Positions 1 to 64,000 of a stretch of DNA of 64,000 nt are shown one piece after another. Under the pieces are notes generated by a model that was given only the letters and a program-made list of their open reading frames with translations, was not told the origin of the DNA and did not search any database. The position numbers were made by a program, and so were the translations under genes. This DNA comes from Buxus sempervirens (Eukaryota; Streptophyta; Magnoliopsida; Buxales; Buxaceae). Numbering within the stretch: position 1 is the first letter of the stretch; each line of letters begins with the position of its first letter. The stretch spans positions 48,539,949 to 48,603,948 of the forward strand of contig OX387182.1 in NCBI GenBank assembly GCA_947561395.2, read 5' to 3'.

Positions 1-996
1 GCCAACCCATCATTGTACTGGATGGGTTCTCCCGCAATAAGACGATGACCGTGTACTCGGCATGTAACGCCCCGGATCTGAGTCACGAAATAACACCGTA
101 ACTCATCCCCGGAGGTTAATTTAAAACACAGGATCGCAATATCAGAGTGAAGGAAAAACATGAATACAACAAGAGCTATATAACAGAGTGCGCTAAAATA
201 TTCCCAAACTAAAATAAAACTCACATGACCCAAGTAACTACCCTCAAGTATCGAGCTCTCCATGAGTATCTGAAAACAAAACAAAACAACGGGGTGAGAT
301 ACGAATATCCCAGTGAGCAACACATGCATGCACAAATACATTTAGTTCAGTTCTAAAAACATGCCACGATTACAAATCATATACAACGATGATAACACGT
401 ATAACCCAACAAAACTTCAACAATCTAATTTACTTCCGTGAGGAAAACCATCAAATAAACCAAGCAGTAAAGACGATATCAATTATGCATATAGCCGTAA
501 AGTCACGTATAACCAGGTAGCAATATATCGAAGAAAACATAGTTCAACAACTCAGGTTTTTGAAATACTAGAGTGTTTATCATGGGCCACTCCGCACCAA
601 TAGACCAGCGAATAAAACATATCACGTCAAACAAAAACAAAACCCCACAGTGGTCAATGTTATGCAATTATTTGATTGGTTAATCCACATGCCAGAGCTG
701 CCTTCACACCTCCATGTACACAGTTCCGGTCCTCTCAGGGTTTCGGATACTCTGAAATGACGGCCTACTCAGGGTTTCGTCATCCAGTGCCGGCCTACTC
801 CGGGTATCGGCACTGACAACCAGAACTACTCAGGGTATCTGGCTGCTCTACACTGGTAGTGGCAACACTTCGTGGCCATGCCATTTCCCCAATAAAACAA
901 AGGCATCACATTACTAAGCTTAGATTCTGGATTCAGGATAAACTAAATCAAAACCGATAAATCGCCGATAAAACACTGCATTCAGTATGCACATCA

Positions 997-1193
997 CAAG
1001 TTGTTCCAACCAGAACATCCACTCACAAGTGTTCCAACCAGAACATCCATTCACAAGTGTTCCAACCAGAACATCAACTCACAAGTGTTCCAACCAAAAC
1101 ATCCACTTACAAGTGTTCCAACCAGAACATCCATTCACAAGTGTTCCAACCAGAACATCAACTCACAAGTGTTCCAACCAGAACAGCAACTCA
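997..1193 (+). repeat. 28-bp minisatellite, seven copies
   Basis: Seven head-to-tail units each contain the core GTTCCAACCAGAACA. Unit starts are 997, 1026, 1054, 1082, 1110, 1138 and 1166, and the first unit carries one extra base. Because 28 is not a multiple of three, successive units rotate through all reading frames, which explains three overlapping short open frames here. It lies inside the solo LTR at 63-3237. Confidence 0.95.
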
Positions 1194-1840
1194 TAAAATT
1201 CGAAGGTTCCCAATCTCACAACAACATTTTCATGCAATAACTTCCTTAAGTGCACCGTGCATTCAAAGGTGAACTAGCATAATAGTGTAGATGAAATTTC
1301 AGTAAAACAAATATGGTTTCAAAACTGACTTTTCAGAAGTAACACATTATACAGATTCTACTACAGCATCAAATCTTCGATTAAACATAAATCAGCGAAA
1401 CATCTATATTCTCAATTTCGCTTTCATAATCCAATCAATCAAAACGAATGTTGTAAAAACCTCAAAACACATTTTAGATGAGTGGGATTGTCTTAGGATC
1501 CCCTATAAGGTCACCATACCAAGAAGCAATCAATTCTGAGATAAAAAGTTTCGGACCTCAAAATATTCTAAGTTTGGTTAAAAACGTTGACTTTTGGTAT
1601 ATAATTTTTCTAGACAAATCCACAAGGAGTTTCGGGCTCAAATTTTGGTTGTAGTCTATTGATGGGTAAACACATCTCCTAGAATTTTCTGGGCTCCTGA
1701 ATCACTCGTCTGGGTATTAAACCCAAACCGGGCTTTTTGATTAAAACCGGGATTTAGGCATGAACTGGAAAGTTGACTTTTTATTGGCTGGGAATTAGAC
1801 CTTGGAAGTATTTTTATTAGTTCCAAATGGGGGGTAAAAC

Positions 1841-1920
1841 CTTATTTACATGTAAAGACTTAAGTAAATGGAGCAATAAATACACAGGACATTTACTTAA
1901 ATGTCTTTCATGTAATTAAG
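1841..1920. repeat. Long hairpin within LTR U3
   Basis: Arms of about 30 bp (1841-1870 and 1890-1920) are imperfect reverse complements; the left arm contains CTTATTTACATGTAAA and the right ends in CATGTAATTAAG. A closely similar hairpin sits at 59217-59298 in a different solo LTR, and a related one at 51111-51174. Confidence 0.8.
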
Positions 1921-1965
1921 GGGGCTATTTTCAACAAATTCTATAATTTGGTAAGTGTATTGGAC

Positions 1966-2220
1966 TAGGCGCTCATTTCCTGAAGTGAGCGCTGAGTGGG
2001 CGGTGGCTCCTTTCATTAAAATAGGCTGGCGCTCACTCGTGGACGAGTGGGAGCGAGCCAGGCGCCAGACCGGCGTGAGAAGAGCGGGAGAAGGGCGCGG
2101 GAAATTGAGGTAGGCGCGAGCTGAGCGCGGAGTGGGCGCTAGCTCGGCGCCGGGTCACTTTTTCTTGGCGCTTACTTCCTAAGTGGGCGCCAGGTAGGCG
2201 CCAAGTGGGCGGTAACCCAC
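1966..2220. repeat. GC-rich cluster of short palindromes in the solo LTR
   Basis: In otherwise AT-rich DNA this block contains several inverted repeats built from GGCGC / GCGCTC words, for example GGCGCTCATTT paired with AAGTGAGCGC near 1968, and GGCGCTTACTT paired with AAGTGGGCGCC near 2167. It follows the 1841-1920 hairpin, the same order as in the LTR at 58768-61634. Confidence 0.7.
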
Positions 2221-3237
2221 TACGATTTCCAGTTCTCTGTTAATCCCAGAAATCCAACTCTGGCTGAAATTTTTCAATCTGTAACCACTTATCTAGCCTC
2301 CTAATACTCCCAGGACACATCCAAACCTAATTTGGATTTAATCTACATGATTTCCAGTTATCCCCAATTTCACTGTACAAAACCCTCCGTAACTGCTTTT
2401 GCCTAGAAAACACACCGAGAATACTTCAATCATAAACAATGCATTCATTCAACCAAATACACGAATTAATCCGAAAACTCGGTTGTAAAACAATGCCACT
2501 CACATTTCGATGCTCCCAAGTCCTGGAAACGAGAAACCCAGAAAACCCCAAACCCGATCGGCCGTCGGCTTGCTCTAGTCGAACAGAGGTTCGCTCGCGA
2601 GGGAAAGACTCCTCCGACTTCTGATCCGCGAAACTCACTGACCATAAATCTTCTCCACCTTGACTCTCCCACAGCACTTTTTCTTCTCATTCTCTCGAAG
2701 AACCCTAACAAACGCCGCAGCCGCAAACCTTCAACTCAAGGTATCCGCAAACGAAAAGAAAACCCTACGAGTTAAATACGCTAGGTATTTACTTACCTTA
2801 TATACACTTGATTTGGTGCAATGCTTGCCCACCAAGATTCCTACCTATTCAACTCATTTGAGTGTGCGATCAGGTAACTGCCACTCCACAGATAACCTAC
2901 ATTAGCACCTTCCAATTTATAATGAATTTCAATCACACTATTATCGATTTATTTAAACCAATATTTGATGCCTATTTAACTTAATTTTAAACCTTCATAA
3001 TTTAGGCTTGGGAATTTCCGAGATTACCCTCACTTGTTCCAACACCGTACTGCCAAAATCCAAATCCATGGAAGTCCAATAACCAAAGTTTCCCATTTTA
3101 ATAATTCATCCTATTTAACATTTTGAAATTTACTCTAATTAATTTCCTTTTCTCTATTTCTAAAGTTCTCATTAATTAAATAAGTTTTAAAAGCATAAAA
3201 TCTAAATTTTAATGTTATTAAAATTCGGGATTTTACA

Positions 3238-3790
3238 CGGCATATCGCACTTAAGCCGGGAGGTGGCATAGTGAACACTGGCATTACCTAGTTAAAGACA
3301 GTCTTATTTCATGAGTCCTGCAGCGACTTATCAACTGTTGATTTGATGTTACATATATGTTTGTTGAACTGGATTATTTCTGTATTTTATACTGATTGCT
3401 TGGATTACTGTTGAATTACTCGGATTATTCGGAACTGAGGTGTTATCGCTACTGTTGCATGATTTACAACTGTATCATATTTCAGAACTTATGAACTGTA
3501 TTTGAGCATGCATGTGCTGCTTACTGGGATATTCGTATCTCATTCCTTTCAGTTTTGTTTTGTTTTCAGATTCTGTTAAGGACGGCACCAGCGGGTATAT
3601 GCTTGGTTCATGTGAGTTAGCCTTGGGTTACAGTATTTTATTGATGAGCTTGGGTTATAGTGCACTCTGATTATCCAGTTATTGATTTATTCATGTTTTC
3701 CTTCACTTTGATTTGCTATCCTGGGTTATATATTAACCTTCAGAGATAAATTACGATTTTACCTACGTAACTTGGATCCGGGGCGTTACA
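3238..3790 (-). mobile_element. LTR fragment, minus sense, interrupted by a solo LTR (also 1-62)
   Basis: Read on the minus strand this begins at 3790 with TGTAACGCCCCGGATCC, the same terminus as the neighbouring solo LTR in the opposite orientation. The element continues across the 63-3237 insertion into 1-62 and leaves the window on the left, so its other end and its target duplication cannot be seen. A motif block with GCATGTG...TTGCT and a TTTTGTTTTCAG tract near 3505-3570 recurs in the solo LTRs at 63-3237 and 7699-12396, which ties the three to one broad family. No coding sequence is seen. Confidence 0.6.
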
Positions 3791-4786
3791 ACCTAAGCGC
3801 TTAGGAGCCTGGGTTGAGCGACCTCGGGAAAAACGTAGATCATAAATGTTTGTTCTCTGTAAATCGGAGATCAGCACCTCTATCTTGAATTTAATCGTTC
3901 GAAACATCTCAAATATCTTCCATATCATCTTAGTAACACAAATACATGCTCATAGAGTTAATCAAACAACAACTATAATAATTTCACTTAATTTTCCGAT
4001 TATACATATGAAATAGCAATTCTCTCTCTAAAGCATGATCAAACCTCATTCGAATGAAATTAAAGCCGTAAATTAGGTTTTGAAGGGTGCTACTTACCTC
4101 TATTAAGCTCAGATTTGAACTCCAATCTCTAATGTTTGCAGATCTGAACTCAAACAATGATTGTATGCATACTTCTTCCTAATCTGATCGAACCATTAAT
4201 TTCTCCCAATCAGAGGCAATTCCCTGTAATAACCACAATTTGCTCTTGAAGCCGATTCCTTCTCTGATTTCACCTCCAATCTGATCGACTACTCCCTGAT
4301 CTCTCTATTTCCTCCTTCTTCCTCTTCTTCAGAATCTCTTGTTATTCTCCTTAGCTCCAGAAGTTTCTAGATTCCCCAAATCAACTAACATGCTAACAAC
4401 CTTCCCCTATTTATAACCAACTATTGCCGCCCCATTCTTTACTTAAATTCTCTCATGATTTGCTATGGTGTCACTCCACACCAACCTACATGCTCACCCA
4501 ATTAAATTCAAACATTTAAATAATATAATGTACTTCATTTTATTGAAATCTATAATTCTCCCATTTAACAATTAAAATTACTAACTCAACCACTATTAAA
4601 CTAATTAGCTTAATTTAAATAACTCAATTCTCACCCTTAGATTTGATCAAACTCCACAATTTTGAACCTTTACACTTCCACCTATAATATTAAACCACTT
4701 GTTCAATTCATATTATATAAAATACAATTTTATTTAAAATTCATATTATATAAAATACAATTTTATTTAAAATTCGTGATTTTACA
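3791..4786 (+). mobile_element. LTR 3' fragment
   Basis: The fragment ends at 4786 in GTGATTTTACA, matching the 3' terminus of the solo LTR at 63-3237. Its left side abuts the LTR ending at 3790, beginning with the palindrome CCTAAGCGCTTAGG. It appears to be the 3' part of an LTR split by the element to its left. A 33-bp direct duplication occurs at 4705-4770. No gene is visible. Confidence 0.5.
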
Positions 4787-6687
4787 TGGCGGAATCTATA
4801 CTATAAGCTCTTTTGTTTTACTAGAAGGTGCAGAGTTGGGCTAGTTCTTAATTACTACAAGGTATCCTCTGCAGGTCAACCATAAGCCCTAGGTGCAGTA
4901 TTTCTCTCACCTCATTCCTTGAATTGTTCCTATTGCTTAGTCTTTATTTAAAGCAAATAGAGGTATTCCTTTAGGCTAGTTAAATCTTCTATTGCTCTTT
5001 ACGGAATCCTCTATTTTTATATTTTATTATGATCCATGTTTTGATTCCTTTTTTATCATAATTTTATTGTGTTGTTTCAACAAATCAGAATTTAATACGA
5101 ATTTGCTCTTCCATAACACTCAAAAGGAATCTATTTTAATTTGAAAACGGTCAAAGGATCATAGGAATGTCTTGGGCCATGTTAAAGACTTTTTCATCCT
5201 GCTTTTAGGATTATTTTCATTTACTGCAAAATCCACAAGTTTATAACAAAGAAGATCCATATTCTCAATTGTTTGAGAATAAATTACTAGTGTTATAAAT
5301 TAAACTTCACTCCTTATTCTCAATTGTTTTTCTTAGGTATATCAAAGCAATCCATATTCCCCTTTCATTCAAGTTCATGGATTAGAATAAGATTGATGCA
5401 TTATGTGTTGAGCCTTACTTTAATAATATGGCTTAATGTATATGTATTTTGTTTAATTATCATTTATCTTTGAGGATGCTACCTTTCAATTATGTATAAT
5501 AGATATATTGTAAACGTTCAACAAACGCAACTACTGAATGAGGTTTATACTTTATTTTGTATTTCTAGACTAATATTATATCTTTATTCATCAAAATATT
5601 CTTTCCAAACATGTAGTTGTAATATTCTTTCTCCAGTTCTTAAAGCAAAGTATAAACTATCTACTGCTAAAATGATCTACAAAGAATAAAATTCCCCAAG
5701 AAGAAGAGGGCATTGCATTATTATTAAATGAATATATAAATTCATTTCCATAAATTTAAAGTGCAAAATACTAACATTTTCTCATTTCCAATTAGGTGTG
5801 AGGCCAAAAATAAGAGGAAGTAAGTTAAAGATGTTAGATATTGTTCCATCGTAGAATTTAAATGGGTTGCCTTTTTTCCCCCATATTTCTTGCAATGTCT
5901 TTATGGAGTTGGACTTGCAGATAAAATAACGAATCTTGATGATTTACAACGATGTCTATTAAGGTGTAATCATTATTGAATTTCTACAATTTCATTAAGT
6001 GATAAGTTAATCATTTGTATACTTACGGGCCCAAAAACCAATTCATTTCACACTATCCCATATACATTCTTTCGAACACCATTTGATAAGTACTTCATAT
6101 TTTTCCTCTTTCTATTTGTTTTTTGGCCCAGTATAGTTCACTTGACAAAGGTTATTTTTCCTTTAACCAAGTGCAAAAGTTATTCCTTATCCAATATTCT
6201 CCGTGTATTATAAGATTTCGTCTCAAGAAAAACTCTAATTTTTGTAGCTGCCATCGTATACATGAGCACATGGAAAATGCCTTACCCTCCGTCTCTGTGA
6301 ATATAGGCCTTCATAATTTTCTTTTGTTTTTTTTTGACATGGTGATTATTCGTTCACAACAAAGGTGAAAGTAAAAGGTCTTAAGGAACGAATTTTCAGA
6401 TTCACAGAAAATTAAATAATTAAAATTATATTGACATTCAATTTCATCGATTTTGCTTTCAAGCTATTGTTTTTTTATTTTGGTATAGAAAAATTCAATT
6501 ATTTGTTTCTAAAAACCAATCAAATTTTATCCCAACTTCTTATAATATTTCCTTTATTTTTCATTTGAAAAAAATATATATATCTGAAAACCACTCAAAA
6601 CACATTTTATAATTTCATTTTTTTTATAGTCATAATTATTTTTCCTGTTTCTTTAAACTGAAGTATTATAATTAATAAACATGTTTG
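4787..6687. other. AT-rich DNA, no gene recognised
   Basis: Only short open frames without recognisable domains are present. The stretch ends at a Helitron-type 3' terminus (6716), so part may be Helitron body, but no 5' terminus was found. Confidence 0.5.
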
Positions 6688-6716
6688 CCTGTGCAAAGCA
6701 CGGGTCACATTGCTAA
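6688..6716 (+). mobile_element. Helitron-type 3' terminus
   Basis: A stem-loop CCTGTGC-aaa-GCACGGG (6688-6704, one G-T wobble) is followed about 8 nt later by CTAA and then T, the CTRR-T arrangement of Helitron 3' ends. The matching TC 5' end was not identified, so element length is unknown. Confidence 0.6.
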
Positions 6717-7698
6717 TTTTATTTTATTATGGAAATCAATGTGTTCCACTATGAGCAATAAAAAAAATTCCAATTATACCCCTAACTTTCTAGAATATCC
6801 AAAATAGCATAAGGTTTTTTAAATTTACAAAACTCCTCCCCTAGATTTCAACGACCAAGTCTTGTGTATATGGGTTTGGCGGGTCTTGTTCGGTACATAA
6901 GAATTCAAAAAAAAATGGTATAAACTTATCCAAATGGGATTTTAGAAATCCCACTATGTGGACAATAGGACTTGCTCGTCATTTGTTTTTTTTTTTTCGG
7001 CTTTGGAAGCATTCGGTTGAACATTACAGTTTGCAGTTGTGATGTTCAACTGACCTTCCTTGCTGCTGTCTCTCCCCCTTGTTTTCCAGTTTCTTGCACT
7101 GCTCTAATCATGAGTTATTTCCTACACTTGACCAACAAAGAGGGAAGTCTATGCACAACAAATAATTAACTTTATGAGTTGTTGTATTCGGCTGTTTTAA
7201 CAGCCAAACCAGCAACTTATTTTGGTGTTTCCCTATTTTTCTTTTGGTTCAACAACTTAACTATAATTTTTTGTTTTTTTTTTTGGAACTCCTTGAAGTC
7301 TAAAAATGCTCTAAACATTCAAATACCCTTCATGACAATCCTGGAACTGGGTGTGTGAGGTTGGAACAACGAGAGCGCAAGAAAAGAATATAAGTAAAAC
7401 AGAGCATACAATGCTCGTATCAATTGGGTTTTGGTCATTCAACGCTAGCAACCTCTCTATTTCCGATTTTTGGGACTCACCTCTCTTAAACAAGCTGATT
7501 TGATGCATCATAAAGTATACAAAGAAACGATAAAACCACATGAGTTGAGTGAAAAAAGAAGGCTATATTGAACTAATCATTTCGGATGTTCATAACAGAC
7601 GTTTGTGGCAGAATTGTAAAGATTAGTGCTAACTCAATCAAAGAAACACAAAAGAAAAAGAAATACCTGGCTTAATAGCTTGATTACTAGGCTGGAAA
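6717..7698. other. Intergenic, nothing recognised
   Basis: AT-rich sequence with homopolymer tracts. No coding frame with a recognisable family and no clear repeat boundary was found. Confidence 0.5.
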
Positions 7699-8916
7699 TG
7701 TGAGACCCCAGATAATAGATGACTTGCTTAAGTGATTAAGTAAGAGGAATTTAGCATCTCTAATGTATTTTTGTATTGTATTATGAAGGTGAAATGGGAG
7801 GAGCCCAGATTTGAACCATGAAAGCTAATCAAGTGGCTAAGTCAAAGGCTTATAAAATAAAAGGTAAGTTTGACATGCAAGGCATTTTCTTTTTATTAGG
7901 GAAATTCCCTATGGTATTGAATAAAAATTTTATGAGAGAATGGCATGTTTGTAAATTGTGTGTGTGAAGAAGAGAGAGTGGCATGGTGGTAATTATATGA
8001 GTTTATGAGAGGAGGGGCAAACTTGGAAGTTGTTTTTAAACATTTGGGGAAAAACTTGTTAAGTGTGGAGTAGCACATTTTATTCATACATATGAGCCTA
8101 ACCCTTGCTCTCTCCACACTCTACACCCTCTCCTCCTCTCACTGTCTTCTCTTCCCCATTTTCTTCTTTGTTGAGCAAACTTGGGGGAAAACTCTTGCTA
8201 AAGTGAAGGAGAGCTGAACCCTTGTTGGAAGAACCAAGGATTGAAGATTTGAGTGTTGTTTCCATCTTTGCTTGGAGGATTGTGGAGAAATCTCCAAGGA
8301 GCTTAACAGTGAGTTACTCGTGAGTCGCATTTGGGAGCCAAGAGTTAGTCCTTGCTTGAATCAAGTAAGCAACACCTTTCCAACCTAAACCTTGTCTGAT
8401 TTCTTGATTTGAAAAGGGATTTTAGAATTAGGGCATTTGTTTTTTTATGGTTTGATTTAGTTGCAAATGAAATGAGCATGTGTGAATGGTTAGATAGGTG
8501 CTGATTATTAGCTCATTCTATGTGGATTTTATTAAGAGAAACATTAGTAAATGGCTTGGATTTAGGAAAAACCACTCAAAAATCGCATAAGGATTTCGTG
8601 ACCTAGAAAATCACCAGAGCACTCAGCATGGCGCTCAAGCACTATGCCTGGCGCCCATCTTATCCAAACCAAGACTTGCCAGGTGCTTGTGGCAGCTCGA
8701 GTGACATTGCGAGCGCCCCACCTGTGTTCTTTTTATTTTGCAAAATCAAAGAGTGGCGAGTTCCCCCGAGAACTGCGCTAGCTCGAGCTTCAAGTGGACG
8801 CCCAACCCCACACTCAAGTGCGATGCCAGGTGCCCGTGGGAAAAACAACCCAGAAATGAGCGCCCATGCCTACACTCATGCGCTCTATTGAGCGCCCATG
8901 CACAGTTTTCTGTAAT

Positions 8917-11187
8917 TGTAGACACCCCAAATTGCACAAACAATGATCAAAAATCATTATCTCCTGGAAAGCCAGCACAGAATTTGAAGAAAATAAACTT
9001 TTACCTGTATCCGGATACTCAATCCGGATACAAGTACTCCTTCCCGTATCCGAATACTCATACCGGATACATGTGAGCCTTAGTGTATCCGGTACCATGT
9101 ACCGGATACCTTAAGGCCCTTTTTTATCCGGTCTGATATACCGGATACCTTAAGTTTGCTCAAAATTAGGGTTTTCCGAGAGCTTTTCACTTTTACCATC
9201 ATGTCCCTCATTAAATGAGGGGAAATCGCGGAAATAACCTTAGGGTTTAGGTTGGAGGGGTTCTAGACATTAATTTGTGTCTACCAATGACCTTAGCCCT
9301 TGCCTATAAATAGGAGCCTCCTCCTTGAGAAAAAGGGACACAACTCTTGTTTTGAATTCTCGCAAAGAAGAACTCCAAGAGAAGAAGAAAACCGCTATGG
9401 AATCGCCACTCAGGTAAGCCTCAACTTTTCTTTTTATTTTCTGTCTTTACATTCCTAGATCTAGATCTCTTCTTCTACCTTTCTGTAGTGTAAAGCCTTG
9501 TTTGTATGTGTGGAAATCCTTCCCCGGCTCAAAGTATCTCAAGACTCCCCTAGCCGTAAAACGTGAAGGCGGATCTAGGAGAAACGAGACTGGGGATTGA
9601 CCCTAGTGCTAGAACCCATGTAGCATAAGGCCTTTTTGATTGATTGTAAACCGTTCCATATTCAAAGTACCCTTGATTATCTTAAAGAGAACAGAGGGAA
9701 ACGATAATGGAACGGAACCCTAGGCTATGCTAGAACCTATTTTGTTGAATCTATATGCATGTTGTATTGATCTTGCTTGGTTTTTCACTTTTGCACACAT
9801 ATTACATTTTTTTGGTGAATAGGTTCATATTTGGGGTTTATTGCATTTATTGTGATAAAACTCAAATAAATGGCCTCAATCAAATTCTGGAGTGTTTTAA
9901 AATGCTTTTCAAAGGTTTTGGATTCATCTCACACGAATCACACACTTTTTGTCAATTTTCGGATTTGATTTTCTTCAAAAGTGGCTTAGCTTGACAGCAC
10001 CTGTACCCTTACTTCGGACGTCCATAACTTCATCATCCGGATGAATTTTGGGGCGATTCCAGAACCATGGGAAAGGTGAGGCTGTCTAGTTTATGTCCAC
10101 AAAATTTCATGAATTTTCATCTAGCGGATTTTTGACACCTCTCTGTCGAAGTTGAGTGGACAGTTCAGGTTCAAGTACAGAACTTGTCATTTCGACAGAC
10201 CGCCATGTGTTCGATTTAAGTCCGATTCGAGTGATTTTTGTTTCTATGGACTCCTTTACGAGTCTATTTTCAAATCCAGTTGGTTTCATAATTTTTGGAT
10301 CCCATTTGAATTATTGGTAGCCGATTTACTCAGAACTGCTCATTTGCATTTTTCTGGGTAAATCTGTGATCTTCGGGGCCTGTTCGGGAGACCACCCAAG
10401 GCACATCCGAAGGGATTTTTGTATGAGGCTAGTTTCTCTGGAAAGATGGCCATACAAGCTTCAATCACACCAATTTTCGTGGACTTTTATGAAGTGGATC
10501 TTTCTAGAAAATTTTCCAAAGTTGCCCACTTACCACTTTTAAAAATCCCCAACAGCAACTTCAAAGGAGCATAACTCCTAGGATTTTTATCGGATTAACT
10601 TGAGATTTTGCATGAGCTCCTTATTTATCATAATCTTTCAAATAGAGTTGGTTTGAATCAATTTGAAATGGGATTTGAATGGTTTCAAGACAAAGGACCT
10701 TACTTTTTACCAAAATTCCCGGATTTGCCTCAACTTGGTTTTGGCCACTTTTACTTTGATTTCCATCTTTTGAAATATTCCAGAAGTGGTATGGACATAA
10801 GAGAAGATCTAAAATCCATTTGGATCTTCATGTGGAAATATCATACATTGGTCCTTTTTCAAGGCTTTTTCATGATTTTTAGCAAGCTTCTTATTTTCTT
10901 TTTAGCATGAACATACACTTGGCAACCACTTTGTGTGGATGAATGGGGGTGCCTAACACATTCCCCCGTTCATAATCTAATCCCCTTACCCATCTCTGGA
11001 CTTGATTTTCATGTAGGGTTATTTTTACCCTAGAATGTTTCTTTTGGCTATTTTTGCCTACTTTTGAACTCTTTGGTGTCCATTCTCACCCCAAAATCAT
11101 GAATGGTGGCGACTCTCCCGTTTTTGCGTTGAGCCCGTGTGTTGACGGAGGGACGATCACTCCGGTGATTTTTTCCCATGTCTCACA
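8917..11187 (+). mobile_element. Solo LTR of the Tat-element family, 2271 bp, target duplication GTAAT
   Basis: It starts TGTAGACACCCC, ends CCATGTCTCACA and is flanked by GTAAT at 8912-8916 and 11188-11192. It is homologous along its length to the LTRs at 18484-20769 and 38521-40806, with a TATA box (TATAAATAG, about 9305), the CCGTAAAACGTGAAGG segment and four 39-bp-spaced palindromes. No internal region is attached. Confidence 0.95.
9007..9148. repeat. Palindrome cluster, four 25-bp units at 39-bp spacing
   Basis: Units start at 9007, 9046, 9085 and 9124. Each carries GTATCCGG and CCGGATAC arms, with scattered substitutions. The cluster lies about 155 bp upstream of the LTR TATA box and has the same geometry as the clusters in the full-length element. 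Confidence 0.9.
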
Positions 11188-12401
11188 GTAATCATTGAGA
11201 ATTTGTTCATTTTCCAATTTTTGATTGTTCTTAACCTAGACCCTTATTGTGTACACCCTCCAAATGATCCTTGAAAGTGGAGAATCAGAGCCAAAGGAAT
11301 TTTAGAAGTGTTCTTAATGAATTGGGGTCCTGAGTACTCCGTCCTTAATGTGTGAATAAAAACTTGACTTATCACCATGAAAGGCTTCGTTAATCATCAA
11401 ATGAATTGTTTGAACTACACCATGAGAAAGAATTGTTATTATTAAATGCTTATATAGCAAGTGATATGATATGAAGGGCATTGACCCGATTACTTGACAT
11501 GTTATGGAGGGCGGTGGCTCGTTTATATGAGATGATGAAAATGGCATTGGCCCAAATATGTTTGGGGTACGGCTGTGGAGCTACCCTTTATTTGTACAAG
11601 TGCGAGGGACATGAGTTATGACATTTTGGTTAAGTGTAACCATCTTGATGAAATAAAGAATATTACATAATGTACAAACCTTAAGTTATGGATCCATAAA
11701 TCTTAAGTGGGTAAGTTTGTATATAGTGCCAATGCCCACCGCACTTGTACAAATAATTGATGAGATGCGTTGGGTTATTCTTTATTGATTGCTTGACTTG
11801 TTCATGTAAGCATGGAATCACATCACTTTGATTGATATTGAATTGTCGATGATTTAGCTGTTGTTTTTAATTATCCCCATGTCATGGTTTATTTCAAGTG
11901 ATAAGAGCATGAACTGTGTTTTCAAGATCATGCATGTGTTGCTTACTAGGACTTTCGTCTCATAAGTTGTTTTATCGGTTTTGTTTTCAGAGCCGTCGAC
12001 TTCCGGTGTAAAGGATCGGAATGGGGAGAAAGGAAAAGAGAAGGCACCTGGGTATAGAGAGGAGGACTATTATCGTCTCACCTAGGGTCTTTCATTATTA
12101 TGTAGGTCTAGTTTCTTTTTGGACTCATGGAATCTTTTGTAATTGAGAGGTTTGTTTAGATGCCCCATTTTGTATTAGCCAAGTAGTATATGTACATAAA
12201 CTTGTTGTGCACCATGGGAATTTTGTTACCTTTATAGACATCCTTGATATGCACATGCATCAATTGTTCCACTGCTATTACTTCTACAGGAAAGTTTTTA
12301 ATTTACCCACATTTTATTAGGTCCACAAGGCCTACATGTAAGGACTGGGGACAAGTTAGTACCTTGGATGAGTGGACCTGGTTCCGGGTCGTTAGAGGAA
12401 G

Positions 12402-13109
12402 CCCCAGTTCTGCAAATTTCCATGCGTTCCTAGTAGTTCCTTTCTCCAACAAAATCTCACCCTTCTTGCTTCTCTCTTTTTTCTCTCATGAGCTTACTCA
12501 CCTCCCTGTTTCTCTTTTACTCACCGTCAATCTCTTTAAATCCAAATTCAACCCAACTGAGATCTAATTAATTATTTCAGATTTAATGATTATTTAATTA
12601 ATCAATTTATTAATTGGCTTAAGAGAAAAGACTAAAATATCCTTTTTACCACGTTTATCCATTGAATTTCTACCAAAATTTTCAGAATTATTCTCCTTAT
12701 TATTTCTTTTCACAATGTGAATTTGGATAATAATATTTATCCTCCAAATACTTAGCTTAAATCTTTATTCCTCAATATTTCAAATTTATTTTTCCAATAT
12801 TCAAATTTAAAATTATTTAATTATTTCTTCAAAATTCAAGATTCTAAAATATAAAAATAATTAATCTCATAAAAATTCTAAAATAAAATTGACTTCACTA
12901 AAATATAATAATTATTTTAAATTATTAAATATATCAAAGCTCTGTTTTTCATGCATTATATTGTATGGCCTTAAGTCTCATGTTAAATATATTGATTATT
13001 TTAGTACACTCAAAAAAACTACGAATTAGGGGTGGTGTGTATTTATTTGGCAGGGTTTTAGCAGAACTGCGCGCCATTAAAAATCCCTAAAACAGATAAA
13101 AAAAAATTA
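12402..13109. other. AT-rich DNA, no gene recognised
   Basis: No convincing coding frame was found. An AT-rich block with many TTAATTA-type words fills 12560-12960. Confidence 0.5.
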
Positions 13110-13162
13110 ATGATTTCGCTTGGCAGGTTCCATCCATGAAGATTCACGAAGTCTCCGACATA

Positions 13163-13203
<41 letters not shown>

Positions 13204-13885
13204 GGTTTCTGGAGAATTCCAAGCTTCGTTTTAGGTAATTCACCTTATCTGCCTTGGATCCAACGAAGGAAGATTGCATATGATCCAGAAATTTTCATCT
13301 TCACTTGATTCTTTGTGAAAGAAAATCACTGAATGTTCCATGTGTTTGTTCCTTCGACATAGCTCATAGAATATTAGCTTTCTATTCAATTTGTGATTAT
13401 TTGCATCTGATACGTTGGGGATTTGAGTTTAAGTATCTCCATCCCATCTTCTCTTGACAAGCAAAAAGGAAAGTGGATCATTGTGCTAATCTTCTCATCG
13501 AACTGGTTTTGCTGTGTCTCTACAAGTAATAATTCAATTCGAGGAACCAATGATTGGGATCTCGAATCGAATAACGTTCCACACCGGAGACAATTTAGTT
13601 TAGCTTTTTCTGTCTTGTTCTTATAAAATCATATTTCCTTCATGAGTTAAAACATAATCAATAAGCTATTTGAAATTCTGAACCGTCAATCTCATCGAGA
13701 TCGTGCGTTTTTGCTCTCATTTGTTACTGTTTGCGTGCTCGCAGTTTTGCAACATTATTGAGATGTGTTCATCCGTTTAGTGAGATCTGGTCCTCTGAGA
13801 TCATGGATAGATTACAAGTGATCAAAGGCTGTTCAACAAGTTTTGCCAGTGATGGGAAGAATGATGGGTTGCTAGATTTCATGAG
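13110..13885 (+). pseudogene. Possible 5' end of a host gene or a captured gene fragment
   Basis: I do not recognise the product. A leader-like block with a long CT microsatellite (13166-13201) is followed by a possible donor (TTTTAG|GTAATT, about 13232). A possible acceptor (GCTCGCAG, about 13742) precedes an ATG at 13803 opening a short frame, MDRLQVIKGCSTSFASDG onward, which ends at a GT donor after 13885. That layout resembles a plant gene with a 5'-UTR intron. No downstream coding exons were identified before the CACTA-type end at 14676, so this is either a truncated gene or a fragment carried by a transposon. Confidence 0.3.
13166..13201 (+). repeat. CT microsatellite
   Basis: A perfect CT dinucleotide run of about 18 repeats. 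It produces the Arg-Glu and Leu-Ser runs in short open frames on both strands here. Confidence 0.97.
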
Positions 13886-14559
13886 GTAATCTGCCGGACA
13901 GATGCGAGTTAAAAAAAAAAAAAAAACAGAGCACTGATGGAGCTTCATACATCTGAACTTGAAATTGTCTTATGTTTTATTTTTGTCTGAACAATTGAAG
14001 TTAGAGATCTGCTCTTGTTTTTGTTTTGGCAAAATTTGCCTTATATTTTTGCTTCCTTCAAAATTTGCCTTATGTTTTTGTTTCCTTCAAAACACAGTTC
14101 CATAATGAAGATCTCAACTCAAATTCACATTGGATGAATCCAATGATTCTTTTCTTTTCCACCAAGTTCTCTTCAAGTCCTCTTGGAGAATCATGAGAAT
14201 GCAGCTTTCATGACATGATGATCATTTTCCAAGTTTTTGAAGACGAGGAACTAAGAATGTCTTCAGTAGTTTATATTCGGCAGGGAATTAGTATGTTTTG
14301 CATTCCTCCATTAAAGCTTATATCCAGAGTTTTAAATGTTCCTCTCTTATTTCTTTCTATGTTGTATTCAAGCTTTGTTTTTCACATTTCAGATGAAGCT
14401 ATCAGTGAAGAATTTCTTTGCTAAAACAGCAGTCTTTGTGATCATTTGATCTTTTCAATTGGAGTGTTTCTGGTAGATCATCCCGATATTTTCAAGGGGA
14501 AGGGGGAAGGAAGCAAGGGCGTGGCGGGGGGCTTTTTTTTCCGAAAAAATAACGTTACA

Positions 14560-14676
14560 ATTAGTGGCAGTTTTAAAATTCCACGTGAAGAGCGCCACTG
14601 ATAACATTACCGGCGGTTTTATTGGTTTTACTGGAGGTTTTTTGACCTCCAGTAAAATTGAATTTTTTTTATAGTG
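14560..14676 (-). mobile_element. CACTA (En/Spm)-type terminus
   Basis: Read on the minus strand the block begins CACTATAAAAAAAATTC and is followed by a subterminal hairpin with ACTGGAGGT arms and CCGGCGG-type words, as in plant CACTA elements. The opposite terminus was not found, so extent and target duplication are unknown. Confidence 0.5.
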
Positions 14677-14679
14677 ATA

Positions 14680-15903
14680 ACTAATGTATTAAATTATATT
14701 AAAAAAGTTTAATATTATATTATTAAAATTACTTGTATTATTATGTTAATTATAATAATATATATTATTAAAAATACTTATTAATTGTTTCGATAATTAT
14801 TAGAATAATAATTAATCTATTCGTTATATTATTATGATTATATTAATATAACGCTTTAATACATATTAATTATTTCAATAACTAATATAATTAATTAATT
14901 AAAATAAGTATTTTAATAATTATTAGTATACTATAGTTGAGTTATATTTTATTTGATTAATGTTATTATTATTTTAAGATCTCCTGCACTTTGACATGAT
15001 GTTAATGGCCATTTACATCCAACGATTCACCTTCTAGGAAAAGTAAGCAACATGAGTTTGCATCTAGGGAGTAGAAATACTTACCAAAATATTTCAAATC
15101 ATCCATACCTTGGAAGTGGCAACTAAATTACATATGGAATATAGGGTATGAACCATGCTATATATTAGAGATCTTCCTTGAGTTATTAGGGGTTGAAAAC
15201 ACATTACTATAGAACTTTTTTTTTATTTGAATTTAGTAGGATTTTATTAGTAATTCCAATTATCAAAATTCTTTTATTTAGATAAGTATTTGAGAAGAGT
15301 CTAATTAAGTGGGATGTCATTACTAATTGTAATTATTGAAATTCTTTTAGATAAGTATTGGATAAGAAGTCTAAATGCTTAAAAGCGGTAATTAAATTAG
15401 TTGTGGCAGTAATAAAGAAAGTATCACTTTTATTAGTAAAATTCCAATTATTAAAATTATTTTAGTTAGATAAGTATTGGAGAAGAAGTCTAGACTCCTG
15501 GCCAATAAAATCACTCCCAATAATAAAAATAAAAAGGTACTTTTGAAATTAAATATCCTAGAAAAGGAAATTTTGGTATCTAAAAATAAAGCACAATTTA
15601 GGTAGTTGATAGTAGTATAGATTTAAATTCTATAACAGACAAAACTATTTTGATATTTGGAAAAGCAATTGTAACAAAATAATTGAATATGACAATTTCA
15701 ATTTGCTAACTAAAAAATAAAATTATAAAATAAGAAATAAAAATCCAATGAAATTTAAGAAAAATGGAATATCTTTTTGGAATAACCATAATAATTAGTA
15801 AAAAAAAATTTAGTATTTCCATTTAATAATTAGAGTTTGTTACTCAAAAATAAAAAACAATAAAATCAAACTTAACATGCAACGCATGTTCACAATTGCT
15901 AGT
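14680..15903 (+). mobile_element. Helitron-like non-coding unit, copy 1
   Basis: About 1.2 kb of AT-rich non-coding DNA ends in the stem-loop AACATGC-aac-GCATGTT (15874-15890), then CTAG (15899-15902) and T, a Helitron-type 3' terminus. A second copy begins directly after it. Shared words between copies include the stretch around AACATGAGTTTGCATC (15049 and 16260). The 5' TC terminus is not certain. Confidence 0.55.
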
Positions 15904-16561
15904 ATAATAAATTGTGTTAGTATATTATATTAAAACATCATGATACTATATTATTAAAATTATTTTTATTATTATTTTAATTATAATAATATATATTATT
16001 AAAAATATTTATTAATTATTAGTAAAATAATTAATCTATTAAATATATTATTTTTTATATTAATGTAACACTTTAACATATATTAATTATTTCAATTACT
16101 AATATACTTAATTAATTAAAATAAATATTTTGATAATTATTAGTATATGTTATAGTCGAATTATATACTATTTGATTAATTTTGTTATTATTTTAAGATC
16201 TCATGTACTTTGAGGTTTGTTGATAGCCATTTACATCCAACGATTCAGAAAAAGTGAGCAACATGAGTTTGCATCCGGAGAATAGAAATACTCACCAAAA
16301 TATTTCAAATCATCCATCCCTTTGGAGTGACAACTAAATGACATATAGAATGTGGGGTACGAACCATGCTATTATTGGAGATCTTCCTTGAGTTATGAGA
16401 GTTTGAGAACACATTACTATGGATCTTTTTTTATTTGAATTTAGTAGGATTTTATTAGTAATTTCAATTATCAAAATTCTTTTATATATTTAAATAAGTA
16501 TTAGAGAAGAGTCTAATTAAGTGGGATGTGATTACTAATTGCAATTATTAAAATTCTTTTA

Positions 16562-17049
16562 GGTAGTGTTTGGAGCCTTGGATTTGGGGAGAAAAGAAAG
16601 CTAAAAAGGAAAAGAAAAGAAGAGAAAAGCAAAGAAAAATACTGATTTTCTTTTCTTTTCCGATGTTTAGATGAGATGAGAAATGAGAAGAAAAAAATAT
16701 ATTTTAGTAAGATGATGTGTTGGGATGTTGGGTGAGTAAAAGTGGGCGGTGGCTTGTGGTGGTGGTGGTCGGTGGTGGTAGCGAGCGATGGTGGGTGATG
16801 GGTTGTGTGTTGTGGTGGTGGTGGATGGTGCTAGTGATGGGGTGGGTGGGTGGTGTGAATAGTGATACGTGATGGTGAATTTTTTTTCTCTCAAAATTCC
16901 TACCATTTTGGAGAGAATGTTTTACATTGGAGAGAAAGGGGGAGAGAAAATCTCATTTTCCTTCATTAAACCAAACAAGAGACAAAAGAAAAGAAAATTT
17001 TATCATTTTCTTTTCTTTTCTCCCCAAATCCAGAGTTTGAAACATAGCC
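16562..17049. mobile_element. Tourist-like MITE, 488 bp, target duplication TTA
   Basis: The terminal inverted repeats begin GGTAGTGTTTGGAGCC on the left and GGCTATGTTTCAAACT on the right (reverse complement), then share GGATTTGGGGAGAAAAG. TTA flanks both sides (16559-16561 and 17050-17052). No transposase is present, so it is non-autonomous. A G/T-rich stretch of GGTGGT words fills about 16742-16860 and yields a Pro/His-rich antisense shadow frame. The PIF/Harbinger assignment rests on the TTA duplication and TIR style. Confidence 0.65.
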
Positions 17050-17396
17050 TTAGAGCACTAGCAGCAGCTTACTCATTCAAATTCCTTATTTTGAGGAATC
17101 TGCGTCATTTTTCTATTATAGGGATTGTTTTCTCAGCAAGTCACTACATCAGATTCCCTATTTTTTTTCCCTAAATCATTAAAATATTAATTTTTTTTAA
17201 AAAAATATTTTTTAAATAAAAATATTTCTAACGGTTATTTTCTCCAACGATATTATATTTAATTTTTTTAAATAAAAAAATTTTTTTTAAAAAATTATTT
17301 TTTTTAAAAAAATATTTTTTTAAAATTCAAATAATGTTTTTAACAGTTATATTCTCCAACTATATTATACTTAAAAAAAACTCTAAAAATCATTTT

Positions 17397-17562
17397 CAAC
17401 AGCTATATTCTCCAACAGTCATATTTCCAACGGCTATATTCTCCAACAGTCATATTTCCAACGGCTATATTCTCCAACAGTCATATTCTCGAAAAGACAT
17501 TTCCAACAGCTATATTCTCAAACGGTCATATTTCCAACAGACATATTTCCAACGGCTATATT
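17397..17562 (+). repeat. Subterminal tandem repeats of the Harbinger element
   Basis: About eleven half-units alternate between CAACGGCTATATTCT and CAACAGTCATATTTC, giving a 30-bp period, with related degenerate copies upstream from about 17225. They lie between the left TIR and the transposase ATG. Subterminal repeats in DNA transposons often bind element proteins; that role is inferred here. Confidence 0.85.
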
Positions 17563-17641
17563 TTTTCCCTATAAAATTGAGTGATTTCTTTGCAAATCAT
17601 TCTCCATCTCAAATTGTGATAATTATACTTACATTGTCTTT

Positions 17642-18483
17642 ATGGATTTCTTTTCTGATGATGACATTGTCTATGAATCTTCTTCTGATGATGAAGAGGA
17701 GGTCGCAATAGCAACTGCTATTGAACAAGAACATTTGAAGACAAAAAGAGGCTCAACATCTGATCATGGTTCTATTCAAAGGCGTATGTTCATCAATCGC
17801 AATTTGATGGCTGGCCACCAACGTCTAATTCAAGATTATTTTGCTGAGCCATCAGTTTATCCTGAAAATATATTTCGAAGGAGATTTTGTATGCGCCGTG
17901 AGTTATTCCTTCGTATTAAATATGCAGTAGAAGCGTATGACCCATATTTTTTGCAAAAAAGGAATGCCACTGGGAAGCTTGGGTTATCCTCTTTGCAAAA
18001 GATAACTGCTGCATTTAGAATGCTTGCTTATGGAGTAACAGCTGACTTGACAGATGAGAATGTTAGGATTGGAGAAACCACCGCAAGAGAAAACATGAAG
18101 AAATTTGTGAAAGCAGTGGTTGCAATTTTTTCAGATGAGTACTTGAGAAAACCGAACAACAATGACATAGCTAGATTGCTAGCTAAAGGCTCACGACGAG
18201 GAACCCCGGGAATGTTGGGGAGTATTGATTGCATGCACTGGGAATGGAAGAATTGTCCCACTCAATGGTCAGGTATGTATACTGGTCGTGGTGGTAAGCC
18301 AACACTTATTTTGGAAGCTGTTGCTTCATATGATACTTGGATATGGCATGCATTTTTTGGTTACCAGGGTCTCATAATGACATCAATGTGCTGGAACGAT
18401 CTTCTTTGTTTAATGATCTTGCTCAAGGGCGGGCTCCTCAGGTTAACTATTCAATTAATGGTCATGATTATAATATGGGATAC
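17642..18483 (+). pseudogene. PIF/Harbinger transposase, N-terminal part
   Basis: This is the 5' two thirds of a DDE_Tnp_4 / HARBI1-like transposase, which excises and inserts the element at TTA-type sites. The ATG starts an acidic N-terminus (MDFFSDDDIVYESSSDDEEE). The first catalytic Asp is residue 196, in the motif SIDCMHWEWKNCP (codon 18227-18229). Close to 18361 one base, probably a T, is missing compared with the family motif, shifting the frame; in the shifted frame the second Asp is in SHNDINVLERS (18379-18381). The frame is then cut at 18483 by the retrotransposon. It continues at 40812 once the GATAC duplication is counted once. Confidence 0.92.
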
Positions 18484-18573
18484 TGTAGACACCCCAAATT
18501 TCACAAACAATCATAAAAAATCATCATCTCCTTGAAAGCCAGCACAGAAATTGAAGAAAATGAACTTTTACCT

Positions 18574-18715
18574 GTATCCGGTTACTCAGGCCGGATACAA
18601 GTACTCCTTTGTGTATCCGGTAGAACATACCGGATACATGTGAGCCTTAGTGTATCCGGTACCATATACCGGATACCTTAAGGCCCTTTTGTATCCGGTC
18701 TGATATTCCGGATAC
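18574..18715. repeat. Palindrome cluster in 5' LTR, four units at 39-bp spacing
   Basis: Units start at 18574, 18613, 18652 and 18691. Each is 25 bp with arms GTATCCGG and CCGGATAC around a 7-9-base variable centre, and 14 bp separate units. They lie about 155 bp upstream of the TATA box. The first unit has the centre word ACTCAG, as do the first units of the internal clusters. Confidence 0.95.
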
Positions 18716-18870
18716 ATTAAGTTTGCTCAAAATTAGGGTTTTCCGAGAGAAATCACTTGTTACCATCATGTCCCTCATTTAATGAGGGGAAATCTCGGAA
18801 ACAACCCTAGGGTTAAGGTTGGGGGGTTCTAGACATTAAGTTGTGTCTACCAAGGACCTTAGCCTTTGCC

Positions 18871-18877
18871 TATAAAT
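18871..18877 (+). promoter_or_regulatory. LTR TATA box
   Basis: TATAAAT in the context GCCTATAAATAGGAG, 388 bp from the LTR start. The same element is at 38908 in the 3' LTR and near 9305 in the solo LTR. It should direct genomic RNA from about 18900. Confidence 0.8.
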
Positions 18878-19046
18878 AGGAGGCTCCTCTTCAAGCAAAG
18901 GACCAAGTTTTTGGAGATCGAAGAACTCCGAGTGAAGAAGGGAACCGCTGCCGGATTGCTTCCAGAACCCCAGGTAAGCCTCAACCCTCATTTATTTTCT
19001 GTATTTAATTTATTAGAGCTAGATCTCTTCTTCTACCTTTCTGTAG

Positions 19047-19052
19047 AATAAA
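19047..19052 (+). terminator. Probable LTR polyadenylation signal
   Basis: AATAAA about 175 bp downstream of the TATA box, in the context GTAGAATAAAGCC. The spacing fits a short R region, but no cleavage site can be proved from sequence. Confidence 0.45.
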
Positions 19053-20771
19053 GCCTCTTTTTGTGTGTGGAAATCCTTCCCCAGCTCAAAGTATCTCAAG
19101 ACTCCCCCTAGCCGTAAAACGTGAAGGCGGGATCTAGGAGAAACGAGACTGGGGATTGACCCTAGTGCTAGAACCCATGTAGCATAAGGCTTTTTGAATG
19201 ATTGAAAACCGTTCTATAATCAAAGTACCCTTGATTATCTCGAAGAACCGTGTTTAACGGGGAGAGAGAACAGAGGGAAACGATAATGGAACGGAACCCT
19301 AGGCTATGCTAAAACCTATCTGGTTGAATCTATATGCATGATATGTTGTTGTATTAATCTTGCTTGGTTTTTCACTCTTGCACACATATTACACTCTTTT
19401 GGCGGGATCGGCTCATATTTGGGGTTTATTACATTTATTGTGATAAATCTCAAATAAATGGCCTCAATCAATTCTAGAGTGTTTTCAAGTGATTTTCAAA
19501 AGTTTTGGATTCATCTCACACGAATCTCACACACTTTATCACTTTTTCGGATTTGGTTTTCTTCAAAAAGGGCCTAACTGGACAGCACCTGTACCCTTAC
19601 TTCGGACGCTCATAACTTCATCGTCCGGATGAATTTTGGAGCGATTCTAGAACCATGGGAAAGGTGAGGCTGTCTAGTTTATGTCCACCAAATTTCATAA
19701 AGTTCCATCAAACGGATTTTTGACACCTCTCTGTCGAAGTTAAGTGGACAGTTCAGGTTCAAATACAGAACTTGTCACTTCGACGGAGCGCCATGTATTC
19801 GTTTTAAGTCCGATTCGAGTGATTTTTGTTTCTGAGTATTCCTTTATGAGTCTATTTTCAAATCCAGTTGATTTCATAATTTTTGGATTCCATTTGAATT
19901 ATTGGTAGCCGATTTACTCAGAACTGCTCAATGGCATTTTTCTGGGTGAATCTGTGATCTTTGGGGCCTGTTCGGGATATCACCCAAGGCACATCCGAAG
20001 GGATTTTTGTATGAGGCTAGTTTTTTTCGAAAGATGGCCATACAGACTTCAATCACACCAAATTTCGTGGATTTTTATGGAGTGGATTTTTCTAGACAAT
20101 TTTCCAAAGTTGCCCACTCGTCACTTTTAAAAAATCCCCAGCAGCAACTCCAAAGGAGCATAACTCCTAGGATTTTTATCGGAATGAAGTGAAATTTTGC
20201 ATGAGACTCTTATTTACCCTAATCTTTCAAATGGATTTGGTTTGGTTCAATTTAAAATGGTATTTGAATGATTTCAAGGCAAATGGCATACTTTTTACTG
20301 AATTTTCCGGATTTGATTCAACTTTGTTTTTTAGCAACTTGTGCTTTGATTTCCATCTTTTGAGATATTCCAGAAATGATATTGACATAAGAGAGGATCT
20401 AAAATCCATTTAGATCTTCATGTGAAAATATCATACATTAGTCCTTTTTCAAGGTTTTCTATGATTTTAGCAAGCTTTCTATTTTTTTGCATGAACATAC
20501 CCTTGGCAACCACTTTGCGTGGATGAATGGGGGTGCCTAACACCTTCCCCCGTTCATAATCTAATCCCCTTACCCATCTCTGGATTTGATTTTCAAGTAG
20601 GATTGTTTTTATCCTAGAATGTTTCTTTTGTCTCTTTTTTGCTTATTTTTGATCCTTTGGTGTCCATTCTCACCCCAAAATCATGAATGGTGGCGACTCT
20701 CCCATTTTTGCGTTGAGCCCGTGTGTTGACGGAGGGATGATCATTCCGGTGATTTTCCCATGTCTCACAAC

Positions 20772-20789
20772 TGGCGACTCTGCTAGGGA
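20772..20789 (+). other. Primer binding site, tRNA-Arg-like
   Basis: TGGCGACTCTGCTAGGGA begins 2 nt after the 5' LTR. It matches the complement of the 3' end of plant tRNA-Arg(ACG), as I recall it, except at two positions. tRNA-Arg priming is typical of Tat/Ogre elements. Confidence 0.75.
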
Positions 20790-22284
20790 CTTGTGGATTT
20801 AAGCCATTTTGTGTATATTCATGCTTTTTCTTCACTTTTGAATGCTTGCTATTTTGCTTATTTTTTTGTGTGAATATTGTTGTATCTTAAATCTGAATGG
20901 GATGTTTAAAATTTTTCATGGATAAAGGCATGGTCATGTTGCTTGATTTGGTTTAAGGGAAAAACCCACATTGTTATATGACTTTGCTATATTATGTGTT
21001 AGCATTGGTTTTGGGGTTAGAATGCCATGAAAAATATACAATGTTGGAAATCTGGAAATTTCAGGTTTGTCTTGGGTATTCAAGCATGTTTCCCATGAAT
21101 AAAGTTTTTTTTTTTGTGCTCAATGTTTGCTTTATGCCATGCTTGGGATTTTGGGGGTATATGATGACATGATTTGAGCATGACAACAATGAGCAAAAAT
21201 CTGTAAATACAGTAGCCATTAGGATGGTTTTCAAGCATGTTTTACCTCATGGAAACATTTTTGTACCATGTCAAGTAGTTGCTAAATTTTTAGGCATTAA
21301 TTTGGGGTATAAGGGAAGCACTTTTGAGCATGAAAATTCTGGGAATTTCAGTGTATATTTGGGGGATTTCAAGCATGTTTTACCTCATTGAAACACTTTT
21401 GAACCATGTCAAGTAGTGCTAAAAGTTTAGGCTCCAATTTGGGTAGAAATGGTACACTTTGAGCATGAAAAAGAGCATGAAATCTGGAATGTTAGGAATA
21501 CTTGTGGGTTTCAAGCATGCTTACATGATTTAATTGTTGTTTGTACAAATAACATGTTTTGTATACCACTTTTTGGGCATGTAATATTTTTTGTGCATAT
21601 TTAGTTGTTTTGGTGCTTGCTTGCTTGTATTTAGCTTCATTATTTTTGTTATATGTACCTTGGCTTGAAATTGAATGCATGGCTACGAAAAAGAGTGGCA
21701 AGGGGCTAGGACGTTGTGAATGTTACCACAATTTTAAATTGCACTTGAGCACTTGAAACAATTTACACAGCCTACCCATTACCTATTAGGAAGTTGAACC
21801 ATGAATGTGTGTAGCTTGGCGCACCGAGGTCGTGACTTCGGAAAGCGAAAGTGAAAACATTTACCTTAGAATTTGAGTCAATGATGTGATGACAATGGGA
21901 TCTGTGATTCGATTCCGGGCATCACTAGACTTAAGTTCTAAGTTGCCAATTAAGCCAAAACCCAAAAACCATACGCTTGAAGGTGGAGAAACACGTTTTC
22001 AGCTAAAAGTACACAATTGCGTTTGGGGAATTGGGTGTAAATGTGGGAAGGCCGTTTGCATGTTTTACAGGCCAAAGTACAATGTGAATACCATATTGAA
22101 TGAAGGTAATACAAGGTGGCAAGGTAAAGCCATGTTCCTTTCATGAATTTGGGGATTTTGCAAGTATGGTGTCCAAGCCCAATTTGGGGCAAGTTTTGAA
22201 GGTCAAATTAGGGTGAACATCAAGTGGAAATGGAAAAAAACCTAATCTGGTGAAAAAAATGAGAGAAAAAGGGCCATTTCGGCA
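20790..22284 (+). other. Retrotransposon leader, non-coding, with degenerate tandem repeat
   Basis: No coding frame is supported. From about 21020 to 21520 a degenerate repeat of roughly 140-150 bp recurs, marked by TCAAGCATG at about 21080, 21231, 21370 and 21512, with CATGTCAAGTAG repeated in two copies. Unlike Ogre elements, there is no recognisable extra frame upstream of gag. Confidence 0.65.
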
Positions 22285-22426
22285 ATAACCGGTAACTCAG
22301 GCCGGTTAAGAACAGTTCTCTTCATATACGGTATGAAGTACCGGATACAAAGGCTTATGCGTGTATCCGGTTATTGTTACCGGATACAATAAGCCATAGC
22401 CTTATCCGGTACTTCAGGCCAGATAC
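22285..22426. repeat. Palindrome cluster in the gag leader
   Basis: Units start at 22285, 22324, 22363 and 22402, the same 39-bp spacing as in the LTR. They are more degenerate: unit 1 has AATAACCGG and CCGGTTA arms. Unit 1 again has the ACTCAGG centre. It lies about 0.9 kb upstream of the gag ATG. Confidence 0.9.
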
Positions 22427-22743
22427 ATTCAAAAAATGCACAAATTGGCTTTTCAGCCCGAATTTTTAAAATAAAATGCCTAAAACACTGTGGATAATCC
22501 TTAGGCACCCCAAAAAGAACATAAAAATGTTCCAAAAATACAAAATCAAAAACAAAAAAAATAATAAATAAAATAAAATAAAATATTCTTTCAAGATTTA
22601 ACCTAATTTCGAAACTCAAAGAAGGAACGAGGGTGTCATATTTTTTGACACCAACTCAACTCAAACATGTGTCAGTCAAACTTTTGAACTTGAAAACTGA
22701 GAAAATTCAGCAAATTTGAAAAAAAATAAATAAATAAATAAAA

Positions 22744-23123
22744 GAAACCTTTGGTTGGTTATTTTTATCAATCAAATCAAAACATTTGTGGGATACTTGG
22801 AAGCCCTAGAATATTCCAAGAAACCTTTGGTTGGTTATTTTTATCAATCAAATCAAAACATTTGTGGGATACTTGGAAGCCCTAGAATATTCCAAGAAGC
22901 CGTTGGTTGGTTATTTTTATCAATCAAATCAAAACATTTGTGGGATACTTGGAAGCCCTAGAATATTCCAAGAAGCCTTTGGTTGGTTATTTTTATCAAT
23001 CAAATCAAAACATTTGTGGGACGCTTGGAAGCCCTAGAATATTCCATGAAAACCTTGGTTGGTTATTTTTATCAATCAAATCAAAAAAATTTTGGGACCC
23101 TTGGAAGCCCTAGAATATTCCAA
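22744..23123 (+). repeat. 76-bp tandem repeat, five copies, in the leader
   Basis: Units begin at 22744, 22820, 22896, 22972 and 23048, each with GGTTGGTTATTTTTATCAA and ending near CCCTAGAATATTCCAAG. Divergence grows toward the 3' end. The nearly identical overlapping short open frames here are repeat artefacts. The array ends about 225 bp before the gag ATG. Confidence 0.95.
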
Positions 23124-23347
23124 CACAAAATCAAAACAACAAAAAACAAAAAAACAAAAAAACAAAAAAACAAAAAAAATCTGGATTGGTGTTCACCTAA
23201 CCTACTGGTTTACATGTATAGGGGCGTGACTCAAGTTAAATGGAAGCTAACATGTTCTGTTCATTTTTTCCCCAGGTACATTTACTTACAACCCAGGTAC
23301 ATTTATTTGCAACCATTGCTCCCGTGACCAGATTTAAAGCGAGAGCC

Positions 23348-25504
23348 ATGAACACTGAAGAGAACCAAGCCCAAGCCACCGTACCTACTCAGGACTTTGC
23401 TCAGCTGCAAGAGCAGGTGGCCGGTCTGGCCAAGATGTTGGGAGACTTACTGGCGGCTCAGGCCCAGCAGGCCCAGGCCCAAAATCAAGCCTCTACTTCC
23501 CATCCGGCACCACCACCTCAGGCCTACATGCCACCTCCGGCTCAACCCATGCCGGAGCCTATTTCTGAACCAGTCCCTGAACCCATTCTGATCAGGGAAA
23601 ATACAGTAGAATCTGAGAAAGAGCTGGAAAAGGAAAAGGCCAGAGAAGAGATGGAGAAGAAAATGCTACTCAGGATAGAAAGGATCCAGGCAGAGCTAAA
23701 GGAAGTGAAGGGGGGAGGCAACCATGCAGGCACTACCTTCGAAGATCTGTGCATGTATCCTGACGTGTGTCTACCGGCCAAGTTCAGGTGCCCGGACTTC
23801 GACAAATTTGATGGCACGGGCTACCCATTGAGCCATCTCAAATTATACTGCGGGGCCCTATGCCAGTTTGGCCGGGATGACGGCATACTGATCCAACTCT
23901 TCCAAAGGAGTCTGACCGGGTCGGCCCTTCGGTGGTTCGCTACAGTGGACCATGGAAGGATCAGGAGGTGGAAGGACCTAGCCGACGCCTTCTTAGACCA
24001 ATATAAATTCAACTCTGAGATCGTGCCAGACCGGTACGACATGATGAGGATGAGCAAGGGGAAAGATGAGCCGGTACGATAGTACGCCAAGAGGTGGAGA
24101 GAGGCCGCCTCTCAGGTCATGCCACCTATGCAAGAACCGGAGATGATCTCCACATTTATGGGCACACTGGGGCAGCCCTTTTACAACCATCTGGTGGGTC
24201 AGATCACCACCAACTTTGCAGCCCTGGTGCAGGTGGCGGACCGGATCGAAGAAGGGGTCAGGTCAGGAAGGCTGATAGACTATTCTACTCTAACTGGGCA
24301 GTCTGATTCCTCTGCCTCCATGACCCAGAAGAAGGGGGCCGGATTCAAGAAGAACGGGGCCCGAAAAGAAGGAGAGGTGAACCTGGTCCAGGCTCCTCCA
24401 GCCAAGAAGCCACTGCACGTCAACATCTCTGTACCCCAGCAACCCCAGCAGGCCCAACAGGCCCAGCAGTTGTACCAGACCCCGCATAATGTCAATTTCT
24501 CTCCCTCCGTGCCAGCTAACCCAAGGAGGACTTTTTCCAAGGAAGAGAGGGAGGCCTGGTTCGCAGCAAGGAAGAACCGAGTCTTCACTCCTCTCCCGAT
24601 ATCTCTGTCCCAACTACTGCCAACCCTGCTGAAAGGGGAATACTTGACTCTGAAGGAGCCTAACCCAAATGCCCCGAAGGGGAGGAATTTTGATCCGGCA
24701 GCCACCTGTGACTTCCACATGGGTGCACCGGGGCACTCTACAGATACCTGCTTGGTATTGAAGCATGCGGTCCAGGACCTGTTGGACCAGAAGGCTTTGG
24801 TCTTTAACACTGCTGCACCCGCCCCATCGGGAAATGATATTGGGCAGAACCCTCTGCCATACCACAATGGGGCAGGCCCATCCAACTCCATCACTGCCAT
24901 ATCCACCACGAGAAGGGCCTTTGACCCATCTCAGCTTATAGCACCTGTGGGGACTACAGTCCAGGTCCGATTTTTCCCAGAAGAGGAAGAAGAGGAGATC
25001 AACATGGTCTCCCAAAAAAACAATACAGCTGCTGAGGACATAAGTTCCTCTTTAAACCGGGTCTCATCTCTTATGACCCAGATGAATACTGCAAGGCCCA
25101 CATTGGTCTTCAATTGCAGTCCACCAATTTATTCACCATCCAAGCCGTCCACGGCTCCACTGGTCATCAACCTTAACCCCACCACTGCTTCCATCACTTC
25201 TTCTGTCCCCACAAAATCCAAACTTCAACCCCTGGTTGTAAATGTGCAGCCAGCCCAAACTATCCCTAAACCGGCCCATACATCCCGGTCCAAACTCCAG
25301 CCATTAGTGGTTAACATCCCCAAACTAGCCTATTCTGAGGCCGTTGTACCATGGAACTACAGCGAGGGAATCACGGCTACGGTTCCAATGGTCAGGAACC
25401 AGAACCAGGAGGAGGTGAACCTCATGACGAGGTCAGGGAGATGTGCAGGGGGTGAAGAGAAGGAGAAGGAGACAAAAGCAGAAAAAGAAAAAATAGAAAA
25501 ATAA
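23348..25504 (+). pseudogene. gag: gag of the Tat element, split by an amber codon
   Basis: Gag forms the virus-like particle. I start it at MNTEENQAQ (23348); the frame is open upstream to 23240 without Gag character. The N-terminus is Gln/Ala/Pro-rich, then a charged helix, then the retrotransposon Gag region (LTGSALRWFATVDHG, WKDLADAFLDQYKF). An in-frame TAG at 24080-24082 interrupts it where a Gln codon is expected; the same frame resumes at once (YAKRWREAASQV). A zinc-knuckle-like C/H motif, CDFHMGAPGHSTDTC, lies at about 24709-24753. The frame ends with TAA at 25502-25504 in a Lys/Glu-rich tail; Gag-like reading continues past it, so that stop may also be secondary. Confidence 0.9.
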
Positions 25505-25536
25505 AATGAAAAAAGAAAACAAAAAGGAAAAAATAA

Positions 25537-26814
25537 AGTGGGAGAAGACACCCCCAGGGTGCAGAAAATGAGGCAGCCGACCTCATAAAAATAATAAAGA
25601 AAAGTGAATTCAATCTTGTGGATCAGCTGAACAAGGTCCCGGCCCAGATTTCAATACTGGGCCTTTTGCTGAATTCTGAAAAGCACAGGGACGCATTGTT
25701 AAGGGTGCTACAGAGTGCACATGTATCCCAGACCATTGATCCAGACCAGCTTGGTAAAATGGTTGGTCAAATCTTGTCACATAATGTGATAAGTTTCTCA
25801 GAGGGTGAGATCAGCCCAGGTGGGTGTTATCATGTTGACCCTTTGCACATCACAGTGCTTTGTAAGGGCTGCATGATTGCACGGGTTTTAATTGACAACG
25901 GGTCGGCGTTAAACGTTTGCCCGTTAATCACTTTTACCAAGCTGGGTCTGGACCAGTCAAGGATCAAACGAAATGGGCGGATAGTTAGGGCTTTTGATAG
26001 CTCCAAGACCCACTCCCTAGGGGAGATTGAACTGCCGGTCACAATTGGGTCGAATATCTTCAACATCACATTTGAAGTGATGGATATACCCGCAGCTTTC
26101 AATCTGCTCCTCGGAAGGCCGTGGATACATTCGGCTAGGGCAATACCATCCACGCTCCACCAAAGGGTGAAATATATAAGAGGGCAAAGGGTGATAACAG
26201 TCCTAGCCGAAAACTTGGTGTCGCCCATTGTGTCACCTGATGTACCCTTGATCAATGTGGACCTAACTGTCGACAAGATTGCATTCTACTCATTCCAATT
26301 TGAAGCGGTCAACTACATACCTGGGGGGTGTGAGAAAAAGAAGGAAAAGGGGACCACTGCAGAAAAAATGGTCAAGAAAGTGATGGAGAAATACCACTTT
26401 CACCCGGGGAAAGGCCTGGGGATCAATCTGCAGGGGATGGTGGAGCCAATCACGGCTAAGAAACTGATCCCCAAGGTAGGGTTGGGCTTCAAGCCCAGAG
26501 GCTGGAGAAGAATGAAACATGAAGAAGGTGAGGTTAGAAGCAAAGGAAAACTCCCTCATTTAAGAGAAAGCTTCCCAAAACCCTCATATATAATCCAACT
26601 GTCTCCTCCCATGGACCAATCCAAGCCTCCTTACCGAAACATCAACCCATTCCAAAAGCCTTTTGTTTCAACCCTACAACCCTATAACCCATCTCCAATA
26701 CTAGGAGCAGCAGATGGGCCTGGGCCACAGCCCGAGCAGCAGGTGGACTTTTCTGAAGATGTTGGTGCATTCTTCGCCATGACTGAGGGCGAAAAGACAG
26801 GGGCAGACATGTAA
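25537..26814 (+). pseudogene. Protease and G-patch part of pol
   Basis: An aspartic protease that would process Gag-Pol. The frame is open from 25537; the Tat-typical segment NEAADLIKIIKKSEFNLV runs in from upstream. The active-site motif LIDNGSALNV is at about 25888-25917 and the family motif LLLGRPWIH follows. A G-patch-like segment with GKGLGINLQG lies near 26408-26437, often found after protease in Tat elements. A TAA at 26812-26814 ends the frame, but the same frame reads on to 27060 and then shifts into the RT frame at an A9 run (27046-27054). An intact pol probably joined them; no intron signal was seen here. Confidence 0.85.
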
Positions 26815-27062
26815 CTGCCGGTTATTGACTGGGCCGCAGTAAAGATTCCGGAAGAGGTCATTTCTGGATTGGGCCCCGTAGCAGAAAAGGGCAGTACCCA
26901 CCCGATGATGATGGCATCGGATTCTGGGTTTGAAGAGCAGGCTTTCCCTATTTCCCCTGCTCCCCAAAATTTTGTAATGAACAACTGGGAGGAAACTCCC
27001 CTTACCTTTGAAGCAGCGTTAGTTCGGCAAACTGACGCGGCTTCCAAAAAAAAACTCCAATA

Positions 27063-30000
27063 GTGGATTGCCATTTCCCTGAAGGTTCTAATGGGCCTTC
27101 GTCTTCAGGGGAATTATGTTTAGAAGGCTCACAAAAAAACCAAAAAGATTTTTCTATTTTTTCTAGAAAATTTAAATTTTTCAAAAAGGTCCAAACTACT
27201 TATGAACCATATAATCAGACCGAATTGGACCAGGTTGAATATGACTTCGACTTCGAGCTCGACTTTGACCTCATAGGGATCGAAGAAGAGATCGAGGTCA
27301 AAGGAAAAGACGTTCCAAAAGAAATTGAATACCAATTGGAACGTCATGAAAAGGGGGTCCAACCTAATATTGAGGAGACCATATCCATAAATCTTGGGAC
27401 CGAAGAGGACCCAAAAATTGTGAAAATCGGGTCATGCTTGTCTGATGTGCAGAAAAATGAAATGTCGCAGTTCTTGGCAGATTACAAGGATGTGTTTGCT
27501 TGGTCGTATCGGGACATGCCGGGGTTGGACACTGACATGGTGGTGCACAAGTTGCCAATTTTGCCAGGGGTTAAGCCAATTAAGCAGAAGCTGAGAAGAT
27601 TGAAACCTGAGTGGACTCTGAAGGTCAAGGACGAAGTGGTCAAACAGTTCCAAGCCGGATTTTTGGCAGTCTCTACGTACCCGGAGTGGCTCGCAAACAT
27701 AGTGCCGGTACCAAAGAAGGACGGGAAAGTCAGAATGTGCGTGGACTACAGAGATTTGAATAAGGCAAGCCCTAAGGATGATTTTCCGCTTCCACACATA
27801 AACATCTTGGTGGACAATACTGCGGTACATAGCCTATTCTCCTTCATGGATGGCTTCTCAGGATATAATCAGATCAAGATGGCTAAGGAAGATCAAGAGA
27901 AAACAGCATTTATCACACCTTGGGGCACATTCTACTATACAGTCATGCCGTTTGGGCTTAAGAACGCTGGTGCAACATATCAGCGGGCCATGACAGCACT
28001 ATTTCATGACATGATCCACAAGGAGATGGAGGTCTACGTGGACGATATGATTGCCAAATCATGCAAAGAGGAGGACCACTTGATCAATCTGAAAAAGGTG
28101 TTTGATCGACTCAGAAAATACAATTTACGGCTTAACCCGGCTAAGTGCGTCTTTGGGGCTACATCAGGGAAGTTACTGGGGTTTATTGTGAGCCGAAGAG
28201 GAATTGAAATTGACCCGGCTAAGGCCAAGGCCATAGTTGAAATGCCAGCACCCAGAACAGAGAAGGAGGTCAGGGGCTTTCTTGGGAGAATTCAATACAT
28301 AAGCCGGTTCATAGCACAGCTCACTGCTATCTGTGAACCAATTTTCAAGCTTTTGAGGAAAGATAACCCGACGGTCTGGAATGAGGACTGCCAGCAGGCA
28401 TTTGACACAATAAAGAGGTATTTGCTGAACCCACCTGTGCTAGTGCCACCAACTCCAGGAAGACCGCTGATCTTGTACTTGTCAGTGTTGGAAACATCGA
28501 TGGGATGTGTCTTGGGGCAACATGATGAGACTGGTAGAAAAGAAAGGGCAATTTACTATCTGAGTAAAAAATTCACGGAATATGAAGCCAAATACTCACC
28601 ATTGGAAAAGACTTGCTGTGCTCTAGTGTGGGCAACTCAGAGGCTAAGGCATTATTTCCTTAGTCACTCCACACTATTGATATCCCGGATGGACCTGCTG
28701 AAATATTTATTTGAGAAACCGGCACTGACTGGCAGAACGGCTAAGTGGCAACTACTACTGTCCGAGTTTGACCTCACATACATCACCCAGAAGGCAATCA
28801 AGGGTCAAGCCATAGCTGATCACCTAGCTGCACATCCTTTGCCAGAATATCAACCCTTGAAGACCAACTTTCCAGATGAGGCAATTCTGTACACTGAAGA
28901 GGAGGACAATGAGAGTTCTTGGCAGATGTTCTTCGATGGGGCCGCCAACATGAATGGGAACGGAATAGGGGCAGTCTTGGTTAAACCAGATGGTTCACAC
29001 ATTCCGATTGCAGTAAAGTTGAGATTCCAGTGCACCAATAACATAGCAGAATATGAAGCATGCATAATTGGATTGCAAGCAGCCATGGATCATGGAGTAG
29101 AGGAACTTGACGTATACGGGGATTCGAGTCTTATCATCTTCCAAACAACTGGTGAATGGAAAACCAAGGATCACAAATTGATCCCCTATCACCAGTACTT
29201 GGAAGAAATAAGCACAAATTTCACTCGAATTTCCTTCAACTATATGCCAAGGGCCAAGAATCAGTTTGCGGATGCTCTAGCAACCTTGGCTTCAATGGTC
29301 AGCATACCAGAAGGAGTAGACATCAGACCGCTGGAAATTGAGGTTAGAGATGAACCGGCTTACTGTCTTGTTCTAGAGGGAGCACCAGAAGAAGAAGCAC
29401 CGTGGTTTCAAGATATCAAAAATTTCTTGAACAATCGGAGTCTGCCAGAAAATGCCACGGCTACTGAGAAGAGAACAATACAGAGATTGGCTGGTCAATT
29501 TCTGCTAAATGGTGGACATGTGTACAAGAGGTCACATAACGACATTCTGCTCAGATGTGTTGCCAAGGCTGAATCGAAAAGGCTGATTGAGACTGTACAT
29601 GGAGGAGTTTGTGGGCCCCATATGAGTGGGCACATGCTTGCAAAGAAGATCTTGAGGCTGGGTTACTACTGGACAACCATGGAACATGATTGCTGTATAC
29701 ATGTCAGGAGGTGCCATCAATGTCAAATCTATGCAGATAATAAGAATGCACCCCCAAGTGAGTTGCACAACATGACATCCCCATGGCCCTTCTCTATGTG
29801 GGGCATAGATGTTATTGGCATGATCTCCCCTAAGGCATCGAACGGGCACAGATTCATCCTGGTGGCGATCGACTATTTCACTAAGTGGGTGAAAGCAGCC
29901 TCATATGCAAACATCACTAGCAACCATGTTATTAAATTTTTGAAGCACAATATCATTTGTCGCTATGGACTGCCAAGTGCCATAGTATCAGACAATGCTT

Positions 30001-30650
30001 CAAATATTAAGAACAAGGACATGAAGAAAATATGTGAGCAGTTTCAGATCACCCATCATAAGTCAGCTCCGTACAGGCCAAAGATGAATGGGGCAGTGGA
30101 AGCAGCAAACAAGAACATAAAGAAAATCATTCAGAAGATGGTAGTGAGCTACAAGGATTGGCATGAAATGCTGCCACTTGCTCTACATGCCTACAGAACC
30201 TCGATCCGGACTTCAACTGGGGCAATCCCGTACTCCCTAGTCTATGGGATGGAAGCAGTCTTGCCCGTGGAAGTAGAGATCCCATCACTCCGAGTGCTCA
30301 TGGAAGCAGAACTGGAAGAAGCTGAATGGATACAATCAAGACATGATCAACTTAACCTGATAGAAGAAAAGCGGTTGAAAGCGCTTTGCCATGGACAGTT
30401 GTACCAGAAGAGAATGGCCCGAGCTTACAATAAGAAAGTGAGGCCCAGAACTTTCCAAGAAGGAAACCTGGTGCTAAAGAAAATTCTACCATTTTTGGAA
30501 GATCCTCGTGGTAAGTTCAAGCCCAATTGGGAAGGCCCATATGTCGTCAAGAAAGTCCTATCAGGGGGAGCACTCATCTTAGCAGAAATGGATGGGTCAG
30601 ATTTTCCTGAGCCCATTAACTCTGATGCAGTAAAAAGGTATTTTCCTTGA
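27063..30650 (+). CDS. pol: Reverse transcriptase / dual RNase H / integrase polyprotein
   Basis: An uninterrupted 1195-codon frame; the first codon given is GTG, so it is best read as the continuation of pol after a frame change at 27046-27054. RT: YVDD at residues 325-328 with upstream MPFGLKNAGATYQR. The first RNase H is degenerate (ETSMGCVLGQHD). A second, archaeal-type RNase H has D625 (FFDGAA), E665 and D687 (YGDSSLI), the Tat hallmark. Integrase: HHCC region with VHGGVCGPHMSGH and CHQC, then D916, D977 and E1013 with 35 residues between the last two, and a C-terminal GPY-type module (NWEGPYVVKK). It ends AVKRYFP at 30650. All catalytic residues are present, so activity in trans is possible. 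Confidence 0.95.
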   Translation: MDCHFPEGSNGPSSSGELCLEGSQKNQKDFSIFSRKFKFFKKVQTTYEPYNQTELDQVEYDFDFELDFDLIGIEEEIEVKGKDVPKEIEYQLERHEKGVQPNIEETISINLGTEEDPKIVKIGSCLSDVQKNEMSQFLADYKDVFAWSYRDMPGLDTDMVVHKLPILPGVKPIKQKLRRLKPEWTLKVKDEVVKQFQAGFLAVSTYPEWLANIVPVPKKDGKVRMCVDYRDLNKASPKDDFPLPHINILVDNTAVHSLFSFMDGFSGYNQIKMAKEDQEKTAFITPWGTFYYTVMPFGLKNAGATYQRAMTALFHDMIHKEMEVYVDDMIAKSCKEEDHLINLKKVFDRLRKYNLRLNPAKCVFGATSGKLLGFIVSRRGIEIDPAKAKAIVEMPAPRTEKEVRGFLGRIQYISRFIAQLTAICEPIFKLLRKDNPTVWNEDCQQAFDTIKRYLLNPPVLVPPTPGRPLILYLSVLETSMGCVLGQHDETGRKERAIYYLSKKFTEYEAKYSPLEKTCCALVWATQRLRHYFLSHSTLLISRMDLLKYLFEKPALTGRTAKWQLLLSEFDLTYITQKAIKGQAIADHLAAHPLPEYQPLKTNFPDEAILYTEEEDNESSWQMFFDGAANMNGNGIGAVLVKPDGSHIPIAVKLRFQCTNNIAEYEACIIGLQAAMDHGVEELDVYGDSSLIIFQTTGEWKTKDHKLIPYHQYLEEISTNFTRISFNYMPRAKNQFADALATLASMVSIPEGVDIRPLEIEVRDEPAYCLVLEGAPEEEAPWFQDIKNFLNNRSLPENATATEKRTIQRLAGQFLLNGGHVYKRSHNDILLRCVAKAESKRLIETVHGGVCGPHMSGHMLAKKILRLGYYWTTMEHDCCIHVRRCHQCQIYADNKNAPPSELHNMTSPWPFSMWGIDVIGMISPKASNGHRFILVAIDYFTKWVKAASYANITSNHVIKFLKHNIICRYGLPSAIVSDNASNIKNKDMKKICEQFQITHHKSAPYRPKMNGAVEAANKNIKKIIQKMVVSYKDWHEMLPLALHAYRTSIRTSTGAIPYSLVYGMEAVLPVEVEIPSLRVLMEAELEEAEWIQSRHDQLNLIEEKRLKALCHGQLYQKRMARAYNKKVRPRTFQEGNLVLKKILPFLEDPRGKFKPNWEGPYVVKKVLSGGALILAEMDGSDFPEPINSDAVKRYFP

Positions 30651-31583
30651 GTGAATATTTCTAGGAAATGATCCGAGGCCATTTTTCTTTACTTCCTTCA
30701 AAATTTCAATCCCTAGTCTAGCCAAGTTGAGCCGGTTCGTTTCTTTGATCAACCCAAACCGGATTTACAGTCAAATTGGGGCAAAGCCAATTGGGGCAAA
30801 GTAAGGAAAGAAAAAGAAAAAGAGAAGAAAAGCAATGGAAATGGCAAATGAAAGCCAAGTGAAAAAAAATGCAAAAAATGCAATTTGGGGGAAAAAGGTT
30901 AAATTCATCATGACTGTAAGTCCGGTTGACCTATTTCCACATTTGAAAATGTTTGGGCCTTTAATACCCTTTCTTTCATAAACCGAGCTTAGCCTTTATT
31001 TCGTCCTATTTTTAAGCCCTCGGTGATCTTAGCTTGTTCATTCAAATATCAGAGTAAGATGGGTGATGACGGAATTCAGAAGCCGGCCGTAGTGAAAACC
31101 GTAACTGGCGCTAGGGGCAATATTGGCAAAAAGGCAAAAAAAAAAGAAAAAAAATAATAAGAAAATCAGAGGTTGAGTTGATCATGGAGATCTGAGCCTT
31201 AAGCAAAGTTGGCATGAGCAGAATGGGGCAGTTTTGGCATTTAGGGATGACTCTAAAGGTCCTAAGATGGACGGTTCTGATCCCTCATTATTTTCTGGAC
31301 TACCCTTTTTATTATTTAACCTGGTCCTAATTCCTTTAATTATAGGTGATTAAGTGCATGGACCGAATTTCAAAAAATAAAAAAAATATAAAAGAAAAAT
31401 TATACTTTGGCCAGTGATGATAAATCAAATACTTTTCATAAAACCTTTGTTTTTACAAGCATCTGAGCATTCTGAGGCCAATAATATAAAAATTTTATTT
31501 TGAATTAAATCCTTTGTCTTTCCACTATTGGAGTTTGCTTTGGTACAAAGGTAGAAAAAAAAATAATAATGCAGGAAATAAAG
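30651..31583. other. Non-coding spacer after pol
   Basis: No coding frame. A- and G-rich tracts occur at 30800-30870 and 31130-31165. It would hold the 3' untranslated part of the antisense gene ending at 31584. Confidence 0.6.
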
Positions 31584-33285
31584 CTAGTCTCCTAGCTGCT
31601 CCTCAAGCTCCCGAATCTGAGCTGCCTGAGCTGCAATGACTTCTGAAGCCCCCTCTGCAGCGGGATCACTCAAGAAGGAAATGACCTCATCTGAAAGGGC
31701 CTGCCTGATCCACATACTCCTAAGGCTGGCCAAAGTATCCTGGTACTTCTGCCGGATCATACGGACCTCGAAGCGACGGGCCTGCCTCTGCTCCTTCAGC
31801 TTCTCTTCCACGGCAGTACGGCGTGAGATCTGCTCCTCAAGCTGCCTCTCCAGATAAATGCCCTGTATCCTGACCTCCTGGGCCTCCCGTACCCATATCT
31901 GCTGAAGCCGCTTATGAGAAGCCCGCTCAGACTCCAGAATGTCCTCATAGGTGGGAGCCAAGACTACAGGAGGATCTTCGGGTACCGGGGCCTGAGTCTG
32001 TATCTGCTCCTTGATCCAGAAGAGATAATCCTTCACATGGGCTTCTGAGAAGACTGGACCATGCATGAAGCGGACATAGGACCACTCCTTCATCAACCAG
32101 GCATTCAGCTTCATAGAAAGGGGCCAAAGACGATCCTCATATCCACATGGGATGATAATCCCCTGGGTCGCACGGAACTGACGAAGGACCCGCAGAGGAA
32201 GATACAGCACTGCATGCTTTAGGCCCTCTAGGATCAGAAAGTTGCGGTCACGGAAGCTAATCACTGTCGCTGCATTGGGCTGATAAGTGCCAGGCCATCT
32301 CACCTGGTCCTCCTGAAGTGAGCCCAAGAAAGTGAACCAGCCCTGTTTGCCCCCTGGAATATTGGGGCACCCCCTGTTGCTCATCAAGAAGGGGACTTTC
32401 AGACTCGGGAAGAAGTGTCGATTGATTTCTTCAATCTGGCTCAAATGATCAAGTAGCCAAAGCTGCAAAGGAAGAGAGATATGTCAGCACATTGCAAAAA
32501 TAAAAATAAAAAACAAAAAAGCAAGAAAAAAACAAAAAAAGCAAAAAGAAAGCCAAAAAAAAAAAAAAATTTTTTACCTGCAGGATTTGGACACATGCTA
32601 GGAAGCGTTTCGACTTCCTATTGTAGCAGTCGGTCAAGGCCTGATACATCCCAGCCAAAATCATAGGGGCCAACCTCTCCCGCTCCCTAACCTGGCATAT
32701 CACTGAGATCAAGGCCAAGTCCACCTCGTCATCCTCCCGTGGGAAAAGTAACTAGTTGACCACAATCAGGGTCAAGGCGTTGAACCGGGCCTCCTTATTT
32801 TCCCCCCTCAAAAGCTTCTCAGTCAAAAAAGCCTTAGATAGGGTCAAAAGGGTGTCAGAATCCCCCAACTCCTTCTTCCCTATGCCCAAGAATGTAGAAG
32901 CTTCCTTTTTGTAACTGGGCCTAAGAGGTGGATTCACCACCTTCTCATCAAACCTCAAGCCCAAGATGGTTTCCACCTCCTCAATGGTTGGGGTCATCTC
33001 ATGGTTCCCAAAACGGAACAAGTTGAGGTCAGGAACCCAATGACCAATCATGGCCTCTATAATCTCCCACCTAAAGGGAACCTTGGGAATAATCAGGGTG
33101 TGGCCTAGATTAGTAGTATCCCATCTCCTCTCCTCATCTAGGGTCATAGAGTTAACCCACCTTGTGTAAAAGGAATCCACAGGGTTGTACCTAGTGAGAT
33201 TTGGGGGTTTTGATCTGAAAGGTTGTTTTGCAGGGGAGGCAGTGTGGACAGACAGTAATGGGGCAGAAAATGATCCGGATTCCAT
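31584..33285 (-). pseudogene. Antisense gene B, PMD/DUF7745-like, two exons, one internal stop
   Basis: Exons on the minus strand are 33285-32578 and 32462-31584, joined by GT-AG sites (CTGCAG|GTAAAA; CTTTGCAG|CTTTGG) in phase 0, giving 529 codons. I choose MESGSFSAP (33285) because a TATAAAT lies at 33395-33401; an upstream ATG at 33396 overlaps that box. The N-terminal half has the motif MTPTIEEVETILGL, characteristic of plant-mobile-domain / DUF7745-type proteins of retrotransposon origin; the C-terminus is a long charged coiled coil. An in-frame TAG at 32752-32754 (codon 178), possibly from a Trp codon, interrupts it. Function in the element is unknown. Confidence 0.75.
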
Positions 33286-33394
33286 TGGATGTGATGGGAG
33301 CAAGCTAGAACTCAAGAGGAGGAAGAAAAAGGCGAAAAAGGGGGTTTCTAAACTCAAAAACTCGTAAAAATGCTCAAATCCCGAGGCTGGTTGC

Positions 33395-33401
33395 ATTTAT
33401 A
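33395..33401 (-). promoter_or_regulatory. TATA box of antisense gene B
   Basis: TATAAAT on the minus strand, about 110 bp upstream of the chosen ATG. The palindrome cluster starts 13 bp upstream of it in the minus-strand sense. Confidence 0.6.
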
Positions 33402-33413
33402 GCATCTTTTAAG

Positions 33414-33555
33414 GTATCCGGTAACTCAGACCGGATACAAAAGACTTTATTAATATCCGGTTAAGTATACCGGATACAAAGGAGGCTATGAGTATCCGGT
33501 CTGTTATACCGGATACAAAGAGCAATCAATGTATCCGGTCTGATATACCGGATAC
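33414..33555. repeat. Palindrome cluster upstream of antisense gene B
   Basis: Four units at 33414, 33453, 33492 and 33531, 39 bp apart, with well-preserved GTATCCGGT and ACCGGATAC arms. It lies between the stop of gene A (33752) and the TATA box of gene B. The leftmost unit again has the ACTCAG centre, so the cluster has the same plus-strand orientation as in the LTR. Confidence 0.95.
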
Positions 33556-33751
33556 AAAGGAAAACAGCAAAAAAAAAGAGCTAAGGATGAAAAATCCGAA
33601 TTTTTTACCTGTTTTACCTGTGTACAAGTCATAATTGCATAAAATTGAAAACAAAAGATGTGCAAGACAAGAGAGAATGAATCAAAGTTTTTATATATAT
33701 ATATGCAAGTTTTTTGTACAATGATGATAGAAAAGACATAGAAATCCTAAT

Positions 33752-36537
33752 CTACTGCTCCTGTGCAGGATCATCCCCGCGTCCTCTACCACGCGCTCTA
33801 CGGCCTCTCCCTCGAGACGGTCGGCGCCTATAATAGGACAGGAGGCGCTCCGCCATATAGCGCGGTCTCCGTCCTATGAAAGACTGAAGCTGGTACTCGA
33901 CGCAGTAATCCGACGTGTCGGGAGAAGGGACAGGAACAGAATCAGAGGAAGCCTCGGGTTCAGCAGGTACGGGCTCAACTGGACCCTCAGCTACAACAGT
34001 CTCTGCTCCTGCATGTCCAGAAGGCCCGGCAGCAGAAGAAGGGCCAGGAGCAGAAATGTCTGTGCCAAATGGAGAAAAATCAGGAATTGAGAGACTAAGC
34101 TGAACAAAAGAGAAGAAGCTAAGGAAAACATACCAGGGATATCTACGGCAGGCACTAGCGGATCCGGATCCACCGGGTCAGCAGCAGGGACCTCCTCCGG
34201 CTCAGGAACCATCACTGGAGATGAAGGAATAGCCGGGGCATCCGCAGAAGCAGCTGGGGCATCAGTAGGTGGAACATCACCAGGATCAGCAGCTGAGACA
34301 TCCACAGGATCCGTAGCCCGAGCAGGAGACGGGTCAGGAATGAGGAAATCGTGCTCTAAGGCAACATCCTGATCTGGGACAGAGCCCTGCACAAGTCAAA
34401 CAAGCATATCAGAATATCAGAAACAGGAAAATGAAAGAAACGAAAATATAAGAAGGCCAGATACCTGTCTAGCCTGGAGCTCAGCAACCAAGGCCTCCAG
34501 CTCCCTGATCCGGGCATCCCGCTGAGCCACGACTGCATCGTGCTCAGCGATCATATCATTGATCGCAGCCCGCTGGCTCTCGAACCGGTCCCGAATGGTG
34601 TTCAGCTCGTGTACCTGCCAACAAGAACAGAAGCAGGGTCAGAAATGCATAAGGGAAGAAAAGGGGATGAAAATATGAAGAGTACAAGGCTTACCGTGTC
34701 CTCATGGATCCGGATACGGATCCCGCCGATCTCTGTCACCCCGGCACGAGTGGGTCGATCCATCAAGCATCCAATAGATACCCTCTGGAACCACTCGTCG
34801 TAATCTCCATCTACTGCGAGCCCCTCCGCATCCATGAAATGATCGAGATGATCCACGTCGAAGCCGGGGAGGAGAGTATCGGGACCCACAAGAGGAGGCG
34901 GAACGGGGATGCGAAGTGCACCCGTGTGCTGGAAGTACAGGCGCTCTCCTAAGTACATCACCCTACCAAGCTTCCCAAGGAAGCACTGGTAGGGCTGACG
35001 TCGGAGATCTCTCTCAAAAGCATCCTGCACTGCCATCTCACGGGCAACTCCAACATCCACGTCATCTGGACGGGATAGAATGAGCTGCAAAGAAGCAAAG
35101 TGGTCAGATACAGTCAAGAGGCAGAAAAGTAAAAGGAAAAGATAGGGGACTTACATCAGATCGGCGGGCACGGTCTAAGTGCACTCGGGCAGTACGAGGC
35201 TGGCTCCTATCAGCATCTCGAACCTGGGCCGACCATTGCAGGGCCACAGGGAAATCCGCAACCTCAGGAACTGGGGAGGGGCGGAAGAAGGTCATATAGG
35301 TGTACATAAACACCTGGAAAAGGAAAATGAGGCAGAAATAAGAAGGGATAAAGCCTAAATGAATTAAATCAGACAGGTGAAGATCAATACCTGTAAAATC
35401 TGCCAGAAAAACCGGCTGCTGACTCCATCACCTCTCGGAGATGCTAAGCCTCGAACCGCTCGGCACAACCTGGCCAGGACGGTCCCATAAATGAGTCGAC
35501 CACAAGCCAGCTGGCGGGTCTGGCGGAGATCCCTCAAGGCATCCAAGAAGAGTGGACTGACGCTAGTGGTATCCTCCGGGAAGAAGCAGCTCCCCAACAT
35601 CAGCAAGAATACGTGCCGGAAGATAGGAACAAAAGCAGCATCCTCCACAGCCACAGTCTTGTGCCTCCCCTCAAAATGTCGAGCCAGACTCTCCCGCAGC
35701 CAACTAATGGAGAGCCGGCCACTCCGCCCATCCCAAGCAGCAGGAGGCAAGGCCGGATGTCCCAGGAGGAGGCCGATGTCCTCCACAGAAGGTCGCTCCA
35801 AGACGATGGTCCGCCCAGACAGAGGAATGCCAGTGATCATCACGAAGTCGGAAGGGCAAATCCCTAGCTCCACGTCCGGTAGGTGGAAGGACTGAGTCTC
35901 CGGAAAATACCTCTCCATCATAGCAAAAATGAGAGGACGATCAGCTCTAAATGCAGGGATGCTGATAAAGTGATCAAGGTGGCACCTCCCAAACTCCCGC
36001 CTGAGTGCCGGAGACAGTGACTGAGCCAACTCGCTAAATCTACCCCAACTGCCTCGAAGATGGGAGGAATGATAAGGGAGCGGCACATCGGCCCTAATGC
36101 ACATAGAGGGGTGGCTATCCAAGCCACTGAGGAGCTCTATATCATGAACAGAGGCCCTCAGCTCCTCAGAGACCCCCGACAAAGCCACGGCTGCACCATC
36201 CTGAGCCGCACCTCTGGCTCTACCTCGGCCTCTGCCACGGCCTCTCTCGCCCTCAAGGGCCTGATCGTGAACTCTGCCTCGCCCTCTGCCTCGACCACGA
36301 GCAGGTGCAACCACGGGCTAAATTTCAAGAGAAAATTGTGAAGGTTGTGTGGGAAAGGAGAATAGAAGAAAGAAGAGAGAAAGAATTTTGAAAGCCTACC
36401 TCAGCAGAGCTCTCCCGGGAGACATCTAGTGGCTCCGATAAGGTGGCACTGGAACTCGCCTCCGTCCGAGCCCGTGAAGTGGAGGGCTGATCAGCGGGGT
36501 CAGCCTCCTCTCTAACGCGGGAACGACTCCTAGCCAT
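33752..36537 (-). CDS. Antisense gene A, plant-mobile-domain-like protein, seven exons, uninterrupted
   Basis: Minus-strand exons: 36537-36400, 36317-35391, 35313-35155, 35084-34695, 34614-34465, 34386-34134, 34059-33752. All introns are 69-81 bp with GT-AG borders, and the phases join into 775 codons ending in TAG. Exon 2 holds an RG-rich segment, then a region like the plant mobile domain (PMD, aminotransferase-like): SELAQSLSPALRREFG, MMERYFPETQSFHLP, SDFVMITGIPLSGR. Exon 5 is a coiled coil (RIRELEALVAELQARQ), exon 6 Pro/Asp-rich, and the C-terminus has RGRGRRARGRGRG. Antisense genes near the 3' end are known in Tat elements; the role is unknown. It lies head-to-tail with gene B. Confidence 0.85.
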
Positions 36538-36684
36538 CTACACAGGGAAGTGTTTTATGAATTCCAGTAAAAGTTTACCAGAAATTTTAACTTGCTTTAA
36601 ATTTCAGTTCATTAGGGATCTTGCATGATTTTGTTTGGTCTTAAGAAAATCTTCTGTTAAATTTGTTATCTGTTTCGGCTCAGA

Positions 36685-36693
36685 GTTTAAATA
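36685..36693 (-). promoter_or_regulatory. Possible TATA-like box of antisense gene A
   Basis: TATTTAAAC on the minus strand, about 150 bp upstream of the ATG at 36537. The match is weak, so the start site is uncertain. Confidence 0.3.
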
Positions 36694-36699
36694 GTTGGC

Positions 36700-37855
36700 A
36701 TCGCTAGTGTGTGAAATCCTGACTCTGAAGCTTTTCTAAGGACATCTACAAGGTGTAATATTTGCTAAATCTACTGCAGGACTTCTACATGAAAGCTGGA
36801 CAATGATGCAGAAATCAAAGACCCAAGGGTCAATCAAGGAAAGGCCCGGACAGTCAAAATACCATCTTGATCAAGGGCAGGCAAAAATCAAAGAAGAACA
36901 GGTCATAACATCTAGAAAGATTTCTTCTCCACCAGCAATTCAACAGAAGGCTATGCAATTCAGTGAAAAATCCTAAGATACCGGCGAAAGTATCTTTCTA
37001 AAAGGGTGACTACTGTTAGCAGTTCAGGGATCCATACAAAGCAGGCAATTAGTTTCAAAAGTGGAGAACCCACTTAAAAAGGTCAAGGTAATCATACCAG
37101 AGGTGGTCAAGGACAAGTTAGATGGAGCACCACCTTATCAAGAAAAAAGGGGATCAAAGCATGTTGGAGAACAAATCATATCAGTACATTTGAAGTCACT
37201 CAACATGAAACATGCAATTCAGTTCCCCACCAATAAAAGAATTCAGTTGCTGCCAATTTAAGAGTACCAATGAACAAGAGTACTTCAAAAAAAATTTTTT
37301 TATCCAGTCAAGGATGCAGCCAATAAGAGATCCGGTGAAAGAAAACCCAATGGACAAAGCAGAATGCAGCAAATCAGGATGCAAGTCAAGCAAATTTTTG
37401 CAACATGGATTCGGCAATCATTCCACCATCAATTAGAAATTGTCACAAGAAAGGAATTATGCATTGTCGACAAAAGAAAAAAAAACACAGCTTTACTACT
37501 TACTGATGGTAGTGACAATGTGTAAACTGGCAGAAGCTTGGATTCGAGCACTAATGAAGAGCAATTGGCCGAACTTAGAAGTGATCGCCGGAGCAAATGC
37601 AACAGCATCGGGCAATGAACCGTCGGCAGGAGGAGAAAATAGCCGAAATGAGGGTTTCGTCCCAACTGGAATCAAATGCGGTTGTCGCCTGCAGCAATAG
37701 CAGTCACCGGAGCTCAAGGAAGCGTCGGACGTCGCCGGAGAAGAAAGGAATACCGTCGGGTGACGAAGGGGGAGAAGAACGTCCGGTCTGAGTTATCGGA
37801 GAATGAAGAAAAGAAATGAAAAGTCGCGGTCGCGCGCGACTTAAGTAAACCTGGT
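36700..37855. other. Upstream region of antisense gene A, no gene recognised
   Basis: No coding frame with a recognisable domain. A G/C-richer block with CCGG words occupies about 37580-37840. Confidence 0.5.
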
Positions 37856-37919
37856 GTATCCGGATACTCAGACCGGATACACACAAGGTCATTCGTATCC
37901 GGTATGTTATACCGGATAC
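37856..37919. repeat. Palindrome cluster, two units, upstream of antisense gene A
   Basis: Units at 37856 and 37895, again 39 bp apart. Unit 1 has the ACTCAG centre. The cluster is cut short on the right by the purine tract, as if two further units were lost. Confidence 0.9.
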
Positions 37920-38108
37920 AAAAGAAAAACAGAAAAAAAGAGAAAAAGGAGAAGAAAAATAGAAAAAAGGGGAAAAGAAAAGAGAAAAAGAGAAAAAAGA
38001 GAGAAAAGAAAAAAAAAGAAAAGAAAAGGAAAAAGAGAAAAGGAAAAAGAGAAAAGAAAAGAAAAAAAGAAGAAAAAAAAAAGAAAAGAAAAAGAAAAGG
38101 AAAAGAGC
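37917..38108 (+). repeat. Long purine (A/G) tract
   Basis: About 190 bp of nearly pure A and G, made of GAAAAA/GAAAAG words, with few pyrimidines. It creates Lys/Glu-rich and Phe/Ser/Leu-rich shadow frames. It is separate from the polypurine tract beside the 3' LTR. Confidence 0.95.
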
Positions 38109-38125
38109 AAAATGTGATACAACTT

Positions 38126-38360
38126 CTCATTATTTTCTCACAAAATCCTATTTTTGTCTTGGAATCCACCTCACAGCCACGAGAGCTCGGTGGAATTTGG
38201 GACAACCTTGGGAAATGTGCCTGGTCAAAAGGATGATATTCACTCAATTTTTAACTTGGTTTGATAAAAAATCAGTTTTCAAAAAATCCCTATTTTTGGG
38301 CTTAAAAACCACTTCACAGCCACAAGTGCTCGGTGGAATTTAAGAACTCTTGGAGAAATG
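38126..38360 (+). repeat. Imperfect tandem duplication before the 3' LTR
   Basis: Two copies of about 93 bp (38126-38218 and 38267-38360) share CCTATTTTTG, CACAGCCAC and GCTCGGTGGAATTT. They lie just upstream of the polypurine tract. Confidence 0.8.
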
Positions 38361-38507
38361 CCCCCCTTAAAGTTAGGGCTTTTTGGCAAATCTTCACCCA
38401 AAAATTATTTTTTTCTACAAAATTGAATTAAATCAAGCAAATCATGCTTAAGAAAGTGCAATTTGGGCGTGTCTAATCTTTGCAGCTCACTGCTTCGCAG
38501 CTCCCGC

Positions 38508-38520
38508 AAAGAGGGGCAGT
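38508..38520 (+). other. Polypurine tract
   Basis: AAAGAGGGGCAGT immediately precedes the 3' LTR; the AAAGAGGGG core is the likely plus-strand primer. Confidence 0.75.
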
Positions 38521-40806
38521 TGTAGACACCCCAAATTTCACAAACAATCATCAAAAATCATCATCTCCTTGAAAGCCAGCACAGAAATTGAAGAAAATGA
38601 ACTTTTACCTGTATCCGGTTACTCAGGCCGGATACAAGTACTCCTTTGTGTATCCGGTAGAACATACCGGATACATGTGAGCCTTAGTGTATCCGGTACC
38701 ATATACCGGATACCTTAAGGCCCTTTTGTATCCGATCTGATATACCGGATACATTAAGTTTGCTCAAAATTAGGGTTTTCCGAGAGAAATCACTTGTTAC
38801 CATCATGTCCCTCATTTAATGAGGGGAAATCTCGGAAACAACCCTAGGGTTAAGGTTGGGGGGTTCTAGACATTAAGTTGTGTCTACCAAGGACCTTAGC
38901 CTTTGCCTATAAATAGGAGGCTCCTCTTCAAGCAAAGGACCAAGTTTTTGGAGATCGAAGAACTCCGAGTGAAGAAGGGAACCGCTGCCGGATTGCTTCC
39001 AGAACCCCAGGTAAGCCTCAACCCTCATTTATTTTCTGTATTTAATTTATTAGAGCTAGATCTCTTCTTCTACCTTTCTGTAGAATAAAGCCTCTTTTTG
39101 TGTGTGGAAATCCTTCCCCGGCTCAAAGTATCTCAAGACTCCCCCTAGCCGTAAAACGTGAAGGCGGGATCTAGGAGAAACGAGACTGGGGATTGACCCT
39201 AGTGCTAGAACCCATGTAGCATAAGGCTTTTTGAATGATTGAAAACCGTTCTATAATCAAAGTACCCTTGATTATCTCGAAGAACCGTGTTTAACGGGGA
39301 GAGAGAACAGAGGGAAACGATAATGGAACGGAACCCTAGGCTATGCTAGAACCTATCTGGTTGAATCTATATGCATGATATGTTGTTGTATTAATCTTGC
39401 TTGGTTTTTCACTCTTGCACACATATTACACTCTTTTGGCGGGATCGGCTCATATTTGGGGTTTATTACATTTATTGTGATAAATCTCAAATAAATGGCC
39501 TCAATCAATTCTGGAGTGTTTTCAAGTGATTTTCAAAAGTTTTGGATTCATCTCACACGAATCTCACACACTTTATCACTTTTTCGGATTTGGTTTTCTT
39601 CAAAAAGGGCCTAACTGGACAGCACCTGTACCCTTACTTAGGACGCTCATAACTTCATCGTCCGGATGAATTTTGGAGCGATTCTAGAACCATGGGAAAG
39701 GTGAGGCTGTCTAGTTTATGTCCACCAAATTTCATAAAGTTCCATCAAACGGATTTTTGACACCTCTCTGTCGAAGTTAAGTGGACAGTTCAGGTTCAAA
39801 TACAGAACTTGTCACTTCGACGGAGCGCCATGTGTTCGTTTTAAGTCCGATTCGAGTGATTTTTGTTTCTGAGTATTCCTTTATGAGTCTATTTTCAAAT
39901 CCAGTTGGTTTCATAATTTTTGGATTCCATTTGAATTATTGGTAGCCGATTTACTCAGAACTGCTCAATGGCATTTTTCTGGGTGAATCTGTGATCTTCG
40001 GGGCCTGTTCGGGATATCACCCAAGGCACATCCGAAGGGATTTTTGTATGAGGCTAGTTTCTTTCGAAATATGGCCATACAGACTTCAATCACACCAAAT
40101 TTCGTGGATTTTTATGGAGTGGATGTTTCTAGACAATTTTCCAAAGTTGCCCACTCGTCACTTTTAAAAAATCCCCAGCAGCAACTCCAAAGGAGCATAA
40201 CTCCTAGGATTTTTATCGGAATGAAGTGAAATTTTGCATGAGACTCTTATTTACCCTAATCTTTCAAATGGATTTGGTTTGGTTCAATTTAAAATGGTAT
40301 TTGAATGATTTCAAGGCAAATGGCATACTTTTTACTGAATTTTCCGGATTTGATTCAACTTTGTTTTTTAGCAACTTGTGCTTTGATTTCCATCTTTTGA
40401 GATATTCCAGAAATGATATTGACATAAGAGAGGATCTAAAATCCATTTAGATCTTCATGTGAAAATATCATACATTAGTCCTTTTTCAAGGTTTTCTATG
40501 ATTTTAGCAAGCTTTCTATTTTTTTGCATGAACATACCCTTGGCAACCACTTTGCGTGGATGAATGGGGGTGCCTAACACCTTCCCCCGTTCATAATCTA
40601 ATCCCCTTACCCATCTCTGGATTTGATTTTCAAGTAGGATTGTTTTTATCCTAGAATGTTTCTTTTGTCTCTTTTTTGCTTATTTTTGATCCTTTGGTGT
40701 CGATTCTCACCCCAAAATCATGAATGGTGGCGACTCTCCCATTTTTGCGATGAGCCCGTGTGTTGACGGAGGGATGATCATTCTGGTGATTTTCCCATGT
40801 CTCACA
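38521..40806 (+). repeat. 3' LTR of the Tat element
   Basis: 2286 bp, same length and termini as the 5' LTR. Palindrome units are at 38611, 38650, 38689 and 38728. I counted about 16 substitutions and no indels against the 5' LTR, for example one altered arm base in the fourth unit (CCGATC). It is followed by the GATAC duplication. Confidence 0.95.
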
Positions 40807-40811
40807 GATAC

Positions 40812-41269
40812 TATCTAGCAGATGGTATATATCCCACTTGGGCAACTTTTGTAAAAACAATTCCAATACCGGTAGGGGTGAAAAGAAAAATTTTGCTGCA
40901 ACTCATGAAGCTTTGAGGAAGGATGTTGAACGTGCATTTGGAGTGTTACAATCAAGATTTGCAATTGTTCGTGGACCTGCACATTATTTTAATCAGGATG
41001 ATCTAAAAGAAATCATGATGGCGTGCATAATTATGCATAACATGATTGTTGAAGATGAGAGACATTTGTATCAAAATGGAGCAGCCTTCTCAAACTATGA
41101 GTATGATCAAGACAATAAGGGTCCACCCCAAGTAGCGATTTCGACTACAAAGACAAATGAAGTTCGAAATTTCATTATGCGCCACTTGGAAATTAGAGAT
41201 AGAGAGGTTCATACTAGACTCCAAGAAGACCTCATCGAGCATTTATGGAAAATTTATAGTGAATCTTAG
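40812..41269 (+). pseudogene. PIF/Harbinger transposase, C-terminal part
   Basis: Continues the transposase cut at 18483: the reading YYLADGIYPTWATF starts across the GATAC duplication. A one-base deficit in the T-run near 40891-40894 shifts the frame before FAATHEALRKDVERAFG. The third catalytic residue is Glu in DVERAFG (codon 40928-40930). The frame ends at TAG 41267-41269. Counting the two missing bases, both halves give a length divisible by three, about 433 residues, normal for the family. Confidence 0.9.
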
Positions 41270-41564
41270 GAAAAGAAGAGTAGAGTATAAGAACTACTAC
41301 TATCCATCTTGTCTGTTTTTAATTTATTCAATTCAAGCATGTCATTTTATTCCAGCATAACTCGTCTCAATATGTCTGTGTAAATGAACAAAAATATCCC
41401 ATCAGCAAAGAGTATTGCATCTGAAGCTATGTGATTTCTAACTTCAAAATTAAAATCAAGCTATGCTCGTTGTAGTGTGACAAATCAATATCTTTGTGAG
41501 ACCTAATTAAAGTTAAGGTTCACATAATTACAAAAAACAACTTTAAATAACTAACACAAATAGA

Positions 41565-42678
41565 TTAACTTTGAGTATTCTGTCTTTGCTTTTCCAAAAT
41601 GTCCCTGCGAAGTAATTGAAAATATTCTCTAGTTTCAGGGTCCATCGTGCTTGTATCTTTTATCATGATCTCAGTCTCATGGCGCACTCTTTCGGTCTCT
41701 TGACGCGATCGCTCAAGTTGAAGTTTCTCATTTTTTATACGGTTCGCTTCTTGTGTTTCCAATAGTTGCGCTTGTTGGATTTCAAGAAGCTTTTCTCGTT
41801 GTTCGGCATTTGCATTAAGTTTTTCCATTTTCTCTTCATGAGCTTTTTTCTTCTCATCTCTCAACTCAACTAGAACGCTTGAAAGTTGAGTACCATCACC
41901 TAGCAAGCTCTTTCCTTGGTTTTTTCCTTTCCTTCGCAGCCTTTCTTCCCATAGGTCTCTCCAATTCCACAAAACTACTTGGTTTGGATTGGTCTTCACC
42001 TAAATCTGTGGATTCTGGAGTTAAAGGAGAAGATGGTGTAACAGATCTTCTTTTAGAACATGCTTGCTTATTAGGCTGAGACCGTTGGTTCCATTTAGGT
42101 TGGTCCTTCAAAAGAACCCAACAATGATCATACCGAAAATGTTGTTTGGTCAAAGCAAGGAACATTTTTCGAGCTTCTTGAACCTATGAATATTTAACAA
42201 AACAAATTAGAAATCCTTAAATTGTAAAAGAGTAGTTAACGAAATGATAAATCAAAATACTTACATTGTCTTCCTCACTAACCCCGCTTCTATGTTGTGC
42301 TTCAACTTGACTTAAGAAACCGCAAAACTTATTGACGGCTTGTTGGATATTCGACCATCGATGGCTTAACGAGGCGACTGAGCGTGTAGGCCAACCCGTC
42401 TTTTTCTCTTGATTATAGCTGTTTTCAATTCTTTTCCAAAAAGTATCCCATTTTGCATTAGTTCCAGTTATCGAATCCAAACTTGTATTGAGTCAACAAG
42501 AAACTAATAGTTTGTCTTCATCTGGACTGAAGTTTTGACCACGTTTTTTATTTGATGACCCTACTTCATGAACTTCAGGTGAAGTTTGTTCAACTTGTGT
42601 AGAATCCTCATTAAATAATTGGGTGCCATCTTGCAAAGGGGAGCTCATTGTGGAACCTTCTTGTGTTTGTATGTTCAT
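41565..42678 (-). pseudogene. Harbinger accessory protein, Myb/SANT-like with NAM-associated region
   Basis: Minus-strand gene convergent with the transposase; in PIF/Harbinger elements this Myb-like partner assists DNA binding and transposition. Start MNIQTQEGST at 42678. The N-terminal region has FSPDEDKLLVS, then LNTSLDSITG and RSVASLSHRWSNIQ, like the trihelix/SANT-type regions of plant relatives. An intron runs 42264-42184 (GACAAT|GTAAGT; CATAG|GTTCAAG). The second exon has FRYDHCWVLLKDQPKW, the NAM-associated motif, then a long coiled coil to 41565. Damage: a TGA at 42493-42495 where Trp is expected, and a one-base frameshift near 41905-41930. Confidence 0.85.
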
Positions 42679-45445
42679 TCCTAGAGAAAAAACAATTAAA
42701 TCTTGAGGAAATATATCACCACTTGACCTTAATCCAACCCTGTCAAATGTTTTACAAAATCAGGGCAACTTAAGGCTTTAATTCCAAACTCGTAGGATAT
42801 TTACCCCCTTGGAAAAAAATAAATCTTGAGGAAATCTACCATTTTTTAATAGCTAAGGGTAAATTGGGGGTCAAGAGCCTTATTAAAGGTATTTTCGAAT
42901 ATACCAATCTTTGACTGGAAGATGGATTCCATGGAAAAATTTCAAGCCTCATTGTATGCTGCCAAATTAAAAAAACGGAGTAGACGGCAGAGTCTCTGCA
43001 AGAGACAAGCAAGGAATGATAGCCATCACCCAAAAAAAAAATTTATTAATAAAAGACAAGGAAGGAATGCTATCATTTATGTCCTTATTTCTCTCTAGTG
43101 TGGATAACGCCTTTGTTTTTTTATTTTTTTTATATGAGTAATGAAAATATATATTAAATCAAAAGGATGGAAGGTACAAAAGAAGTATGTATGTGTGGGA
43201 GGAACTGCTCTCCCCCTCCTCACACAAGAGCCCACAAGAATACCCCTACATCCAAAAAAAACACTATACACCCATAGGAGGCATGATATAAATCCACAAA
43301 AAGTAACCTAACACCCCAACACATTCACAAGCTGCTCACTATAATGTGGCCATAAACCAACCAGCTCCAACCCAGATGCATGGAAGCTAGAATTCTACTA
43401 TAATACATTACATATACAATGCAGTTTTTCAAGTGAAATATATAATTTCTTTAACATATATAGTTATAAAATATACATTTTATAAGCACAATTCACCTAT
43501 GTTTAAATAGTGGAATGAATTAGAGGCAGGTACTAGGATCAAACCTAAACAAAATGTTTTCATGACTTTAACGTGCCATTGCATGGTCAAATAAGGCAGC
43601 TATTCTCATGCTTACCTGCAACTTCAACCACAAATGCTTGAAAAAGGCAACAAGATATGAGAGAAAAGGATTGAAGTCTGTCACCACTCCAAATTAAAGG
43701 TCATCTCTGCAAATGACAATTTAAACTTTGCTATAAAACAGCCAAAACGACAACCGTATATATAATAACCAACTTCAAACAACAGATCCCCAAACAAGAT
43801 CAAACAGACTGTTTTAATTCAAACCATAATCCTTTCAAGTCTATAACATTTACTTGACTTGCAACTGTTATGGGTATAAGCATACAATACAAATGGTAAT
43901 TACTCTTGAAAAGGGGCATCAATTGAGCACAAAATCATTCAAAATGTCACTAAAATCTATACTACAGCAGTTCAAACATCACCAAAGGAATCCCAAAAAA
44001 AATCATCAAACTGATAACTACCCCACAAAATCAATCTCTCACAATCTAAATTTCTGTTATAATGCTAAAAGTTTTTCAAAATTTTTACAGAATTTAACTT
44101 AACAGATATTTTGACAAGTTCTCAATTTAAAACATCAAACCTGGCCCATTCCTTTATTTTTAGCTCAATTGACTTGTTTATCCTTCAAACTGATAACAAC
44201 CTACCTAATCCTTTACCCGAAAAATAAAATTAAAAAAAAAAAACACCGGCTCAATCACAAAAATAAAAAAACTAGGAAAGCCAAGATAATTGGGACTCAA
44301 AGACTCAACTCATTTACTGAGCTGCATTTACAGTAAAAACTAGGAAAAACTCTAAGACTAAAACATTATTCACAATTCGCACCAGGAAATCAAAAAGAAG
44401 TAAAAAAGACATACAGAACTATCATTCAAATCTCACTCCTTTCTTCTTGATATGAAGCATCTTGAAGAAAGCGTCCATAATAGATCAAGACTTCAAGAAA
44501 CCAAACATGGTAGGATTTTGTATCCTCAAAATACAGCAGTCAAAACCCTTCCTCAAGATTCAAACATTACGGCTTCCTCAAGATTTTGTATACCCAAAAT
44601 CAACAGTCAAAAACCTTCCTCAAGATTCAAACATTATGGCTTTCTCAAGATTTTGTATCAAGCGTCCATAACACAGTAGGATTTTGTATCCCCAAAATAC
44701 AACAGTCAAAAACCTTCCTCAAGATTCAAACATTGCGGCTTCATGGGCGCCTGAACCAATGAGCTAGGAAAAAGGGTCTCAATGGGAGAAAAAGAAAGAA
44801 CAAGATTCTGAAAAGGGATAAAAGGATTCAGATTAAAGACAATAAAGTTATAAATTCCTAAAAACATCACATACGAGAGAAAAGGAGAAAAAGACGAAAA
44901 ACGAAATACAAAAATTCAAGATTAGGTCATGGAAATCATCACAAAATGGGAGCGGAAGATAACAAGAAGCAAAGAAACTAGAATTGAAAATTCGATAAGA
45001 GTATGGTACCTTGGCAGCACAGTCGAGAAAATCTTATTCCGCAAATCGAAACCCTAAGGAGGAGATGAAGAGTGAAGACTCGTGGGCTTGGTGCAAATAT
45101 GTTCAACTCCTCCTTTCTGAGATTCTATTAAACCTTACGAAGTTTCCATGAGAGATGTGGTGGATTTTTGTTGAAGCTGCATTGGGGTCGGGCTCGTTCT
45201 TTCTGGAGAAGAGAGAATGCTCGTTCTTTCCGGAGAAGAGAGAATAAGTGTCGAGCGGAAAATTTCGCGTTTAGGGAGCTACAGTGCCTCCGCAAACATG
45301 AGGAAGCACTGTAGCACTTTCTAAAATTTTAAGAAAATAAAATAAGGATGAGGAAGCTGGTGGCGGTAGATTTTTGTCAAATACCCTATTTGGTTTCTCT
45401 ATTTTAAGGAAAGGAATGCGAATAAGGAAGCTGCTGCTAATGCTC
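42679..45445. other. Right non-coding part of the Harbinger element
   Basis: No further coding frame was found. It should contain the promoter and 5' leader of the accessory gene (minus) and ends in the right TIR. AT-rich tracts dominate. Confidence 0.6.
44512..44742 (+). repeat. Minisatellite of about 67-69 bp, three-plus copies
   Basis: Units are marked by GATTTTGTAT at 44514, 44582 and 44649 (partial) and again at 44680, and by CCTTCCTCAAGATTCAAACA. It lies in the right arm of the Harbinger element. Confidence 0.85.
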
Positions 45446-46138
45446 TTAGTTAGATAAGTATTGGAGAAGAAGTCCAAATGCCTAAAGGTGGTACTTAAAT
45501 TAGTTGTGGCAATAATAAAGACAGAATACACTTTTATTAGAAAAATTACAATTATTAAAATTCTTTTAGTTAGATAAGAATTGGCTGAGAAGATGTATCT
45601 ACTTGCCTGGCTAATAAAATAACTCCCAATAATAATAATAAAAAAAAGGTAATTTTGAAATCAAATATTCTAGAAAAGGAAATTTTGGTATGTAAAAATA
45701 AAGCACACTTTAAGTAGTTAATATTAGTATATATTTAAATTTTTATAACAAACAAAACTATTTTGATATTTGAAAAATTAATTGAACATAATAATTTCAA
45801 TTTGCTAACTAAAAAAATAAAATTATAAAATAAGAAATATAAATCCAATGAAATTTAAGAAAAATGAAATATCTTTTGGAATTAAAAAATGAAATTATAA
45901 AATAAGAAATACAAATCCAATGAAATTTAAGAAAAATGAAATATCTTTTAGTTTGATTTTAGTATTTTCATTTAATAACCAGAGTCCATTACTCAAAGAT
46001 ATAAAACAATAAAATCAAACTTAACATGCATCGCATGTTCACAATTGTTACTATATAAAAAGTGTTTTTAAAATAGAATATAGAAACTAACGACGTATTT
46101 ATTAGTAAAATATGCATATTTTATATTGTATAAAAACG

Positions 46139-46350
46139 AAATTTATAGTTAGGCCCTTGAAGTTTGGCTAATGGGCATGGACACCCCCTATGTTTGAAAT
46201 TGATCACTTAATACCCCTTAATTTCCACTTTCTAGAAAGGTGAACTCACCAGTCGACCACATCCAGAAACAAAAACTGTTAATATCGTTGATCTATTATC
46301 CTGTTGGATCAAAGAAACAATCACAACATATTTTACATGGCGACTTAATT
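46139..46350 (+). mobile_element. Fragment resembling the MULE-like TIR at 52091
   Basis: GAAATTTATAGTTAGGCCC and TTGAAATTGATCACTTA parallel the left arm of the element at 52091-53806. It shows what an uninterrupted left arm looks like. No partner end was found. Confidence 0.35.
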
Positions 46351-46415
46351 AATTCCATGGAAGACTAATTTGGCTCACCAAAGATGAAATTTGTAATCGA
46401 AGAGGGTGTTATGAG

Positions 46416-46876
46416 TAGGCTGTTAATGGGTTGGATAAAGATCCGAATCCAACCCGATTATCCGAATATGGATCTTAGTTTAGATTTTATTATCTGAATC
46501 CGATTATGTTAGGATTTAATCAGATTCGGATATGGAACTACACATATTCAACACAATAAAGATCCGACCATTGATTTTCTATATATGTTATGTTTTTTTA
46601 GGCCTTTTTAAGTCTTTTTATATATTAGTACAGAAGGAATGAAGGTTTCATATAGTATTTATTGATTTAAGGTTATAATATAAGACATATTTGAATTAAT
46701 ACATCCTTATTTGATCCACTAACTTGAGATTTATAATATCTTAATTTTTTTTCATATATTATGTAATCGGATTCGGACATCGAATAATCGGTTCGGATTC
46801 GTATATCGGCATTTTTTATTGGATCAGATTCAGATTTTAGCAAATTCGTACCGAATTCGACCTGTTTATAGCCCTA
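46416..46876. mobile_element. hAT-like MITE, degenerate
   Basis: Left end TAGGCTGTTAATGGGTTGG and right end (reverse complement TAGGGCTATAAACAGG) resemble the TIRs of the MITE at 58520-61897, and the inside is rich in GGATCCGAAT / CCGAATTCG words. The flanking 8-mers do not match well, so the boundaries are approximate. Confidence 0.45.
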
Positions 46877-48410
46877 GATGCGGGCGTAGAGCTACGAGAT
46901 CTTTCTATAGATGGAAGAATAAAGATCCATGGCTCCATCACAGCTCAAAACGAGCAAAGTGCTAATGAAGATGGTGCCTTTGTCTTCATCTTCATTCAAA
47001 AAATGGAAGGCTTATGAAACTTGTGGCTTGTACTTGGGTAGAGCCAGAGGGGATTATCCGAGGGTGATGAGTTTTGCCAAGACAAGGATAGTTGGCACTG
47101 GCTTCATGAAATTTGAAGCTTGCCTTTCCACAAAGGTTCTTTCAATATGGTTGGAGCTTTGAAGCTAGTTTCGAAGTAATTGATTCGACCAGGCCATTCC
47201 GGTCATTATAAAATTTTTTAAGCACCATCCATTTCTTAGTTGATGGTAGGGGTGGTCAGCGTATCTCTAGAAACAAATATTAAAGAATGCTGCAAATGTA
47301 TTTTTTTTTTCTAATGGTGAACATTAAAATCAGTTCGTTCCTCTCTCATTTACCTGGTTCACCACAAATTTGTTTTGCAAAAAAAACTATTTTTTTGTAG
47401 TGACAAGTGACATTATTGCGCCAAATATTCGAAGATACAAAGATTTGGAACTTTTACTATACGTAGGATCAATAAAAACAATGTTTTATACACTAATTAA
47501 GAACTTAAATTTGATGATCACATGATATGCATGACATCAATTCATACATTAACATTTACCAAACTTTTTTGAACATTAGATATAGCTTTCCACACATTGA
47601 TCTAAGTTGATGATGATCATGATTATTTTAAGGCCAAACGACAATATTCCAACGAATAAATTCTTCTAAATTAAAATGTATTTCAAATGTAACTAAATTA
47701 ATCTAAGTTGTTGCCACATTGACATCAATTCGAAGCTTCCATATATATTATATACATAACTTACTTGAACATTTTTGACAAGTACGTTTCCATATTTAAT
47801 AGTTCTTCTTTCTTCATTTTGAGCTGGATTCTCTCTTTAGGCATCAAGTAATCATCAGGTACAATGAACAAAGGTTTCAATATATGTTAGAAATTTTGTA
47901 TGTGGATGCTATATATGTGCAATAAACATATAAGGAAATCTTCTCTATTTAGTAAGTTCTATTAAATCTGTAATTGACACCCCATATACCATAATAGTCT
48001 ACAACATTCAAAAACACTACCATAATAGTAGTATTCAACATTCAAGAACATTAATGTAGTTTTCTTTTGTCTTAAGAAAGCAAGATAAAGAACGAAGAAA
48101 CATGGCTTCAAGTCATCGATCGAATTTCTCAACAACATCGTCTTAATTAAAGGAAATCAACGTCAATATGGTATACGTAATAGCATGTTTGGCTGATGAA
48201 TTCATTAGGACTTTAGAACTGAATGAAAGATGTGAAACTTTAAATCAAACTTCATTTTTATTTATTTATTGAAGGTAGTAGATTACAAAGCAAACAACTA
48301 ACAAACGACCGCAAATGAAATCCAAACATGATAAAAAACAATCACTCAGAAACCTACAAGAACAACAACAATAATCAAATAAATCATCCAACAACATTCA
48401 GTAACTATGA
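46877..48410. other. Intergenic region 3' of the zinc-finger gene
   Basis: No recognisable gene. A short open frame at 46929-47162 has no domain I know. A TTTTTTTGTAGTG motif ending at 47402 resembles a CACTA terminus but has no partner. Confidence 0.5.
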
Positions 48411-49208
48411 TCAAAGCTTGAGAGTCAGATCAAGCTGCTCCGGTGCTTCATGTTGAGGAGTTTCTTGACGATAACCTCCCCGAAAGTAAATAGGACCAAT
48501 GGCATTGCTAGCCGCCGCATTCAAAGCTGCAATGGTTGGGGATCCTCCTAGAGGAAGAGCTGAAGAGTCATTGTTGAACCTAGCAGCACTTGATGCTTGA
48601 AATCTGGAATTGAGAGGACGATCAAAGTTTTCCATTCTTGGCCTATTCCTTGGAGGCTGGGTGTTCATCACGGTGGGTCTTGAGTGATCTCTTAAGAACC
48701 CACCATAGCCATAAGGGTGTCTGGATGAGTAATATGGATTGTGAGCCATTGGGTGGCTGCTTGCATCAAGGGATCTATTATAAGATCCATGAAAAGGAAG
48801 GGAAGACCTGTTTAAATATGAGTAAAAATGATTATATGGGGAGCTAAGAGCATCTACATCGAGTCCATGTCCTTGTCTCACCATGGTACGCTCATGTTTG
48901 TGAGCATTCTGATGCCCACCTAATGCTTGAGAGTTGGTGAAGGTTCTCTTACAATAGTTGCAATAGAAAACCTTCTTATGGGGTACTCCACTAGACGTTG
49001 CAGATGCTTGGTAAGAACCCTTGTTCAAGCAATTCAGTAGATTGATCTCAGGGTTGGAGCCATTAAAGAAATTATTATTGGAGAGATTGTGATCAAGATG
49101 GAGACCTGATCTTGGAAGGGGTTCTTCTACATCCTTTCCTTTCATTTTCCTTTCCTGGACAACTTCTGAGGACTCTGAGACACTAGAGGTACCAGAGACA
49201 CCTTCCAT
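48411..49208 (-). CDS. C2H2 zinc-finger transcriptional repressor with EAR motif
   Basis: A one-exon gene of 265 residues. It has a single plant Q-type zinc finger at residues 83-103: C83, C86, H99, H103 with C-x2-C-x12-H-x3-H spacing and the QALGGH motif inside the helix, as in the plant C1-1i zinc-finger proteins (ZFP1/3/4/7-like). The last seven residues, LDLTLKL, form an LxLxL EAR motif, which recruits co-repressors such as TOPLESS. The N-terminus is Ser- and Glu-rich; the middle is Asn, Tyr and Pro-rich and probably disordered. The product should act in the nucleus as a sequence-specific repressor. A GA-rich leader and TATA-like box lie upstream. Which paralogue it is cannot be decided here. 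Confidence 0.93.
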   Translation of the reverse strand: MEGVSGTSSVSESSEVVQERKMKGKDVEEPLPRSGLHLDHNLSNNNFFNGSNPEINLLNCLNKGSYQASATSSGVPHKKVFYCNYCKRTFTNSQALGGHQNAHKHERTMVRQGHGLDVDALSSPYNHFYSYLNRSSLPFHGSYNRSLDASSHPMAHNPYYSSRHPYGYGGFLRDHSRPTVMNTQPPRNRPRMENFDRPLNSRFQASSAARFNNDSSALPLGGSPTIAALNAAASNAIGPIYFRGGYRQETPQHEAPEQLDLTLKL

Positions 49209-49214
49209 TGCAAG

Positions 49215-49256
49215 CAGAGAGAGAGAGAGCGAGACAGAGAGAGAGAGAGAGTACAG
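49215..49256 (-). repeat. GA/CT microsatellite in the zinc-finger gene leader
   Basis: GA repeats interrupted by CGAGACA, starting 7 bp upstream of the ATG. On the coding strand this is a CT-rich 5' leader, common in plant genes. Confidence 0.85.
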
Positions 49257-49312
49257 AGAGGAATAATCTATGCTCTAGTTTGGTGGGTTTGAAAGAGAGG
49301 AAGAACTAGCTG

Positions 49313-49322
49313 TTATTTATGG
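49313..49322 (-). promoter_or_regulatory. TATA-like box of the zinc-finger gene
   Basis: CATAAATAAC on the minus strand about 110 bp upstream of the ATG, suitably placed for a leader of about 75 nt. Confidence 0.45.
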
Positions 49323-49880
49323 AGGAGGACTTAAATGCTATATCTTTCACCCATGGAAAGATATCTTGTTGTACAATTATTGCATGGTATTATAATAATG
49401 AAGTTCTCATATATAAAATCTTACCACCTTTTATGGTTTGAAGTGTCTATAAGGCCCTTTTGTGTAACTGCTCTAAAAATATGTCAATGTTCAATTTGTC
49501 TCATTACACATATTTCCATATATAACTTAGACTAAGCTTTACGTAACCTAGGATGTAAATGTCAAAGATTTTGAGTACTTCTAAGAGATTATTTTTCTTT
49601 TGGATTATGTTAATTTGATGCATGATATTAGGGTTCCAAAGTAGGTCAATTAAGTGTGGTTTTGGAACTCATTGGTCTTATCTAGCAATTTAGTAACTAG
49701 ATAGTTTAAATATTTTATGAAAACTTAATTAAGTCACATTTGGGTACCATTGTTGGAAATTAGTACTCTAATTATCAGGCATGGTGAATAACCAATACAT
49801 TAATATTAAATGCCTTTTAGTTGCCAAAAAGCAACAATAATACATTTCATAAAAATTAGAAATATCTATGTATATGACAT

Positions 49881-50245
49881 TAGGGATGCCAACAAGGCGT
49901 GTTCAGGGCCAGTTCTGATAACCCTAACTCCCCTCCTTAAGAATTTAGGTCATACCAAACCCATTCCTAGCCTTATCGGGGTCAGTTCCAAGTGACCTGA
50001 ATATGCTGTATATTAAGAAATTTAATCTAAAATATTATTATAATTAATATATTACTTATAAAACATATCATTTTATGTAATATATAGCTTATATTTTAAT
50101 GATAAAGATGTACAAAGGTCATGTTTGGACGCGTTAGGGGCAGATTGGGCTAAAACCTAACCCGCCTCTAACCCTGTTTATGTCTTACCAAATCCTAAAC
50201 ATTAAGAGCAGGTTACCAATTTAAACTGCCCCATTGCCATCCCTA
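49881..50245. mobile_element. hAT-type MITE, 365 bp
   Basis: Terminal inverted repeats start TAGGGATGCCAACAAGG on the left and TAGGGATGGCAATGGGG on the right (reverse complement). The flanking 8-mers TATGACAT (49873-49880) and TATGAGAT (50246-50253) match at 7 of 8 positions, as expected for an hAT target duplication. There is no coding sequence. Confidence 0.8.
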
Positions 50246-50253
50246 TATGAGAT

Positions 50254-50870
50254 GTAAAATGATCTATACCACAATTACCAATAATGATGCATTATAACAA
50301 CTTAGAAAATTTAAAAGGATAAAATAGTAATTGCCAATTATCTAAATTAAATAATAAATAATAATAAGGGTTTAATATTAGATTAGCATATTTATTAATT
50401 TAGATGGGTTAACATAGCCATTAATTTCCACAGACCTAGAGTGCATTGGTCGTTTGAGGGATATAAGTAGCTAGTATAAATATTATTATTAAATCTAATT
50501 CAGAGTTTTTGATCATTGTTGGAGGCTTAGATGCATAGAATATTCGAATTGGACGTGTGAGGTTTGTGGCAACATCTTTGGATGTTTAGGAGAGTCAAAG
50601 GAAGGATTTTGGCAAGGCTTTTGAAGAATACCTGTGATTTAAGGAATTTGAGCGTATAAGATAGGTGAATCTATAGTTCTTCTTCCAACAAGGAATTCAG
50701 CGTGTTGAATATCATACAGTGTGGTGTTTGAAATGATAGATTGATTGAAATTAATATTTTGTTGTTCTCTGTATTGAAAAGCATGTATATGATGAGTTGA
50801 ATTGCTTAGAATTTTACACACGAAACAATGATTTATGACCGACCATGATGGATTTGAATTTGTTCAAATA
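50254..50870. other. Intergenic, nothing recognised
   Basis: AT-rich, without a supported gene or repeat boundary. Confidence 0.5.
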
Positions 50871-50879
50871 TGGTGCTTG

Positions 50880-51760
50880 TTAGGATAATGTTTGACGTGA
50901 TAACATGAAGAATTAGGGTGTTAGTGATCAATAAAACTCAAAAAATTGGGATTTTCGTATGATAGTTACATCAAGCCACATGAGAATTTTTGTCACGCTG
51001 CACGAGGATTTATGGCACACCGTAAATTCCAGAATACATTTGACTAACAAAAATTAACTCTTTGTTAAATACATCATGCTCTAATTGTTTTCGGCACGCC
51101 GTAGGTGTGTTTACATGAAAGACATTTAGATAAATGTGATAAACATGAAACTTAAGTTTTTACATGTAAATAAGGTTATATCCCCTCACCGTAAAATTTG
51201 GATTCAATAAAAATACTTCCAACACCTAATTCCGTACTAACATAAGGTCAACTTTCAGGTTTGAGGCTTAAATCTAAAATTTTTTGTATGCCCGGTTTGG
51301 TCAAAAATCACTATTTTGAGTTTTTGGAATAATAATGCTTGTATTTTCTGAGTTAGAATTTTGTATGATATTGTCTAATATTATAAGTAATTAAGCTAGA
51401 AACAAGTTTTTAGGATGAAAATCACTCCGGTAAGAGCTATAGAAAATATCATTGAAAATTCAATGTTTTTGCCTATATTACAAAATATTTTTGACAGCTG
51501 AAATCGCAATGTTCCAAAAATTGCATAAAGTTAATTTGGTGAATTCTATTGCTTCTTAGACTTGTTTAATTTTGAATATTCATGTTTTAACCTTCAACTG
51601 CTTAATTTTGGATTGTTACTTGTTGAAGCATGTTCTTAATATATTTTGCTAGATTGGTTGTGTAAACTCTATGTAACTATCATTATGCATTATATGTGTC
51701 TTGTTTATATTCATGCATATGTTTAGCATTACTTGACATTATTTTTGAATGAGTGAGGGG
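50880..51760 (-). mobile_element. LTR-like fragment, minus sense
   Basis: On the minus strand this region resembles the U3 of the LTRs at 63-3237 and 58768-61634: AAAGTTGAC, GGAAGTATTTTTATT, and a hairpin at 51111-51174 containing TTACATGTAAATAAGG. Neither terminus could be placed, so limits are approximate. Confidence 0.4.
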
Positions 51761-52090
51761 GTGAGGCGTGAGGGTCCAATGACTCCAATCCCAAAAGCCA
51801 CCAATAGTACTAATTCGTTAATTTTTATGTCATAGTTAAGACTTACCATAGAGTCCAAGTTCTAGCTTGTAAGATGTGGGCTTGATGTAAGACCTAAATT
51901 TTGAATTTTAGTCAGACAACTGTATCCAAAAGTAAGGTGTTGAGGTGTGTATAATGTGGATCTTTTCTTTCTAAATAATAGTATTAATGATTCATCTTTC
52001 TCTAAAAAGTGGGGTGTAGAAGTATATATATTGTGGATCTTTTTTTCTTAGATAATACAAATGGTGTATCTTTTTTTTTTTTTTTTCTGG

Positions 52091-53806
52091 AAATTTACAG
52101 CTAGACCTTTTGAGGTTTGGGAAAGGAACATGGCACCGTCTTTGGGATGCTACCATGTGTAGCATCCCACGGATGCTGTTAAACTCACATTAAAAATTTA
52201 TGAACTGTCAGTTGAAGTGACATTTCACATTTTTTAATATGAAAAATGCAGCATCCGTGGATGCTGTCCCACGATGCTGGAGAGTTTACTGCAGTAGACG
52301 ATTTCAACTCCATGGAGACCCCTGAGATTTGAAAGTGATCACTTACAATTCTTGAGGTTTGAGAAATGAGCAGAGAAAACCCCAACCGTCAATATCCTCC
52401 TAGATGCTGTTAAATATTTTAATCATAATCCAAGACTAACCTTGTCACAAATCGACTGTAACAGACCCCTCAAATCAAACAACCACGTAATCTCTCCATC
52501 GCGTGGTTTATTTCTCGTGTGGGTTTCTCTTTGCTTGTCTCATGGGTTCTCTCTCTGAATTTATCTCTTTCGCTCTCTTTCTCTGTATCTCACAATCTTT
52601 CTCGTGATTTCCGACCACCAATGGACCGTAGCAGGTAACTTACAACCTTGGCGAAACCAACTATGACCTTGGTCTCTATCCCTTCGAATCCGTGCAATAA
52701 AAAATCAAGAATTTCCTTTGTTTTCGGCAGTACGAATGCTGAGTTTTCTGGTAATTCCATCGACTCCAGCCATCTCAATCACCTTCAAATAACCCTCCAA
52801 TCTGGGCATTGCTAATCCCTTTTAGTCGTCTACATTCTTGCACAAATTGGAAGGGCTTCTCTTTTGTAGCACTCTCTTTTCATGCCTCAATAACCCCCAC
52901 AATCTTGTTGTCAGGGATGGAACGTGGCTATTGATGTCGTTACCAATGGATTTAGGTTGATTTGCATCATATTCTTTATTCTTTAATTCTTCCACCAAGA
53001 AATGATGCCTCCAGGAATACGGCCCCCTTCAAACCATCTCTCGGCCATCAACCCTTTCACTTGAAAGGGCTTTTCCCTTTTACAGGATACTCTGTTTCAT
53101 GCATCAGTTTCTTGGATTCTTTAATGACATTGGTGAATGTTGACAAAAGGGGAAGCTCCTGAGGACGTTTTATTCTCGTAGACTGTAAACTTTTGGTGGT
53201 TTCCAACTCCAGAAACAGTCATTTGTCTCTAAATCGCCCTCTGACTCCGGTAACCTATTGTTGACTTCATTGACCAGCTTCCAAGTTCAAAACAGAGCAT
53301 CCGGCCTTTTCTCAACCCCGGCTTAAAAGCTGGAAATATAGGGTTCTTGAGTAGGTTTCTTGTTATTGCTTTTTTGGGGTTAGATGCATGGATGTTGATA
53401 TTATGCGGATAGAGAAGAGAACCGGTCTGAATTATTGGGAATGTTGTTATTATTTACGGGTTGGATGTTTCGGTTTTTGAGTTCCAGAAATTGGATTATT
53501 TTCTTTCCTCTAATTTGGTGATTTCAGAGGAGTTGTTGAGAATCTTGAGATCTAGGCTTTGGATCGTTGAAGGAGCCTCACCAGAGCTAAGTTCAGTGGC
53601 TGCCGCCGGTACAAGATGTTGACCGACATGCACTCTGGAGAACAGCGTCGCCGGGAATTGCAAGAAGAAGCAAGGTCAAACAAAGGTTATTTTTGGAATA
53701 TGATTAAAAATTTTAACAGCATCTAATAGGATCTTGACGGTAGGAGTTCTCTCTGCTGTTGTTTATGTGTTCTTTTCCAAAACCTATGAGGTCTAGCTGT
53801 AAATTT
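52091..53806. mobile_element. MULE-like element with long TIRs, left arm interrupted by a MITE
   Basis: The left end AAATTTACAGCTAGACC (52091) is mirrored at the right end (reverse complement AAATTTACAGCTAGACC, 53806). A further inverted match pairs 52372-52440 with 53690-53760 (ACCGTCAAGATCC / GATGCTGTTAAA). This gives a roughly 1.7 kb element with long imperfect TIRs. The interior has moderate GC and short open frames of no recognised family, so it could be a carrier of captured host sequence; that is inference. T-runs at both flanks hide the target duplication. Confidence 0.5.
52138..52313. mobile_element. Small hairpin MITE inside the MULE-like left arm
   Basis: Inverted repeats GCATCCCACGGATGCTG (about 52161) and CAGCATCCGTGGATGCTG (about 52248) lie inside a block ending TAGACGATTTCAACTCC. 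The same words occur in the element at 55043. CATGG words flank it. Boundaries are approximate. Confidence 0.45.
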
Positions 53807-55042
53807 TTTTTTTTTAAGTAACTCTTCAGCAAAGAAAAGCTCACAGTGCAGGACTTCCAAGAACTTGCAACAATGCTGATCACTACTAGGATTTTTTGAA
53901 CCATAGCAGTGGTTCCAAGAATAGATCTGAACAAGTCGATAACGTAGATCACAAGAACCATAAACCTGCCTTCAAGATTGTGGAAACCAAAAGCATTGCT
54001 TTGTATTTCGTTTCGTCGCGAGGTTTCTGCCAAATTTTTTCTGTTTCTTGTCTAGTTGAAATGAACTACACAATTAATTTTGGGGAAACTCCTAAAATTT
54101 AAGAATGAAAAAATAAAAACAAAATGGGGACAAAGAGGACAGAGAGAACAAAAAAGGAGAAAGAGAATGAGCAGGAGAAGAGAGAGAGAGAGATAGAGAG
54201 AAGGTAGCAATGAGAGAAAAAGACAACGAAAAGGAAGAAGAGAATAAGCAAGAGAGATAGAGAAAAGGAGCAAACCAATTCAAGGTATTCTATTTCTTCG
54301 TCTTAATTTGTGATTGTAATTTGTGTTCAAACTATTTGGGACAATTGAAAGGGTAAGTTTGGAATCATACATTCCAATTAATGTTTCACCAATACTTCTT
54401 TTTTTTGGCTTTTACACTCGTACCCATATGTTATAATAAATTTGCATTTATATATTTTTGTTTGTTTTTAGTATTTGTATTTATGCTTTCTATTTATCAT
54501 AATCGTTGTAACTATACCCCTAACTTTTGCTCTTTAGTTTTATTCAATGACTAAAGTAAGCACATATAAAATGAAAAATACTTCAAATTTACCCTCTTAC
54601 ATTATCTTATATTTTTATTTGTGTTCTTGTATTATTATATTTATTGCATCCAACCTTAAATTATTACTATGAATTTGCTTAACTAATAATTATTTAGTTA
54701 AACTTAGCTAATCTTATAGTCATTTGGCTATTTAATATTTTTTTTGTCATATAATAGCTTAATTTAATTATTTAATAAAAATAAACAACATAAGTTAACG
54801 GAATTTAATTTTAGGAGTACAGCTGCAATGGTTGTGCTAAATTAGGAGACATATAAATACAAATATTAAAAACAAGAGAATAAATATGCAAATTTATACA
54901 ACGAAGGGTATGGATGTTTGCAATTTCGGACTTTTTAAATACTACTTTTACAAAAAGTCCCTATGAAAGAAAAGGAAAAAAAGAGGTCGTTGGTAATTTT
55001 CTTTTTTCTTTTTTCCTTACGGACCCAAAACAAATGCTAGTA
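53807..55042. other. Intergenic, nothing recognised
   Basis: Contains an A/G-rich stretch at 54150-54270 (GAGAGAGA and GAAGAAGAG words) that causes Leu/Ser-rich shadow frames on the minus strand. No gene is supported. Confidence 0.5.
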
Positions 55043-55353
55043 GTTGAGATGAAATCGTCTGCCGCAATGTTACCATGGATGATGTCATGTGTAGCATCCA
55101 ACAGATGCTGTTAAACTCACATTAAAAAAGCAACATCAGTGGGATACTACACATGGCAGCATCTCACGATGCTACAGGGTCTACTACAAGATCACTGCAG
55201 CGACTTGAAATCTATTGGAGCCCTTGGTTGGAAGATCTGATGGTCCAACGATGAAATACATGTCCACATAAAATGTATGAAGCCTACATATACACACTCT
55301 CCACCGTTGGATCAGAATATGTTCCAGCATTAGGGACTAGCTGATATGGTCTC

Positions 55354-58259
55354 TGTGCGCACCTCGGGTGCGCTGAAAAAGTGTATTACAGTCTGTTATG
55401 CAGTCGCCACTACTTGAAATGGTGCAAGTAGACACCTTGTTGATTTTTTGTCTGCACCAGTGATTCCGGATAAGTGACCTGATTACAACCCAAGGAAGTC
55501 CTTGAACACCTTGGGTTACCCCACCGAAATGGGTTCCCTTAAATCAGTTGGATCATATTTGGGATGATTTACTATTATTTAATTTTTTTATCTTTTATCT
55601 TATATATATTTTATGATTACATGTGTACAAACATTGGAGGAATGGGGGTTGCTATGCTATCCTATACAAAATATAATACTTCCAAAATAAAGAAATCCAA
55701 ATCAAATATTTTAACATAAAGCAATGTACTTGGTTACTTAAAAAAATATTTATTTATTTTATTTATTTTTTTAATTTTATCTTTTTCATGTATACAAGGG
55801 ATTAGAAAAATTAACATGCTACATTATACATAAAACAAAATAAGAGGGTCTATCAAGATATTCTAGTGAAGGACAACTGAAAAAAAAAACAAAAATACAA
55901 GCCTTAGCCACATCCTTTAATCTTTTATTTTTCATTGTTTTCTTATGCCTTTTCCTTTTTTTATGATAATTTATTTGCACCAAGCATAAAAACTTAATCA
56001 TATTTGGTCATTGAAAATTACACTTTATTTTCCTTTTTTTTTTTTTTACTCTTATTTCCAAGGATTTGAAGAAAAGGAGAGGTGTTATAAGAAATTAATA
56101 AAAATTAAAAATGTTTAAGCATATGATCTAAAAATAATTAAGAAATTAAAAAAAATTAAATATGTTAGTTAAGCATATTATCTAAAAATTAAGAAAAGGA
56201 AAAAAATCTGGTTATTATAATTAAGTATGTTGTTATTTGTTTTAAAAAAAAAAAGAAAGAACAAATGAAGGCCTAGGGTTATTTAAAAAAAAGGTTTTAA
56301 AGAAGGGGTAAAACATGAAATAAAATTAATTATTTTTAAATCCTTTAACTATTCAGAATAACAAATTAGGCATAATAGCTTATCAAATTCTCAAAACTCA
56401 ACCCCAAAACCATTCGTTCAACAGAAAAATTTTTTTTCTCTTGACTTTCCCATCTTTCAATCCCTCTTTTTTTCTATTTCACTCTAATTCTTCTGAATTT
56501 CTTTTCAACTATCAAACAAAAGAAAAAAAAAGTTTTAAGAATAGCCGCTGGTGACTGTCCAACAGCCACTTGCAGCTGTTCCATTTCGTGAATCAGGCTC
56601 AGCCATTTCGGCTGAGCCAATCCCCCATATACCCTCTCTTTCAATTCCTTTCCTTCTCTAAATTCTTGTCTAAGTTTTTCACAAAAAAAAAAAAAAATTT
56701 AAGAACAGCCGCTGGTGACTGTTCAACAGCCACCTGTAGCTGTTCATCTTCCTAACTAGGCTCAACCAATCCCACTTCAATTCTACCCATTCTCTGTTCT
56801 TTAAGTGCTTCAAAACAATTCTACCCATTCTCTGTTTTTTATGGTTCAAGCTTTTAAACAAAGCACATGATAAACAAACATTAGAGTTGATCAAAGCTAC
56901 TATGTTCGGCCATGACCAAACACCGTAAGGTTCGACCATTGCTAAACCCATCAACATGCTTGCTTCATTTGATTTTTCTTTAATTATCTTTCAAAGCATT
57001 TATCATTGATCATTTTATTTTGGGCACACAGTAGACAAGAACAAAGATTTAATCAAAGTTACTGTATTCAGCAGTGACCGAACACTATCAGGTTCGGCCA
57101 TTGCTGAACCCATTAACATGCTTTCTTCACTTGATTTCTTTTAACTATTTTATCTCTTTCAAAACATTTATCATTGATCATTTTATTTTGCAATGCTTAT
57201 ACACAAAACCATACCTGTAATCATCCTATTTATTGACAATTCAACATTACTAAAACAAAAGAATAAAAATTTAAGAACAACCATGCTTAAACAAAAATGC
57301 ATTGTATAATAGTGATATGCTTTGTATTATTTTCATTTGACAATTTAACAATATAAAAAAATATTTGATTAAAGAATCAATAAACAAAAAAAAAAAAACT
57401 AGTATGGAGTCGATTTCCCGAAAACTGATGAGCTTAACTCCGGATGTTCCCTCCTTTTTCTTGCACAAACTCCTATCTTTTTTTCTCACTTCCCTCTTTG
57501 CTGTTTTTTTTTTGAAGAACTCTCTTCTTTAGATCACTCTCCCTTTTGCTCCCAACTTCTATCCTTTTTATAAGAGAATTCCCATCCTTTCAACTTCTTA
57601 ACCTCTAACCTTTCCTCTTCCTCTCCTAAACCTCTTTTCTCCCTAACTTCTCATCTTACTCTCCTAAACACCTAAACCCCTAACTCTTCTTCTTCCTCTC
57701 TTAAACAACATCATTTATTTAGGTTTGGTTAAAGTCTATTGTGTCCCATATTTTTTAGGCATATATTTTTTTAAGCTTAGTCTCAATATCTCAAGAGAAC
57801 ATGAGTTGAACCAATTTGTCCAACTCATTTCTCTTTGTTTATATATTTTTTTATTTTCTTTTAATCTCAAAACTTTTATTAACTTTGTTATTAAATTTTT
57901 TATTTATTTGCATAACAAACCTTATCATATTTACTAAAAGAACCCTAAAAATTTTAATTTATCATTCGTTACATGGCAGCCATAATGGCGTACACGTGGC
58001 TGCCATGTGGCACCCAATTCTGGTTTCATCAGAAATCCCCAAACTATTCTTTATTTCTTTTATTCATAATTTAGCCATTTGAGATCCGATTTGAGCATGG
58101 TTTGGTGCATCGGAATCAGCTCAAAATTTTCTTTATTATGGGCTTGTTATTTAAAAAAGATGGATCTACTATAAAAACCTTGATTTACATGCCCACATAT
58201 ATGTCGGTTTATGATATGCTTTTTAGGCAATTCTATGGTGCAAAAATGGGGTGCTGACA
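55354..58259 (-). mobile_element. Solo LTR, 2906 bp, minus sense, target duplication GTCTC
   Basis: On the minus strand it starts TGTCAGCACCCC (58259) and ends GGTGCGCACA (55354), flanked by GTCTC at 55349-55353 and 58260-58264. The TGGCGACT word near its 3' end, at about 55405, parallels the Tat LTRs, suggesting a related lineage. It has its own palindromes, for example GGCTCAGCC-atttc-GGCTGAGCC near 56597, and direct duplications. No coding region is present. Confidence 0.85.
56538..57191. repeat. Direct duplications with palindromes inside the solo LTR
   Basis: One pair starts near 56538 and 56701 (AGCCGCTGGTGACTGT, CAACAGCCAC). A second pair is 56882-57022 and 57045-57191, sharing TTATCATTGATCATTTTATT and GGTTCGGCCATTGCTGAACC-type palindromes. 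The offset is about 163 bp in both, so a larger block may have been duplicated. Confidence 0.75.
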
Positions 58260-59216
58260 GTCTCCACAGCGACAAAAAATTTCAACCCACTTGAAATCTT
58301 CTGCAGGCTTTAAGTGCAATTGTCAGTGCATATGATTCAGATGCTAACACGTGGCACATCCAATGGTTATTGAGATTTTGCTTTTGAAATTGTGAAAAAG
58401 ACCTTTTTACAAAGAAAAGCCCAATCGTAAGATGCTCCATGTGGCAACATCTTAGTTGGGCTGCACGGATAGCAGCAGGAAGTGGCGGTAGACGATATCA
58501 TCCCATTTCAACCCGTCATTAGGGCTGGCAATGGGTCGAATTCGGATATGAGATATAGATCTGTGGTTTGAATACGAATACCTGATTTCGGATCCAACCG
58601 AATTCAGATCCAAATTCAAATCTGTCTATGTCTGATCCGAATAGGATCCGAACTGAAATTAACATATATTTTTCATTAAACAATTTGTAAACTTTGTATA
58701 AACCATGGTTGAACCATCCTTACTCATGTCTTACTTTAATATTTGTATGACTCATTAGTTTTGATAGTGTAGACACCCAAAAATTGCACGATTTTTGATA
58801 AATCTTGAAGGAGAGAAATATTTTATTATGATTTTCAATTCTTAGCATTGGGTTTGAGATCCTTAACCCATTTGAATCCAAAGCCGCAAAGGAAAAGGCC
58901 CGAATTCAATCTTTTATGCAAAGTCAAACTTTTTCGGGTTAAAATTTGTTGACTTTTGACCCTAGAAAATGAAATATTTTTTTAAAACAAGATTTGAAGA
59001 TAATTTTTCCCGGTAATTAGGTTTTTAGCAATGTTATTGCATAAATGAATTTTTTGAGATTTTAAATCTTGACAAATACCTTTGTATCAACATGTTGAAT
59101 CTTTTTACCGGACCTGGAAAACCGGAATTTAGCCTGGAACTGGAAAGTTGACTTTTTATTCACTTGGAATTTGGGTCTGGAAATATTTTTAATGGATTCA
59201 AATGGGGGGGTGTTTG

Positions 59217-59298
59217 CTTATTTACATATAATATCTTAAGTAAATGGAGATTAAAAAATACGAGGACATTTACTTAAACGATATTACATGTAAATAAG
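59217..59298. repeat. Long hairpin in solo LTR U3
   Basis: Arms of about 30 bp (59217-59246 and 59267-59298) with CTTATTTACAT...TTAAGTAAATG on the left and its near reverse complement on the right. Very like 1841-1920 in an LTR with different termini. Confidence 0.85.
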
Positions 59299-59342
59299 CC
59301 TGGCCTGTGCAGTTAAGGCTCAAAACCAACCAAAAATGTGCT

Positions 59343-59612
59343 GACCGCAGTATATGTGCGGTTTTGGTTAATTTGGTCTGAACCGCCCTGTATGTACGGT
59401 TGCAACCGCACACACAGCACGGTTGATGTTCATGCTTCTCGCGTGGGCTGCCACGTGGCTTCCGGAAGCTTCGGCCGTTGAGTCACGTCGACAGCAATCA
59501 TGGCGAGCGTAACTGAATTGGAACCGCCCTGTATGTGCGGTTTAGATGAGTTTGCATGGAAACCGTATTAGAGTGACGGTTATGTTGAAACCGCACTGAG
59601 TATACGGTTTTG
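59343..59612. repeat. Palindrome cluster with ACCGC stems
   Basis: About six short inverted repeats with AACCG and CGGTT arms start near 59344, 59382, 59405, 59523, 59562 and 59590. Two intervals are 38 and 39 bp, echoing the Tat LTR clusters, but others are not. It lies 200-470 bp upstream of the TATA box. Confidence 0.75.
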
Positions 59613-59810
59613 GTTGTTTCGGGGATTTGCGAAATGGCTCGATCTCTGAGCCTTATTTATGCATATTACCTCTCTCTCAGGGACTTGAACTCCCTATTTC
59701 ACCCTTCGAAACTTCTAGTATTACACCAATTCAAGCCTTTGAGGAGAATTGGAATAATCTAGAAGGCTTTTTAGGCCTACCCTTGGGACTCTTCTACCCT
59801 TAGCTTGGCC

Positions 59811-59818
59811 TATAAATA
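59811..59818 (+). promoter_or_regulatory. TATA box of solo LTR
   Basis: TATAAATA in GGCCTATAAATAGAGG, equivalent in position and context to the Tat LTR TATA box. A solo LTR in this orientation could start transcription toward the kinase gene about 2.5 kb away. Confidence 0.65.
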
Positions 59819-62052
59819 GAGGGGTCCTCCTCTTGCAAATGGCTGAGAATTTGAAGCTTGGAAGCTCTGCAAGAAGAGGGGAAATTCTGCTGGATTGCTG
59901 CCTCAAGTGCTCAAGTCATCAAAGGTAAAGCTCCATTTGGTTTTATTGCCTCCTCTTTACATTTCCAACTCCCAACTTCTACCTTTCTGTAGTGTAAGGC
60001 CTTGGGTATTGTTTTGTAGCCCCAAACCTCTTCCGAAGTACCTGGGAATCCTCTCTAGCCGTAAAACGTGAAGAGAGAGCCTTGGGAAAAGGAAGATGGA
60101 ATGGATCTTTTAGGCTAGAACCTACCTTGAATGATTTGCATGTTATTTTTATATGCTGATTATTTGTGCTATTTGAATCTGGAGAAATCAACATGATCCA
60201 TGCTCTCAATAGCAATGGATTTTAATTTTCTCCTAGATATGTGTTTTTACCAATATCACACACTTTTTCACTGTTTTGCATCAAATAGGCTAGATCTTGG
60301 ATTCTCCATGCTCAATATGGAAAATCTGAGATCTCTGGCCTTAGAATGAATTTTTAGAACTTCATGAGATTGTTTTTGTTGATTTTCAAGTGTTTCGGTC
60401 GAATTCACTTGCACACATGCACTAGTTTTGGTTTTCTCTACAAAAATTTCAAAACAGGGCAGCATCTGTGGCCTGTCTTAGAATGCTCATAACTTCATTC
60501 TCCGGATGAATTTTTGAATGATTCCAAAGACATGTGATAGATGAGTTGGCCTACTTCATATCTGGAAAATTTCGTTTACTTTTATATAGCCAATTTTTGA
60601 CACCATCTGTTCAAAGTTTGTAAGTCAGTTCAGCCCAGATTGCTGAACTTGCCGCTTTGATGGTGCACCGTTTGCTCAATTTTAATCGGTTTTGAGTGAT
60701 TCTAATTCCTGAGTTTTCCTTGAGAAGTCTATTTTCATTTCCAATTGGTTTCAGCAGATTTTGATCTGTTTTGTGCCTTGGGTGCTCAGTTGACTCAGAG
60801 GTGCTCGCTGGCATAGTCCAGAGCTAATCTGTGGTCTTCTAGGCCTGTTCAAGAGAGCACACAAGTCACATCCGGATAGAGTCTGGTGTGAGGTTTTTTT
60901 CTTTGGAAAGATGGCACCACATACTTCCTCCCTACCAATTTTCATGGATTTTTATTGAGCCAAACTCCACGAATAGGATTTTGAAAATGCCTACTTAACA
61001 CTTTTTCCAAGTTATAACAGCAGATTTCATATGTGGATATCTCTCTCATTTTTAATCGGATTGAGCTGAATTTTTTACTGTATACTCTACTATATAACAG
61101 TGTTCAAATGGCTTTGGTTTCATTGGATTTGGATTTAAATTGAGTGAGTTATGGTTAGTCGAAGCTTTCAAGCTCTTTTGGTCTGATTTCTCCAGATTTG
61201 CCTTAGCTTGATTGTTCTTCATTTTTACTGTGATTTCCATTCACTCATGAAGTTTTAGAAGTGATGAATCCACGAAGAGAGTCTAAGTTCATTAGACTTC
61301 TCATGTGGAATGGTCACACACATTTGTGCTTGTTATAAGCACCTCTTTGTTCATTTTTATTAGCAAACAACATTTTAGCATGAGCAAGCATGTGGCAACC
61401 GTCTTAGACGGATGAGTGGGGGTGCCTAACACCTTCCCCCGCTCATAAATAATTCCCCTTACCTGATCTCTTGATTTTTCCTTGTATTAGAGCTACTTTT
61501 GCTCTATTTGGCATAGATGAACCCTTTGGTGTCCATTCACACCTTTAAATGGATGGTGGCGACTCTTTACATTTATCGATCCCCGCGTGACGATATCGGA
61601 AGTCATCCTAGATGATATTTTTCCATGTCTCACAGATAGTTAAAATTTACTTTAATAGTTAAACTTGACTTTTGAGTTTTAAGTTCAAATCGGATCTAAT
61701 TCGGATCGAATTCGGATTTCAGTTATTTATTCGGTCGAATTTCGAATTCGGATACAACATATAAATTCGGTTTCGAATTCGGATTCACCTATAAAAGATT
61801 CTTCGGATTTTAGATCGAATTCGGATATCAAATTTTTATTTTGGATTCGGATTCGGATCATGGTAGATCCATACTATTCGATCCATTGGCAGCCCTACCC
61901 GTCGTAGCCCTTCTTCGGTGGGCCAGCAGCGCAGCAACGTCGTTGCTGCTAATCGAATGGATGCTAGTGGTGGCGGTGTCTCCGCGTGGTTTGCCCGGAC
62001 GGACGGACTTGGTCCGTGCGCAGTACTTCTCGTTGAATTCTCGTCGTCTACT

Positions 62053-62226
62053 AACATCTCTTGTTTTGTTTTCAGTGTCTTCTTGAATTCTCTGTTTGCG
62101 AACCATCTTTTCCTACTTCTACCCAAAAAAAAAAAAAAAACCTTCTTTTCCTACCGGCTACAAACATCTCTTGTTTTGCTTTCAGTGTCTTCTTGAATTC
62201 TCTGTTTGTGAACCTTCTTTTCCTAC
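62053..62226 (+). repeat. Duplicated 64-bp block upstream of the kinase ATG
   Basis: Copies at 62053-62116 and 62163-62226 are 110 bp apart and nearly identical. Each contains TTTTGYTTTCAG|TGTC, a good splice acceptor. A poly-A run (62126-62142) separates them. They lie in the presumed 5' leader. Confidence 0.85.
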
Positions 62227-62283
62227 CGGGATTTTCTGCTTCATCTCTTTTTGGTTCAACGAGCAAGATTTTGCGAGAGAGAG

Positions 62284-62955
62284 ATGGTGAAAATATTTGA
62301 GCCCAACACCTGCGTAAGAGGTTGCTGTAGCAGCAAAACCATTCCTTTACATCTCCCAGCTTCATCTTATTCGCTCATATCTCCAATTGCTCGAGGTAAC
62401 CATGGATACATTTGCTAAAGAAACTGCCATTTGGAATTATAATCCTAGAGCCTGTCTAGAATTATAATCCCAGTTCTTGTCCTTCTGTCATTTTTTTCGT
62501 ACTTATTTCTTAAATTCTTTCTCTCCCGATTTTCAATTTTTTGTTTGTTGATATATTTTTGGAAGGCGCGGAGAGTGTTGTGTATGAAGCACTTTTGGAT
62601 GGAAAGAAGGTCGCTGTGAAGAAACCCGTCTTGGCCACAACAGAAGATCTTGACAAATTCCACAAGGAGTTGCAGTTGCTTTGGTTAGTTCTCTCTTCGT
62701 GGCGGGACAGAAAGTTATGTTTTGATGACCTTGGTTAATTGTAATAATGGGGATTTGTTTCCTATTGTTTTCTAATTTTATCATGAAGCAAGCTGGATCA
62801 TCCGGGGATAGCCACATTGGTTGCAGCTCATGCAAGGCCACCCAATTACATGTTTTTCTTCCACTTCTACGAGTCACGGAATCTCGCTGATAAGTTGCAT
62901 ATTGAAGAATGGAGCCCGGGTATCGATCAAGTTCTTATGATCACAGTCCAATTGG
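62284..62955 (+). CDS. Protein kinase, first three exons (gene continues past the window)
   Basis: Exons 62284-62395, 62566-62683 and 62789-62955 join through GT-AG introns with phases that fit (CGA G|GC GCG; TTG CTT TG|C AAG). The product begins MVKIFEPNTCVRGCC and moves into a kinase N-lobe: glycine-loop region SPIARGAESVVYEALLDG, the ATP-binding Lys in KKVAVKKPV, then the helix-C region HKELQLL and LDHPGIATLVAAHARPPN. Exon 3 ends TVQL with a GT donor (62956). The catalytic-loop exons lie beyond 64000. It is probably a cytosolic Ser/Thr kinase of the TKL type, but subfamily and substrate cannot be assigned. The 5' flank holds a MITE with a solo LTR and a duplicated acceptor block. Confidence 0.88.
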
Positions 62956-64000
62956 GTAGGCATTTCTCCTATGTGTACCTTGTATCTTTTATTTGTTTTT
63001 AAATTGGGCAAATGAATTTCTTGATTTTCCTCTTGATCTCTTCAGATCTTATTTAATTACCTTTAAATTGAGTTTGTTGAAGTTATCTGCTGTGAAACTT
63101 ATTGTAAATGATTTGCATTTGTGAAGAGATCTAGGATTATGTGAATTTTACTTTTTATATGGGGGGAATTAGCTGTAATTTCGTTGCCTACCTGGTTTTA
63201 GTGTGCTAATTTTTTGACTCCGATTTTCTGTTATTCATGGGATTGGGTTGTGGCTATTGTATTTGGACCATGCACAGAAGCATATGAGCTTATAACTCCA
63301 AATATTCATCCTGTCCTTAGGACATCTATTGCCTCAATCTTTGTGATTTGCAGCTTTTCCTGAATGTTCTCCTTGAAGGTCTGGCTCATGAGATGCCATG
63401 TGTCAATTTCTGTATTATTTAGGGTGAATTTACCATTTTGATTTCTTAGTATTGGCTGTATGGGTCCTAATAACTTCTAAACACAATGGAGTTTCTGAAT
63501 TATTTCATCTCTTTTTAGTCGAAAAAAGATTGCAAGAAATTAATTATTTAAATAATTACAAATTTAAAAAAAAAAAAGATAAAAGGGTTGTCATTTGAAT
63601 GATCTCAGTAAAAACTTTTGAATAGATCTAATTTTATGCCAGCATAAAATCTGATATACAATTTCAATTATGCTAACTTTTATAAACTTATTATATCTTG
63701 GAAGGAGAAGCTTAATTCTTTTTCCAACTAAAAGAATCAGCATTTCATTTTTTATGCTTGATAGTGATTTTTATATCCCTAATTTGATTGTGTGCTCCTA
63801 TTTTGGAAGCTGATTCATGCTGAGAACTTCTGTAAACCATCAGGTTTTAGTAAACATGAGTAAATGTCTTTAATAAAAGGAGTAGATTTTGATAGTATGG
63901 TGGCTGCCAGTCTAGACTTGTATTATCTGAGAAGGTATGAATTATATACAACTGGTAATGGCTAGTAGCTATATGAGGAATGTTATTAATGGAGAAAATA
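62956..64000 (+). other. Intron 3 of the kinase gene, to the window edge
   Basis: No further kinase exon was recognised in this 1 kb, so the third intron is at least this long. No transposon boundary is obvious. Confidence 0.6.

Follow-up and report, generated by a model that had tools for sequence, protein, structure and literature searches.

Palindromic arrays as a candidate operator of an Ogre/Tat-type retrotransposon in Buxus sempervirens

In the window analyzed here (the whole 64,000-nucleotide stretch of Buxus sempervirens DNA), a full-length retrotransposon carries clusters of the palindromic unit GTATCCGG-N9-CCGGATAC in its LTRs, in its leader and upstream of two antisense genes. A cis-regulatory role of these clusters is well supported by their sequence and placement. 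We lean slightly towards reading them as an operator array for a dimer, common to the element's promoters and bound by the element's own protein or proteins of the plant mobile domain (PMD) type.

The element and its antisense genes

The retrotransposon, its parts and a related solo LTR were placed as follows.

18484 to 40806, plus strand: full-length Ogre/Tat-type Ty3/gypsy retrotransposon, 22.3 kb, with target site duplication GATAC on both sides, an LTR pair, a primer-binding site and domains
18484 to 20769, plus strand: 5′ LTR
20772 to 20789, plus strand: putative primer-binding site TGGCGACTCTGCT..., beginning 2 bp past the LTR
23240 to 30650, plus strand: gag and pol open frames, broken across several frames in the present copy
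31587 to 33285, minus strand: antisense gene A (DUF7745/PMD-like), fragmented; start ATG and an intron near 32484–32577 placed by eye
33754 to 36537, minus strand: antisense gene B (PF10536, plant mobile domain), multi-exon, its splice sites and both ends placed by eye
38521 to 40806, plus strand: 3′ LTR
8917 to 11187, plus strand: solo LTR of a related element, 87.7% identical, with GTAAT at its flanks and a cluster at 9007–9148

The two LTRs showed 16 differences over 2,286 bp each (K2P 0.0070). The gag-pol frames encode G-patch, RT, RNase H, RVT_3 and integrase domains, with Retrotrans_gag slightly below the cut-off. An aRH-like RVT_3 domain (residues 633–751) sits between RT_RNaseH (474–578) and rve (918–1015) in the frame at 27036–30647, and an aRH between RNase H and integrase is a criterion for Ogre/Tat Ty3-gypsy elements in the available part of PMC6317226. 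A second criterion is an extra ORF with a plant mobile domain; the one here is antisense and gives a PF10536 match above the cut-off (E 2.3e-12, gene B exon 35367–36317). The first-pass annotation had given the range 18574 to 38752; the element reaches 40806, so that range ends within the 3′ LTR.

The last exon of gene A was stop-free in 100 of the 131 scored genome copies and the gene B exon in 101 of 125, and the present copy carries an in-frame TAG at 32752–32754 in gene A. The dN/dS of the gene B PMD exon was 0.16 (13 copies, 78 pairs), a value indicating that this exon is under purifying selection. The first piece of gene A and the gene B exon showed no significant similarity in BLASTP (E 0.21), and a PDB sequence search with the PMD exon returned no relatives at E up to 1. 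In viral contigs, three pattern matches to the PMD exon were obtained, none of which was confirmed, and the palindrome array had no match.

Geometry, placement and recurrence of the arrays

The first-pass annotation had listed 22 units with a 39-bp period; every position was borne out, and the period was found at each within-cluster step. The gap was 9 in 22 of 22 units, and the 8 + 8 arms were perfect in 15 (0 in 100 shuffles), with one to four arm mismatches in the other seven (9046, 9124, 22285, 22324, 22402, 33453 and 38728). The rest of the window held a single site with gap 9 and at most three mismatches, at 31735. The clusters of the full-length element (unstranded) and two of its TATA boxes are given below.

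18574 to 18715: cluster 1, four units, in the 5′ LTR upstream of the LTR TATA box
18870 to 18877, plus strand: TATA box CTATAAAT of the 5′ LTR
22285 to 22426: cluster 2, four degenerate-arm units within the leader, some 0.9 kb ahead of the candidate gag ATG (23348)
33395 to 33402, minus strand: gene A TATA box CTATAAAT, identical in five aligned copies
33414 to 33555: cluster 3, four units, upstream of antisense gene A
37782 to 37800: degenerate extra unit by cluster 4, at a distance of some two periods from the unit at 37856
37856 to 37919: cluster 4, two clearly recognizable units, upstream of antisense gene B
38611 to 38752: cluster 5, four units, the counterpart of cluster 1 in the 3′ LTR

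Three copies of the TATA box CTATAAAT are present in the element, all of them shortly downstream of a cluster along the direction of transcription; the distance is 154 bp in each LTR and 11 bp for gene A. The antisense genes, and the coincidence of clusters with promoters, were overlooked in the first pass. Against a module common to the promoters, no CTATAAAT was found near leader cluster 2 or at cluster 4, which lies 1.3 kb from the first ATG of gene B; these two clusters may nevertheless act on promoters. A bacterial promoter scan at cluster 3 was set aside as inapplicable to plants.

Searching the host genome for both arms (gap 5–13 allowed), as the first pass had proposed, returned 20,492 exact-arm units and none for the reversed-pattern control, so the array is not limited to one copy. 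Among the matches listed, the gap was 9 in 50 of 50 places. The inter-unit gap was N14 in 11,447 of the 11,553 CCGGATAC-N(0-18)-GTATCCGG pairs genome-wide. Despite this constant 14-bp length, 33 spacers taken from the listed matches, with some near-duplicates and reverse-orientation spacers left out, averaged 42% pairwise identity. The cluster layout was seen again in five other elements, hand-picked on the plus strand among the matches listed; the layout table leaves out other listed C1 places, for example 142046, 3385845–3395459, 3434291 and 4227606–4227667.

The idea that units share a fixed helical phase did not hold: 39 bp corresponds to 3.7 helical turns, so adjacent dyads face different sides of the helix rather than one. 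The constant 14-bp gap suggests contact between adjacent dimers, and neighboring dimers that touch would bind cooperatively.

Constraint on the arms and alternative readings

Comparison of the LTR cluster with the gene A cluster showed 63 of 64 arm positions identical versus 17 of 56 in the 14-bp post-unit spacers (Fisher 5.5e-17). Spacer identity was thus near background, and in the first three spacers it was 14 of 42 versus 24% expected. The arms of the leader cluster matched the LTR at 56 of 64 positions. Among five gene A promoters, invariant columns made up 61 of 64 in the arms versus 50 of 78 in center and spacer, but the TATA-side flank was as invariant as the arms (72 of 74), which counts against the operator reading.

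An ACTCAG center is, as first observed, common to the leftmost units of the first four clusters in the full-length element, so the clusters were copied at some time. The proposed copying of whole cassettes is borne out by this recurring first unit but not by the LTR and gene A spacers. The recurrence would also be expected if the units were functionless tandem repeats spread by duplication, and common ancestry alone keeps spacing in close copies: when the 5′ LTR is compared with the closely related solo LTR, arms (62 of 64) were barely better kept than spacers (52 of 56). However, paralogous clusters combine near-background spacers with nearly identical arms, and the inter-unit gap is almost constant despite 29 gap openings across 2.3 kb between solo and 5′ LTR, leaving this explanation very improbable.

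RNA hairpins had been suggested in the first pass; they could act, for example, in packaging, dimerization, RNA processing or small-RNA production. Three clusters do fold far beyond shuffles (z −11.8, −7.6 and −12.8), the leader and 3′ clusters fall within genomic RNA, and a covariation score on 37 units, a set without L002–L004 (copies that overlap L001) and a few almost identical units, was matched by just 20 of 500 shuffles. Nevertheless, the clusters of the 5′ LTR and of gene A precede TATA boxes, and hairpins do not need a constant 14-bp inter-unit gap. The compensatory-change analysis proposed at the outset gave one two-sided change in 296 pair cells, matched by 148 of 500 shuffles, the nearly fixed arms being too invariant to decide. 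We therefore regard hairpins as improbable.

Each perfect unit carries two CCGG sites, as would be expected of DNA methylation sensors or targets that gate the promoters; methylation targets were also among the first-pass suggestions. The conservation of the outer GTAT/ATAC and the 39-bp period are unexplained by such a role, which we find hardly credible as the primary one, though methylation gating could coexist with protein binding. Neither hairpins nor methylation targets account for the arrays as well as sites for a dimer do.

Changes in the arms bear on the dimer as well. The first unit of cluster 2 is a symmetric variant, AACCGG/CCGGTT; AACCGG-N9-CCGGTT occurred 1,128 times genome-wide versus 95 in the control, and the one-sided AACCGG-N9-CCGGAT 315 + 258 times versus 33 + 31. 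A single inherited leader unit may account for most of the excess of the symmetric variant. An LTR of a sister family, with about 66% identity in R-U5, provides a second set of palindromes:

59343 to 59609, unstranded: U3 of the sister-family LTR, with six AACCG-N11-CGGTT-type palindromes, five exact and one (59343) with a single mismatch

These units are more loosely spaced than the 39-bp arrays, and AACCG-N11-CGGTT occurred 19,195 times genome-wide versus 1,691 in the control. Small clusters of this family near C1:6683839 and C1:6284385 precede an LTR-type cluster by 4.5–5 kb. Arms hence differ by family, ATCCGG in the main family and AACCG in one sister LTR family. The first-pass suggestion of sites for a dimeric protein gains backing from the constraint on arms and spacing between paralogues, the symmetric arm changes and the adjacency to TATA boxes. 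The clusters would accordingly form arrays of symmetric sites recognized by a sequence-specific DNA-binding protein acting as a dimer, one upstream control module serving the LTR promoter (gag-pol) and antisense genes A and B, with a further site in the gag leader.

The candidate binder and related systems

The array is probably bound by the element's own PMD-type proteins, encoded by one or both antisense genes. Such a binder would close an autoregulatory, perhaps anti-silencing, circuit resembling that of VANC, which binds tandem motifs in VANDAL transposons and is not known to be a PMD protein. Somewhat short of even credence is given to the fuller proposal that antisense PMD dimers bind the LTR and own-promoter arrays, activating or un-silencing all family copies, and that sister families carry diverged pairs of protein and site.

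Alternatively, a host transcription factor might bind the arrays as enhancers, the element having gathered host sites while its antisense PMD genes serve otherwise. Many plant LTRs use host factors, and the promoter positions and the constraint fit this as well. Thirty higher-scoring PMD-family loci (L005–L034, match plus 1.5 kb on each side) showed no palindrome of this type; PMD genes are thus not generally accompanied by such arrays within 1.5 kb, in line with a host factor, and a single palindrome common to all PMD families was rejected. Against a host factor, the arms of the sister families differ, as a fast-evolving, element-specific pair predicts, and a four-unit 39-bp geometry is unusual among host enhancers. 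A literature search with three motif strings found no paper, a weak test here because only whole words are matched. We judge a host factor possible but unlikely.

The only repeats detected in L005–L034 were 44 or 69 bp apart, in seven loci. Those spaced by 44 bp (L011 and relatives; two or three copies by eye, absent from the Tandem Repeats Finder output) were rejected as promoter arrays: they follow a pol frame that encodes RNase H, RVT_3 and integrase, and no promoter was identified.

The PMD binding proposed here has a likeness in VANC and the VANDAL elements of Arabidopsis, where a mobile element, an accessory gene and short motifs clustered in noncoding DNA go together and motifs differ among related families (available part of PMC5735166); here one sister family differs, known from its LTR alone. 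VANDALs are DNA transposons, unlike the present retrotransposon, and VANC motifs occur within tandem repeats, the term "palindrom" being missing from the main text of PMC5735166, whereas here binding is predicted from sequence.

Ogre/Tat elements share the order RT-RH-aRH-INT, extra genes and the PMD, found in 57% of Ogre elements, but the sections of PMC6317226 at hand mention no promoter array, whereas a cluster lies upstream of each of the two antisense genes here. PMD-A clades occur exclusively in Gypsy elements (PMC5418596, in part). Maize Grande gene23 and Retand TRP28 are likewise antisense genes between pol and the 3′ LTR, and the Grande gene has its own promoter, a nuclear product and a proposed regulatory role (PMC7264820, a review, and PMC11963269, both in part); these genes belong to other protein families, and the same portions mention no palindromic array. 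Tat-lineage antisense genes had been reported previously, with a function called unknown in the part of that review available (PMC7264820).

The Arabidopsis PMD proteins MAIN and MAIL1 are linked to a promoter motif, DOWN, and to gene activation, and affect both gene expression and transposon silencing; the available parts of PMC7156037 and PMC9899485 leave open the mechanism and direct chromatin contact of the complex. That case differs in concerning host genes, and the MORC1 example CATGCAGTTT, the single motif given for Arabidopsis PMD proteins in the available part of PMC9899485, is unlike the palindrome unit, a point against a PMD binder. No description of such palindrome arrays was found in our literature search; by title, papers on Ogre with palindromes offered no promoter arrays and those on retrotransposon-encoded transactivators no plant elements.

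An operator array common to the LTR and antisense promoters would give the antisense genes a concrete, testable role in element-wide self-regulation, and the arrays are sequences that PMD proteins may target. If the proposal is true, the plant mobile domain would be a sequence-specific DNA-binding domain, which would account for its retention by Ogre elements. Since a single genome contains about 20,000 exact units, the arrays could also be a means of distributing sites that regulate host genes.

Palindromic units and the element that carries them

The first-pass annotation had claimed 22 palindromes with a 39-bp period in six clusters. All 22 units (two 8-bp arms, gap 9) were recovered where it had placed them, with the gap and the 39-bp period kept throughout all clusters. 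The arms were perfect in 15 of the 22 units (0 expected) and carried 1–4 mismatches in the other 7. A relaxed scan of the window (≤5 mismatches over both arms combined, gaps 5–13) gave 130 matches, 44 within or adjoining clusters and 86 elsewhere, compared with 37–65 in 20 Markov controls, indicating that loose unit matches are frequent; outside the clusters, a single relaxed match had gap 9 and ≤3 mismatches (31735). Five clusters belong to a full-length Ogre/Tat-type element (1, 5' LTR; 2, leader; 3, gene A; 4, gene B; 5, 3' LTR) and one to a solo LTR (8917–11187).

Features of the element and of a related family
18484–20769 and 38521–40806: LTR pair, 16 differences over 2,286 positions, K2P 0.0070
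Both sides of the element: target-site duplication GATAC
20772: start of the PBS
Pol-to-3' LTR interval, antisense: gene A and gene B
From ~58.8 kb, where copies align, to an end at ~61.6 kb: sister LTR of a related family

From the LTR K2P of 0.0070 and assumed substitution rates, the element is presumably 0.27–0.50 million years old. It seems to have inserted into a Plant_tran transposase frame (17585–18535, E 7.3e-33). In its pol frame, RT and RNase H are followed by another RNase H-like domain and then integrase, which is the Tat/Ogre order (PMC6317226). The frame preceding the RT frame carries a G-patch domain (25537–26811, E 3e-6), and the leader holds five 76-bp tandem repeats (22742–23121) with an inverted repeat at the identical place in each. 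Near the window's start, units 30–34 bp apart with a common CTACTCAGGGT-like centre (724–840) have flanking arms that vary in matched pairs (TGACG/CGTCA, TGCCG/CGGCA), as hairpin-like compensatory changes; 28-bp tandem repeats at 1002–1197 mostly contain a TGTTC-N6-GAACA palindrome.

Promoter positions and constraint on the arms

Cluster 1 lies 154 bp upstream of the LTR TATA box and cluster 3 lies 11 bp upstream of the gene A TATA box on the minus strand. The 64-kb window contains CTATAAAT seven times, counting both strands (four LTRs, gene A and two elsewhere), and each of its three occurrences within the element adjoins a cluster. Gene B, whose first ATG was placed by eye at 36537, has cluster 4 on its upstream side and no CTATAAAT there; cluster 2 is in the leader, ~0.9 kb upstream of the candidate gag ATG.

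Exact-arm units numbered 20,492 genome-wide (control 0). CCGGATAC-N14-GTATCCGG occurred 11,447 times among 11,553 matches for N0–18, a 39-bp period in 99.1% that is partly due to common ancestry. The layout was repeated in five other elements of host contig C1, hand-picked among the matches listed: an LTR cluster, then leader, gene A and second LTR clusters at 3.5–3.8, 14.9–15.7 and 20.1–20.7 kb. Gene B clusters were found in 10 of 30 gene B loci (L036, L039, L043, L045, L050, L054, L055, L056, L061, L062), at or near the locus edges; the window's own copy (L035) stops just before its cluster. At locus L001, the LTR has very different centres and spacers yet retains four exact units with the 39-bp period.

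Matches between clusters, and invariant columns among gene A promoters
LTR versus gene A: arms 63/64, centres 25/36, spacers 17/56
LTR versus leader: arms 56/64, centres 18/36, spacers 22/56
5' LTR versus close solo LTR: arms 62/64, centres 26/36, spacers 52/56
Gene A promoters, five copies (window, L055, L074, L075, L077; incomplete L076 left out): arms 61/64, centres 22/36, spacers 28/42, TATA-side flank 72/74, distal flank 54/65

Paralogous clusters thus show a strong arm/spacer contrast, close LTRs a slight one. In gene A promoters the arms are kept better than the filler, and the TATA-side flank equals the arms. The last unit of cluster 3 (33531–33555) has the centre TCTGATATA in the window and TATGTCAGA, its near reverse complement, in L055, L074 and L077, as if the centre had flipped between the arms.

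The units might instead act as RNA hairpins, as the strong folding of the clusters would allow, but their promoter positions and fixed spacing argue against this; a pairing test cannot discriminate because the arms barely vary. The first leader unit has both arms altered alike (AACCGG/CCGGTT). This symmetric form occurred 1,128 times genome-wide (control 95), compared with 573 (control 64) for the one-sided form; we estimate that independent changes in ~20,000 units would yield no more than a few symmetric ones. Of the first five places listed, four are leader units of tabulated elements, making a single inherited ancestral change a simple partial cause of the excess.

Antisense genes and other PMD families

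Gene A is PMD-like, with DUF7745 in two pieces (E 7e-6, just below the cut-off, and 9.1e-7), a last exon matching no domain family and, in the window copy, an in-frame stop (32752–32754). Gene B has a PMD match (E 2.3e-12). Among 13 full-length copies from 30 loci, its PMD exon showed a dN/dS of 0.16 (78 non-independent pairs); the three copies nearest the window's gave 0.66–1.01, as expected from recent copying. Stop-free exons numbered 101/125 for gene B (best 125 of 3,226 candidates) and 100/131 for the gene A last exon (best 131 of 5,859), shares biased upward because the best-scoring candidates were scored.

A broader PMD search gave 8,447 candidates, 117 of them scored; none of the 30 loci drawn from it had such a palindrome array. 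Another PMD family, at C12:33557562–33562061 and similar places, carries a pair of PMD frames ~3.4 kb apart, there 575 and 538 aa long. Loci L011, L012, L013, L016, L033 and L065 combine a long PMD frame (783–985 aa) with 44-bp-spaced repeats, which in L011 and L065 come after a Tat-type pol frame, with the PMD frame antisense to pol.

The sister family and a putative operator array

The sister LTR U3 (59343–59609) contains six AACCG-N11-CGGTT-type palindromes, five exact, sharing a CCG-N11-CGG core with the main unit. Their centre-to-centre distances (38, 23, 141, 39, 28) are looser than in the main family, and eight copies, the window's own included, have 2–6 exact units apiece. The motif occurred 19,195 times genome-wide versus 1,691 in the control, an 11-fold enrichment that takes in main-family leader units. 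Small clusters of it at C1:6284385–6284433 and C1:6683839–6683956, 4.5–5 kb ahead of LTR-type clusters, resemble the gene A cluster in position.

Most simply, the clusters would form a dimer-binding operator array serving both the LTR and antisense promoters. A putative element-encoded binder fits, since arrays and PMD genes are jointly maintained and the sister-family arms differ; the main rival is a host factor binding the array. Both antisense genes and the presence of PMD in Ogre were known before, and PMD protein–motif modules in host genes may recently have been described. A literature search, with preprints and most subscription papers outside its coverage, found no description of a shared promoter palindromic array. 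The nearest known mode of action is that of VANC in VANDALs (PMC5735166, PMC10398659). In tea, phased small RNAs arise from PMD genes (PMC10673657), consistent with a conflict with host silencing.
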